Source: Arcuatula senhousia | Lineage: Eukaryota > Mollusca > Bivalvia > Mytilida > Mytilidae | Assembly: GCA_963971305.1 (NCBI GenBank) | Contig: OZ020314.1 | Span: 2,604,001-2,668,000, forward strand | Direction: 5' to 3' | DNA length: 64,000 bases | Shown here: piece by piece, positions 1 to 64,000 of the stretch | Position numbering within the stretch: position 1 is the first letter of the stretch | Layout: the number at the start of each line of letters is the position of its first letter | Translations under genes and position numbers: made by a program | The notes under the pieces: generated by a model | What the model was told of the DNA's origin: nothing | Databases searched by the model: none | The model's input: only the letters and a program-made list of their open reading frames with translations

Positions 1-240
1 AAGGGATATCTTGATGTAGTTTCTTACCTGGTTAACCATGGTGGGGATGTGAACCTCTGTACTGAGGATAATGAATCACCTCTGCATGCTGCATCATTGT
101 GGGGACATTATGATATTGTAAAATTCCTGCTTGAGAATGGAGGAAAAGTAAATAACGGGGAATCTCCAATTGGTGTAGCAATAGAATCAAGACGTTTAGA
201 CATTGTAGAACTTTTACAACAACACCAATCTGTCGATTGA
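1..240 (+). CDS. C-terminal end of an ankyrin-repeat protein (partial)
   Basis: The frame is open from base 1 to a TGA at 238-240 (79 codons), so the 5' part lies outside the window. The translation shows two to three ankyrin repeats: GYLDVVSYLVNHGGDVN, then SPLHAASLWGHYDIVKFLLENG, then a degenerate SPIGVAIESRRLDIVELL, ending shortly after. The helix-turn-helix pattern with LH/VA, G-HYDIV and LLENG positions is diagnostic of ankyrin repeats, which are protein-binding scaffolds. Nothing identifies the N-terminal domains, so the family cannot be named. Bivalve genomes contain very many such genes and the function is unknown. There is no start codon within the window; a GTG at 49 is only an internal valine. 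Confidence 0.85.
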   Translation, partial: KGYLDVVSYLVNHGGDVNLCTEDNESPLHAASLWGHYDIVKFLLENGGKVNNGESPIGVAIESRRLDIVELLQQHQSVD

Positions 241-732
241 ATACTTATAGCATAAAGCTATTTTAGAGTGAGGATACAATTTATATATTGATGTTAAGTT
301 GTTTATCGCAAAAATGACAGGATAAAAACTGTGTAAGGTATTGGAACATGAATTTGTTTCTGATCGTTACAAACCTTTAATACTTTCATGTTACAAACCT
401 TTAATACTTTCATGTTTCACTTACATGATGTAAAGAAACTACACACCAAATCAAACACAGATTTATTGTCACATGTTTCTCATTCAGCATAAACTGAAAT
501 TATTGGTCACATTTTGATTATTTGAATTATTTATATTTTATGATTATATGAACAGTGTGAATCAATGACCGGTACTTATACACTTTTCAATTTTTTTTCA
601 AATACATATTTTGTACTTTAAGGAAAAAGTTATTGTAATTATTCTAACAATGTCATGAATGTATGCATAAAGTTATAGTAATTGTATACATATGATATAC
701 ACATATCACACTTTCTTGTACCTATATTGTGT
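241..732. other. 3' flank of the ankyrin gene, no gene seen
   Basis: AT-rich sequence that probably includes the 3' UTR. A 22-bp phrase (ACAAACCTTTAATACTTTCA plus TG) occurs twice in tandem at about 369-412. I see no convincing coding frame and no clear polyadenylation signal close to the stop codon. Confidence 0.4.
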
Positions 733-1250
733 TACCTATTGTGACCTTTGATAGTCTGTGTGCTGTATTTATTGTAACAATATACTCATGGAAAAAAGAA
801 ATCAAATGTACCAAAATTATTCTAATGAGAAAATCTTGAAAATACAACTACCGAGTTGATTTTTTTACTGAATGTGAAGTGGATGATGAAGATAATTTTG
901 GGTTAAAATCTGAAACTATTCGATTTTCAGTTTCTGATATTTTTTCTACATCAAAAATGAAAAAGCACCCAAAAATTTCAGTTTTTTTAATTTCACCCAC
1001 TTATAACATGATGATAAAACAAATTGATGTTGATTTTATAGTGTAAGATTGTGGTTTCAAGATTGACACTACCTAATTTCAAGATATTCTGTATCATAGC
1101 ACTGTTCATGTACACATGTTTTTTGATAAGCTTTTATTAAGGACTTTATTGTAACAATACATATGTACATAACAACCAAGGTTTTGAAGTAAGAACATTA
1201 TTGTAACAGTACATATTTACATATTAACAAAGGTTTTAAATTGAGGACTT
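733..1250 (+). repeat. Duplicated segment A, copy 1, ending in two 52-bp satellite units
   Basis: 733-1040 is repeated with divergence at 2909-3240; shared phrases include AACAATATACTCATGGAAAA and TCTGATATTTTTTCTACA. From about 1139 two units of the 52-bp satellite follow (TTTATTGTAACAATACATAT ... CCAAGGTTTTGAAGTA). In copy 2 the same order holds, segment then satellite, so segment and array were duplicated together. Confidence 0.75.
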
Positions 1251-1274
1251 TATTGTTATTGTTCGGTAGTTTTG

Positions 1275-2295
1275 TTATTATGTCTCCCCTTCCCAGAAGG
1301 GGGAGACATATTGTTTTTGTGTCAGTTCTTCTTCTTCTTCTTCTTCTTCTCATACAAAGCGTGTCCGGACCATAACTTTTTTATCCTTTGAGATAGGGCT
1401 TTGATATTTGGCATGTGGATGTATCACCATGAGACAATGTGTCCCAAACCAGAATGACCTTCATATGACCTTGACATTTGACCTCAAGGTCAAATTAATG
1501 CTAATTTTTCATCCAAAGTGTTCCGGGCCATGATTTTTTTGTTCTTTGACATAAGGCTTTGATATTTGGCATGTGGATGTATCACCATGAGACGATGTGT
1601 CACGTACCAGAATGAAATTCATATGACCTTGTCCTTTGACCTCAAGGTTAAATTAATGCTAATTTTACATGGAAAGTGTGTCTGTGCTATAACTTTTTTT
1701 GTTCTTTGGCATAGGGCTTTAATATTTAACATGTTGATGTATTACCATGAGGTTATGTGTGGCGTACCAGAATGACCTCATATTACCTTGACCTTTGACA
1801 TCAAGGTCAAATTAAAGCAAATTTTACATGCAAAGTGTGTCCTGGTCATAACTTTTTATCCTTTGATATTTGGCATGTGGATGTTTCGCCATGAGACGAT
1901 ATGTCGCGTTCAAGAATGATCTTCATATGACCTTGACCTTTGACCTCAAGGTCAAATTAATGCTATTTTTACACATAAAACATGTGTGGGCCATATTTAT
2001 CTTAATCCTATTCAAAAGGCTTTGAATTTTTACATTTTAATGTTTCATCATGGGAACAATGTGTCACCAACCTTAATGACTTTGACCTGTGACTTCAATG
2101 TCAAATAACTGCTTATTTGACATGCAAAGCCTTCCAGGCCATAACTTTTGTTCTTCTTTGAAATAGGGCTTTAGAATGTAAATGTATCATTATTAAAAGA
2201 AATGTTGTACAATGTATGTCATTGTGACTTTGACCTTTTGACCTCAAGATTCAAGGAAGGGGAGACATCAGTTTTAGTGCGCTAAAACAGTTTTT
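1275..2295 (+). repeat. Bivalve ~158-bp tandem repeat, about six units
   Basis: Six degenerate units run one after another. Each has a CATAACTTTTTT block, GGCTTTGATATTTGGCATGT, CACCATGAGACGATGTGT, and CCTTTGACCTCAAGGTCAAA near its end. The block opens with a perfect hairpin (GTCTCCCC/GGGGAGAC near 1281-1308) and closes with GGGGAGACAT and a second hairpin (GTTTTAG/CTAAAAC, about 2270-2289). I recognise the unit as a very common mollusc intergenic repeat. No protein is encoded; a short ORF at 1566-1775 merely crosses the units. Confidence 0.7.
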
Positions 2296-2319
2296 CCTAA
2301 TTACCTTTATTTACAGAAC

Positions 2320-2900
2320 ATATGTACATAATTACCAAGGACTTTATTGTAACAATACATATGTACATCATCACCAAGGTTTTGAAGTCAGAACTTTATT
2401 GTATCAATACAAATGTACATAATAACCAATATTTTGAAGTAAGGACTTTATTGAAACAATACATATGTACATAATAACCAAGGTTTCGAAGTAAGGAATT
2501 TTTTTAACAAAACATATGTACAGAATCACCAAGGTTTTGAAGTAAAAACTTTATTGTAACAATACATATGTACATAATAACCAATATTTTGAAGTAAGGA
2601 CTTTTTTGTAACAAAACATATGTACATGATAACCAAGGTTTTGAATTAAGGGATTTATTGTTACAATACAAATGTACATAATCACCAAGGTTTTGAAGTT
2701 AGGGCTTTATTGTTTCAATATATATGCACATAATATATTAATAACAAAGGTTTTGAAGTAAGGACTTCTTTGTAACAATACATATGTACATACTTACCAA
2801 GGTTTTGAAGTAAGGAGTTTTTTTGTAACAATACATATGTACATAATAGCATAGGTTTTGAAGAAAGGAGGTTGTTTTTGTAACAATACATATGTACATA
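2320..2900 (+). repeat. 52-bp satellite, first block
   Basis: About eleven degenerate tandem units of 52 bp with the core ACATATGTACATAATAACCA then AGGTTTTGAAGTAAGGACTT. The block is separated from the main array by the duplicated segment at 2909-3240. Confidence 0.85.
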
Positions 2901-2908
2901 TATATTGT

Positions 2909-3240
2909 TACCTATTGTGACCTGTGATAGTCTTTGTACTGTATTTATTGTAACAATATACTCATGGAAAAAGGAAACTGCATCTTATGGGAAATTAATT
3001 GTACCCACATTTCTTTTAATCAGAAAATGTTCAAAAATACAACAATCGAGTTAATTTTTTTTATTGAATGTCAAGTGGATGAGACAGATCATTTTTGGGT
3101 TGAAATCTGAAACTTTTCAATTTTCAGTTTCTGATATTTTTTCTACACCAAAAATGAAAAAGCACCAAAATTTAAGCTGTTTAATTTCAATCACTTAAAG
3201 GAAAAACGTTTTTGGTGAAATCCAGATGATAAAACTTAAT
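2909..3240 (+). repeat. Duplicated segment A, copy 2
   Basis: A diverged direct copy of 733-1040 that carries small insertions relative to copy 1. It lies between two blocks of the 52-bp satellite. Confidence 0.75.
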
Positions 3241-3254
3241 TGATGTTTACTTTA

Positions 3255-5866
3255 TTATAACAATACATATATACATAATAACCAAGGTTTTGAAGTAAGG
3301 ACTTTATTGTAACAATACATATGTACATAATAATCAAGGTTTTGAAGTAAGGACTTTATTGTAACACTATATATGTACATAATAACCAAGGTTTTGAAGT
3401 AGGGACTTTATTGTAACAATACATATGTACATAATCACCAAGATTTTGAAGTAAGGACTTTAATTTATTGTAACAATACATATGTACATAATAACCAAGG
3501 TTTTGAAGAAAAGACTTTATTGTTACAATACATAAGTACATAATAACCAAGGTTTTGAAGTAAGGAGTTTTTTGTAACAATACATATGTACATAATAACC
3601 AAGGTTTTGAAGTAAGTAGTTGTTTGTAACAATACATATGTTCTTAATAACCAAGGTTTTGAAGTAACAACTTTATTGTAACAATACATATGTACATAAT
3701 AACCAAGGTTTTGAAGTAAGGAGTTTTTTGTAACAATACATATGTACATAATAACCAAAGTTTTGAAGTAAGGACTTTATTGTAACACTATATATGTACA
3801 TAATAACCAAGGTTTTGAAGTAGGGACTTTATTGTAACAATACATATGTACATAATCACCAAGATTTTGAAGTAAGGACTTTAATTTATTGTAACAATAC
3901 ATATGTACATAATAACCAAGGTTTTGAAGAAAAGACTTTATTGTTACAATACATAAGTACATAATAACCAAGGTTTTGAAGTAAGGAGTTTTTTGTAACA
4001 ATACATATGTACATAATAACCAAGGTTTTGAAGTAAGTAGTTGTTTGTAACAATACATATGTTCTTAATAACCAAGGTTTTGAAGTAACAACTTTATTGT
4101 AACAATACATATGTACATAATAACCAAGGTTTTGAAGTAAGGAGTTTTTTGTAACAATACATATGTACATAATAACCAAGGTTTTGAAGTAACAACTTTA
4201 TTGTAACAATACATATGTACATAATAACCAAGGTTTTGAAGTAAGGAGTTTTTTGTAACAATACATATGTACATAATAACCAAAGTTTTGAAGTAAGTAG
4301 TTGTTTGAAACAATACATATGTACATAATAACCAAGGTTTTGAAGTTAGGACTTTATTGTAACAATACATATGTACATAATAACCAAGGTTTTGAAGTTA
4401 GGACTTTATTGTAACAATACATATGTACATAATAACCAAGGTTTTGAAGTAACAACTTTATTGTAACAATACATATGTACATAATAACCAAGGTTTTGAA
4501 GTAACAACTTTACTGTAACAATACATATGTACATAATGACCAAAGTTTTGAAGTAAGGACTTTATTGTAACACTATATATGTACATAATAACCAAGGTTT
4601 TGAAGTAGGGACTTTATTGTAACAATACATATGTACATAATCACCAAGATTTTGAAGTAAGGACTTTAATTTATTGTAACAATACATATGTACATAATAA
4701 CCAAGGTTTTGAAGAAAAGACTTTATTGTTACAATACATAAGTACATAATAACCAAGGTTTTGAAGTAAGGAGTTTTTTGTAACAATACATATGTACATA
4801 ATAACCAAGGTTTTGAAGTAAGTAGTTGTTTGTAACAATACATATGTTCTTAATAACCAAGGTTTTGAAGTAACAACTTTATTGTAACAATACATATGTA
4901 CATAATAACCAAGGTTTTGAAGTAAGGAGTTTTTTGTAACAATACATATGTACATAATAACCAAGGTTTTGAAGTAACAACTTTATTGTAACAATACATA
5001 TGTACATAATAACCAAAGTTTTGAAGTAAGTAGTTGTTTGAAACAATACATATGTACATAATAACCAAGGTTTTGAAGTTAGGACTTTATTGTAACAATA
5101 CATATGTACATAATAACCAAGGTTTTGAAGTTAGGACTTTATTGTAACAATACATATGTACATAATAACCAAGGTTTTGAAGTAACAACTTTATTGTAAC
5201 AATACATATGTACATAATAACCAAGGTTTTGAAGTAACAACTTTACTGTAACAATACATATGTACATAATGACCAAGGTTTTGAAGTAACAACTTTACTG
5301 TAACAATACATATATACATACTAACCAAGGTGCTGAAGTAAGGAGTTTTTTGTAACAATACATATGTACATAATAACCAAGGTTTTGAAGTTAGGACTTT
5401 ATTGTTACAATACATATGTACATAATAACTAAGGTTTTTAAGTTAGGACTTTATTGTAACAATACATATGTACATAATAACCAAGGTTTTGAAGTAAGGA
5501 CTTTATTGTAACAATAGTGAATACATATGTACATAATGACCAAGGTTTTGAACTAACAACTTTACTGTAACAATACATATGTACATAATAACCAAGGTTT
5601 TGAAGTTAGGACTTTATTGTAACAATACATATGTACATAATAACCAAAGTTTTGAAGTAAGGACTTTATTGTAACAATATATATGTACATAATCAACAAA
5701 GTTTTGAAGTAAGGACTTTATTGTAACAATACATATGTACATAATAACCAAGGTTTTGAAGTTAGGACTTCATTGTAACAATACATATGTACATAATAAC
5801 CAAGGTTTTGAAGTAAGGACTTTATTGTAACATTACATATGTACATAATAACCAAGGTTTTGAAGC
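3255..5866 (+). repeat. 52-bp satellite, main array with higher-order copies
   Basis: About fifty units of 52 bp. A block starting near 3340 recurs with the same variants 421 bp and 1,206 bp later (3356, 3777 and 4562 are equivalent positions), including the distinctive CACTATATATGTACAT variant and the extra TTTAATTTATTG. This shows recent multi-unit duplication. Reverse-strand ORFs of about 100 codons here are a by-product, because three units (156 bp) make a 52-residue periodic frame. Confidence 0.92.
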
Positions 5867-6440
5867 ATCACCTGTTATAATGGAATTCCAATGATGGAGA
5901 ATTTTAATGTATGAAAAAAGATTGGGGAAATAAATGTTTGAGTTTGTTATATTCCAATATGACCATTTTGGATGGTTTTTAAAATAGCTGTTTGTACACT
6001 TCTTTGTGGTATTTGTTTAAACATAAGATATTCCACAAAGTTTAAGTAACACGTTGTGGTATTTTCAAAATTGTTACTTGAAAGCATCATTTAATCAGAT
6101 CATTAAATGAACTTATTCTTAAACAAAGAATAATTCATATTGTGTTTTGATCATATACATTCCTCTTGTATCTTTTTCTATATTTATAGAATATGTTTAG
6201 TCTGACAATGTAGTTATTATTTTATAGTTTCTTGTTGAAATTGTTGTAATTTGATTTTGATTCAAAACATATTTTTGGTAGTTTATTATTGTTATTCTCA
6301 GAGCAAACAATGATTATAAAGTATCCATTGCTTAGTGTTAAAATGATTTGTTTATTATTTACTTGTTCAAATTGATTAGTCGAAGATGTTATCCATAATT
6401 TTTGGCCGGATTTCACTGGCTGAAAAATCCGGGTTATAAA
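5867..6440. other. AT-rich intergenic stretch, no gene seen
   Basis: The satellite stops at about 5866 (…TTTGAAGCATCACC). The rest is unique-looking AT-rich DNA with no frame showing recognisable protein sequence. Confidence 0.4.
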
Positions 6441-6444
6441 ATGG

Positions 6445-6960
6445 TGAATGTTGGGCGGGCGGTGGGCGGCGGGCGGGGAAGAAATTTTCGTAACAGTTTT
6501 ATCAGCAAATACTTATCACAGCCACTTGAAATTTGATATACAGTATATCAGGGTGGGGTCCCATAACATGGGATGCGAATTCATGTCTGTCGCTCACCCA
6601 CTTCCTGTTTACCAACTAGTAAGTTCATTTTTGACAATAATGTCCAATAGTAGAAAATTTTCGTAACAGTTTTCTCAGCAGCTATTTATCACAGCCACTT
6701 GATATTTAGTATACAGCATCAGGGTGAGGTCCCATAACGTGGGATGCGATTTCTATTCTGTCGCTCACCTACTTCCTGTTTACTGACTTAGTTCATTTTT
6801 GACAATAATGTCCAATAGTAGAAAATTTTCATAACATTTTTCCTAGCAATTACTAATCACAGCCTCTTGATATTTGGCTACAGCATCAACATGGGCTCCC
6901 ATAATATGGAATGTGATTTCAGGTCTGTCGCTCACCTACTTCTTTTTAAACGAAATCCGT
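6445..6960 (+). repeat. ~172-bp tandem repeat, three units
   Basis: Three units begin near 6480, 6653 and 6824 with AAATTTTCGTAACAGTTTT-like sequence. They share GTCCCATAACATGGGATGCG, CTGTCGCTCACC-ACTTCCTG and AATGTCCAATAGTAGAAAA. A relative in the opposite orientation seems to lie at about 31020-31090 (ACAGGAAGTAGG ... ACATGGGACC). Confidence 0.7.
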
Positions 6961-7124
6961 CCATTTCTGTCTTTGACCCATTTTATAAAATGTTTGAATT
7001 ATTTCATAAATACAAAAAGTTTTTTTTTTTAAATAAAAAGTCCAGCCTTATCATCATTCACATTAAATGTTTGCACTGGCTTTGTTTAATTGTAGTTTGT
7101 ACCTATTATTTATATTTCGCTTAA

Positions 7125-7985
7125 TAAAATTATATTTAGATTTTGTTGTCTACTTTTGCCTTATAAACTTTTAGATCACCTGGCTATTGCCATCACTTTG
7201 TTTCCCTTTTCAAACATTAGACACATGGACACATTACTTCTTTATTTTACAATTGACTATAAAACCTTGAGAGAAAAAAATAGCATTGGGGGTTAAAGTG
7301 ATCAGCAACAATTTTGAAGAAGATTTGACAAACTATGAAAGATTTATTGTCCTCTATGTATTTTCCCCAAATTTGACACTTTTTAGATCAACTAGTCAAA
7401 TCCCATGTGAGATCTACCATCTGTACGTAAGTCTTCAGTAGTTGTCTGAATATTTTTCAAAACCTTCTTTGAATTAACTGAACCAATTTACCTTAAATTT
7501 AATGATAAAAAACAAACTATCTTCATTTTAAAACAGAATCGATGAAAATATTATGACTTATAATGGCTTATAACTCAGCAATTTGAATTGAGAAAAAACG
7601 ACAAACTTGTAGCTCACCCGAAGGTTCATGTGATCTATTGCCATAACTTGGCAACTCTCGTCGTTGTTAACATGTTATAAAAATTCATGAAACTACTTAA
7701 GGGATTGCTTTGAAACTTGTACACATCATCAATAGGATTACAAAAATTGGTGACTGCCTACCGAAAAAACATTGCCACCATTGCTAAAAGTAAAACAGGT
7801 GGCCAGACCCCAGTTTTTGGCTTATTGATTCAAAATATAATAGAAAGAGAAATGCAAACTTCTTAAGCTTGAGAAGTTCTACTAAAGTCCACAATGAGTT
7901 GAAGTTTTAGGATGACCCCTTATATGGATTATGGCCCTTTGCAGGCGAACAAAATGATTTAAGCCTATATAATGGAAACTATTGC
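7125..7985. other. Intergenic, no gene seen
   Basis: Degenerate AT-rich sequence. TTTAGATCA-like phrases and CACCCGAAGGTTCATGTGAT look like pieces of dispersed repeats. No coding frame is supported until the reverse transcriptase relic starts near 7990. Confidence 0.35.
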
Positions 7986-7989
7986 GGAT

Positions 7990-9110
7990 AGAGTTGTTGT
8001 TATTCTAAAAATGGTGCCAATCAAATGTGGATCCTGAAGGATTCGAAAGAACAGATGGAGATTATTAACTCTAAATCAGTTTCATCTTGTAACAGCATCA
8101 AGACATTCGGTTTCTCCACACTTTACACTTCTATTCCACATGAACAACTGAAATCACGACTGGCACAGCTGATTAAACGCAGCTTTTTCAAAAAGAATGG
8201 AAAACGCAGGTACAAATATCTTGTAGTCGATTATACCAAGACTTACTTTGCCATCAATAAGTCTAAGAAAAAGAACAAATTTACAGAAGACCAAATAATC
8301 GACATGCTCAACTTTCTTATTGACAACATATTTGTTCAGTTTGGTGGACGTGTTTTTTTAGCAAACAATCGGGATTCCAATGGGCACTAATCGTGCACCT
8401 TTGCTTGTTGATTTGTTTCTTCATTCATATGAAGCAGACTTCTTACAATCCCATCCAGACAAAAAAGACAGTATACTAGCTCTCTCTTTCAACCTCACGT
8501 TCAGTTATATTGATAATGTCCTTTCACTTAACAATCCTCGATTTGGTGACTTTCTCCATCTCATATATCCCCAGGAGCTTTAGGTAAAGGACACAACGGA
8601 TTCCAGGAAGTCTGCTTCATATTTAGATCTACATCTCGAAATTGACTCTAAAGGAAGACTTTCAACAAGGCTCTATGATAAACGTGATGACTTCAACTTT
8701 CCAATCGTCAACTTTCCCTTCTTGTGTAGCAACATTCCGTCCGCTGCAGCTAATGGAGTTTACGTTACACAATTAATTCGTTACTCCAGAGCTTGTGGAA
8801 ATTACACCGACTTCTTTGGCAGGGCGTCACGTTTGGCACTGAAATTGCTAACTAACACAGGGATATGTTGCTCCTTGGTTGGTGTCTTCACTCAAGAGCA
8901 CCCGAGTTCACTCTTGATACGACTTGAGCTCGCGTTGTTGAGTTGTATTTGGTTGATTTTGTGTTTTGTGTTTCCTCGTGCTGTTCTTGTTCATGTTTAC
9001 CGTTTTTGTCGTTCCCCTTTTGGACATTTGACACTGGAATGCCATATCCAACAATATCGGTCATAATCAAGTTACATAAATCTGCTAAAATACAAAATAC
9101 TGGTTGCCGA
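7990..9110 (+). pseudogene. Penelope-type reverse transcriptase relic
   Basis: Broken frames give a reverse transcriptase in order. There is an N-terminal QMWILKDSKE..., then FSTLYTSIPHEQLKSRL (finger motif, 8110-8160), then MGTNRAPLLVDLFLHSYEA (8380-8440), then YIDNVLSL (8505-8530), where the catalytic YIDD has become YIDN. SASYLDLHLEID, LYDKRDDFNFPIVNFPF and YVTQLIRYSRACGNY follow. The STLYTSIPH, GTN-APLL and YIDD signature is that of Penelope-like or closely related non-LTR elements common in marine invertebrates. At least two frame breaks (near 8385 and 8583) and the lost catalytic Asp make it dead. A dimeric hammerhead repeat follows immediately downstream. Confidence 0.7.
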
Positions 9111-9326
9111 ATTACCTTGAACTGGTAACAGCTATTGCTTGCTCTAATGCTCTTTAAATTTTCTGTTTAAATTTCAAAATTGTCTAAACCCTAAGGTTCT
9201 TCCTACCCCAGACATAGGTTGAATATCTTAGTAATAATTTGGTTCCCCAGTTTGGTATGTTTGGTTATACTGTTCTATGCTCTTCATATTCATACAGTGT
9301 TTGGCATTTTTAATATTTTTGGTAGA

Positions 9327-9370
9327 GCGCCTCTGATGAATCTTGAATAGACGAAACGCGCGTCAGGCGT
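9327..9370 (+). ncRNA. Type I hammerhead ribozyme motif, copy 1 (one mismatch)
   Basis: Core CTGATGA (9333-9339), stem II AUC/GAC with loop UUGAAUA, GAAA, a very short stem III ACGCGCGU, then the cleavage triplet GUC (end 9364). Stem I pairs GCGCCT with AGGCGT. Position 10.1 is A instead of G, so the first stem II pair is lost and activity may be reduced. Confidence 0.7.
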
Positions 9371-9684
9371 AGCAAAATTTATTGTCTGGAACTTTGTTGT
9401 CATTTGTATTTCGAACATACGTGAAGGTTAGCACTGCTGGTGGAGTTTAAAATCCCAGAGGTTAGCCCTCTCCGGCACCAACACTTTTGTGTTGGAAAAT
9501 ACATCAAACCTTTAAATTATCCGTTTGAATTTCAAAATTGTCTAAACCCTAAGGTTCTTCCTACCCCAGACATAGGTTGAATATCTTAGTAATAATTTGG
9601 TTCCCCAGTTTGGTAATTTTGGTTATACTGTTCTATGCTCTTCATATTCATACAGTGTTTGGCATTTTCGATATTTTTGGTAGA

Positions 9685-9728
9685 GCGCCTCTGATGAGTC
9701 TTGAATAGACGAAACGCGCGTCAGGCGT
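9685..9728 (+). ncRNA. Type I hammerhead ribozyme motif, copy 2 (intact core)
   Basis: All core positions are present: CTGATGA (9691-9697), stem II GUC/GAC, GAAA, minimal stem III ACGCGCGU, cleavage triplet GUC ending at 9722, and stem I GCGCCT/AGGCGT. The almost loop-less stem III is typical of animal type I hammerheads, which are thought to work best as dimers. Confidence 0.8.
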
Positions 9729-9810
9729 AGCAAAATTTATTGTTTGGAACTTTGTTGTCATTTGTATTCCAAAGATTAATATTATTTATTTTACAAAATT
9801 AATTGATTTA

Positions 9811-9879
9811 AATCTCGACACCACCTCTCCTGGCAAGACGACGGATGGCTCGCTTAGTGATACCCTTGATATTATCACG
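9811..9879 (-). pseudogene. Histone H4 internal fragment (23 codons)
   Basis: Read on the minus strand, 9879 to 9811 gives [20 protein letters not shown] followed by VEI. This matches the invariant histone H4 core ([21 protein letters not shown]...) at about 20 of 23 residues. The similarity stops abruptly on both sides: the KRHRKVL stretch is missing upstream and a stop codon follows the downstream end. It is therefore a captured or decayed fragment, not a working histone gene. The repeat dimer ends 35 bp away. Confidence 0.75.
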
Positions 9880-10034
9880 CTTTTAATCGTAAAAAAAATA
9901 TAATTTTACAAATTATTCATTTAAAATATACAAAATCTTCTTATTTACTTTGATAAATATATAAGATTTTAGAGTATTTTTAGTAAAAAAATATTGGCTT
10001 TAGGGAGTGTTCTATATAGGCACCTAGAGAAATA

Positions 10035-10242
10035 CTGTAAACCAATTAATTTTCGCGGCTACAAACTTTCGCGGAATCCTTAAAATGAACATTTTCACGG
10101 AGACAATCTTTCGCGGTTTCGTAATTCTCCATCATTACAACCTTTTCACTCAGACTGTTTCGCGGCTGTAAACTTTCGCGTATGCAAAGCTTCCGCGAAT
10201 CTCGCGAAAGTTTATAGCACGCGAAAATTAATTGGTTTACAG
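10035..10242. mobile_element. TA-flanked MITE, mariner-like (208 bp)
   Basis: Ends CTGTAAACCAATTAATTTTC and its reverse complement form a TIR of about 23 bp that continues imperfectly (GGCTACAAACTTTCGCGG against TGCTATAAACTTTCGCGA). TA flanks both ends (10033-10034, 10243-10244), as expected for Tc1/mariner-type insertion. TTTCGCG recurs inside. No ORF, so non-autonomous. Confidence 0.8.
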
Positions 10243-10733
10243 TAGTCTATTTTCTCTGATTTGTAGTATAAAGGACAAAATTTCACCTGGCACACTGCTG
10301 TGGTTACATTGTGTTCAAGGTGGCTAGACTAATTGAATTAATTCCCGCTGTGAGACGTGCGGAAGACAGGATGTTAATTGAATGACATGTATATTGTAAT
10401 ACCTGAACCGGTAGACATCTAATTAACAAGGGCATCTGTTTAAGAAATTAATTCTACCTTTACACTCTTATAATTAACTTTTAAATGAGTGATTCAAACG
10501 GAAAACCTGTGGAACAAAAATTACAGAAAAATAAAAAGTTGAAAAGAGAAATAGTGGTGTTTGTTTAACGTTACAACAAGTAGAAAGAAAATACGTAATA
10601 GTAATTAATTTTAACATAATTTGTAAAATCAATCTTATTTTATAATAATAGACTATTTTCATATTTCTGGGATGACTGATTATTTTAGTCCTTCTCAACA
10701 CTTTTTAGAGAGTTATCTTTTCCTCAGTGGGAC

Positions 10734-10742
10734 AAACAAAAA
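10734..10742. repeat. Left 9-bp target-site duplication of the Mutator-like element
   Basis: AAACAAAAA immediately precedes the left TIR and is repeated exactly at 29276-29284 immediately after the right TIR. Nine bp is the canonical Mutator/MULE length. Confidence 0.85.
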
Positions 10743-10805
10743 GAATCGTACTGTTTGCAGCTTTAGGGATAGCCGTCACGTGACGTCACTCTTCTACTGC
10801 GCATG
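10743..10805 (+). repeat. Left TIR of the Mutator-like element (63 bp)
   Basis: Begins GAATCGTACTGTTTGCAGC and ends CTTCTACTGCGCATG; every base matches the reverse complement of 29213-29275. It contains the palindromes GTCACGTGAC (10775-10784) and GTGACGTCAC (10780-10789), which resemble E-box and CRE/ATF sites. Confidence 0.95.
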
Positions 10806-10834
10806 GTAAAATATTTTCCTACATGTGCTTGATT

Positions 10835-10992
10835 GTAAACACGACAAAAATAAACAAATGTTGGACGGAAAAAGTCATTTTATTAAATTATAAATGTTAT
10901 AATGAAGATATTGTTAAACAACGCGTAAACACGACAAAAATAAACAAATGTTGGACGGAAAAAGCCAATTTATTAAATGTAAAAATGTTTTA
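10835..10992 (+). repeat. ~90-bp direct repeat next to the left TIR
   Basis: GTAAACACGACAAAAATAAA...ATGTTGGACGGAAAAAG occurs at 10835 and again at 10925, one unit of 90 bp, about 1.7 copies. Subterminal repeats are common in Mutator-like elements and may be transposase binding sites; that role is inferred only. Confidence 0.7.
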
Positions 10993-11984
10993 AAACGACG
11001 TGTTTTATTTGTTTTGTGACACGAATATTATATGTATTTATTTTGTGGAACCCCTGATTGATTGAATTGATAATTATCTTATACAAAACTGCATGTTTCA
11101 GACCTAGGTTGCAGACATGCATACAAATTAATGCATGTAATCAAGTCCAGTCAAGTAATATTTATTTTAAAGTCGGTACAGAAGCTCTAATGACATTTAA
11201 GTTATATTACACACATACATGTTTATTATAATGACATAATGAACATTGAATTAAAAGACAAATTACTATACTGGGAGGACATACACAACAAACTAAGTAC
11301 ATGCAAAAATTCACATATAGCCCCCTATTTAGGTAGTCACACATACATAGACAGATGCATGTTAGTATGATTATAATAAGACACATGCAGTGGGTGAATT
11401 TATTTTTAAATACTTATAAAATTTATATAGAATGAATATTAGGATTTCTGTCTTGCTACACTGATGTGTGTTTATACTCTATAATTATTGTGTTTTTTTT
11501 TTCTCTTTAAATGTTATATTGCACTAGTGCTGCCTTGTTGGGCCCTTGATTGAAAAAAAATAATGTTCTACATGTATGTTCATACATGTAAAGCTAATAA
11601 AAACAGATTTCATGCCAACAATAAGACAAGACAGAAACACAACAAAACAATTATGTCTAGAAATAAATTTCAACTCAATATAAACATATAAATGTGTCGT
11701 AAACTAAGTAATTGTATCTAGTTTTTTTTTAAAGATTCTCATGAACACTTAGCTTGAATGTCTTGTGCCTTTTAGACATATTAATGATGAATATTAGGAT
11801 ATTTTTAATTTTGGAGATAAAATATGCTTGAGAAACCTCACATGTGATCCTCTTTGTAATTATTCAAAATATATATTGCTTTAAATAAACATTCCATAAA
11901 TTTCAAGGTAAAAATGCAGATTTTGGGCAATTTAGGCCTATCATCTCCATTTTTTTTCTAGGTGGAACACTCTTTCAATTTCAA
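10993..11984. other. Interior of the Mutator-like element, no gene seen
   Basis: AT-rich sequence with no frame resembling a protein on either strand. A small palindromic CATGTATG/CATACATG cluster lies near 11571-11590. Confidence 0.4.
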
Positions 11985-12215
11985 AAATATCAATTTCAAA
12001 ATTTTTAAACCCTAAGATTCTTCCTACCCCAAACATAGGTTGGTGATCTTAGTTATGATTTGTTATTTTTGGTTTTATTGTTCTATGCTCCTCATAATTA
12101 TATAGTGTTTTGCTTTCACTTATATTTTGTGTGGAGCAACTCTGATGAGTCTTGAATAGACGAAACGCCATCAGGCATAGCAACATTTAATGTCTTGAAC
12201 TTTGTTGTAATTTTA
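11985..12215 (+). repeat. Diverged hammerhead-bearing repeat inside the transposon
   Basis: Related to the 358-bp unit at 9150-9775 (AAACCCTAAGATTCTTCCTA, ATGATTTGTTATTTTTGGTT, ACTTTGTTGTAATTT). The hammerhead core CTGATGA-GTC-TTGAATA-GAC-GAAAC is retained at 12142-12163. Stem I (GCAACT against AGGCAT) no longer pairs and stem III is altered (CGCCATC), so this copy is probably inactive. Confidence 0.65.
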
Positions 12216-12802
12216 ATATCTAATAAAGAGTAATGGTAAGCTCAAGAGGTTTTAATCAAATAAAGGTAATAACAAAATACTGAACTTTGAAAATCATCTC
12301 AAATGTCCATAAGACAAGACAAAACAAGGAAGACATACTGAAATATTGAAGATCGCAATGGTCCTGACTTGGTACAGGAATTTCAAAAGGAATGTTGGGT
12401 CAAAACAGAATTACCTACATGTGATAAAAATAAACAACAATAGCTGCTCCTCTGTTCGGGATTTTTTTTTGTCTTTTTACTATATGCGTTCTTTTTAAAA
12501 CTGAAAGAGATTTATCTTCACTGTAAATATACACCTTGGAAAAAGTGAAGCACCCTTGACTATTCCTACAAATCAATGAAACAAATTTGAAGTTTGATGA
12601 TTTCAGTTAATATTTTAATTTGTAAATGTGCAGTGTATGATCAAAGGATGGTAGTGTTTGGTAAGAAGCACATTTTCACCTTGAATAATAGCTGAAAAAT
12701 CTACAAGAAACCAGACTTCTAACTGGCAGTACAAGACCAAAGGTTCAAGTAGTCCATCATGCTAGAGGTGGATATACCAGACTCTTGTTTTGATTTACAT
12801 GA

Positions 12803-13130
12803 AGACACGGTTGTGTAATGGTTAAGGCATTGGACTGGCTACCGAAGGGTCGTGAGTTCCAATCCAGTATCCTTGAACAAGATATTTTACTTCAATTCCA
12901 GTCGACTCGGCTGTAAATAAGTACGTGGTTTGGTAGTGATGGAAATGTTGAATGATAGCTGTTAGGACCTGTACAGCAGCTACGGCTGTATACAATACTC
13001 CACTAGGAGCTGAGAATGATTATAGTTGGCATGGCTCAATAACCATGGATAATAATTTGTGAACCGCTTTGAGACGACATAACTGTTGTGAAAAGCGGTA
13101 TATAAGAACCTCAAATTATTAATTATTACC
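12803..13130 (+). mobile_element. tRNA-derived SINE
   Basis: The 5' part is tRNA-like. A box A-like GTGTAATGGTTAAGGCA (12813-12829) is followed about 30 bp later by a box B-like GAGTTCCAATCC (12854-12865), the two internal RNA polymerase III promoter boxes. A tRNA-unrelated body follows (CAGCTACGGCTGTATACAA, GAACCGCTTTGAGACGACAT, GAAAAGCGGTATATAAGAAC) and an ATTATTAATTATTA tail, the usual (ATT)n-like SINE end. No protein is expected. Direct repeats at the ends are not clear. Confidence 0.7.
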
Positions 13131-13560
13131 ATAATTATTTTCAAATGCAATTTGACAACTTAATAACAGTTTTGTGCTTCAGGTCATGTAGGTGGCACTC
13201 CTTTTTGAAGACCATGTTTATGTACATGTACATAAGCTATTGATTTTGCCATGGCATGTTATGTAAATATACAAGAATATGTCTGACATCTCGCAATATT
13301 TTTGGATGGACAGATGCTCAGACCTGAACGCTATCTGCCCCCATCTTGCATAGATGGGGCATAAAAAAGTTATTTTATTGATTTAAAGCATGTTTTAAGT
13401 TGTGCTTAACATTGCAGTTTTAGTTCCCAAAATTAACAATTTAGAAGGACTAACAGTTTATTAATAGTTTGAAGGTGTTTTGAAATTGTATGACTTAAAA
13501 AAGAACCATGGGAGCTTAACTTTTATACAGGTGTATAGTTTTATATGCGAGGGAGAATAA
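13131..13560. other. Intergenic within the transposon; tail of a dispersed repeat
   Basis: No gene is seen. The phrase TGGACAGATG ... CATAGATGGGGCATAAAAA at 13310-13370 resembles the ends near 13860-13927 and 26225-26280, so it is probably the tail of one dispersed mollusc repeat family. Confidence 0.4.
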
Positions 13561-13589
13561 TGCAGAAATAGAAAAATACAAGTTCTGTG

Positions 13590-13700
13590 CGGGGCCACCA
13601 GGCAATTTGCCCAACTTTGCACCAGCATCAAATTAAAGCCTGGGGAGGGAATCGAACCCTCGTACACAGAATAATGTTAACAAATGAATTTGCCAAACTT
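13590..13700 (-). repeat. tRNA-like fragment with a consensus box B
   Basis: On the minus strand, TACGAGGGTTCGATTCCCTC at about 13642-13661 contains a consensus B box (GGTTCGATTCC). No folding cloverleaf with a 7-bp acceptor stem is visible and the A box is poor. It is most likely a decayed tRNA-derived SINE head rather than a tRNA gene. Confidence 0.35.
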
Positions 13701-14255
13701 AAAAGACACTCCCAGGGCCTAAGATTCTTCAGATTCATTCCTTTGAATGTTTTTTATCAATTTTATCCATTGTCCTGTTCTGCCATGTTTGTTGACAAAT
13801 TATATCAAAACACAATTTTAAAATATTTTGAAAAAGAATATGCCCAAAAGACATAATGCCCAAGGCCAACGGACAAACAACAGACCCAAACACTATATGC
13901 TCCCCTTCTTTTGTAAATTGGGCTTAAAAAGGTTTGAAAATGCCCTAAAATGGTTTCAGAGATGTTTATAAATGTAATAAAGGGATTGGGATGCCTAAAG
14001 ATGACAAGAACATGAATTACCTGTCAGGAAAAGTATCCCTTTTGTCTTTGTATTTCAAAATATTGCTGAGATCCTGATTAATCATTACTGTGCTGCAACT
14101 TTAGCCTACTCCAAAAGAACAATGATTTATTGGAGCGTTTCCCACTCACAACCAACAAGGAGGTATTGCAGCTGAGGAGTAAATTTTTTTAAAATTTATT
14201 TTTATTTTTTATTTTTTATCATTTTTTTTTTTAATTTTTTTTTTTTTTTTAAATA
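13700..14255. other. Intergenic within the transposon, no gene seen
   Basis: Contains a repeat tail ending near 13927 (AACACTATATGCTCCCCTTC ... GGGCTTAAAAA) and a T-rich low-complexity run at 14185-14255. A short ORF at 13587-13856 spans the tRNA-like fragment and is not supported. Confidence 0.4.
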
Positions 14256-14257
14256 CC

Positions 14258-14560
14258 TAATTAGGAGTTTCCCTCACAGCCTAGGCGAACAATGTAAATG
14301 ATAACACACAGGGCTCGTGAGTAAACACCCAGGCATTTTTTTTATCAGAAAACAGAACACTAACAAAGTATATAAATAATAACAAGAATAAACTAACAAA
14401 GAAATAAAAAGTCCCATTTTTGAGTTTCCTCACAGCCTAGGCGAACAATGTAAATGATAACACACAGGGCTCGTGAGGAAACACCCAGCCAATTTTTTTT
14501 TATCAGATACTAACAACGTATATAAATACATGTTATAACAAGAATAAACCATAATTAACA
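14258..14560 (+). repeat. ~160-bp direct repeat, two copies
   Basis: CACAGCCTAGGCGAACAATG and TAAATGATAACACACAGGGC occur in both copies, near 14275 and 14430. Both are followed by a T-run, ATCAGA, GTATATAAATA and AACAAGAATAAAC. Copy 2 has small indels. Confidence 0.75.
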
Positions 14561-14943
14561 ATAACAATAAATATGTGTAATAATAATAAATAAAACAAAA
14601 TATGCAAAAATAAATATAATAAATTTAATAGCATGCAAACAAATAATAAAACAATGTTTTAGTTCATAAAAATAAAGATATGTAGTAACCTTTTCTAAAA
14701 ATAAAGGTATTCAAGAAAAATGAGCTAAATTAATAAATAAATACTTGGACAATACCATGATACCACGATCATCCCTATAAGTACCCAGGATATGTTGGAA
14801 TAAACTTTTTTCTCATGAACTAAAACATTTGAAAAATAAATTAATTAAACAACGAACGCAAGCGGTGAAGGGTATTGATTTTTTGGTTTTAATTTAGGAG
14901 TCCAAACTATCATCAGTGGAATTTATTGGTGGCCGTGAAAAAA

Positions 14944-15459
14944 CTATTTTTGTTTTTTTCCGTCCTTTCCTATAATTGTTATGGGCCTACCAAACAAGGA
15001 TGGTGGTACCAAAAAGTTACTAGGCAACCCTTGTTGTGTATTCAGAATAGGAGCTTGACCTTGAGGTTGGATAACAGGGGGCTGACTTGAAGGTACCAAA
15101 CGAAGGGGTGGATATGGTGCCACAGAAGGACCTTGCTTTTGAATTTGCTGTGCTGAGTTTGATAATTTGAGAAGTTTATTTTTTTCTTCCAAAGATGGCT
15201 TTTTGAATGGAATTTTTTTCTTTCTGCCAGTTGAAAAAGTTGTAGATTTAAACCTAGGCTGTAAAATATTATTTGCATTTGGAGCGATTTGTTCAGTTTT
15301 CTTCATTTGACTTAATGTACCAAGTTTTTCAGAGCCATCATTTGCTGCTATAATATAATCTAAAGTTGATATTATATTATCAAGTCGAAAATCTTGAACA
15401 GACTGACTAGTTTCAACTTGCTCCCAAATCTTTTCAAATCGCTCCTTAATACATTTTTT
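14944..15459 (-). CDS. C-terminal part of the transposase in the shifted frame
   Basis: This frame (-1 relative to the main ORF) is open from the T9 run at 15454-15462 to a stop at 14944-14946, about 170 codons. It starts CIKERFEKIWEQVETSQSVQ, an acidic/amphipathic stretch that reads like real protein. It continues into a Lys-rich segment (STGRKKKIPFKKPSLEEKNK) and a Pro/Gln-rich tail (PPLRLVPSSQPPVIQPQGQ). The basic tail could be a nuclear-localisation or DNA-binding region. Expression needs either a one-base correction or -1 ribosomal slippage at the A9 run. Confidence 0.6.
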   Translation of the reverse strand, partial: KKCIKERFEKIWEQVETSQSVQDFRLDNIISTLDYIIAANDGSEKLGTLSQMKKTEQIAPNANNILQPRFKSTTFSTGRKKKIPFKKPSLEEKNKLLKLSNSAQQIQKQGPSVAPYPPLRLVPSSQPPVIQPQGQAPILNTQQGLPSNFLVPPSLFGRPITIIGKDGKKQK

Positions 15460-18119
15460 TTTGACAGTATAGAAGATTTGTTAGCCTGACTTTCAGAAGA
15501 ATCTTGTTTATCATCTTTCATACATGTATTTTCCCAATGTTCAGATATAATTTGATCAGGTTGATCTTTATTTAAAATAGATTGAATTTTATGTAAATGC
15601 TTACATATGTTTCCCTCACTAAAGTCATAACAATTACAGGAAAGGATGTGTCGACATAAATTTATACATGGAAATTTTTTACATTTATTAAAGCAATGTG
15701 ATTCAGGACAATTTTTGTTGAGGTGACAAATTGTATAAAGATTGTTATTTGATAATACAGAAAATGTTCTTTCATTTACATGGTTAATTAAAGTATCTGA
15801 TATTTCAAAACTAGATTGATGTCTATCAAAATTTTGAATATCTTTATCAGAGGGTATGCTATAAATGTCTGCCTTTAAATGTTTAAAATAAATGTTGTTT
15901 TCTATTTGAAGTAATGTTTCAAGAAGAATATCAATTCTACGATTCCTTTTTCCTTCTAGATATATAGTTTTAAGCTGATTATGGAAACTCTCTAAGTACA
16001 TATTGGTGTTAACATTGCCAGATTCACCTGTCCTAAAACACATTGCCCACTTTTCCTTTCTAGAAAGATAATATTTTGTGAAATATTCCAAAAAAGGGGG
16101 ACAAGACTCAGAAAGTTTATTTATTAAGATTGAAATATAGTCATTAAATCTCTCTTCACTCTTAGTTTCTAATGCTGCACATAAAATACAATAAATTTGA
16201 GCTTGTTCTTCATTGTCTTTTATATGTTGTTTAATTTTTAAACGCCAATTTTTATGAATGTGCCAAATACATAAGAAATGATTTATATTTTCTCCATAAA
16301 ATTTTTTTGCAGCATTCCACCCAGCATTGTCATCATCTGTCATCAAATAATTAATTTTAGTAGAAGGACTTTTATCTTTAACAGCTTTTAAGAACAATGA
16401 CAATGCCAATTCATCCTCTCGATTTGAGATGCAAAAAGCTACAGGATATCCATGTCTAAATTCATCAGGTACTAATAGAGTAATCAATTTGAAAGAATAA
16501 GTGTTTGTTTTATGGGTGGAATCCAAACAAATAATGAGAGGAGCCAATTTTTCATACATTTCTAACTGCTGTTTTGTCATAAGTGCAAGCATAAAATCAT
16601 TTATACTTAAACCAAAGGTGTCATCAATTACCCCTTGTGGTTTATAAATTAATATGGGATCAAATTTTTCTTTTCTTAATGCATCTACTCTTAAAAAGGT
16701 TGAAGTTGCATCATCACTGTGCCTGATGACTGAAGAGTCTACAATTTTTTGTTTTAAATTATGAATGGTTTTTCTATCTATTAAATGGTAATGTTTTAAA
16801 TCAGTCAAGTCATCCCTATTATCTCTATCACCAAACTTTTCCCTAATCTTGTTTAAAATTGTATTTATAGGAATATTTAATGCTAGCATAGTTGAAATTT
16901 CAGATTTTATTTGATCAGGTATTGGGAGAAATTTACTTTGTTCAAAACTTAAAGAGTGAGAATGTGATTTTATATACTTAACCTTTACATCACCATCTTT
17001 TGAAACTAAAACAGACAGCCTTGACAAACACAAATCATTTAGTTTGCAGGAACCTTTTTTAAATTCTTTCCTTTTTCTTTCTGTTTTAATTCTTTGCTTA
17101 CCATCCCTATGACAAACCAATATAAATCGATGACTGCCATCTTTATTGAAAGTTTTTTTGCGATGCTGAACAAATCTAGTATTAAATTTTATGGACTCTT
17201 CCTGCACAAATTTATTAAATGATTCCAGAGATTCAAATGAGAGAGTTTCTACAGAAATATCTGCTTCATGAAAACTAATTAAATGATTTATTAATTCTTC
17301 AACATGGAAAAACTGAATTTCACAAGAACTAACAAGACAATTCATTCTCTTGTCATTCTCCTTGACTTTATCATGGACTTCTTTTATATGCCTATTCAAA
17401 TGGGATTTTTGATTAAAGGATTTTAAACAAATGTCACAAGTATTTTTATCTTTTATGTTAATTTCACCATCAGTTTTGCCATAGGAATGAAAAGAATTAA
17501 TTTGTGACAATTTAGGTGAAGTAATTGTTTCTTTAGGACTATTGTCTGGACAAACAGAATCCAAAAAAACTTTTTTGCATCCAGGTACTTTTAAATTCCA
17601 AATATAATTACTACTAGGTTTTTGAAAATTTTGTAATGAATCATCAATATCATTGTCTGATGGAATATATTCTGTTACAGTTTCATAGTGACCTCCGCCA
17701 GCTCTTGTCCAAACTAAATGAATTCTATTCCTAGAGTTTCCAAAGTCATGTTCATGTGTTGCAACATTAGGGTTTTCCGGATCACCACCAAATGTTACCA
17801 AGATATTAATGCCAAAATGTCTAGACAATGCCAAAATTGATTCCTGTCCTGCAAATGTGCCCAACTGTCTTAAACGACCTAATTCCTCTTGAATTTCAAC
17901 ATTATGATTAGAAATAAAAAACATTCCAAAAACATCTAAATTTTGTTCTATTTCATTTATGGCAAGATTTCGCAAATCTTGGTGGTGATCCTGATTACCA
18001 TATAATGCCAGACTTACAGCCCTAAAAAGACAATTACCATCGCCTATAATAGGTTGTCTATACAAACCATACAAATTCAAATACTCATCCTGCCTTGTTC
18101 TTTCTAAACTGGTATCCAT
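15372..18119 (-). CDS. MULE-type transposase with N-terminal OTU domain
   Basis: Residues are numbered from an upstream TTG at 18143; the first ATG is residue 9 at 18117-18119, and an in-frame stop lies just before. OTU cysteine-protease-like domain at about 20-160: catalytic Asp35 and Cys38 in GDGNCLFRA and His152 in GGGHYETV. C2H2 finger: Cys236, Cys239, His252, His257; a second candidate lies at about 266-293. A DDE transposase core of the MULE family follows: Asp541 (CLDSTHK), Asp603 (TDDDNAGWN), the CxWH box (CIWHIHKNW) and Glu718 (MYLESFHNQ). SWIM-type zinc finger near 834-850 (CNCYDFSEGNICKHLH). The protein should bind the TIRs and catalyse cut-and-paste transposition in the nucleus. 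The frame is lost at an A9 run, giving a spurious end (LKLVSLFKIFDLII); the natural C terminus continues in the overlapping frame. OTU fused to a MULE transposase is unusual. Confidence 0.88.
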   Translation of the reverse strand: MDTSLERTRQDEYLNLYGLYRQPIIGDGNCLFRAVSLALYGNQDHHQDLRNLAINEIEQNLDVFGMFFISNHNVEIQEELGRLRQLGTFAGQESILALSRHFGINILVTFGGDPENPNVATHEHDFGNSRNRIHLVWTRAGGGHYETVTEYIPSDNDIDDSLQNFQKPSSNYIWNLKVPGCKKVFLDSVCPDNSPKETITSPKLSQINSFHSYGKTDGEINIKDKNTCDICLKSFNQKSHLNRHIKEVHDKVKENDKRMNCLVSSCEIQFFHVEELINHLISFHEADISVETLSFESLESFNKFVQEESIKFNTRFVQHRKKTFNKDGSHRFILVCHRDGKQRIKTERKRKEFKKGSCKLNDLCLSRLSVLVSKDGDVKVKYIKSHSHSLSFEQSKFLPIPDQIKSEISTMLALNIPINTILNKIREKFGDRDNRDDLTDLKHYHLIDRKTIHNLKQKIVDSSVIRHSDDATSTFLRVDALRKEKFDPILIYKPQGVIDDTFGLSINDFMLALMTKQQLEMYEKLAPLIICLDSTHKTNTYSFKLITLLVPDEFRHGYPVAFCISNREDELALSLFLKAVKDKSPSTKINYLMTDDDNAGWNAAKKFYGENINHFLCIWHIHKNWRLKIKQHIKDNEEQAQIYCILCAALETKSEERFNDYISILINKLSESCPPFLEYFTKYYLSRKEKWAMCFRTGESGNVNTNMYLESFHNQLKTIYLEGKRNRRIDILLETLLQIENNIYFKHLKADIYSIPSDKDIQNFDRHQSSFEISDTLINHVNERTFSVLSNNNLYTICHLNKNCPESHCFNKCKKFPCINLCRHILSCNCYDFSEGNICKHLHKIQSILNKDQPDQIISEHWENTCMKDDKQDSSESQANKSSILSKKNVLRSDLKRFGSKLKLVSLFKIFDLII

Positions 18120-18143
18120 CCGACTTCTTTCAAGTGGGTCCAA

Positions 18144-18160
18144 TACCTAAAAAAAAGAGA
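18144..18160 (-). promoter_or_regulatory. Possible 3' splice site before the transposase ORF
   Basis: On the minus strand the coding region is preceded by a pyrimidine tract and AG (CTCTTTTTTTTAG, then GTATTGGACC). This is a good 3' splice acceptor about 28 bp before the first ATG. It would fit an upstream non-coding or short coding exon located within or beyond the 71-bp satellite. It could also be chance in AT-rich DNA. Confidence 0.35.
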
Positions 18161-18249
18161 AATGTTTATTAAATAAAAGATAAGAGTAAGATTCATAAAT
18201 TAAGTCATAAAGTGTATTTGATTATAATTCAAAGTCAAATCTTTTAAGT

Positions 18250-21200
18250 GTAAAATGATTACATGCATGCCTATAGGTGTTGCAATATTTTTAGCCTAAA
18301 ACAAGTATTATCTGATGAGTAATCATTGACTACATGTACTCCTAGAGGTGTTGCAGTATTTTTGGCCTGTTACAAGTATTATCTGATGAGTTATCATTGA
18401 CTACATGCATTCCTAGAGGTGTTGGGGTATTATTAGCCTAGTACAAGTATTATCTGATGAGTAATCATTGATTACATGCATGCTTAGAGGTGTTGGAGTA
18501 TTATTAGCCTAGTACAAGTCTTATCTGATGAGTAATCATTGACTACATGCATTCCTAGAGGTGTTGGAGTATTATTAACCTAGTACAAGTATTATCTGAG
18601 GAGTAATCATTGACTACATGTACTCCTAGAGGTGTTGCAGTATTTTTGGCCTGTAACAAGTATTATCTGATGAGTTATCATTGACTACATGCATGCCTAG
18701 AGGTGTTGGAGTATTATTGGCCTAGTACAAGTATTATCTGATGAGTAATCATTGACTACATGTACTCCTAGAGGTGTTGCAGTATTATTAGCCTAGTACA
18801 AGTATTATCTGATGAGTAATCATTGACTACATGTACTTCTAGAGGTGTTGCAGTATTATTAGCCTAGTACAAGTATTATCTGATGAGTTATCATTGACTA
18901 CATGCATGCCTAGAGGTGTTGGAGTATTATTAGCTTAGAACAAGTATTATCTGATGAGTAATCATTGACTACATGCATGCCTATAGGTGTTGCAATATTA
19001 TTAGCCTAAAACAAGTATTATCTGATGAGTAATCATTGACTACATGTACTCCTAGAGGTGTTGCAGTATTTTTGGCCTGTTACAAGTATTATCTGATGAG
19101 TTATCATTGACTACATGCATGCCTAGAGGTGTTGGAGTATTATTAGCCTAGTACATGTATTATCTGATGAGTAATCATTGACTACATGTACTCCTAGAGG
19201 TGTTGCAGTATTTTTGGCCTGTTACAAGTATTATCTGATGAGTTATCATTGACTACATGCATGCCTAGAGGTGTTGGAGTATTATTAGCTTAGTACAAGT
19301 ATTATCTGATGAGTAATCATTGATTACATGCATGCCTATAGGTGTTGCAATATTTTTAGCCTAAAACAAGTATTATCTGATGAGTAATCATTGACTACAT
19401 GTACTCCTAGAGGTGTTGCAGTATTTTTGGCCTGTTACAAGTATTATCTGATGAGTTATCATTGACTACATGCATGCCTAGAGGTGTTGGAGTTTTATTA
19501 GCTTAGTACAAGTATTATCTGATGAGTAATCATTGACTACATGTACTCCTAGAGGTGTTGCAGTATTATTAGCCTAGTGCAAGTATTATCTGATGAGTAA
19601 TCATTGACTACATGTACTCCTAGAGGTGTTGGAGTATTATTAGCCTAGTACGAGTATTATCTGATGAGTAATCATTGACTACATGCATTCCTAGAGGTGT
19701 TGGAGTATTATTAACCTAGTACAAGTATTATCTGATGAGTTATCATTGACTACATGTATGCCTAGCGGTGTTGGAGTATTATTAGCTTAGTACAAGTTTT
19801 ATCTGATGAGTAATCATTGATTACATGTATGCCTAGATGTGTTGCAATATTTTTAGCCTAAAACAATTATTATATGATGTGTAATCATTGACTACATGCA
19901 TTCCTAGAGGTGTTGGAGTATTATTAGCCTAGTACAAGTATTATCTGATGAGTAATCATTGATTACATGCATGCCTAGAGGTGTTGCAGTATTTTTGGCC
20001 TGTAACAATTATTATCTGATGAGTAATCATTGACTACATGCATGCCTAGCGGTGTTGCAGTATTTTTGGCCTGTTACAAGTATTATCTGATGAGTAATCA
20101 TTGATTACATGTACTCCTAGAGGTGTTGCAGTATTTTTGGCCTGTTACAAGTATTATCTGATGAGTTATCATTGACTACATGCATGCCTAGAGGTGTTGG
20201 AGTATTATTAGCTTAGTACAAGTATTATCTGATGAGTAATCATTGACTACATGTACTCCTAGAGGTGTTGCAGTATTATTAGCATCAGTAGTATGAGTTA
20301 TCATTGACTACATGCATGCCTAGAGGTGTTGGAGTATTATTAGCTTAGTACAAGTATTATCTGATGAGTACTCATTGACTACATGTACTCCTAGAGGTGT
20401 TGCAGTATTATTAGCCTAGTACAAGTATTATCTGATGAGTAATCATTGACTACATGCATTCCTAGAGGTGTTGGAGTATTATTAACCTAGTACAAGTATT
20501 ATCTGATGAGTTATCATTGACTACATGTATGCCTAGCGGTGTTGGAGTATTATTAGCTTAGTACAAGTTTTATCTGATGAGTAATCATTGATTACATGTA
20601 TGCCTAGATGTGTTGCAATATTTTTAGCCTAAAACAATTATTATATGATGTGTAATCATTGACTAAATGCATTCCTAGAGGTGTTGGAGTATTATTAGCC
20701 TAGTACAAGTATTATCTGATGAGTAATCATTGATTACATGCATGCCTAGAGGTGTTGCAGTATTTTTGGCCTGTAACAATTATTATCTGATGAGTAATCA
20801 TTGACTACATGCATGCCTAGCGGTGTTGCAGTATTTTTGGCCTGTTACAAGTATTATCTGATGAGTAATCATTGATTACATGTACTCCTAGAGGTGTTGC
20901 AGTATTTTTGGCCTGTTACAAGTATTATCTGATGAGTTATCATTGACTACATGCATGCCTAGAGGTGTTGGAGTATTATTAGCTTAGTACAAGTATTATC
21001 TGATGAGTAATCATTGACTACATGTACTCCTAGAGGTGTTGCAGTATTATTAGCATCAGTAGTATGAGTTATCATTGACTACATGCATGCCTAGAGGTGT
21101 TGGAGTATTATTAGCTTAGTACAAGTATTATCTGATGAGTACTCATTGACTACATGTACTCCTAGAGGTGTTGCAGTATTATTAGCCTAGTACAAGTATT

Positions 21201-21770
21201 ATCTGATGAGTAATCATTGACTACATGTACTCCTAGAGGTCTTGCAGTATTATTAGCCTAGTACAAGTATTATCTGATGAGTAATCATTGACTACATGCA
21301 TTCCTAGAGGTGTTGCAGTATTATTAGCCTAGTACAAGTATTATCTGATGAGTAATCATTGACTACATGTACTCCTAGAGGTCTTGCAGTATTATTAGCC
21401 TAGTACAAGTATTATCTGATGAGTAATCATTGACTACATGTACTCCTAGAGGTGTTGCAGTATTATTAGCCTAGTACAAGTATTATCTGATGAGTAATCA
21501 TTGACTACATGCATTCCTAGAGGTGTTGGGGTATTATTAGCCTAGTACAAGTATTATCTGATGAGTAATCATTGACTACATGCATTCCTAGAGGTGTTGG
21601 AGTGTTATTAACCTAGTACAAGTATTATCTGATGAGTAATCATTGACTACATGCATGCCTAGAGGTGTTGCAGTAATTTTTGCCTAGTACAAGTATTATT
21701 TGATGAGTAGTCATTGATTACTTGTATGCCTTGAGGTGTTGCAGTATTTTTTGCCTAGAACAAGTAAGCC
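18250..21770 (+). repeat. 71-bp satellite array inside the Mutator-like element
   Basis: About 49 head-to-tail units of 71 bp, with CTACATG, CCTAGAGGTGTTG, AGTATTATTAGCCTAGTACA and TATTATCTGATGAGTAATCA. Variant types (GCATGCCTAG, TACTCCTAG and CATTCCTAG; ATTATTAGCC against TTTTTGGCC) are mixed. A higher-order block repeats every 771 bp: a damaged unit AGCATCAGTAGTATGAGTT occurs at 20281 and 21052, and ACAATTATTATATGATGTG occurs near 19861 and 20632. No coding role is seen. Confidence 0.93.
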
Positions 21771-24700
21771 ACTTCCAACCATGAAAATATTTTATACCAG
21801 GCTGAAGTTAAATTTTCTTTGTGTGAACAAGACTTACATGTCACTTCCAGCCTTGAAAACATTTTATACCAGGCTGATGTTACATTTTCTTTGAGCAAAC
21901 ACGTCTGATATCCAAATACCAGGCATGAAAACATTTTATACCATACTAATGTTACATTTTCTTTGTGTAAACAAGACTTACATGTCACTTCCAGCCTTGA
22001 AAACATTTTATACCAGGCTGATGTTACATTTTCTTTGTGTGAACAAGACTTACATGTCACTTCTAGCCTTTATAACATTTTATACCAGGCTGATGTTACA
22101 TTTTCTTTGTGTAAACAAGACTTACATGTCACTTCTAGCCTTGAAAACATTTTATACCATGCTGATGTTACATTTTCTTTGTGTGAACAAGACTTACATG
22201 TCACTTCCAGCCTTTAAAACATTTTATACCAGGCTGATGTACATTTTCTTTGTGTAAACAAGACTTACATGTCACTTCTAGGCATGAAAATATCTTATTC
22301 CAGGCTGATGTTGCATTTTCTTTGTGTGAAGAAGACTTGCATGTCACTTCCAGCCTTTAAAACATTTTATACCAGGCTGATGTTACATTTTCTTTGTGTG
22401 AACAAGACTTACATGTCACTTCTAGCCTTTAAAACATTTCATACCAGGCTGATGTACATTTTCTTTGTGTAAACAAGACTTACATGTTACTTCTAGCCTT
22501 GAATACATTTTATACCAGGCTGATGTTACATTTTCTTTGTGTGAAAAAGACTTACATGTCACTTCAAGCCTTGAATACATTTTATTCCAGGCTGATGTAA
22601 CGTTTTCTTTGTGTGAACAAGACTTACATGTCACTTCTAGGCATGAAAATATTTTATTCCAGGCTGATGTTGCATTTTCTTTGTGTGAAGAAGACTTGCA
22701 TGTCACTTCCAGCCTTTAAAACATTTTATACCATACTGATGTTACATTTTCTTTGTGTGAACAAGACTTACATGTCACTTCTAGCCTTGAAAACATTTTA
22801 TACCATGCTGATGTTACATTTTCTTTGAACGAACACGTCTGATATCCAAATTCCAGGCATGAAAACATTTTATACCATACTGATGTTACATTTTCTTTGT
22901 GTGAACAAGACTTACATGTCACTTCTAGCCTTGAATACATTTTATACCAGACTGAATTTAAATTTTCTTTGTGTGAACAAGACTTACATGTCACTTCTAG
23001 CCTTTAAAACATTTTATACCAGGCTGATGTTACATTTTCTTTGTGTGAACAAGACTTACATGTCACTTCTAGCCTTTAAAACATTTTATACCAGGCTGAT
23101 GTTACATTTTCTTTATGTGAACAAGACTTACATGTCACTTCCAGCCTTGAAAACATTTTATACCAGGCTGAAGTTAAATTTTCTTTGTGTGAACAAGACT
23201 TACATGTCACTTCCAGCCTTGAAAACATTTTATACCAGGCTGATATTACATTTTCTTTGTGTGGACAAGACTTACATGTCACTTCTAGCCTTTAAAACAT
23301 TTTATACCAGGCTGATGTTACATTTTCTTTGAGTGAACAAGACTTACATGTCACTTCCAGCCTTGAAAACATTTTATACCATACTTATGTTACATTTTCT
23401 TTGTGTGGACAAGACTTACATGTCACTTCTAGCCTTTAAAACATTTTATACCATACTGATGTTACATTTTCTTTATGTGAACAAGACTTACATGTCATTT
23501 CCAGCCTTGAAAACATTTTATACCATACTGATGTTACATTTTCTTTGTGTGAACAAGACTTACATGTCACTTCTAGCCTTGAAAACATTTTATACCATGC
23601 TGATGTTACATTTTCTTTGAACGAACACGTCTGATATCCAAATTCCAGGCATGAAAACATTTTATACCATACTGATGTTACATTTTCTTTGTGTGAACAA
23701 GACTTACATGTCACTTCTAGCCTTGAATACATTTTATACCAGACTGAATTTAAATTTTCTTTGTGTGAACAAGACTTACATGTCACTTCTAGCCTTTAAA
23801 ACATTTTATACCAGGCTGATGTTACATTTTCTTTGTGTGAACAAGACTTACATGTCACTTCTAGCCTTTAAAACATTTTATACCAGGCTGATGTTACATT
23901 TTCTTTATGTGAACAAGACTTACATGTCACTTCCAGCCTTGAAAACATTTTATACCAGGCTGAAGTTAAATTTTCTTTGTGTGAACAAGACTTACATGTC
24001 ACTTCTAGCCTTTAAAACATTTTATACCAGGCTGATGTTACATTTTCTTTGTGTAAACAAGACTTACATGTCACTTCTAGCCTTGAAAACATTTTATACT
24101 ATGCTGATGTTACATTTTCTTTGTGTGGACAAGACTTACATGTCACTTCTAGTCTTTAAACATTTTATACCAGGCTGATGTTACATTTTCTTTGTGTGAA
24201 CAAGACTTACATGTCACTTCTAGCCTTTAAAACATTTCATACCAGGCTGATGTACATTTTCTTTGTGTAAACAAGACTTACATGTTACTTCTAGCCTTGA
24301 ATACATTTTATACCAGGCTGATGTTACATTTTCTTTGTGTGAAAAAGACGTACATGTCACTTCAAGCCTTGAATACATTTTATTCCAGGCTGATGTAACG
24401 TTTTCTTTGTGTGAACAAGACTTACATGTCACTTCTAGGCATGAAAATATTTTATTCCAGGCTGATGTTGCATTTTCTTTGTGTGAAGAAGACTTGCATG
24501 TCACTTCAAGCCTTGAATACATTTTATTCCAGGCTGATGTTACATTTTCTTTGTGTGAACAAGACTTACATGTCACTTCTAGCCTTTAAAACATTTTATA
24601 CCAGGCTGATGTTACATTTTCTTTGTGTAAACAAGACTTACATGTCACTTCTAGCCTTGAAAACATTTTATACTATGCTGATGTTACATTTTCTTTGTGT

Positions 24701-25550
24701 GGACAAGACTTACATGTCACTTCTAGTCTTTAAACATTTTATACCAGGCTGATGTTACATTTTCTTTGTGTGAACAAGACTTACATGTCACTTCTAGCCT
24801 TTAAAACATTTTATACCATACTGATGTTACATTTTCTTTATGTGAACAAGACTTACATGTCACTTCCAGCCTTGAAAACATTTTATACCAGGCTGAAGTT
24901 AAATTTTCTTTGTGTGAACAAGACTTACATGTCACTTCCAGCCTTGAAAACATTTTATACCAGGCTGATGTTACATTTTCTTTGTGTTGACAAGACTTAC
25001 ATGTCACTTCTAGCCTTTAAAACATTTTATACCAGGCTGATGTTACATTTTCTTTGTGTAAACAAGACTTACATGTCACTTCTAGCCTTGAATACATTTT
25101 ATACCAGGCTGATGTTAAATTTTCTTTGTGTGAAGAAGACTTGCATGTCACTTCCAGCCTTTAAAACATTTTATACCATACTGATGTTACATTTTCTTTG
25201 TGTGAACAAGACTTGCATGTCACTTCCAGCCTTTAAAACATTTTATACCATACTGATGTTACATTTTCTTTGTGTGAACAAGACTTACATGTCACTTCCA
25301 GCCTTGAAAACATTTTATACCAGGCTGAAGTTAAATTTTCTTTGCGTGAACAAGACTTACATGTCACTTCCAGCCTTGAAAACATTTTATACCAGGCTGA
25401 TGTTACATTTTCTTTGTGTGAACAAGACTAACATGTCACTTCTAGCCTTGAAAACATTTTATACCAGGCTGATGTTGCATTTTCTTTGTGTGAACAAAAC
25501 TTGTATCCCACTTCAAGTCATGAGAACATTTTATACCAGGGTGATGTTTT
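21770..25550 (+). repeat. 72-bp satellite array inside the Mutator-like element
   Basis: About 52 units of 72 bp: ACAAGACTTACATGTCACTT, CTAGCCTTGAAAACATTTTA, TACCAGGCTGATGTTACATT, TTCTTTGTGTGA. It abuts the 71-bp array with no spacer. Variants such as AACACGTCTGATATCCAAAT recur at 21900, 22840 and 23625, showing higher-order duplication. Because 72 is a multiple of three, frames stay open on both strands with a 24-residue period (293 codons at 24752-25633). Composition and multi-frame openness argue against a real gene. Confidence 0.93.
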
Positions 25551-25555
25551 ATTTT

Positions 25556-27660
25556 GACAGTAGGAAGGAGTTGCAACATTTTCTGTGTTATATATGGCTG
25601 TGCATTACTGTAATCAATGTGAAGATTGTGTAGCTGAATTGATAAGAACTTTGGTTTTTTTCTTTCATTTTCTTTGTATTTTTACATTTGTAAAAAAATG
25701 CAAAACAAAAACAAGAATAAAAAAAGACAAAATGCCCCATCTCACATCATAATTCCCCTGCAATCACCAAACCAAGTTGATTCCAATACATTGTAGTATA
25801 ATTTTATGATGATTAAAAGATTTATCAAGATTCATGATGCCATACTTCCTTTAGGCATAGGTTAAGTAAAGTCAACCTTTAGAAAATCCAAAGTATAACA
25901 ACTTCTTTTTCTGTCATCAATCAACCATGAGGTTGATGAGACGGGTACAACTTTATGGTGAGTTTTGTATGCTTATATCTTAATGTATATGTGTACATAA
26001 AGTTTCAAGATGGTACCACAATTCCTTCATGATATGAATGAAATTCTTAATTTAAAATCCACCCTTTTTCTGTAATCAATTAACCATGTAGTTGACAAAA
26101 ATGGTAAAATTTCATGATGTTTTTTGTTAATTCCCTGATGTATATGTGTACAAAGTTTCATGATGATACCAAACTTCCTTCATGGTAAACTATCTTCAAG
26201 CTGTAGGTAAACCCGATTAAGGATGGACAGATGGACCCCAACACTATATTCCCCACTACTTTTGTAGATGGGGCATAAAAAATAACTATACTTTACCTTT
26301 TCAAACCATTTATTAACTTTTTATTGATTAAAGTTTTCATGCTGATGTTGACACTTTGTTAAGTGTTGTTCACCGTTAGGTTGCCACATGAAAGGGACGG
26401 TTTTACCTCCACAGCTTTAATCAATATAAAGTTGTTACAGTTTGAATTTTCTTGTTCTGTTTACAATTAAGCACTTACCAATGGAAAAACAAATCTTGGG
26501 TCACTCTAAAAAATATAAAGTCATCAAAATGTTATAAGTGTATGTAACTCTTTAAAAATCATAAATATGTAGTTTGTGGGAAACAACTATCATTTAGTAT
26601 ACATGTAGTTTTTAATGCTAAATTTGGTTTCCTTTCCCAATATCTTGGATATAAGTACTTCTCTTTCAATATAATTATACAGCATTACAAAATAGCTATT
26701 TCATTGAAAATCCTTTAGTACTTAAAAAATTAAAAGTAACTGTTATAAGTAAGTAGGTGTGATAATGTTGGATTATTTTAAATGTGTCAATACAAACTAA
26801 ATATTTCAAAGCTTATCTAAACATATATAGTACCAAATTGAATCAAATTATATTTTAAAGCACACAAAAGTATATTGTTAATAGTAAAGTATGTACTTTC
26901 AACTATTTTTGATCAATTAAATCAGTATTTACAGGGAAATGGTAAACTATCTTCTACTATTGTCTGAAACCAGAAATTACTTTTAAACAAAATAAGTTAA
27001 TTACAACCTGTATAACATCTGGCATCCTCACTTCTCTCAGATTCTGAAAACAATAAATACTACATTATTTCAAATAACTAAAACATGTGAAATAAACAAT
27101 GTTTTATATATTTTTTATAGGTAAATGTACATGTACATTGGAATATTGATTGTTTTGAAGATTTTAATGCATTTTTTTTTATTTCTATGGACCTGTTGTG
27201 CAAGAAAAATAAAAGTAGTTCTTTTCTGCATAAAACATTATCATAACATTACCAATATTTTATCAAGGCTCATGTGATACTTAGTTCAAGGTCTATATTG
27301 CAATATTTTCTTAGATAAAAGAGGTACATTGTAGTAATCAACAACAAAAATGGTAATCTGGTGTATTACTATCTTTCTTAATGTCAATGTCAATACAAGT
27401 TAACTTACAGGCTGTACTGGATGTACAAAATCCTCAATCCCTGGAGCTGCCAGTGAAACCTTCAAAATTACCTACATGTACAATAAAAGAAAATATTACT
27501 CAAAACAATTTAATTCCTTCATTCAATAAACCATTTTATTGTATAGCAATACATGTATTGACATGATCAAATTCCTGAAAATACTGCAAGGTATTTATGA
27601 CAGTGAGGTCAGTCAGGTCACTGAAGGTTTGCTCAACCTTAATGGGACACCAGAACAAGG
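25556..27660. other. Right interior of the Mutator-like element, no gene seen
   Basis: No supported gene. 25740-26285 is a dispersed mollusc repeat with two internal copies of about 170 bp (TCATCAATCAACCATGAGGT, ATGTATATGTGTACA-AAAGTTTCA, CTTCCTTCATG) and the tail ATGGACCCCAACACTATATT ... GATGGGGCATAAAAA. The remainder is AT-rich. A 61-codon ORF at 27381-27566 has no recognisable features. Confidence 0.45.
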
Positions 27661-27669
27661 AGAAACGAC

Positions 27670-27800
27670 AAAAAATTGAAGAAACTTCGTAGCAAATTAG
27701 ACGTCATCAGGAAACATTGTTTTACAAGGAGAATAGTAGACATGTGGACTATATAGCCAAATAGAAGAGGTGGATACAGTGGTCCAAGAAACCAGCATCC
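27670..27800 (+). pseudogene. LINE C-terminal relic
   Basis: In one frame 27680-27753 reads KKLRSKLDVIRKHCFTRRIV followed by DMWTI. This matches the conserved end of CR1/jockey-like LINE ORF2 proteins (R-FF-NRIV--WN-LP). The normal ...WNSLP is destroyed just after, and the flanks are frameshifted. It is a short 3' fragment only. Confidence 0.45.
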
Positions 27801-28294
27801 ACAGATGATCCTATCCTATCCTAATACATGTATAATTTCCGCATAAAAATTAATGGGACCTCAACAAGTAAAAGGGTTATTGCATGATTCTTGTCCCTAA
27901 AAAAAAATAAATAATGCTGTCTGCAGTCTTTGAATTTAGCACTGGTCAACAAGCCCCTGGCCAGTAAAATTCCTTTCAGGCAATTGAATTTTCAACAAAA
28001 GTTATATTGAATTTTCAAAGAGATAATTTTAGAAATCAGGATTTCGGCAAGTGAATTACAAATCCTAATTTCAAACACTGTCTGCACTCATAAACTCATG
28101 CAATATCAACAACAATTATCCAATATTCATGCAATAGTCTTGCACATTTAACATGTACATTTCATGTATCTCAAAGTTTTGAAAATAAAACAATACTTCT
28201 TTATGTTACGGCCCAAATGTTGTTTCAATTGTTACAAGTCTAGATGTTTATCTAAATCTCAATGAAGAACTTAACAAAAGTGTTACGGACATAA

Positions 28295-28564
28295 GGGGAC
28301 AACGTTTGATTCTAAGGGGGGCTGGAAGTTTCGGTCGAGCCAGAATATTTCTTTTCAATATTTTCCGGGTCAGAAAATTTATTTTTCATCGCTTTGCGGA
28401 AAGAATATTTATTTTTCATATACTACATGTACATGTATGAGATCTGGGGCTAGGATATATTTTCTTGGGGTGAGGGCCAGAATATTTATTTTCAGCTTTG
28501 GCCAGAATATTTATTTACAAACCCACCCCCCCCACCCCTTCCTCAGAATCAAATGGTTGTCCCC
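28295..28564. mobile_element. MITE-like inverted-repeat element with internal AATATTTATTTT repeats
   Basis: The left end GGGGACAACGTTTGATTCTA and the right end, whose reverse complement starts GGGGACAACCATTTGATTCT, form TIRs of about 25 bp. Inside, (C)AGAATATTTATTTT(C/T) recurs four to five times. No ORF. The target-site duplication is not clear (TAAG-like on both sides). Confidence 0.55.
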
Positions 28565-29212
28565 TAAGGATTTAAAACTATATGGCCGATCCACATATGC
28601 AGTCAGGCCATAAAAATATGTACTATTTAGATTTATTTTTTATTGTTGGGTTGTTTCTTTTTGATACCTTGAGTGGAATTCAAGTTTAACTCAAATGTGC
28701 TTAAGCAAAAATGGCAATAAAATTGAAAGAGTAAGCATGAAAAATAAGTAGGGTCAGGTAACTGGAAACACACTCATTAATAATAGTGAAAAAAAATAGA
28801 ATGTTCTGGAAACATTTGTACAATGTAAGTGTAATCAAGGAATTAGAATAATAATGCAGAAGGATTCTTGAAAGACTTGCATGCCTACAATTTTACAACT
28901 AATCTTTTGACTATATAAAAAAATATTCTGTTCAATAATTCTAATAACGAATTACAGTATTTAACTTAAGTAATATACATGTGGAGTAGAAGGTTCCAGA
29001 AACATCCTCAGTAGTTTCCGTATATTTATAAACATTGAGCGAAGTAATGCGGAAAATAGATGTATAAAGTGATCTTTAAAGTGATCATGCTATCATTAAA
29101 TTTAATAAAGAGAGTTGTCCCTTTCAATTAATCAACAATTACGGATTTTTTCAACACACCGTGATAAAAAACATCTTCACCAACTCCATCTTGAAGAGAG
29201 AAAGTAATTATA
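28565..29212. other. Intergenic within the Mutator-like element, no gene seen
   Basis: AT-rich sequence between the MITE-like element and the right TIR; no coding frame or recognised repeat. Confidence 0.4.
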
Positions 29213-29275
29213 CATGCGCAGTAGAAGAGTGACGTCACGTGACGGCTATCCCTAAAGCTGCAAACAGTACGATTC
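29213..29275 (-). repeat. Right TIR of the Mutator-like element (63 bp)
   Basis: Begins CATGCGCAGTAGAAGAGTG and ends GCAAACAGTACGATTC; a perfect inverted copy of 10743-10805 with the same CACGTG and GTGACGTCAC motifs. It is followed directly by the TSD AAACAAAAA (29276-29284). Confidence 0.95.
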
Positions 29276-29284
29276 AAACAAAAA

Positions 29285-30370
29285 CTACTGCATCAATAAG
29301 GTCAGAATAAACTTGATTTTGTAATGTTTTCTTACAAATGTTTCATTGTAATCTTGATGGATTTGAACTAAAAAATAAGGATACATCAATAACATGTTGA
29401 TTTGGAACTATTTTTAGCTTAAAATAAGTGTAAAAGGGCATTTGGTCATTCTACCTGAACTTTTTGCTCTATGACATATTTGCATTCAGAAAGACAGTAA
29501 CGATTCCTCTTTAGACATATTATTTGCTAAAACCAATAATTTCAATAATTTTAATCTAGATTTCCTAAAATAATGTGTTAAAACTTTACTTTTTTTCCTT
29601 TGCTCAATTATACAAAAAATGGTAAACCAGTCCATGTCGGGTCAGGTTCAGTCCAAAAAATACTAAATTATTCAGCAGTCCCTGAAATATGAAAATGGTT
29701 TATTGTATAGGTTTTTAACCATAATTCGATTTAAGTTATAATTAGCTAGTTTCCTTTTGATATTTATATTTCAAAATTTGTATTTTACCGCCAAAATAAA
29801 GTTTCATTCGACCTCAAAATCGTTAAAATAGACAAAATTCTATCATTTGCAAATCGATTCGGAAGTGATTTCTAAATTTCAATATCTCTAATAGTTTATA
29901 TAATCTTTAAGTTTCATGTTTCAAGATATTCACATGGGCAGCACATTTTCAACATAGTTAAAAATAAAAAAGTTATTTTCGATCAAAATATGGTAGTTTA
30001 AAAAAATAATGACATTTTCACACGGTAGCCATATAATTTTTTTCAGTTTTTTTAACATTTTTTCAAATCAAATTGGAAGTGATTTCCCAAATTCAATATC
30101 TATTGAAAATGTTGGTAAATATTTATACTTTTACAACAAAGCAGCACATTTTTATGGAAACAATTTAATTTATCACAAATCCTAAATATTTATAACACGC
30201 CCGTGCATTTCTATGTAAATCTGCGTGGCCATATAACCATATAACCCCAAGTCACGTGATGTCCGATATAGTTGGATATGCCTATTGGTGCCTCTTTGCT
30301 TTTGCTTTTCAAAACCAATCCCTAAATTATCAACAAAAGATCCATTTCTGGACATAGAACAATATACAGA
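29285..30370. other. Intergenic flank of the Mutator-like element, no gene seen
   Basis: AT-rich. A short phrase (TCGGAAGTGATTTCTAAATT / TTGGAAGTGATTTCCCAAAT, then CAATATCT) occurs at about 29860 and 30075. No gene supported. Confidence 0.4.
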
Positions 30371-30374
30371 TAGA

Positions 30375-30830
30375 TGACAGAGAGACCGATTGCAAAGGCC
30401 AACAGTGACTGAAAAACAATGGACAATAAATGGCGGTAGACGGACTCAGATCTCAGGGACCGGATCGACGGGGGCAACTAGGTAATCAATACCAATAATA
30501 AGGTCTTTGGAATTCAAACGAGATAAAACAAAGTAACCACATCATTTTGTTGGTCTAAAAATGCTGAAAACCGATTGCAAAGGACACCAGAAGCTGAAAA
30601 TCAATGACCAATAAACGAGTGTAGACGGACTCAAAGCTCATACAACGGATCAACATGGACAACTAAGGTATTAAAACCAAAAGAGAAGGTCTTAGGAATG
30701 TAAACTAGTTACTTCAAAGTAAACCATAGCATTCTGTTGGTCTAGAAATGCTGAAAAATGATTGCAACGGATACAAGAAGCTGAAAATCAATGAACAATA
30801 AACGGCCGTACACGGACATAAACACATTGT
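30375..30830 (+). repeat. ~185-bp tandem repeat, about 2.5 units
   Basis: Units start near 30387, 30569 and 30757 with GATTGCAAAGGACACCAGAA-like sequence. They share GCTGAAAATCAATGACCAAT, GTAGACGGACTCA and TTGTTGGTCTA-AAATGCTGA. Confidence 0.75.
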
Positions 30831-30984
30831 CATGTGACATTGACATACTTTTTACGCTTCAAAGTCTCTATGAACGTTTAAATGGATGTTAACTTCTTTG
30901 CAAGACTTGATTTTTCCCTTTGGTACTCCTTTGTTCTTCTTGATTACCAAATACCGTAAGCCTAGGAATAGTAATAGATGAGAA

Positions 30985-31380
30985 ATGTTGAACGAAAATT
31001 TCCATTATGACCCTTCGAAATGCTAAGTCAGCTGGTTAAACAGGAAGTAGGAAAGCCGCAGACCTGGAAACGCATCTGACCACATGGGACCCCTACCTAA
31101 AGCTGCATACCAAATATGGAAAGCGTACAATTAGTAGAACCTAAGGAACCAGTTACGAAAAATTTTCCATTTTTGACCCCGACCTGAAGCTGCATACCAA
31201 ATATGGAGCGTATGAATAGTAGAACTCTGTTACGATTTTTTTTTCTATTTTGACCCCTACCTGAAGCTGCATACCAAGTACTAGTAGCTGAGAAATCTGT
31301 TAAGGACAAAAGTGCGAAAGACAAACGGACGGATGGACGCCCGACATTTTTATATGCCCGCTCCGTGTGTCGGCGGGAAA
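30985..31380 (-). repeat. Short tandem repeat of ~85 bp, relative of the 6.4-kb repeat
   Basis: GACCCCTACCTAAAGCTGCA then TACCAAATATGG appears three times (near 31086, 31176 and 31252). CAGGAAGTAGG and ACATGGGACC upstream match the inverted 6.4-6.9 kb repeat. The block ends GACGGATGGACGCCCGAC and GCCCGCTCCGTGTGTCGGCG. A 75-codon ORF here is a by-product. Confidence 0.6.
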
Positions 31381-31919
31381 AAAATGAAAAATAACAAAAA
31401 CAAACCCTACAATAGAGAAAGGTCCTATTCCTGTTGGTAGGAGGAAGTTGCTTGCTACTTTTGCACTGTTTACGAAAGTAGAGGTGAATAAAGTAAATTG
31501 ATGTTCAGGTTCGTTCGTTCGTCCATCTGCCCTTGATAAAAATGCCCACTTACAGGGTTAAGTTAGTTTTAGATTGAGAAGTATTTATTGTCGTGAAGGT
31601 TTATACAAGGTTATATGCATCTGTTTAACATCAGTGTTGGTTGCATTTTTTGCAAGTTTGACAATTTTTTTTCGTCTTCGCTTTTTTGTCCCATGTTTGT
31701 GTTATACATAACCTACAGTTATTCATTAGAGACAACATAGTAGTACATTTTTGCTAAAGGTTATCCTTCGAAATGTGAGCCTTCTTCTTCACCAATATTG
31801 TCAGAAGAATTTACTTGAACTAGTATACGAAAACGCTATTAGCTGTACCATATGCTTAATCCCTATACCCAGACTTTTGTATTGTTTAACAGGTCGGGTC
31901 TTCTAGATTTCGTTTGATA
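31381..31919. other. Intergenic, no gene seen
   Basis: Unique-looking AT-rich sequence with no supported frame. Confidence 0.35.
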
Positions 31920-32300
31920 TTAATCAATCAAAATTGTAAAACATTGACCTTTCAAATGGGGGAAAACATTTAAACTTTTTCGCCGTTTTGATAGAAAAGT
32001 TCCTAACATACACATATTTTCTTCAACTTCCTCGCTCATATTTCGCAAATTCCAAATATCATTGGTTTTAAACGTTCTTTTGTTTAACATGGTTAAATTC
32101 TCCTTATAAAGTAATGTAATGTTCCACTTATTGACTTCTATATTATTCAATGTATTGGTCAACAGACAATCAAAAAGGTAAACATAGCCATAAAATTCCC
32201 TACTTGTCAAAGCTGTTTGGGGATAAAAGGGTTTCTTTATTATGTTTATTTTTAATATGACATTGATAGCAATACAACAACCATTTTTTTCATCGCTCAT
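31920..32300 (-). CDS. Small hypothetical protein (126 aa)
   Basis: The minus-strand frame from ATG at 32298-32300 (MSDEKNGCCIAINVILKINI...) to a stop at 31920 is 126 codons. It has mixed composition, no repeats, a plausible soluble pattern and several Cys, ending HLKGQCFTILID. It lies outside the repeat arrays, which makes it more credible than most ORFs here. No domain is recognised, and no splice sites, promoter or poly(A) signal are evident. It could be an isolated exon or chance. Confidence 0.3.
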   Translation of the reverse strand: MSDEKNGCCIAINVILKINIIKKPFYPQTALTSREFYGYVYLFDCLLTNTLNNIEVNKWNITLLYKENLTMLNKRTFKTNDIWNLRNMSEEVEENMCMLGTFLSKRRKSLNVFPHLKGQCFTILID

Positions 32301-32889
32301 TTTCAAGATTTGTTTTGCGAGTCGTGTGTCATTTAATTATTTCATAAAAAGCACGTGTTGGTATTCGTAGTTATTTTTATTCTCTCAAAAACCATTGGTC
32401 AAAAGTTTGACGTAAACATTATCCTTAAAAGGTAAAATCCTCGACCTGTTTAAACTTAAACACATAAGACAATCCTTAGACACATTTTTACTCTTAACAG
32501 ATATAGCATTTCTTAGTATCAAGCGCCTATTTCAGTCAAGGTTGTGCAAAATTAACAGGACATTTCTATCCTCAATATTTTGTGGGATTTATTGCCCATT
32601 GATCTTCAGACTTTTCCATTACCCTTCTTAATCACAGGTTACCGCTCTCAGCTCATCAAAAAGTACAAGTACATATGACAATGAAATTTATGAAACTCGG
32701 TATGTAGCCAGTACACTATGTACTTGTGCATATAAGACGTAAACTTTGAAAGAAAATAAAACAATCTAGGTCTCTCACTGGCCTGTAAAAAGAATTTCGG
32801 TAACTTGAATGGTGGTACTGTAAAAACATGTACACCAAATCCCGATATTTTAAGTTATTTTTATCAACATTTCTATCTTTTTAAATTGT
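32301..32889. other. Intergenic, no gene seen
   Basis: AT-rich sequence upstream of the hypothetical ORF; no supported feature. Confidence 0.35.
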
Positions 32890-32894
32890 AAATT

Positions 32895-33255
32895 TTTTAT
32901 TATCCCCGCTTCAAAGAAGTTTTCTAAGCGACTTCATGACACAGAGGCCTGGTATTTTGCATATAAATGTAGCTTTATCTTTATTATAGTACCATATGGA
33001 GTACTAGTATATACTAATTTTATTCCCCTATGTACCTATGTTGTATACTTCCTGTCTACCGGATACTAAGGTTTTTACACATAATGGACATATGTGCAAA
33101 ATTTCCGTCAAAGTTTTCTAAGCAACTACAATACATGATGCAAAGGCCTGATATTTGCATAAGGTTTATCCTATAGTATACCACAAAGCAGATAGCAATC
33201 TGATGTTCCTAGATCGTCTACTTCCTGTTTACCAAATACTGAGGTATTTACAAAG
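32895..33255 (+). repeat. ~200-bp direct repeat, two copies
   Basis: AAGTTTTCTAAGCGACTTCA / AAGTTTTCTAAGCAACTACA, AGGCCTGGTATTTTGCATA / AGGCCTGATATTTGCATAA and TACTTCCTGTCTACCGGATA / TACTTCCTGTTTACCAAATA repeat about 200 bp apart. Same broad family as the 6.4-kb and 31-kb repeats. Confidence 0.6.
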
Positions 33256-33259
33256 TTGT

Positions 33260-34300
33260 TTTACATCTTATAATTTGATTCAAAATCAGGGTAACAAAGA
33301 CTGTATTTAGCTATCTTCCATAAAAAATGTTGATATACTATCATTTTCTGATAAGCCTGCTTTTGAAAAAGTACACAATAAATTTTGTAAAAGTGTTTTG
33401 GGTGTAAGACAAACAGCATGTAATATTGCTGCAAAATCTGAACTTGGTAGATTACCACTAGATTATTTTATTAAAACACAAGTTATTTGCTACTTTTCTA
33501 GACTAAACTGTTTAGATATAACCCTCTTGTTAAAGAAGCACTCTATTTGAATAAAAATCTCCACACAGATGGTGTGTATACTTGGTATAGCTTTGCTAGA
33601 TCTGTTATGACGGAATTTGAAATAGATTATGAAAATTTTGAGTATGAGAATAAACGTTTTAAGGAAATTAATAAGTTACACATAAAAAGAGAAAACATCA
33701 AAACTATTAAAGAGAAATATGATGAACTTATAATAAACAAAATATCTAGCCTTGATGCTTCCTCGAAATTATACCTTTACAGCAAGTTAAAGTCTGATGT
33801 TAATGTTTCAGATTACTTAAACTTTCCAAACTTTAATAGTAGATAAATACTTACCAAACTACGTATTAGTGACCATAATCTAGAGATCGAACTTGATAGA
33901 TACAAGAATATACCAAGAGAACAAAGATTTTGTAAATCATGCAAAATAATTGATGATGAAGCTCATTTCTTCGTTCATTGTCAAATTAATAATAATATAA
34001 GAAAAACATTTATTGACTCAATACAAAAACAATATGCTAATTTTAACCAGCTTGAAACCATTGATAAATTGATTTTTGTACTTAACCCAAATATGGATGT
34101 TTTGCCCACGGTTGTTGAATTTTAAAGCAATCATTTGAGTTGCGACAATGAGATCCACATTGGTCAAAGTCATACATATTTGTAAATACTATATAATGTC
34201 TTTGTATGTAGAGTTACATGTTCATTGTTTTTTTGTATGTTTTTACACGTATATTTGTATTTGCTTAACCTCTTTGAGGTTTTTATCATGCAATAAATAT
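33260..34300 (+). pseudogene. 5'-truncated LINE relic (C-terminal region and 3' tail)
   Basis: 33340-33520 encodes KVHNKFCKSVLGVRQTACNI then AAKSELGRLPLDYF, the conserved post-RT segment also seen in the LINEs at 40-58 kb. An open stretch (33547-33846) and then LTKLRISDHNLEIELDRYKN and CKSCKIIDDEAHFFVHC follow. The latter is the C-x2-C ... DEAHF ... C zinc-knuckle-like end. A stop in-frame with RYLPN at 33844-33846 and the loss of RT and endonuclease make it dead. The 3' end is probably near AATAAATATATATA at 34292-34303, where a MITE abuts. Confidence 0.65.
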
Positions 34301-34305
34301 ATATA

Positions 34306-34788
34306 CTCACTCAAAAAAGTTACGCAACAATACAAAATTTCCCAAAATATTTTTAAATAAACATACCTAATATTATTTTTGTATTGCAAAGCCATTTCTT
34401 AACCGATTTTAATCAAATAAAAACCAAGAGAACGAGAAATGATTGAAATTTGTTTTTATGATTTTAGAAAAATCGTCACTTCACCGGTTTTTAAGATATC
34501 ACAAGTAGAAATAAGCTGTTAATTTTATGCGTCAACAACCCGTTTAAATCAACCAACATTTTACGTGGAAAAATATTGGTTATGTTCTACTCGCGTTCTA
34601 TCAAAAACCGTAACAGCTAGGATTTTGCCCAAATCATAAAAATAAACTTCACTTGTTTCTCTTTTTCTTGGTTTTTGTTTGATAAAAAATGATTGAAAAA
34701 CGGCTTGGCAATATCAATTTATAACAAGGAAGGTTTAGTTAAAACATATAGGGAAATTTTCCACTGTTGCGTAACTTTTTTGACAGAG
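34306..34788. mobile_element. Mariner-like MITE with long imperfect TIRs (483 bp)
   Basis: Left end CTCACTCAAAAAAGTTACGC, right end reverse complement CTCTGTCAAAAAAGTTACGC, flanked by TA at 34304-34305 and 34789-34790. Inverted similarity continues inwards for about 190 bp (AAAAACCAAGAGAACGAGAA against AAAAACCAAGAAAAAGAGAA), so the element folds back. No transposase. Confidence 0.8.
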
Positions 34789-34978
34789 TATATCTTCCAT
34801 ACATGTAATGAATCATTTAATTGGTCTAGCTGTTACTGTAGCAAAAGACAATTGGATATAAAACAAATAGATTTACAAAAACTAAATAAAGAAAACACTT
34901 TTATTAAAAGGTTAATAAATGATACTTTAACAGATTGCATCTATTCTGTGTTTATGATACAAAAATGAAAATACGAGT

Positions 34979-35184
34979 TTGAAATGTTTCCCCCCCTGTA
35001 GATTGATTGAAATTGATACAATATCACTGCTCGTAGATGGTCCTTCTTCATCTGTCGGAACGGTGCACGTGTCTTGTGGCCCTGCTTGTGACTTCGTCAG
35101 CAATTCCCTTAAACGGATCCTGTCCCCTAATGTAACGACACCAAGAGCGGCAAAATTAAACAGAACCGCCTCCATACTTCCCAT
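34979..35184 (-). CDS. Possible first coding exon of an unidentified gene
   Basis: From ATG 35182-35184 the minus strand reads MGSMEAVLFNFAALGVVTLG, DRIRLRELLTKSQAGPQ and DTCTVPTDEEGPSTSSD before continuing into AT-rich sequence; the raw frame stops at 34927. GC content and codon choice are clearly above the surroundings. A second in-frame ATG lies three codons in. No clear GT donor is visible at the end of the coding-like part, and no domain is recognised. It could be a captured host exon or part of an unknown mobile element. Confidence 0.35.
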
Positions 35185-35284
35185 TTTGATTGGAGGTGAG
35201 TGTGAACTTTCATCTTACAAAAATATCGCGGAGTGCGGGAATTGTCGTTGATTTCTGATTTCCCCCGCGTAACAACCACTTAAA

Positions 35285-36415
35285 CATGTTAAATGAGCAC
35301 CTTATGCTATAACGACAGCGTATAAAGTTGTAACCACATAGTATAAAATTGTAATCACATAGTATAAATATGTACCCACATAGTATAAAGTTGTAATCAC
35401 AAAGTATAATGCTGTAAGTACTGAGTATAATGTTGCACAAACTTAGTATAATGTTGTTACAGCATAGTATAATGGTGTAATCACAGATTATAATGTTGAA
35501 AAGACAGCGTATAATTATGCAATCACAGAGTATAATGTTGGAACCCCAGAGTATAATGGTGTAACCCCAGATTATAATGTTGAATAGACACTGTAAAATG
35601 ATCCATGCAACGACTGAGTATAAAGTTGTAACAACATAGTATAATGTTGTCACCACGGAGCACAATATTGTAACGCTTGACTATAATGTGGTAACGACAA
35701 AGTATAATGTTGTCACAACAGCGTTAAATGATGAAACGACAGAATATAAAGTTGTAAGGCCCGAGTATAATGGTGTAACGCCTGCGTATAATGGTGTAAT
35801 AGCAGAGAATAAAAGTGTAATAGCAGAGAATAAAAGTGTAATGCCTGAGTATAATGTGATAACTACTGAATATAATGCTGTAACGACAGTGTATAATATT
35901 GAACAACAGAGTAAACTAAAGAAAGGACTGAGTATAATGTTAAAACTGCATAGTATGATGCTGTAATGACCGAGTATAATAATGTAATGAAAGAGTATAA
36001 AGTTTTAGGGGCTGAGTATAATGTTGAAACGACTTAACATACATGTAATGTTGACATGACTGAGTATAATGTTGACACGACTGAACATAATGCGACTGAG
36101 TAAAATATTCTAACCACTGAGTATAATGTTGTTACGACTGACTATAATGCAGTAAATATTGACATGACTGAGTATAATGTTGACACGACTGAACATAATA
36201 ACCACTGAGTATAATGTTGTAACGACTGAATATAATGCAGTAAAGACTGAATATAAAGTTGTAACGGCTGAGTATAAAGTTGTAACGACTGAGTATAAAG
36301 TTGTAACGACTGAGTACAAAGTTGTAACGACTGAGTATAAAGTTGTAACGACTGGGTATAAAGTTGTAACGACTGGGTATAATGACGTTATGGCTGAGTA
36401 TAATGATAGTGGCCA
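35285..36415 (+). repeat. 21-bp minisatellite (GAGTATAATGTTGTAACGAC-like)
   Basis: About 50 degenerate units of 21 bp, core GAGTATAAAGTTGTAACGAC plus T, most regular at 36180-36385. Because 21 is a multiple of three, ORFs with a 7-residue period (TEYKVVT or TLYSVVT) stay open on both strands; I do not treat them as genes. The unit is unrelated in sequence to the 38-62 kb minisatellite, although the period is the same. Confidence 0.88.
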
Positions 36416-36756
36416 ACAAAAGGCAGTCCTGGCGTTCCATACTTTTCCATTGAAAACCCGTCTTAATTGTTGTATAATGCAATTATAGCCAAACAAAAAA
36501 TCAGTATACTGACGAATAGAATATCAAATTTCAGTTTTCTTTATTTCTTCAAGTGATTGCAATGAAATAAGGTAGTGGCTCTGAATTCTTTTTTTAGTAT
36601 TATTCATTCAGTTTTAGTACAAAGCAAAGGCTATAAGTTTGTCCTGGGCAGTATTGTACCAATAGCCAAAATAGTTTTTAATTCCGTTTTTACGTTTCGT
36701 TTTTTCGTTCCGTTTTCCATTCCACCTTTTAGCAACACCCTATCAAAACTAGGCTG

Positions 36757-37490
36757 GTACCCAGGGTAGCCAGACAACTCGGCCCGAGGACAAGTCGGCC
36801 CGGGACAACTCGGGCCGGATTTTAGGACAACTCGGACCGGTAGAAGACAACTCGGCCCGGTTAAAAAAAAATAAATATTTTATGATATTTAACGTATATA
36901 ATCACAAAAAGATACTTTCTTAATTATTTTCGGTTAATTTTGTGTGCATTAAACACTAGATTTGCATATTTTTTATAGCACTTTTCACGAAATATCCTTT
37001 CACTTCTCTAGTTCTCTGATTTTGACTTCATGATAATATTCATTTTGCAAATATAATGTTAAAGCTTTACTCATCTAGATCTTCAGCTTTAACTCTAAAT
37101 AAAATATATAATATAAAGAAGTATGCCTACACATCGAAAATATTTTCGTGTGAAAAAAGGCTTTAGATTTTTAATAACAAATAGGTATAACTATAAATTG
37201 TTTATTTTTTCATATTTTCTCAAATAAGAATGATTGTACCGTACATTTTTGTAAAGTTAATTATCTTTCCGGTTGATAAAAATCATGTCTATGGCAGACT
37301 TGTTGAAATAAAGCAAAGACTAAAAGTTGTGTAACATTTGAATGAAATTTTCTCACTTTGTTGTTAAAGATATAAACAGGTTAAAGTCGGGCCGACTTGT
37401 CTTATAGAGGGCCGATTTGTCCTACAGACCGGGCCGAGTTGTCCCGGGCCGATTTGTCCTCGGGCCGAGTTGTCTGGCATTCGTACCCAG
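36757..37490. mobile_element. Foldback-like element with 8-bp TSD (718 bp)
   Basis: The element 36765-37482 is flanked by GTACCCAG on both sides (36757-36764 and 37483-37490). The arms are inverted copies built from short tandem phrases (GACAACTCGGCCCG, GGACAAGTCGGCCCGG), about 110 bp each: 36769-36860 and about 37380-37478. Ends read GGTAGCCAGAC and GAATGCCAGAC. The centre is AT-rich and has no ORF. An 8-bp TSD would fit hAT-like or P-like superfamilies; the family is unassigned. Confidence 0.75.
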
Positions 37491-38039
37491 CTGTTATCTG
37501 AACAGTACGGAGCCAGTTGCCAGCTTATATCAAAACAAGTATGGTGACCTATCAACATTTTAAGCTACTTTATCTTTTCCCTTTTTAGGCATCAATTTAA
37601 AAAAAAAACTCATCACTTTAAAGTCACTTTCGAACATCCTTTAAGTTAGAATTATAATTTTTACATAATAAATAATTTTTTTTGCCTCCTCAGTCCTCTT
37701 ATTCTATTATAACAGGACGTAGATATATCTCTTGGCTTTAACTAATTTGTTTGCCACTTAGGCACGAGCACGGGATTTTTATTCTTTAATTTTAGGTTAC
37801 AACTTCAATGAAGTTTTGTCTCCCTTTAATTTTTGTTACTGTTGGGCTTTTTTTCCAGAATTGAAAGAGAAGATTTAAAGGTATTAACACTTTAACAGTG
37901 AGATAAAGGTATTTATTTATCAAGCGGAATCTTAATCCGTGTTAAGGAACATATTTCTTACACTGACAATGTCACTTTTTTCCGTTTATCACTGTAATAA
38001 AAAAACGAATCTACTTTCGTTTTAGATTAAAATTTCCTG
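37491..38039. other. Intergenic between two foldback elements, no gene seen
   Basis: AT-rich, no supported gene. Confidence 0.35.
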
Positions 38040-38046
38040 GTACATT
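38040..38046. repeat. Left 7-bp target-site duplication of the 24.7-kb element
   Basis: GTACATT lies directly before the left terminus (GAGGTATAAT...) and again directly after the right terminus (62764-62770). Confidence 0.75.
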
Positions 38047-38740
38047 GAGGTATAATATAATAGTACTTTTGTAGTTCGTCACCAGGAAAATCACCAGGCA
38101 ATGCGCATGCGCAAATATGACGTCAAACCGCTACTTTCACTTTTCGATCTTCGGTGTCATTGATATGGATCTATTTATAAATATCTTTAATGATATCAAT
38201 AAATTTAATTGTTTATTTTGAAATCGCCATTTCAATTTTGGATTTAGAAAAATCTAACCGTTCTTTTTGGGGTAGATTAACTATGGGAACGAATTGTATT
38301 TATAAAATTTAATATTTTGAAATCAGCATTTCATTTTTGTATTAAAAAACCTTACTGTTCTTTTTTGGGGTTGATTAACATTTATCTTAAAAGGGGGGAG
38401 GAGGTGAGGTGAAAAATGGAGAAAAAAATATTTAAATATATATGATACGTGATAAGAAAACATTGCTTAATACTCCATGTCAATAAAAATATCAGGATGC
38501 AAAAATCAAGAAATAAACAGACAGGTCAGTGCTTTTGAAAAAAATAAGGCAATGTAGTGTTTTAGCTGAAAAAATATTTTCCGATTTTCCGAAAATAAAA
38601 ATAGTTGCTCAGACCATAATAAAACAATATCTGAACTCATTGGAGAGATAAAAATTAACACTGTCAGCCATAAACATGATGACTCAATTTTTTAAGAAGA
38701 GGAACATAACAACAGGAGGATAACATACGGCACTTTATTT
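38047..38740 (+). repeat. Left unique TIR arm of the 24.7-kb element
   Basis: Matches the reverse complement of 62164-62763, with substitutions and one extra partial tandem duplication (about 38200-38283 repeated at 38304-38380, AAATCGCCATTTCA / AAATCAGCATTTCA, then TTCTTTTTGGGGTAGATTAA / TTCTTTTTTGGGGTTGATTA). Near the tip it carries TCACCAGG twice (38079-38097), GCGCATGCGC (38103-38112) and TGACGTCA (38118-38125). Confidence 0.9.
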
Positions 38741-39650
38741 CTATCACCAGGGTCCATACATCTATCACCAGGGTCTATACATCTATCACCAGGGTCTATA
38801 CATCTATCACCCGAGTCCATACATCTATTACCAGGGTATATACATCTATCACCAGGGTCCATACATCTATCACCAGGGTCTATATATCTATCACCAGGGT
38901 CTATACATCTATCACCAGGGTCCATACATCTATCACCAGGGTCTCTACATCTATTACCATGGTCTATACATCAATCCCCAGGGTCTCTACATCTATCACC
39001 AGAGTCCATACATCTATCACCAGGGTCTATACATCTATCACCAGGGTCTATACATCTATCACCAAGGTCTCTACATCTATCACCAGGGTCTCTTGATCTA
39101 TCACCAGGGTCTATACATCTATCACCAGGGTCCATACATCTATCACCAGGGTCTATACATCTATCACCAGGGTCCATTCATCTATCACCAGGGTCTATAC
39201 ATCTATCACCAGGGTCCAAACATCTATCACCAGGGTCTTTACAGCTATCACCAGGGTTTCTACATCTATAAAAAGGTTCTCAACATCTATCATCAGGGTC
39301 CATACATCCATCACCAGGTTCTATACATCTATCACCGGGGTCTCTACATCTATAACTAGGGTCTCTACATCTATCACCAGGGTCTCTACACTCATCACCA
39401 GGGTCCATACATCAATCACCAGGGGCCTTCAACATTTGCAATGAAAACTGTTAGCCCTGTTTTCTCTGATTTGAGGGTCTATACATCTATCACCAAGGTT
39501 CATTCATCTATCACCAGGGTCTTTACATCTATCACCAGGGTCCATACATCTAACACCAGGATCTCTACATCTATCACTATGGTCTATACATCTATCCTCA
39601 GGGTCTCTACATCTATCACCAGGGTTTATACATCTATCACCAGGGTCTCT
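38741..39650 (+). repeat. 21-bp minisatellite, left block 1
   Basis: About 43 units of CTATCACCAGGGTCYAYACAT type. Includes the non-minisatellite marker CAACATTTGCAATGAAAACT, GTTAGCCCTGTTTTCTCTGA (39431-39475), which recurs at four other places in the array. Confidence 0.93.
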
Positions 39651-39890
39651 ACATTAGACATTAGACAGTATTTTATTTCAGCCAATCAAGGACCTTTGCA
39701 GGCAATGACAATTAACATTTATGATTTAAAACAGTACATAACAGACATAGCTTAGCAATACTGCAATTGTTTATATAAATTAATTGTAATGCAAAATATA
39801 TAATGCATGTGTGTGTTTGTGTGGAACAAGCATGGTTGACTATATTAATAAGAATAGATACACAGTGTGTTAATGATATAGATATTCATC

Positions 39891-40107
39891 TCTCAGCTAT
39901 GGACACCAAGGGACGGTGCTTAAGGAAACACTTTTATTTTTTTTAAACAAATAGTGTTCCTCCTCGTGTCCAAAGCAGAGAGACAAACTTAATTAAATTT
40001 TTAATATCAAATTATTTGTTTAAGTGCTACAGACACCAAGGGACGGTGCTTAAGGAGATACTTAATAAAATATAGAGTGATTTAAAATAGTACTTCTCCT
40101 CGTGTCT
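39891..40107 (-). other. Structured 3'-UTR motif, copies A and B (LINE 1)
   Basis: Two copies (about 39891-39981 and 40030-40107). In the LINE sense strand the order is CACGAGG, stem-loop, then AGCACCGTCCCTTGG. Outer stems differ but pair in each: GGACAC/GTGTCC in A and AGACAC/GTGTCT in B. Inner stems also pair (AACAC/GTGTT in A). The two conserved strands would form an internal loop between two helices. Function unknown; it may be an RNA element recognised by the LINE reverse transcriptase. Confidence 0.65.
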
Positions 40108-40183
40108 AAAGCAAATAAACAAAACATAAGTGTACCCCCCTTTTGATTTGTTGCTGGAGAAGACAGGTGTTCAGATATAAATA

Positions 40184-41871
40184 TCATTTGCAATTCTTTT
40201 TAATAAAACTGCAAAGGTTATGTAATACAGCTTTATCTTCACAGGTCATTAACCAAAAGAATTTTTCGTTATTATTTAAGTTTATAAAGTTATGACATGT
40301 TTTTGAAATAATATCAAACAGTTCCTGTCTTTCTCCAACAAAATTTGTACAGGTGATAAGAAAGTGCATCTCATCCTCTACTTCTTCAGAGTCACAGTGA
40401 AGACAATGTCTAAGGTGTGGAGGTATACCCTGGTATCTACCAGATTCAATCCGCAAATGATGCGATGAAACTCTAAGCTGTGTTAAGCTTCTCCTCCACT
40501 CAAAATTGCTAATAAGACTCAAATAGTTTTCAAACCCATGACTAGTTTTAAATTTAACAAAAGTTCTTAATTTGCCTTCTGAATTGTTGGATAGTTGGTT
40601 CTCCCATAATTTAATGTATGAATCTTTAATAATATTTCTAATTTTCTCTTTTGACTTGTAATTGTCCTTCAGTTTTGGTATATTTTCTATAATTTTATGG
40701 ATAGCACTCCATGAAGGTTTATGCTGTTCATGTAAAAGTTTGGATTCTTGGTAAGCATCATTTAAAAGGGGAAATTTTTCATTGTTTTCTAAACGAATCC
40801 AATAATTGATCATAGCTTTAACAATGTCAAAATGAAGTGGAAATCTACCCAGTTCTGAAAGAACAGCAAAATTTGTGGTCTTTTTGTGTACCCCAAGTAT
40901 AAATTTACAAAATTTTATGTGCAATTTTTCACAGGTAATGTTACCATAAATTTTGTCAAGTGAAGGAGAACCATTCCTAAATTTAGCAGTATAAGGGTTG
41001 AAAAATCCCCATATCTCACAGCCATATAAAAGAATAGGCTTTATTGTATGATCAAATACATTGATACTAGTCTTTACATTAGGGTTATAGGTCAAAAAGT
41101 CTTTTTGTAATTTAAAGTATGCCTTTAGACTCTTTTTTTATAACTCATTTTGAGCAAAGGAGAAGGTACCAGAAGCACTAAAAAACACACCTAGATATTT
41201 ACAGTGTTGCACACATTCTATATTAAACTCTTTGTAGTTGAACTTATGCTCTATGTGTCTGCCTGCCTTGTTGAAAATTAATACTTTGGTTTTTTGGGGG
41301 TTTACAGTAAGACACCAATCATTGCAGTACCTACTTAGGATATCTAGTTTAGATTGAAGTCCTGTGGCACTGGTGGATAGAAGAATTATATCATCTGCAT
41401 ACATTAAGCAGTTCAAAGGTTTTCCATTTAAAATTACTGGGTCAGGAGAGTTTTCAAAAAGATCAGGAAGATCATTTATGAAGATTTTAAACAAGTTAGG
41501 ACTTAAATTGTCTCCTTGTTTGACCCCAAGTTGGATGGAAAAGAACTCTGTCAACGCATTTTTAATTTTAACACATGAGTTACTTATTTCATACATTCTT
41601 TTGATAATATTATAGAAACGATTACCAACCCCAATTTTTAACAGTTTTAGTTTGATCCCCGCGTGTACCACAGTATCAAATGCTTTTTGAAAATCAACAA
41701 AGCAGGCATATACTCTGCCATCTTTAGAGCCGCAATATTTGTCAACCACACATTTAAGTATAAATAAGTGGTCAGTTGTTCTAGCTTTTCTTGTGAACCC
41801 AACCTGACACTTGTTAATAATATTGTGTTTTTCAAGAAAAAGATCTAATCTTGTATTAATGATACTGTTAA
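40184..41871 (-). pseudogene. LINE 1 ORF2: RT and C-terminal region with one in-frame stop
   Basis: The frame continues from the truncation at 41871 to a stop at 40184 except for one TAA at 41138-41140. Domains: RT finger/palm from the truncation (GFTRKARTTDHLFILK, ACFVDFQKAFDTV, LGVKQGDNLSPNLFKIFIND), catalytic YADD (MYADDIILLS), thumb (KTKVLIFNKAGR). Then come the post-RT segment KPILLYGCEIWGF, KFCKFILGVHKKTTNFAVLS and a C-terminal zinc-knuckle-like CLHCDSEEVEDEMHFLITC. The TAA sits where the sister copy has the Tyr of ELYNKSLKAYYKL, so it is a simple nonsense change. The clade within APE-type LINEs is not assigned. Confidence 0.85.
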
Positions 41872-42869
41872 ACATCTATCACAAGGGTCTATACATCTAT
41901 CACCAATGTCTCTACATCTATCACCAGGGTCTCTTCATCTATCACCAGGGTCTATACATCTATCACCAGGGTCCATACATCTATCACCAGGGTCTATACA
42001 TCTATCACCAGGATCCATTCATCTATCACCAGGGTCTATACATCTATCACCAGGGTCTATACATCTATCACCAGGGTCCAAACTTCTATCACCAGGGTCC
42101 ATACATCTATCACCAGGGTCTATACATCTATCACCAGGGTCCATGCATTAATCACCAGGGTCCATACATCTATTACCAGTGTCTATACATCTATCACCAG
42201 GGTCCATACATATATCACCAGGGTCCATACATCTATCACCAGGGTCTATACATCTATCACCAGGGTCCATACATCTATCACCAGGGTCTATACATCTATC
42301 ACCAGGGTCCATTCATCTATCACCAGGGTCTTAACATCTATCACCAGGGTCTTAGAATCTATCACCAGGGTCCATACATCTATCACCAGGGTCTATACAT
42401 CTATCACCAGGGTCCATACATCTATCACCAGGGTTCATACATCTATCACCAGGGTCTATACATCTATCACCAGGGTCTTTACATCTATCACCAGGGTTTC
42501 TACAACTATAAAAAGGTTCTCAACATCTATCATCAGGGTCTCTATATCTATCACCAGGGTCCGTACATGTATCACCAGGTTCTATACATCTATCACCGGG
42601 GTCTCTACATCTATAACTAGGGTCTCTACATCTATCACCAGGGTCTATACATCAATCACCAGGGTCTACACTCATCACCAGGGTCCATACATCAATCACC
42701 AGGGGCCTTCAACATTTGCAATGAAAACGGTTAGCCCTGTTTTCTCTGATTTGAGGGTCTATACATCTATCACCAGGGTTCATTCATCTATCACCAGGGT
42801 CTTTACATCTATCACCAGGGTCCATACATCTATCACCAGGGTCCATACATCTATCACCAGGGTCTCTAC
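41872..42869 (+). repeat. 21-bp minisatellite, left block 2
   Basis: About 47 units in the same orientation as block 1, open in several frames (269 codons of IYHQGLY type), with another copy of the AACATTTGCAATGAAAA marker near 42710. Confidence 0.93.
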
Positions 42870-43168
42870 AATACCAATACCAATATACCAATATTTTTTA
42901 TTTTTCCTAATTAGGTCCCCATTAGGGCAATTACATGTAACAGTCATGATTAAAACAATGTTAACATTACAGTACATAAACAAGTACATGTATACTCAAT
43001 AATGTAATGAATAAAATTGAAATGTAAATATATATTTTTTTTAAGTAATGATAGAGCAGATGACAGAACCAGCACTCGCAAATCCGGCCAACGAAATGAA
43101 AGACTTTAACATGAACTGTATGATTTAAAATAAATAAATAAATATATTCAATTCACCAGATTGTCAGA

Positions 43169-43420
43169 CTGCAGCAGGCACCAAGGGACGGTGCTTAAGG
43201 TATGTGAAAAATTTCACATCCTCCTCGTGCCTGTTGCAGAAGAACAAGCTGTGAAAAAAAAAGTGCATGATCAATACGGATACATTTTTCATGCATCTTT
43301 AAAGTTAATAATATGATGAATAAAATAATAGTTTTGTTTTTCAGCAGAGGGCACCAAGGGACGATGCTTAAGGTATGTGGATAGTATATGTATATCACAT
43401 CCTCCTCGTGTCCAATGCTG
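43169..43420 (-). other. Structured 3'-UTR motif, copies C and D (LINE 2)
   Basis: Copy C (43169-43239) is the best example. Outer stem CTGCAGCAGGCAC pairs over 13 positions with GTGCCTGTTGCAG, inner stem TATGTGAAA with TTTCACAT, separated by the conserved loop strands CAAGGGACGGTGCTTAAGG and CCTCCTC (plus-strand reading). Copy D (43342-43420) keeps the loop strands (one change, CGATGC) with different paired stems (CAGCA/TGCTG, GGCAC/GTGTC, TATGTG/CACAT). Confidence 0.7.
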
Positions 43421-43483
43421 AAAAACAAATGAGGAATATGATCTTAAGTCTTAAAGAAGCCATACAAGTTAGTTCATGTTTTT

Positions 43484-44236
43484 TTAAATAAATTTTGCTG
43501 TTGCCGAAAGCACTGTATGTTCCTCCGAGTTCAGGAGCCAAATCATTTTGTTAACTGAGTTAAGATTATCAAAATTTGAACAATGTTGGCTTATTTTTTG
43601 TAAGAGGATATTTCTATCTTCATTTAACTTTGTAAAGTCAAACAAAAAATGAGATTCGTCCTCCACTTCACCAGAAGAGCAACGAGTGCAGGTTCTGTCT
43701 TCTGGGAGAGTACCCTGGTATCTGCCAGTTTCAATTTTTAAATGATGACATGATATGCGAAGTTTTGTGAGACTCCTCCTTTGCTCAAAATTATTTAATA
43801 TTGAAAGATATTTCTCCCATCCATAATTGGATTTCATTTTTATATAAGTTCTTAATTTTCCATCCTTTTGTTCTTTGAGCTTTTTATACCATGATTCAAT
43901 AAATTTTGATTTTAAAAGAGTTTTTGATTTATTTTTGAAAGTCTGTAATGATGAACTTGTTGGATAAAGATTTTTTATTTCAGGCATGCTTTCTAAAAGA
44001 GTTTGTATAGCTCCATACCAAGATGATTTCTTTGATAAAAAGAGGTTTTTAGATGTTTCAAACGCATCTTGGAGAATAGGAAATGAAGTCTTTAAATTAT
44101 TCAAATGATGAAGATAGTTAAGCATAGCTTTAATAATATCATATTGTAGTGGAAATCTCCCCAATTCTGACAATACGCCAAAGTTTGAGGATTTATACTA
44201 TGAACTCCAAGAATATTTTTACAAAATTTAGTATGA
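43484..44236 (-). pseudogene. LINE 2 ORF2 C-terminal remnant
   Basis: The remnant starts with TKFCKNILGVHS at the truncation, then a frame break. SELGRFPLQYDIIKAMLNYL continues open to a stop at 43484 and includes the zinc-knuckle-like CTRCSSGEVEDESHFLFD, where the final Cys is replaced (FDF). No RT domain is left. Confidence 0.8.
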
Positions 44237-44843
44237 AGTATACATCTATCACCAGGGTCCATGCATTAATCACCAGGGTCCATACACCTATTACCAGCGT
44301 CTATACATCTATCACCAGGGTCCATACATCTATCACCAGGGTCCATACATCTATCACCAGGGTCTATACATCTATCACCAGGGTCCATACATCTATCACC
44401 AGGGTCTATACATCTATCACCAGGGTCCATTCATCTATCACCAAGGTCTTAACATCTATCACCAGGGTCTTAACATCTATCACCAGGGTCCATACATCTA
44501 TCACCAGGGTCTATACATCTATCACCAGGGTCCATACATCTATCACCAGGGTTCATACATCTATCACCAGGGTCTATACATCTATCACCAGGGTCTTTAC
44601 ATCTATCACCAGGGTTTCTACATCTATAAAAAGGTTCTCAACATCTATCACCAGGGTCTCTATATCTATCACCAGGGTCCGTACATGTATCACCAGGTTC
44701 TATACATCTATCACCGGGGTCTCTACATCTATAACTAGGGTCTCTTCATCTATCACCAGGGTCTATACATCAATCACCAGGGTCTCTACACTTATCAACA
44801 GGGTCCATACATCAATCACCAGGGGCCTTCAAAATTTGCAATG
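44237..44843 (+). repeat. 21-bp minisatellite, left block 3
   Basis: About 29 units between LINE 2 and the duplicated LINE fragment; a long SITRVYT-type frame is a by-product. Confidence 0.92.
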
Positions 44844-45145
44844 AAGTCTGTAATGATGAACTTGTTGGATAAAGATTTTTTATTTCAGGCATGCTTTCTA
44901 AAAGAGTTTGTATAGCTCCATACCAAGATGATTTCTTTGATAAAAAGAGGTTTTTAGATGTTTCAAACGCATCTTGGAGAAAAGGAAATGAAGTCTTTAA
45001 ATTATTCAAATGATGAAGATAGTTAAGCATAGCTTTAATAATATCATATTGTAGTGGAAATCTCCCCAATTCTGACAATACGCCAAAGTTTGAGGATTTA
45101 TACTATGAACTCCAAGAATATTTTTACAAAATTTAGTATGAAGTA
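44844..45145 (-). repeat. Duplicated LINE 2 fragment
   Basis: Nearly identical to about 43935-44240 (same truncation joint GTATGAAGTATACATCTATC). It sits in the array about 909 bp away and has minisatellite on both sides. Its left joint fuses the GGGGCCTTCAAAATTTGCAA marker directly to LINE sequence. This is array duplication, not a separate insertion. Confidence 0.88.
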
Positions 45146-48100
45146 TACATCTATCACAATGGTCCATGCATTAATCACCAGGGTCCATACATCTATTACC
45201 AGTGTCTATACATCTATCACCAGGGTCCATACATCTATCACCAGGGTCCATACATCTACCACCAGGGTCTATACATCTATCACCAGGGTCCATACATCTA
45301 TCACCAGGGTCTATACATCTATCACCAGGGTCCATTCATCTATCACCAGGGTCTTAACATCTATCACCAGGGTCTTAACATCTATCACCAGGGTCCATAC
45401 ATCTATCACCAGGGTCCATACATCTATCACCAGGGTTCATACATCTATCACCAGGGTCTATACATCTATCACCAGGGTCTTTCTTTACATCTATCACCAG
45501 GGTTTCTACATCTATAAAAAGGTTCTCAAAATCTATCACCAGGGTCTCTATATCTATCACCAGGGTCCGTACATGTATCACCAGGTTCTATACATCTATC
45601 AACAGGGCCCATTCATCTATCACCAGGGTCTTTACATCTATCACCAGGGTCTCTACATCAATGACCAGGGTCTCTACATCAATCACAAGGGTCCATACAT
45701 CTATCACCAGGGTCCGTACATGTATCACCAGGGTCTTTACATCTATCACCAGGGTCAATACATCTATCACCAGGGTCCGTACATCTATCACCAGGGTCTC
45801 TACACTCATCACCAGGGTCCACACATCAATCACCAGGGTCTTTACATCTATCACCAAGATTTATACATTTATCACCAGGGTCTCTACATCAATGACCAGG
45901 GTCTACATCAATCACAAGGGTCCATACATCTATCACCAGGGTCCGTACATGTATCGCCAGGGTCTTTACATCTATCACCAGGGTCAATACATCTATCACC
46001 AGGGTCCGTACATCTACCACCAGGGTCAATACATCTATCACCAGGGTCCATACATCTATCACCAGGGTCTCTACACTCATCACCAGGGTCCACACATCAA
46101 TCACCAGGGGCTATACATCTATCAGTAGGGTATCTACATCTATCACCAGGGTATATACATCTATCACCAGGGTCCATACATCTATCACCAGGGTCTATAT
46201 ATCTATCACCAGGGTCTATACATCTATCACCAGGGTCCATACATCTATCACCAGGGTCTCTACATCTATCACCATGGTCTATACATCAATCCCCAGGGTC
46301 TCTACATCTATCACCAGAGTCCATACATCTATCACCAGGGTCCATACATCTATCACCAGGGTCTATACATCTATCACCAGGGTCCATACATCTATCACCA
46401 GGGTCTATACATCTATCACCAGGATCCATTCATCTATCACCAGGGTCTTAACATCTATCACCAGGGTCTTAACATCTATCACCAGGGTCCATACATCTAT
46501 CACCAGGGTCCATACATCTATCACCAGGGTTCATACATCTATCACCAGGGTCTATACATCTATCACCAGGGTCTTTCTTAACATCTATCACCAGGGTTTC
46601 TACATCTATAAAAAGGTTCTCAAAATCTATCACCAGGGTCTCTATATCTATCACCAGGGTCCGTACATGTATCACCAGGTTCTATACATCTATCAACAGG
46701 GCCCATTCATCTATCACCAGGGTCTTTACATCTATCACCAGGGTCTCTACATCAATGACCAGGGTCTCTACATCAATCACAAGGGTCCATACATCTATCC
46801 CCAGTGTCCGTACATGTATCACCAGGGTCTTTACATCTATCACCAGGGTCAATACATCTATCACCAGGGTCCGTACATCTATCACCATGGTCTCTACACT
46901 CATCACCAGGGTCCACACATCAATCACCAGGGTCTTTACATCTATCACCAAGATTTATACATTTATCACCAGGGTCTCTACATCAATGACCAGGGTCTAC
47001 ATCAATCACAAGGGTCCATACATCTATCACCAGGGTCCGTACATGTATCGCCAGGGTCTTTACATCTATCACCAGGGTCAATACATCTATCACCAGGGTC
47101 CGTACATCTACCACCAGGGTCAATACATCTATCACCAGGGTCCATACATCTATCACCAGGGTCTCTACACTCATCACCAGGGTCCACACATCAATCACCA
47201 GGGGCTATACATCTATCAGTAGGGTATCTACATCTATCACCAGGGTATATACATCTATCACCAGGGTCCATACATCTATCACCAGGGTCTATATATCTAT
47301 CACCAGGGTCTATACATCTATCACCAGGGTCCATACATCTATCACCAGGGTCTCTACATCTATCACCATGGTCTATACATCAATCCCCAGGGTCTCTACA
47401 TCTATCACCAGAGTCCATACATCTATCACCAGGGTCTATACATCTATCACCAGGGTCTATACATCTATCACCAAGGTCTCTACATCTATCACCAGGGTCT
47501 CTTGATCTATCACCAGGGTCTATACATCTATCACCAGGGTCCATACATCTATCACCAGGGTCTATACATCTATCACCAGGGTCCATTCATCTATCACCAG
47601 GGTCTATACATCTATCACCAGGGTCCAAACATCTATCACCAGGGTCTTTACAGCTATCACCAGGGTTTCTACATCTATAAAAAGGTTCTCAACATCTATC
47701 ATCAGGGTCCATACATCCATCACCAGGTTCTATACATCTATCACCGGGGTCTCTACATCTATAACTAGGGTCTCTACATCTATCACCAGGGTCTATACAT
47801 CAATCACCAGGGTCTCTACACTCATCACCAGGGTCCATACATCAATCACCAGGGGCCTTCAACATTTGCAATGAAAACTGTTAGCCCTGTTTTCTCTGAT
47901 TTGAGGGTCTATACATCTATCACCAGGGTTCATTCATCTATCACCAGGGTCTTTACATCTATCACCAGGGTCCATACATCTAACACCAGGGTCTCTACAT
48001 CTATCACCATGGTCTATACATTTATCCTCAGGGTCTCTACATCTATCACCAGGGTTTATACATCTATCACCAGGGTCTCTACATCTATCACAAGGGTCTA

Positions 48101-50563
48101 TACATCTATCACCAATGTCTCTACATCTATCACCAGGGTCTCTTCATCTATCACCAGGGTCTATACATCTATCGCCAGGGTCCATACATCTATCACCAGG
48201 GTCTATACATCTATCACCAGGATCCATTCGTCTATCACCAGGGTCTATACATCTATCACCAGGGTCTATACATCTATCACCAGGGTACAAACTTCTATCA
48301 CCAGGGTCCATACATCTATCACCAGGGTCTATACATCTATCACCAGGGTCCATGCATTAATCACCAGGGTCCATACATCTATCACCAGGGTCTATACATC
48401 TATCACCAGGGTCCATACCATACATCTATCACCAGGGTCTATACATCTATCACCAGGGTCCATTCATCTATCACCAGGGTCTTAACATCTATCACCAGGG
48501 TCTTAACATCTATCACCAGGGTCCATACATCTATCACCAGGGTCCATACATCTATCACCAGGGTTCATACATCTATCACCAGGATCTATACATCTATCAC
48601 CAGGGTCTTTCTTTACATCTATCACCAGGGTTTCTACATCTATAAAAAGGTTCTCAAAATCTATCACCAGGGTCTCTATATCTATCACCAGGGTCCGTAC
48701 ATGTATCACCAGGTTCTATACATCTATCAACAGGGCCCATTCATCTATCACCAGGGTCTTTACATCTATCACCAGGGTCTCTACATCAATGACCAGGGTC
48801 TCTACATCAATCACAAGGGTCCATACATCTATCACCAGGGTCCGTACATGTATCACCAGGGTCTTTACATCTATCACCAGGGTCAATACATCTATCACCA
48901 GGGTCCGTACATCTATCACCAGGGTCTCTACACTCATCACCAGGGTCCACACATCAATCACCAGGGTCTTTACATCTATCACCAAGATTTATACATTTAT
49001 CACCAGGGTCTCTACATCAATGACCAGGGTCTACATCAATCACAAGGGTCCATACATCTATCACCAGGGTCCGTACATGTATCGCCAGGGTCTTTACATC
49101 TATCACCAGGGTCAATACATCTATCACCAGGGTCCGTACATCTACCAACAGGGTCAATACATCTATCACCAGGGTCCATACATCTATCACCAGGGTCTCT
49201 ACACTCATCACCAGGGTCCACACATCAATCACCAGGGGCTATACATCTATCAGTAGGGTATCTACATCTATCACCAGGGTATATACATCTATCACCAGGG
49301 TCCATACATCTATCACCAGGGTCTGTATATCTATCACCAGGGTCTATACATCTATCACCAGGGTCCATACATCTATCACCAGGGTCTCTACATCTATCAC
49401 CATGGTCTATACATCAATCCCCAGGGTCTCTACATCTATCACCAGAGTCCATACATCTATCACCAGGGTCTATACATCTATCACCAGGGTCTATACATCT
49501 ATCACCAAGGTCTCTACATCTATCACCAGGGTCTCTTGATCTATCACCAGGGTCTATACATCTATCACCAGGGTCCATACATCTATCACCAGGGTCTATA
49601 CATCTATCACCAGGGTCCATTCATCTATCACCAGGGTCTATACATCTATCACCAGGGTCCAAACATCTATCACCAGGGTCTTTACACCTATCACCAGGGT
49701 TTCTACATCTATAAAAAGGTTCTCAACATCTATCATCAGGGTCCATACATCCATCACCAGGTTCTATACATCTATCACCGGGGTCTCTACATCTATAACT
49801 AGGGTCTCTACATCTATCACCAGGGTCTATACATCAATCACCAGGGTCTCTACACTCATCACCAGGGTCCATACATCAATCACCAGGGGCCTTCAACATT
49901 TGCAATGAAAACTGCTAGCCCTGTTTTCTCTGATTTGAGGGTCTATACATCTATCACCAGGGTTCATTCATCTATCACCAGGGTCTTTACATCTATCACC
50001 AGGGTCCATACATCTAACACCAGGGTCTCTACATCTATCACCATGGTCTATACATTTATCCTCAGGGTCTCTACATCTATCACCAGGGTTTATACATCTA
50101 TCACCAGGGTCTCTACATCTATCACAAGGGTCTATACATCTATCACCAATGTCTCTACATCTATCACCAGGGTCTCTTCATCTATCACCAGGGTCTATAC
50201 ATCTATCAACAGGGTCTATACATCAATCACCAGGGTCTCTACATCAATCACCAGGGTTTCTACATCTTTTACAAGGGTCTCTTCATCTATCACCAGTGTC
50301 TCTATATCTATCACCAAGATCTATACATTTATCACGAGGGTCTCAACATCAATGACCAGGGTTTCTACATCTTTTACAAGGGTCTCTTCATCTATCACCA
50401 GTGTCTCTATATTTATCACCAAGATCTATACATTTATAACGAGGGTCTCAACATCAATGACCAGGGTCTCTACATCAATCACCAGGGTCCATACATCTAT
50501 CACCAGGGTCCGTACATGTATCACCAGGGTCTCAACATCTATCACAAGGGTCCATACATCCAT
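45146..50563 (+). repeat. 21-bp minisatellite, left block 4 with higher-order repeats
   Basis: About 258 units. Large blocks recur with the same variants at 1,094 bp (45375/46469, 45661/46755) and at 2,034 bp (46469/48503, 47380/49414). The 38971 region of block 1 corresponds to 47380 and 49414. The AACATTTGCAATGAAAA marker recurs near 47860 and 49894. ORFs up to 468 codons (46274-47680) are by-products of the 21-bp period. Confidence 0.93.
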
Positions 50564-50939
50564 ACAGATATATACCTGCATTACTATCTATAATATACAC
50601 ATGTGCATGTATATGCTGTGAACCATGTTTGCCTAAAATAATATCACTTTGTGCATGTGCATAAATACTTTAATAATGTTTAACAATTATGTTTAACTTG
50701 GTTACAAATATATATATTGATATTATTACATATTATTATCAGTGTAAACATAAAAATGTAACATAAAAGTAATAATTCATGTATCAATTAACATACTCCT
50801 TCAATCTCTTTTGCACATTTTCCCAAATATTATAAGCTGAATAATTCAAAAAACAAATTATTAAGCGTCTCTTCCAAAATTTTCCAACCAGTTATAATTA
50901 AATCCAGTAAACTAATAAACAGATTATATATATACATAT
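50564..50939. other. AT-rich spacer before LINE copy 4
   Basis: Not minisatellite. It may be the 5' part of the LINE insertion or an unrelated insertion; no endonuclease start (WNVNG-like) is recognisable in it. Confidence 0.4.
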
Positions 50940-50942
50940 ATA

Positions 50943-53900
50943 CTTTTTTTCTTTCCACTTATTACCAAACATGTTGACAAAACAAATGATCCAATCTTTT
51001 TAAAGCAAATCAGTAACTTTGATCTAATATTTTTGGTAGAAACACATTTGGGATATGACCAAAATCTGTCAAATATTGGACCCTTTTATTGTCATTTAGT
51101 ATGCAGGCCAAAAACTAAAACTAACAATAGATATTTTGGTGGTCTAGCCGTGTTATGCAACAAAGCAATTAAAAAACATGTAAAGATTTTAAAAAATAGC
51201 AACCCTAACTTTCAATGGGTTAAATTAGAAAAAGATTTTTTTGGATTCAATAGAGATCTTTATGTTTGTTGTGTGTATAATCCACCTGTAAACTCTTCGT
51301 ATACCAAAGAACTTGGCCAGGATATTTTAAGTTTTATTGAAAAGGATATTGATAACTATCAAAATCAGGGCAATATATTGCTATGTGGAGATTTTAATGC
51401 TAGAGTTTCAAATCAAAATGATTATATTAATAAGGACAGTCAAGATCCTTTACCAATTTTTGATTCATATTGTTTTGACAAACCAATCCTTTCTAGAAGA
51501 AGTAAAGATAATAAACTAGACTCTAGAGGCAAAGACTTAATTGACCTCTGCATAAGCAACCAACTAAGGATATTGAATGGCCGAGTTCTTGGGGATTCAT
51601 TTGGAAATTATACTTGTTACACCCCAAAAGGGGCTAGTATTGTGGATTATGTCCTCGTATCAGAGCATATTCTTAATCAAATCTTATATTTTAATGTTTG
51701 CGAATTTTTACCATGTTTATCTGATTGTCACTGCTTGCTAAAATGGTGTATAAGTGCTAAATATCAAACTGAACAAGTAAAAGATGAACCAAATGCAGAT
51801 AATATGTCTCAGGGGTATATCTGGTCAGAGGATTCCCCAGCTTTATTCCAAGAAGCTTTGTTATCACCTGACATTAAATCTCGATTAGATAACTTTTGTG
51901 CATCTGCCTGCAATAATATTGAAGAAATTAATTCAGGGGCATCTGAACTAGCTAATATAATCGTAACTGCAGCCAGTAAGTCATTGAAACAACGACGACC
52001 AAAACCTATCAACAAAAATAAAAACAAGAAATATTTTGATAATGATCTCTTTAAAATGAGGAAAAACTTAATGAGTTATGGAAAAATCTTTTCTAGATAC
52101 CCAAATGATCCAAGCGTACGTGGACATTATTATAAGTTATTACGAGAATATACCAAATCTAGGAAGACAAAATATAAGCTTTTTAAAAAGTCTTTATTAC
52201 AAAAAATTGAGACTCTCCATGAAAATAATCCAAAAGAATATTGGAAATTAATAGATGAGTTAAAATGTGGAAATAAGGATGATACAGCTTCATCCATATC
52301 AGCCTCAGACTGGTTCTCACACTTTGAAAAATTAAACATTCCCGATAAAAATTTTGAAAAACAAATAGAAGTTCTCAAAAAGCAACTCAATAAACTTGAA
52401 CAAACTTTGGAGTTCACTGAACTAGACATTAAAATCAAAGAATCTGAAATAACCAAAGCCATTTCTGAACTAAAATATAACAAATCACCTGGTTTAGACA
52501 ACATCAGTAACAATATGTTAAAATGTAGTCAAGTCCATCTCTTACCACCTCTTTGTAAGTTATTTAATAAATGTTTTTCATTGGGATACTACCCAGAAAA
52601 TTGGACATTAGGTTATATTACTCCTATACATAAAGGAGGAGATTCCACTGACCCTAATAATTACAGAGGCATAACTATTACTAATGCAATTGGTAAACTA
52701 TTCAATAGAATTCTTGATAATAGATTAACAAAATTTTTAGATAAATATCATACAATAAATGATTGTCAGCTAGGCTTTACTAAGAAAGCTGGCACTTCTG
52801 ATCATATGTTCATTTTAAAGACAATTATTGACAAATATTGTTCAAAAAAAGAAGGTCGAGTTTTTGCTTGCTTCGTCGACTTCCAAAAAGCTTTCGACAC
52901 TGTCTTACATACTGGAATAAAGATTAAACTTTTAAAAAATGGTGTTGGAAAACACTTTTATAATATTATTAAAAGTATGTACTGACAAAGTAAATCTTGT
53001 GTTAAAATAAATAGAAAATTAACAAACTTCTTTCATAATAAAGTGGGAGTAAAACAGGGAGATAATCTGAGCCCTAATTTATTCAAAATATTTATAAATG
53101 ATCTTCCCAGCTACTTTACTGAGGAGCAAGACTCAATTAAACTAAATGATCGTACAATTCACTCTCTCCTTTATGCAGATGATGTTATCCTCTTGTCTTC
53201 ATCAGCACAAGGATTACAAGACAAATTAGACAAACTTAAATTGTTTTGTAATGACTGGTGTATGAAAATAAATGTAAAGAAAACAAAAGTTCTTATATTT
53301 AATAAAGCAGGAAGAACCATCAAGCAAAACTTTCATTTTAACAATCAAAATATTGAATGTGTATCCCAATATAAATATTTAGGTATACATTTCAGTGCCT
53401 CAGGGTCTTTCACAACTGCTCAAAAAGAATTATACAACAAAAGTCTTAAAGCATACTATAAACTGCGAAGAGACTTTCTATCCTTCGGTCCAAATGTGCG
53501 AAATAGTGTCCATGTTTTTGACCACACAATAAAACCTATATTATTGTATGGGTCAGAGATATGGGGCTTCTTCAATCCTTTTAAGAAAAAATTTACTGAA
53601 GAAAATATTCTATTGGAAAACATATATCCCAACATACAATGTGAAAAACTACACATTAAATTTTGCAAATACATTCTTGGAGTCAATAAAAAGGCCAGCA
53701 ATTTTGCAACATTATCAGAATTGGGAAGATTTCCTCTTTACTTTGATATAATTAAATCAATGCTTAGATACTGGTATAGACTTGAAAATCTGAAGGATGG
53801 TTTTACTTTATTGAAAGATGCTTATCAAGAGAGCAAAAAACTTGACAGCCTCAAAATACCCTCATGGTATAGTTCAATAAATGTCTTATTTAAAAAAGTT

Positions 53901-54419
53901 TCAGGACTAAATGAATTAAACAAACAAAATAATGTTAGTGCTAACCAATTTAAAATTTTGACTAAAAAACATATTTTTCAAACATTTGAAGAAAATTGGA
54001 AAACACAACTTCAAAAACACTCTGAAAGAAAGCTCTGTAATTACAGTAAAGTTAAAACACACTTCGGATTCGAAGGATATTTATTAAAAATTAACAATTT
54101 CGAACAGAGACATCATTTTACTAGACTACGTATCTCATCTCATAGATTACAAATTGAGAGGGGAAGATATCAGGGTATTCCCCGAAATGATAGACTTTGT
54201 CAACGTTGCTCATCTGGTGTAGTAGATGATGAACTACACTTTTTGCTTAATTGTACAACTTGTCTTTTAATTAGGGATCAATTACAAGAAAACATTCTAG
54301 GGAATTGTCCTAACTTTATTCAACTGAACTCCGAACAAAAGGTGTATTGGATTCTTACATGTGAAAACAAGGATATATTAGATCTTGTATGTGATTTAAT
54401 AAACAATAGTAAAGTGTGA
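50943..54419 (+). pseudogene. LINE 4 ORF2: APE endonuclease plus reverse transcriptase, one in-frame TGA
   Basis: The frame is coding-like from about 50943 (LFFFPLITKHVDKTNDPIFL) through VETHLGYD. The TTG at 51033 is an internal codon; no ATG start is evident, so the 5' end may be truncated. APE endonuclease: LLCGDFNARV, DYVLVSEH, LSDCHCLLKW. RT: GYITPIHKGGDSTDPNNYRG, ACFVDFQKAFDTV, VGVKQGDNLSPNLFKIFIND, LLYADDVILLS. C-terminal: KPILLYGSEIWGF, KFCKYILGVNKKASNFATLS and the zinc-knuckle-like CQRCSSGVVDDELHFLLNC. One TGA at 52983-52985 (KSMY*QSKSCVKI) is the only break; sister copies have a sense codon there. Confidence 0.88.
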
Positions 54420-54500
54420 CCTTTTAACTTGGTTAGATTATAGACATTTATTATAATTTGGTTTTCATTGTAAAATGCTCATTAATATTCTCCCTCTCAA

Positions 54501-54868
54501 TATGCCAAGAGCACCGTCCCTTGGTGAGTTCTGCACATGGGTCTGCCTAATAAAGACCTATGTGCTTTACTCACGAGGTGGCATATATTTACAGGGGAAT
54601 ATATTAACAAAAAATAATAATTAAAAACTTAATAACTTATGCATGTTGGTGTGCCAAGAGCACCGTCCCTTGGTAGCTTCTGCTGGCTGGTCACTTGCTC
54701 TACAACTGACCATCCTGCTTTGGCTACAAGGCGGCACACAACTGTATACCCCCCCCAAAAAAAAAAAAAATCCTTTAAAAAGGTATGCCAAGAGCACCGA
54801 CCCTTGGTGAGTTCTGCATACGGGCTTCTTTAATAAAGGCCTGTATGCTTCACTCACGAGGTGGCATA
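54501..54868 (+). other. Structured 3'-UTR motif, copies E, F and G (LINE 4)
   Basis: Copies at 54501-54585, 54648-54742 and 54784-54868. Each reads stem X, AGAGCACCGTCCCTTGG, a long hairpin Y, CACGAGG (ACAAGG in F), then stem X'. X pairs as TATGCCA/TGGCATA in E and G and GTGTGCC/GGCACAC in F. Y in E pairs GCACATGGGTCT with AGACCTATGTGC; in G, GCATACGGGC with GCCTGTATGC, with compensating changes. Relative to LINEs 1 and 2 the loop is closed on the other helix, so the same internal loop appears circularly permuted. Confidence 0.75.
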
Positions 54869-55188
54869 TTTGAAAGGAATAATTAAATTATATATAATAA
54901 ACAATATTATAATAAATAAATAAATAAGATGATAATAAATAGACTAAATTATAAATCAAGTAATATATGCATCTTATGATTAAGCCAAGTTCACTGATAA
55001 TAGAGGACATGATCCACAGAACTATACTATAGTTGTTATTTATGCAATCACTGTGTATGTTTTATACAATATATACTTTTTGCACTGTGTTATATAAATG
55101 TTTGTATATCATATTAATGCTATTCAATATCAACTATGCCCCAAAAGGGCCCATTTTTATGGCTAATAAAGTATCTTCTTCTTCTTCT

Positions 55189-55513
55189 ACATCTATCACC
55201 AGGGTCCGTACATCTCTCACCAGGGTCTATACATCTATCACCAGGGTCCATACATCTATCACCAGAGTCTATACATCTATCACCAGGGTCCATACATCTA
55301 TCACCAGGGTCCGTACATTTATCACAAGGGTCCGTACATCTATCACCAGGGTCTATACATCTATCGTCAGGGCCTATACATTTATCACCAGGGTTTCGAC
55401 ATCTGTCACAAGGGTCTCTTCATCTATCACCAGGGTCTCTACATCTATCACCAGGGTCTCTTCATTAATCACCGGGGTCTAAACATCAATCACCAGGGTC
55501 TATACATCTATCA
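55189..55513 (+). repeat. 21-bp minisatellite, last left-oriented block
   Basis: About 15 units in CTATCACCAGGGTC orientation, ending at TATCACCAAAGTTTTCCTAT. Confidence 0.9.
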
Positions 55514-55608
55514 CCAAAGTTTTCCTATGACATATGAACAAAGGGTCTCACCAGGGTCTAGACGATATTGAGATGTGGAATAAGTGTACGCGACACAACA
55601 AAACACCC
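55514..55608. other. Centre of the 24.7-kb element (orientation switch)
   Basis: A spacer of about 95 bp containing GATATTGAGATGTGGAATAA and GTGTACGCGACACAAC; the minisatellite flips from CTATCACCAGGGTC to GACCCTGGTGATAG across it. It could be all that remains of an internal domain. No ORF. Confidence 0.7.
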
Positions 55609-56035
55609 TGGTGATAGACGTAAAGACCCTGGTGATAGATGTTGAGACCCTGGTGATAATATATATTGATCCTGGTGATAGATGTAGAGATCCTGGTGGT
55701 AGATGTTTAGACCCTGGTGATTGATGTTTAGACCCTGGTGATTGATGTATGGACCCTGGTGATGAGTGTAGAGACCCTGGTGATAGATGAAGAGACCCTG
55801 GTGATAGATGTATAGTCCTGAGTGTTAGATGTAGAGACCCTGGTGATAGATGTATACACCCTGGTGATAGATGTTAAGACCCTGGTGATTGATGTTTAGA
55901 CCCTGGTGATAGATGTATAGACCCTGGTGATAGATGCATAGAACCTGGTGATTGATGTATGGACCCTGGTGATGAGTGTAGAGACCCTGGTGATTGATTT
56001 ACAGACCCTGGTGATAGATGTAGAGACCCCGGTTA
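55609..56035 (-). repeat. 21-bp minisatellite, right block 1 (inverted)
   Basis: About 20 units in GACCCTGGTGATAGATGTA orientation. Confidence 0.92.
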
Positions 56036-58411
56036 TAAAATTCAAATTCTTTATTCAGCCCAATTAGAGGGGCCCATTGAGGGCATATAAATCAATACAT
56101 GTATACAAACAAGACATATTTTACAATGATTATGTTGATTGGACATAAAAACAAATAAATATTGAAGAACAATAATGTGAGTCAGTCAGGACAAAGAGGG
56201 ATAACTCTACACGAATTATGATCTTTTCTAATCAGGGATATCAGTAATAGGTATTTACTAAATTGTATATCTATATGGAAAGAGGGATAACTCTAATTGC
56301 CAAGAGAAGAAAAAAACAATTCATGTATAAAAAATGCGACAAAGAACTGGTGACAACTAAGTTTTGTTTTGGTTTTTTTTTTATAAATAAGTTTCACTTA
56401 AGCAAATATTTAGCTCTCAATGCATAAAATGAGGATAGCAATTCACATAATATAGAGTTAAAATGAAGGCTATCGTTCGACATGAACCAAATAAGCAGAT
56501 TGCTATCAGATATTTGGGATAAATATGGGTATTTTTTTAATAATTCATCCAGAAAGGTTTTTCTTTGGTTATTATAAAGGGTACATTTAAATAAAAAATG
56601 TTCTTCGTTTTCAACCGAGTTCATTGAGCAAAACTGGCATGTTCTCTCTGATCTTGGCAGTGTTATACTTTTCCCATGTTCATCAATTTTTCGCTCATAA
56701 CGGCCTCTCTCTATGCGGAGACAGTGATTGCTTATTCTAAATCTAGTTAAAATTACTCTCTTATCTCTGTTCTTCATATTGAGGTAATCTTCAAAAGTGA
56801 AAGCATATTTAAATTTAAAGTAGTTGCTTAATTTACTGTGATCATCTCTTTTTAATAAGTCTCTTTGATGGCTCCAATATGTTAAAAAAATCAGTTTTGA
56901 TATTTTTTTTAAGTAAAATTTTGAATTTATTTTTACTGAGTTTTTTACAAAGTGCTAAATTTAGTCCAAGTTTTTCACTAAAAAACTTAATATTTGCATA
57001 CCATGATTGATAAGCCATAGCTTTATCAGAGGAGCTTTCAATATAAGCATCACTTAAGAGATCAGTGGGGGAGTTTTCAAGGCGGTGCCAATACATAAAT
57101 ATTTGAGTTACTATGTTAATATATAAAGGAAATCTACCTAGCTCTGATATAACTCCAATATTTGTGCAATTTTTTGAGACACCAAGAATGTACTTGCAAA
57201 ATTTAAGATTTAATTTATCAGGTTCCCAATCTTTGAAAATTTCAAAAAGATGCATGGCTCTTCTTTTTGGAGTCAAATTTAACATACCCCATATTTCACA
57301 GCCATATAAAGCTATTGGTTTGATGGTGTGATCGAATATATGAAGTAAGGTCTTAATTGATGGAGAACATGATTTAATGTTTTTGTAAAATTTAAAAGAG
57401 GCCTTTAGTCCTTTATCATATATATTTTTTTAGCAGCATTAAATTTTCCAGTATTAGTAAGAACTAGTCCTAAGTATTTATAGAATTTCACACATTCTAT
57501 TCTGTTTGCACCTATATTAAATTCATCTGACAGTAGTCTCCCATTTTTATTAAAGATTATAATTTGTGTTTTCTTTGTGTTTATTTCAAGACACCAGTCA
57601 TTACAGTATTGGTATAAAATATTAAGTTGGGTTTGTAACCCCTTTTTATTATCTGAAAATAACACCAGATCATCCGCATAGAGAAGGCAAGGTATACATT
57701 TATTATTTAATTGTAAACAGTCACATTTGTCCTCTAAAGCTTTGGGCAAATCGTTTATGAAAAATTTAAACAGGTTAGGACTTAAAACATCCCCTTGACG
57801 GACTCCAACTTTGGAGCTAAAAAAATCAGTTATTTTATTATCTACCCTCACACAAAGTCTGTCATTGTTATACATACTATTTAGAATTCTATAGAAAAAA
57901 CCATCAATATTTCCCTCTAACAGTTTTAACATGATACCAACATGAAGCACTTTGTCAAAGGCTTTACGAAAGTCCACAAAACATGTATATACTTTTTTGC
58001 TACCACAATTTAAATATTTATCAATAATGCATTTTAGAACAAAGACGTGATCCGAAGTCCTGGAATTCTTAGAGAACCCAATTTGAGTTTGATGTATAAT
58101 CTCGTTTTCAGACAAAAAATTATCAAGTCTGGTGTTTAAAATAATGTTAAACAGTTTGCCAATACTATTATTGATTGCTATTCCTCTATAATTTTCAGGT
58201 TTGTTGGGGTCTTCAGATTTGTACAAAGGGCATATAAAACTTTGAGACCAAGACTTCGGATAGTGACCACATCTAAATATTGCATTGAAAAGTTTTAGAA
58301 AACATGGGACCATGTGGGATTGTGACACTTTCAGCATTTCATTACTTATGTTGTCCAATCCAGGACTCTTTCCAGATTTGAGCTTTTTCAAAGCCTTTTG
58401 TAATTCAGACA
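56036..58411 (-). mobile_element. LINE copy 5, 5'-truncated, different subfamily
   Basis: Minus orientation. The 3' end lies at 56036 (GAATAAAGAATTTGAATTTT in the sense strand). The 3' UTR lacks the seven-copy structured motif but has GAAAGAGGGATAACTCTA-like sequence twice (56196, 56278). The 5' truncation joins minisatellite at about 58411. Confidence 0.85.
56394..58411 (-). pseudogene. LINE 5 ORF2: RT and C-terminal region with two frame breaks
   Basis: From the truncation: MSELQKALKKLKSGKSPGLD, then RT blocks SFICPLYKSEDPNKPENYRG, CFVDFRKAFDKV, VGVRQGDVLSPNLFKFFIND, LLYADDLVLFSD, thumb KTQIIIFNKNGR. The first break is at a TA run (about 57418-57428) that looks like 2-bp slippage. The frame continues KFCKYILGVSKNCTNIGVIS, SELGRFPLY..., with a second break near 56842-56870. 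The end is RFRISNHCLRIERGRYE, then CQFCSMNSVENEEHFLFKC. It is more diverged from copies 1 and 4 than they are from each other. Confidence 0.82.
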
Positions 58412-59172
58412 TATAGATGTAGAGACCCTGGCTATAGAAGTTTAGACCCGGGTGATTGATGTTTAGACCCTGGTGATTGATGTAGAGACCCTGGTTAAAG
58501 ATGTAGAGACCCTGGTTAAAGATGTAGAGACCCTGGTTAAAGATGTAGAGACCCTGGTGATAGATGTATAGACCCTTGTGATAGATGTTGAGAACCTGGT
58601 GATAGATGTAGAGACCATTGTTATAGATGTATAGACCCTGGTGATAGATGTTTAGAACCTGGTGATAATTGTAGAGACCCTGGTGATAGATGTATAGATC
58701 CTGGTGATAGATGAAGAGACCCTGGTTAAAGATGTAGAGACACTGGTGATACATGTATAGACCCTTGTGATAGATGTTGAGAACCTGGTGATAGATGTAT
58801 AGATCCTGGTGATAGATTACGGACCCTGGTGATAGATGTATAGACCCTGGTGATAGATGTGTAGACCCTGATGATAGATGTATAGACCTTGGTGATAGTC
58901 GTAAAGACCCTGAAGATAGATGTAGAGACCCTTGTTATAGATGTATAGACCCTGGTGATAGATGTATAGATCCTGGTGATAGATGTATAGACCCTAGTGA
59001 TAGATGTACGGACCCTGGTGATAGATTATGGACCCTGGTGATAGATGTATAGACCCTGGTGATAGATGTACGGACCCTGGTGATAGATGTATGGACCCTG
59101 GTGATAGATGTATGGACCCTGGGGATAGATGTATAGACCCTGGTGATAGATGTATGGACTCTGGTGATAGAT
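58412..59172 (-). repeat. 21-bp minisatellite, right block 2 (inverted)
   Basis: About 36 units, GACCCTGGTGATAGATGTA orientation, with some degenerate TTAAAGATGTAGAGACCCTG units near 58490-58550. Confidence 0.92.
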
Positions 59173-59257
59173 ATAAGATATTTATTTGCCAATTATGGTC
59201 CCACAGGGGGCTATTACAATTATAAACAATCATGATTTCAAACATACATAGACATAT
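59173..59257 (-). mobile_element. 85-bp LINE 3'-end insertion with a preserved empty site
   Basis: In the sense (minus) strand it reads AGCCCCCTGTGGGACCATAA, TTGGCAAATAAATATCTTAT, the GCCC..GGGNCC..ATTGG..AATAAA pattern shared by the other LINE ends here. The duplicated array segment at 61572-61592 has the same flanks without these 85 bp, which defines the insertion exactly. Confidence 0.8.
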
Positions 59258-62163
59258 GTTGAGACCCTCGTGATAGATGTCGAGATCCTGGACCCTTGTG
59301 ATAGATGTATGGACCCTGGTGATAGATGTAGAGACCCTGGTGATTGATGTATAGACCCTGGAAATAGATGTAGAGACCCTGGTGATAGATGTAGAGACCC
59401 TGGTGATAGATGTAGAAACCCAGGTGATAGATGTTATGACCCTGGTGATTGATGTATGGACCCTGGTGATGAGTGTAGAGACCCTGGTGATTAATGTACT
59501 GACCATGGTGATAGATGTAGAGACCCCGGTTATAGATGTAGAGACCCTGGCTATAGATGTAGAGACCCTGGTGATAGATGTTTAGACCCTGGTGATTGAT
59601 GTTAAGACCCTGGTGATTGATGTAGAGACCCTGGTTATAGATGAAGAGACCCTGGTGATAGATGTATAGACCCTGGTTATAGATGTAGAGACCTTTCTGA
59701 TAGATGTGTAGACCTTGGTGATAGGTGTTGAGAACCTGGTGATAGATGTAGAGACCCTGTTGATAGATGTTTAGACCCTGGTGATTGATGTATAAACCCT
59801 GGTGATAGATGTGTAGATCCTGGTGATAGATGAATAAAGACCCTGGTGATAGATTATGGACCTTAGTGAAAGATGTATGGACCCTGGTGATAGATGTATA
59901 GACCCTGGTGATAGATGTTTAGACCCTGTTGATAGATGTTTAGACCCCGGTGATAGACGTAGAGCCCTAGTGATAGATGTATAGATCCTTGTGATAGATG
60001 TAGAGACCCTGGTCATAGATGTAGAGACCCTGGTGATAGATGTAGAGACCCTGGTGACAGATATATAGACCCTGGTGATAATATGTATAGATCCTTGTAA
60101 TAGATGTAGAGACCCTGGTGATAGACGTAGAGCCCTTGTGATAGATGTATGGACCCTGGTGATAGATGTATTGGCCCTGGTGATAGATGTATGAACCCTG
60201 GTGATAGATGTAGAGACCCTTGTGATAGATGTAGAGACCCTGGTGATAGATGTAGAGACCCTGGTGATAGATGAAGAAACCCAGGTGATAGATGTTATGA
60301 CCCTGGTGATTGATGTATTGACCCTGGTGATGAGTGTAGAGACCCTGGTGGTTGATGTACTGACCATGGTGATAGATGTAGAGACCCTGGTTATAGATCT
60401 ACAGACCCTGGCTATAGATGTAGAGACCCTGGTGATATATGTTTAGACCCTGGTGATTGATGTTTAGACCCTGTTGATTGATGTTTAGACCCTGGTGATT
60501 GATGTAGAGACCCTGGTTATAGATGTAGAGACCTTTGTGATAGATGTATAGACCCTGGTGATAGGTGTTGAGAACCTGGTGATAGATGTAGAGACCCTGT
60601 TGATAGATGTATAGACCCTGGTGATAGGTGTTGAGACCCTATTCATAGATGTTTAGACCCTGGTGATTGATGTTTAAACCCTGGTGATAGATGTATAGAT
60701 CCTGGTGATAGATGAATAGAGACCCTGGTGATAGATTATGGACCTTAGTGAAAGATGTATGGACCCTGGTGATAGATGTATAGACCCTGGTGATAGATGT
60801 TTAGACCCTGTTGATAGATGTTTAGACCCTGATGATAGACGTAGAGCCCTAGTGATAGATGTATAGATCCTTGTGATAGATGTAGAGACCCTGGTTATAG
60901 ATGTAGAGACCCTGGTGATAGATATAGAGACCCTGGTGACAGATGTATAGACCCTGGTGATACTATAGATCCTTGTAATAGATGTAGAGACCCTGGTTAT
61001 AGATGTAGAGACCCTGGCTATAGATGTAGAGACCCTGGTTATAGATGTAGAGACCCTGGTGATAGATGTTTAGACCCTGTTGATTGATGTTTAGACCCTG
61101 GTGATTGATGTAGAGACCCTGGTGATAGATGTATGGACCCTGGTGATAGGTGTTGAGAACCTGGTGATAGATGTAGAGACCCTGTTGATAGATGTATAGA
61201 CCCTGGTATTAGGTGTTGAGACCCTGATGATAGATGTACAGACCCTGGTGATAGATGTATAGACCCTGGTGATAGATGTAGAGACCCTTGTTATAGATGT
61301 ATAGACCCTGGTGATAGATGTTTAGACCCTGGTGATTGATGTTTAGACCCTGGTGATAGATGTAGAGACCATGGTGATAGATGTATAGATCCTGGTGATA
61401 GATGTATAGACCCTAGTGATAGATGTACGGACCCTGGTGATAGATTATGGACCCTGGTGATAGATGTATAGACCCTGGTGATAGATGTACGGACCCTGGT
61501 GATAGATGTATGGACCCTGGTGATAGATGTATGGACCCTGGGGATAGATGTATAGACCCTGGTGATAGATGTATGGACTCTGGTGATAGATGTTGAGACC
61601 CTCGTGATAGATGTCGAAATCCTGGACCCTTGTGATAGATGTATGGACCCTGGTGATAGATGTAGAGACCCTGGTGATTGATGTATAGACCCTGGAAATA
61701 GATGTAGAGACCCTGGTGATAGATGTAGAGACCCTGGTGATAGATGTAGAAACCCAGGTGATAGATGTTATGACCCTGGTGATTGATGTATGGACCCTGG
61801 TGATGAGTGTAGAGATCCTGGTGATTAATGTATTGACCATGGTGGTAGATGTAGAGACACCGGTTATAGATGTAGAGACCCTGGCTATAGATGTAGAGAC
61901 CCTGGTGATAGATGTTTAGACCCTGGTGATTGATGTTAAGACCCTGGTGATTGATGTAGAGACCCTGGTTATAGATGAAGAGACCCTGGTGATAGATGTA
62001 TATACCCTGGTGATATATGTTGAGAACCTGGTAATAGATGTACAGAACCTGGTGATAGGTGTTGAGACCCTAGTCATAGATGTTTAGACCCTAGTGATTG
62101 ATGTTTAAACCCTGGTGATAGATGTATAGATCCTGGTGATAGATGTATGGACCCTGGTGATAG
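59258..62163 (-). repeat. 21-bp minisatellite, right block 3 (inverted)
   Basis: About 138 units. A block of about 0.9 kb (58950-59640 region) recurs 2,334-2,419 bp later (61440-61980). The block near 59690-60110 recurs near 60520-60980. ORFs of 70-200 codons (VIDVETL or SITRVST periods) are by-products. Confidence 0.93.
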
Positions 62164-62763
62164 AAATAAAGTGCCGTTTGTTTTCCTCCTGATGTTATGT
62201 TCCTCTTCTTAAACCGAGTCATCATGTTTACGGCTGACAGCGTTAATTTCTATCTCTCCAATGAGTTCAGATAATGGTTTATTATGGTCAGGGCAACTAT
62301 TTTTATTTTCGGAAAATCGGAAAATATTTTTTTCAGCTAAAACACTACATATTGCCTTATTTTTTCAAAGCACTGACCTCTCTGTTTACTTGATTTTTGC
62401 ATCCTGACATTTTTATTGACACGGAGTATAAGCAATGTTTTTTTATCACGTATCCTATTTAAATATTTTTTCAGCATTTTAAAACCTCACCCTCTCCCCC
62501 CTTTTAAAGGTAAATGATCGTTCCCATAGTTAATCTACCCCAAAAAGAACGGTTAGATTTTTTAAAATCCAAAATTGAAATGGCGATTTCAAAATAAACA
62601 ATTAAATTTATTGATATCATTAAAGATATTTATAAATAGATCCATATCAATGGTACAGAAGATCGAAAAGTGAAAGTAGCGATTTGACGTCACATTCGCG
62701 CATGCGCATTGCCTGGTGATTTTCCTGGTGACGAAATGCTAAAGTATTATAATATTATACCTC
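62164..62763 (-). repeat. Right unique TIR arm of the 24.7-kb element
   Basis: Inverted copy of 38047-38740. It starts AATAAAGTGCCG next to the minisatellite and ends at ATTATACCTC, followed by GTACATT. It carries TGACGTCA (62685-62692), GCGCATGCGC (62698-62707) and CCTGGTGA twice at the tip. It lacks the internal partial duplication found on the left. Confidence 0.9.
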
Positions 62764-62770
62764 GTACATT
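62764..62770. repeat. Right 7-bp target-site duplication of the 24.7-kb element
   Basis: GTACATT directly after the right terminus; see 38040-38046. Confidence 0.75.
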
Positions 62771-63050
62771 TATTAAAATAGAAATAGCCAGGCATACTCA
62801 TTTTAAAATAAGCCATAAGAAGGAGGTTTGGCGCGCCTTAAAACCTGGTTTAACCCACTATTTCTTTTGAAATGCCTGTACCATGTGTACCTTTGCTATC
62901 TTCAATTTTTTCCGGTGTACTGTCTTCCTTGTTTTGTTTTGTCTTGTCTTCAGATCGGTAATATGTCATTGTCGAGTTCATTGCTTTTCAGGAAAAATCC
63001 CTCAATTAGACAGCAAATACACATGACTTCACCAGTTTTTTAGTCAAACT
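62771..63050. other. Flank of the 24.7-kb element, no gene seen
   Basis: Short frames only; the 71-codon ORF at 62828-63043 has no recognisable features. Confidence 0.35.
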
Positions 63051-63220
63051 GGGGTGCTTTCCATTATGCGGTGACTACCGGTTGAACCGGACAATTTTTG
63101 TTTCGTCACTGGTTCGTCTGGTTTGTATTTTCTTGCAAACCTTTTGCGCCGAACCGGATAATGGAACACGAATCTGAGGTTCAACTGGTGCAAACCGCAT
63201 AATCGGAAGCAGGCCTGGTG
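63046..63220. mobile_element. MITE-like element with imperfect TIRs
   Basis: The left CTGGGGTGCTTTCCATTATG, CGGT and the reverse complement of the right end, CAGGCCTGCTTCCGATTATG, CGGT, form TIRs of about 24 bp. GGTTGAACC/GGTTCAACT lies further in. The CTGG/CAGG ends look hAT-like, but no convincing target-site duplication is visible. Confidence 0.5.
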
Positions 63221-63635
63221 TGCTGTCGGGTAGACTTATGCAAAAGGGTTTGTGTGTTAATGAAAACAGTGATATCTTTATAAACGGTAAATAATTCAAT
63301 TGAATAGAAAAATATTATTACATGTGTAGAAAAAATTCCAGAATTAAAGATTCCATTGGTAATTAACAACAAAGCAGTATTTATTTTGATCTATTGCTCT
63401 TTCTTGCCATGCTTGCACCAGAAGTCGTCATGCCCTAAAAAAATTTATAATTAAAGAACTTTTTCCGGGTTCACAAGCCATTACGCGCTATTGTGAAAAC
63501 CAAGTATTTTGTCATTACCTTTATTTTCTATTTACTAATGCTATAAAACAGTCTGATGTAGACAAAGAACACGACGCATAAGTGTCAATAATTTACCATT
63601 TATTTATAACGAACTGACTATAATTACACTCCAGG
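63221..63635. other. Intergenic, no gene seen
   Basis: AT-rich. Short reverse-strand frames overlap the MITE-like element and are not supported. Confidence 0.35.
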
Positions 63636-63644
63636 CCAAACAAT

Positions 63645-63770
63645 TTTTAATTTCTCCACTCTACACCCTGGAGGTGGAGTTGGGTGGAGTTGAGTGGAGA
63701 TGAGTTGAGGCTCCACTTTATAGGGTGGAGACACTCTAATATTATAGTGGAGTGGAGTGGAGAGAGAGTT
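63645..63770. repeat. GGAGTGGAGT-type low-complexity repeat
   Basis: Degenerate tandem GTGGAGTTG/GTGGAGT phrases with an inverted CTCCACTCTACACC at the left edge and CTCCACTTTATAGG inside; could form a local foldback. The rest to 64000 is AT-rich without features. Confidence 0.5.
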
Positions 63771-64000
63771 TTTTTTAGAAAATCAAAACTTAATTGTTTT
63801 GTCAAATGAATTTTATTCTTTTAATTAAGTAATACTTGCAAGTTTGGTTTTATTAAAAGAAAACTAATACTAAATATTGTGCATAATATTTTATGATAAA
63901 AACTTTAAAATAATTTCAATTTATATTATAAATTTATCAAATTATACATGATATGGAGTAATTAATTTTTTATGATACATGAGTAAATTATGATCTTCAA

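Follow-up and report, generated by a model that had tools for sequence, protein, structure and literature searches.

The question raised by this stretch of the Arcuatula senhousia genome (the window, 64,000 nucleotides of contig OZ020314.1) is whether a repetitive block of 24,717 bp, at positions 38047-62763, is a single mobile element and, if so, of what kind and how it came to be so large. A preliminary description made from the letters alone had taken the block for a giant foldback-like element, and its basic observations are confirmed. The sequence GAGGTATAAT is found once in the window, at 38047, and its inverse also once (62754-62763); GTACATT lies immediately outside each of these ends. 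A left unique arm of 693 bp (array from 38740) and a right one of 599 bp (array to 62164), previously given as 694 and 600 bp, lead into a 21-bp minisatellite. The minisatellite comprises 354 forward units, all starting at or before 55506, and 172 inverted units, all starting at or after 55605. The single reversal of direction that had been described is thus present, but it is not central, with about 17.5 kb of the element to its left and about 7.2 kb to its right. Because other copies share the termini and the duplications, a chance origin of these features is excluded. The parts of the window copy are listed in Table 1.

Table 1. Layout of the window copy (positions in the window)
Feature	Position	Strand	Remark
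Left 7-bp target-site duplication GTACATT	38040..38046	.	
Left unique arm, A-type end (TATAATAGTACTTTTGTA class)	38047..38739	+	
Subterminal motif pair TCACCAGG-N4-TCACCAGG	38079..38098	+	Same 8-mer as in minisatellite unit
21-bp minisatellite, forward	38740..39654	+	
Nested LINE-a: RT (RVT_1) and C-terminal ORF; endonuclease part missing (5'-truncated)	39655..41871	-	
21-bp minisatellite, forward	41872..42870	+	
Nested LINE-b: 3' part only	42871..44238	-	Assigned as LINE by resemblance to LINE-a; itself without a Pfam match
21-bp minisatellite, forward, with kb-scale internal duplications	44239..50560	+	
Duplicated LINE-b fragment within array	44829..45142	-	99.6% identity over 279 bp
Nested LINE-c: Exo_endo_phos endonuclease and RVT_1 RT, two ORFs	50567..55188	+	
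21-bp minisatellite, forward	55188..55516	+	
Flip point: ~30 bp of core edge and 44 bp from end of RT-like element	55509..55605	.	
21-bp minisatellite, inverted	55605..56037	-	
Nested LINE-d: RT (RVT_1) and C-terminal ORFs; endonuclease part missing (5'-truncated)	56035..58412	-	
21-bp minisatellite, inverted	58413..62164	-	
Right unique arm, B-type end (TATTATAATACTTTAGCA class)	62165..62763	-	
Right 7-bp target-site duplication GTACATT	62764..62770	.	

The exceptional size first attributed to the mobile unit does not survive this dissection, since 10.9 of the 24.7 kb is nested LINE sequence and the array is partly the product of kb-scale duplication. With boundaries set by eye, four LINE pieces and a fragment account for 10,899 bp, and the remaining ~13.8 kb falls within the range of the other copies. 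The nested LINE content is absent from the preliminary description. When the LINE proteins of the window are used as queries (E<=1e-6), copy C5 is the only one of the other 11 copies that has a related LINE piece. Target-specific insertion of the LINEs into the minisatellite was considered and rejected, as a by-eye comparison places their 3' junctions at differing phases and in both orientations. The flip-point sequence is the remnant of a deleted core, and its junction is the same as that in copy C2, with 16 additional bases in the window copy. In the window copy, accordingly, the core has been lost and four LINE pieces have been added. (An insertion in copy C3 gives a Pfam match to RVT_1 at E=0.0097, with a score below the cutoff, and no sequence match to the RT chains of the PDB; it is termed RT-like only, and a Penelope-like label would be tentative.)

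Evidence that the block is a mobile unit comes from the rest of the assembly, which contains two-armed copies at 12 places, 6.6-24.7 kb in length, along with 2 stray ends. Twenty-four of the 25 ends begin with GAGGTATAAT, and the remaining one, with one changed base, begins with GAGGTAAAAT. The 7-bp duplication that had been claimed is exact in 10 of the 11 two-ended copies and matches at 6 of 7 bases in the eleventh (C524); none reaches 8 bp, there is no evident target consensus among the 11, and in a random-flank control 30 of 200,000 pairs match at 7 bases. Sites with a single target sequence, another check that had been suggested, were found for four copies. When the flanks of the window copy are connected through a single GTACATT, they match C12:1189281-1189460 over 180/180 bp at 98%; those of C6a match at 100% in two places, those of C524 match at 99%, and C3 has a 193-bp match to a neighbouring repeat unit. 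Of the 10 joined sites, 7 have no full-length empty counterpart among the 40 matches listed. The copies have a common layout of arm, array, non-coding core, inverted array, and arm, and 10 of the 12 retain the core in full or in part. Long inverted arms, internal tandem repeats, and a middle domain (non-array in 10 of 12) are the structure of a foldback element, and fixed inverted termini, a constant duplication length, and empty sites are the marks of cut-and-paste movement between terminal inverted repeats.

Long tandem arrays pose difficulties for assembly, and an inverted duplication made by the assembler, or an array collapsed or expanded by it, might produce a comparable picture. However, the same layout is present at 12 places with different flanks, target duplications are present at all 11 two-ended copies (one imperfect), four copies have contiguous empty sites, and neither arm is a mirror copy of the other, because the two ends differ by fixed bases. 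An assembly artefact is therefore unlikely in the extreme. With these copies, duplications, and empty sites, and with no transposase domain found in the element itself, the block is best read as a non-autonomous, foldback-type, cut-and-paste DNA transposon, a reading to which we assign a probability of roughly 0.88.

The preliminary description had allowed, as an equal alternative, that the element transposed small and expanded in place, that is, that a short-armed element inserted and the arrays then grew independently at each site. Growth of this kind would fit the kb-scale internal duplications of the window array (many exact 60-mers, at offsets of 1094, 2034, and 3128 bp), the widely differing array lengths of the copies (up to 7.5 kb), and an array-to-array identity of only ~84-87% among the longest 40 of 231 alignments, a level at which array order provides local blocks and is not usable as a tree character. 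Against it stands the core, whole or partial, that lies between opposed arrays in 10 of 12 copies and that independent growth would not create; in addition, even the smallest two-armed copy is 6.6 kb, and none of the 12 is a two-ended copy with a target duplication but without array or core. Furthermore, the window and C2 copies have a common junction between core and insertion at sites with different target duplications: array and core edge align over 355 columns with 13 mismatches, the last 128 columns are identical, and 44 identical bases of the insertion end follow. Since this internal junction is common to different target sites, it argues that large composites moved, although ectopic gene conversion between the two copies could in principle be an alternative source of it. 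Far from being an equal alternative, growth in place is thus very improbable; the common core and these alignments indicate that the copies moved as multi-kb composites and were remodelled afterwards.

Each of the 11 two-ended copies has one A end and one B end, the B end of C6a being partly A-like; the A end of the window copy reads TGTAG where other copies have TGTAT. Over the first 30 bp, identity is 98% between A ends, 96% between B ends, and 85% between A and B. Mean identity is 96.5-98% at positions 31-80 and 71-94% in the inner segments (121-580), a contrast that is modest for A ends, where inner segments are 91-94% identical versus 97% for the outer part, and that among B ends is due in part to the poor alignment of rearranged arms (C4, C1). 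C5, C524, and C6a are the only 3 copies of the 11 whose A and B arms form sister branches at support of at least 0.78 (support for the C3 pairing is 0.00), so copying between arms is not general. The minisatellite is almost exclusive to the family, with 2217 of its 2252 genome-wide matches inside the 14 family loci, and its unit has an 8-mer in common with the terminus. This 8-mer, TCACCAGG, occupies bases 33-40 and 45-52 of the end; the spaced pair has 2 matches in the window, one at each end, and 0 in shuffles. An 8-mer common to the unit and present twice in the terminus arises in 0.0004 of shuffled units, a control that used single-letter shuffles and the terminus of one copy. Single-strand folding of the outer 120 bp was no better than that of shuffles (z 0.33).

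These features suggest how the transposon may work. A transposase supplied in trans would bind the outer ~80 bp, with the TCACCAGG pair as the likeliest recognition motif, and the minisatellite, with this 8-mer in its own unit, may be an amplified set of accessory binding sites; both the binding and the supply in trans are inferred because no transposase was found. Later remodelling of arms and arrays would have occurred through kb-scale duplication and, in some copies, arm-to-arm copying. A small-scale precedent for such accessory sites was shown experimentally in Galileo, whose terminal tandem repeats contain THAP sites (PMC3688188), and the subterminal repeats of Muta1 (PMC5225508) are another precedent.

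An autonomous relative with the same termini and a transposase gene, which the preliminary description had proposed to look for, was not found in the assembly. A 120-bp end query (E<=10, whole assembly) returned only the 25 ends of the family itself, and the assembly therefore contains no partner whose ends BLAST can detect. A terminal pattern of 23 positions, allowing up to 3 mismatches, gave 485 matches versus 521 in the reversed control, and thus no excess, with no partner among the matches listed. The C2 stray end was rejected as an autonomous form, as its terminal sequence is only 76 bp long and no opposite end lies within 9.9 kb; it is located ~6.4 kb from a hAT-like ORF.

The transposase could tentatively be sought among Mutator-type elements (MULEs), with the family as a foldback like FB, Tm1, Tetris, or Muta1 that has an atypical 7-bp duplication. 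Long arms with subterminal tandem repeats are described as typical of MULE foldbacks, Tm1 is reported to have asymmetric terminal motifs, and MULE transposases are common in this genome (at least 132 matches, with 150 of 284 candidates scored). However, MULE duplications are given as 8-11 bp (PMC6446971), and a duplication of this length is found in no copy of the family. No paired GAGG ends were found at 4 loci read from two MULE families, and none of the 25 ends of the assembly belongs to a copy with a MULE transposase; a partner with diverged ends, or one missing from this assembly, is possible.

Somewhat more doubtful is a place in the P superfamily, as a foldback like Galileo, for which a 7-bp duplication, the length seen here, is described (PMC2775673), together with long, internally repetitive arms containing transposase-binding repeats. 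P-type transposases are present (82 matches), and one P family has arms of ~507 bp. Yet this family, a single yardstick and not a superfamily rule, has CAC...GTG ends where ours has GAGG, and among the 3 copies in which both of its ends could be read, 2 show an 8-bp duplication and 1 shows none. The Galileo target consensus, GTAGTAC, is seen in none of the 11 duplications. Nine P loci of 7 kb, a length that may fall short of one or both ends, as it did in the one delimited P family, contain no 10-base exact inverted ends with an exact duplication and no P-type transposase in a copy with our family's ends; a looser scan gave a few weak candidates in L035, L036, L037, L038, and L041, none with GAGG. 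A GAGG-like pair in L033 has no duplication. Membership in Dada, described as inserting in small-RNA genes, with no TIR and duplications of 6-7 bp (PMC3706591), was rejected, as the family has long TIRs and varied duplications.

Less likely still is an undescribed transposase lineage, with GAGG ends, a 7-bp stagger, and an obligate pair of A and B ends, in which the private minisatellite would have been amplified from the recognition motif and kb-long arrays would serve as landing pads that keep large, transposase-less elements mobile.

Whatever its transposase, the family works like the FB, Galileo, and Muta1 foldbacks and is a new family rather than a new mechanism. Galileo, from Drosophila, is described as similar in its 7-bp duplication, long repetitive arms, and non-autonomous copies that are mostly arm, but its arms are ~0.3-1.3 kb with at most a few ~210-bp repeats, in one subfamily, and it has a target consensus; the mussel family has arrays of 21-bp units up to 7.5 kb, GAGG ends, and no transposase found. 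FB elements have a variable middle flanked by inverted arms of composite structure that contain tandem repeats. In published accounts the same is said of Tetris and Tm1; Tm1 also has distinct motifs at its two ends, and Tetris repeats gave rise to satellite arrays, but the duplications of both are 8-10 bp and kb-scale arrays within the element distinguish ours. Muta1, a MULE of Aedes aegypti classed as a 'type2 Foldback', likewise has a long TIR in which subterminal tandem repeats come after a terminal motif; unlike our family, it is 3.2 kb long, with nine 12-bp repeats per TIR, an 8-9 bp duplication, and an encoded transposase (as described in PMC5225508). A minisatellite also adjoins the TIR in Rehavkus, which differs in its 9-bp duplication, its PHD-finger transposase, and a minisatellite described before the 3' TIR only. 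No mussel foldback family was found among the open-licence PMC papers listed, and the word 'foldback' is absent from the main text of a bivalve transposon survey (PMC10294476).

Nested retrotransposons are shown here to inflate foldback elements. Why foldbacks have long, repetitive arms is an old question, for which a published hint is the few binding sites described in Galileo (PMC3688188). In the mussel family, a near-private minisatellite carries an 8-mer of the terminus in many repeats within each copy. With 12 such copies to compare, and empty sites for 4, the binding-site idea becomes directly testable. The family also suggests a route from a transposon end to a minisatellite.

The foldback-like element in the window (copy C12) has the basic structure that the preliminary description assigned to it. 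The termini, the unique arms preceding the arrays (693 and 599 bp) and the flanking GTACATT lie where they were placed. The 21-bp minisatellite does reverse: 354 forward units, none beginning right of 55506, are followed without overlap by 172 inverted units, none beginning left of 55605. Further copies were sought throughout the 1.036-Gb genome, in which the window occupies C12:2604001-2668000. A 654-bp arm query yields 63 matches, some of which are fragments of a single arm or unrelated dispersed repeats, and a 120-bp end query yields 25 ends, which resolve into 12 copies with two arms, 6.6 to 24.7 kb in length, and two stray ends (see table). The terminus GAGGTATAAT starts 24 of these ends and GAGGTAAAAT the other one. 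The layout of arm, forward array and inverted array is seen in 12/12 copies, with arm and terminus at both ends in 11/12; the C13 copy has lost one end. In 10/12 copies a non-array middle lies at the direction change, while C524 and the window copy lack it, their opposed arrays standing almost back to back. This middle contains, whole or in part, a common 913-bp core without long ORFs, the last ~360 bp of which are part of a repeat common in the genome; in the nine copies other than C4 the core is 92-96% identical to the C4 query. The minisatellite is nearly private to the family: using a 37-bp pattern with ≤2 mismatches, 2217 of 2252 genome-wide matches fall inside the 14 fetched loci, leaving 35.

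Features of the element family, of the genome and of the window (C-numbers are contigs of the assembly and the copies on them)
Feature	Location	Description
Two-armed copies	C12, C2, C11, C524, C5, C4, C6 (two), C3, C14, C1, C13	
Stray end	C11:17952201	minisatellite array behind
Stray end	C2:52771193	76 bp only
Best empty site, window copy	C12:1189281-1189460	98%
Empty site, C524	C10:14790218-14790400	99%
Insertion in C3 copy (L019)	element bases 821-5966	5.1 kb; two ORFs, of which ORF 2 is RT-like by a weak Pfam RVT_1 match
P-type family (L036)	C2:30114489-30124674	matches on C1, C11, C4, C5, C15, C32, C1242
Array	window 2337-5865	3.5 kb; 52-bp unit, ~67 copies
MULE ORF	window 15372-18146 (-)	924 aa; OTU protease and MULE transposase domains, weak C2H2 matches (Pfam); similar-score matches listed on C1, C2, C38, C1210, C5, frames up to 1084 aa
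Arrays adjoining MULE ORF	window 18256-25555	two long arrays, 71- and 72-bp units
Degenerate array	window 35310-36384	21-bp period (TAACCACAGAGTATAATGTTG); unit differs from the element's minisatellite
Short repeats just left of element	window 36674-37474	GACAACTCGGCCCGG on one side, inverse unit on the other

The proposed 7-bp target-site duplication (TSD) holds across the family. In 10 of the 11 two-ended copies the flanks match exactly over 7 bp at most, and in none of the 11 does the match reach 8 bp; the flanks of C524 match at 6/7 bp (AATCGAT/AATCAAT). No TSD consensus is evident by inspection of these 11 copies. When both flanks of 10 copies were joined with a single TSD and searched against the genome, contiguous matches, the predicted empty sites, were obtained for three. 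Among the matches listed, the window copy has 12 full-length sites on C12 (87-91% apart from the best) and C6a, one of the two C6 copies, has four at 99-100%; C524 has the site tabulated. For the other seven copies there is no full-length empty site among the 40 matches listed. The C3 copy sits within a ~170-bp tandem repeat; once joined, its flanks continue through the adjacent unit over 193 bp. The empty sites, which are paralogues and not alleles, demonstrate that insertion was precise. The window copy is inserted in a repeat with 13 occurrences (12 full length) among the 40 matches listed, all 13 lying in the first 3.2 Mb of C12 (C12:304346 to 3196658); on these matches, the repeat is a chromosome-local dispersed family.

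The claim of one 24.7-kb element stands in part: the foldback is real, but its large size owes a good part to nested LINEs and array growth. The LINE sequence comprises four pieces and a duplicated fragment (10,899 bp); RVT_1 is found in three of the pieces and an endonuclease domain in LINE-c, and LINE-b is classed as a LINE by its similarity to LINE-a. Minus the LINEs, the copy is ~13.8 kb, versus 6.6 to 16.1 kb for the other 11. What remains at its flip point, where the minisatellite reverses, is ~30 bp of core edge plus 44 bp from the end of an RT-like element. That insertion end lies at the same position in the C2 copy, whose core aligns at full length. Before the junction the two copies differ by 13 mismatches in 355 aligned columns, with none in the last 128; after it the 44 bases are identical. 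At the junction itself the window copy is longer by 16 bases. In the arm tree, C2 and C12 pair for both terminus classes, the A ends (support 1.00) and the B ends (0.75). Their TSDs differ (TATTGAA in C2, GTACATT in the window copy), which argues that core, arrays and nested insertion travelled together as a single composite. The shared junction could also have arisen by gene conversion from one copy to another, the less simple explanation. After movement of the composite, the window copy lost its core and gained LINE pieces, and its array was enlarged by kb-scale duplications. The 3' piece of the 5.1-kb insertion in the C3 copy is found again in three others: C14 has it twice (99.9% identical), C2 once more, and the window copy as 44 bp.

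Conservation is highest in the outer 80 bp of the ends, with positions 31-80 averaging 96.5-98% identity in all comparisons. Over positions 121-580, A ends average 91-94% identity to one another and B ends 71-83%; the low B values are partly due to poor alignment of rearranged arms (C4, C1). Within the first 30 bp, A and B ends are 85% identical, versus 98% and 96% within the classes, and this difference is as large within one element as between elements. In 3/11 copies, nevertheless, an element's two arms are each other's sisters (support ≥0.78), and C6a has a B end that resembles A ends in part. Comparison of the end sequences suggests that selection maintains an A end alongside a B end, with inner arms that may be open to homogenisation.

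The outer part of the ends contains TCACCAGG twice, at bases 33 and 45 (one of the two is altered in the A end of C524, as it is in the C2 stray end), the palindrome TGCGCATGCGC (altered in the C2 A end) and, in most ends, TGACGTCA; the palindrome and TGACGTCA are motifs that we take to resemble the NRF1 and CRE promoter motifs. The minisatellite unit contains ATCACCAGG; when the unit is shuffled by single letters, a fraction of 0.0004 of the shuffles have in common with the terminus any 8-mer present there twice. The arrays may be amplified accessory binding sites for a transposase that would act on the element in trans. The closest experimental precedent for such a role is Galileo, whose THAP domain binds a site ~70 bp inside the end and further sites within terminal tandem repeats (PMC3688188).

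MULE foldbacks have TSDs of 8-11 bp (PMC6446971; PMC5225508), in contrast to 7 bp here. Galileo shares the 7-bp TSD but differs by its GTAGTAC consensus (PMC2775673), and Dada lacks TIRs and inserts in small-RNA genes (PMC3706591). The one P-type family delimited in this genome has ~507-bp arms and CAC...GTG ends, unlike the GAGG ends of the element. Both ends can be read in three of its copies: 8-bp TSDs (CATTTCAC, TCCACGGC) flank two of them, and the third is without a matching flank. Members of this P-type family measure ~7.65 kb, those on C32 and C2 7.8 and 10.2 kb, and have Galileo-like long arms. Because of these mismatches in TSD and ends, the element family is provisionally filed under foldback-type TIR transposons and assigned to neither P nor MULE.

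Taken together, the foldback family is real and its structural kind is known; no published description of the family itself was found. Unusual in it are the kb-long, nearly private minisatellite arms, the 7-bp TSD with GAGG ends, and the two end classes.
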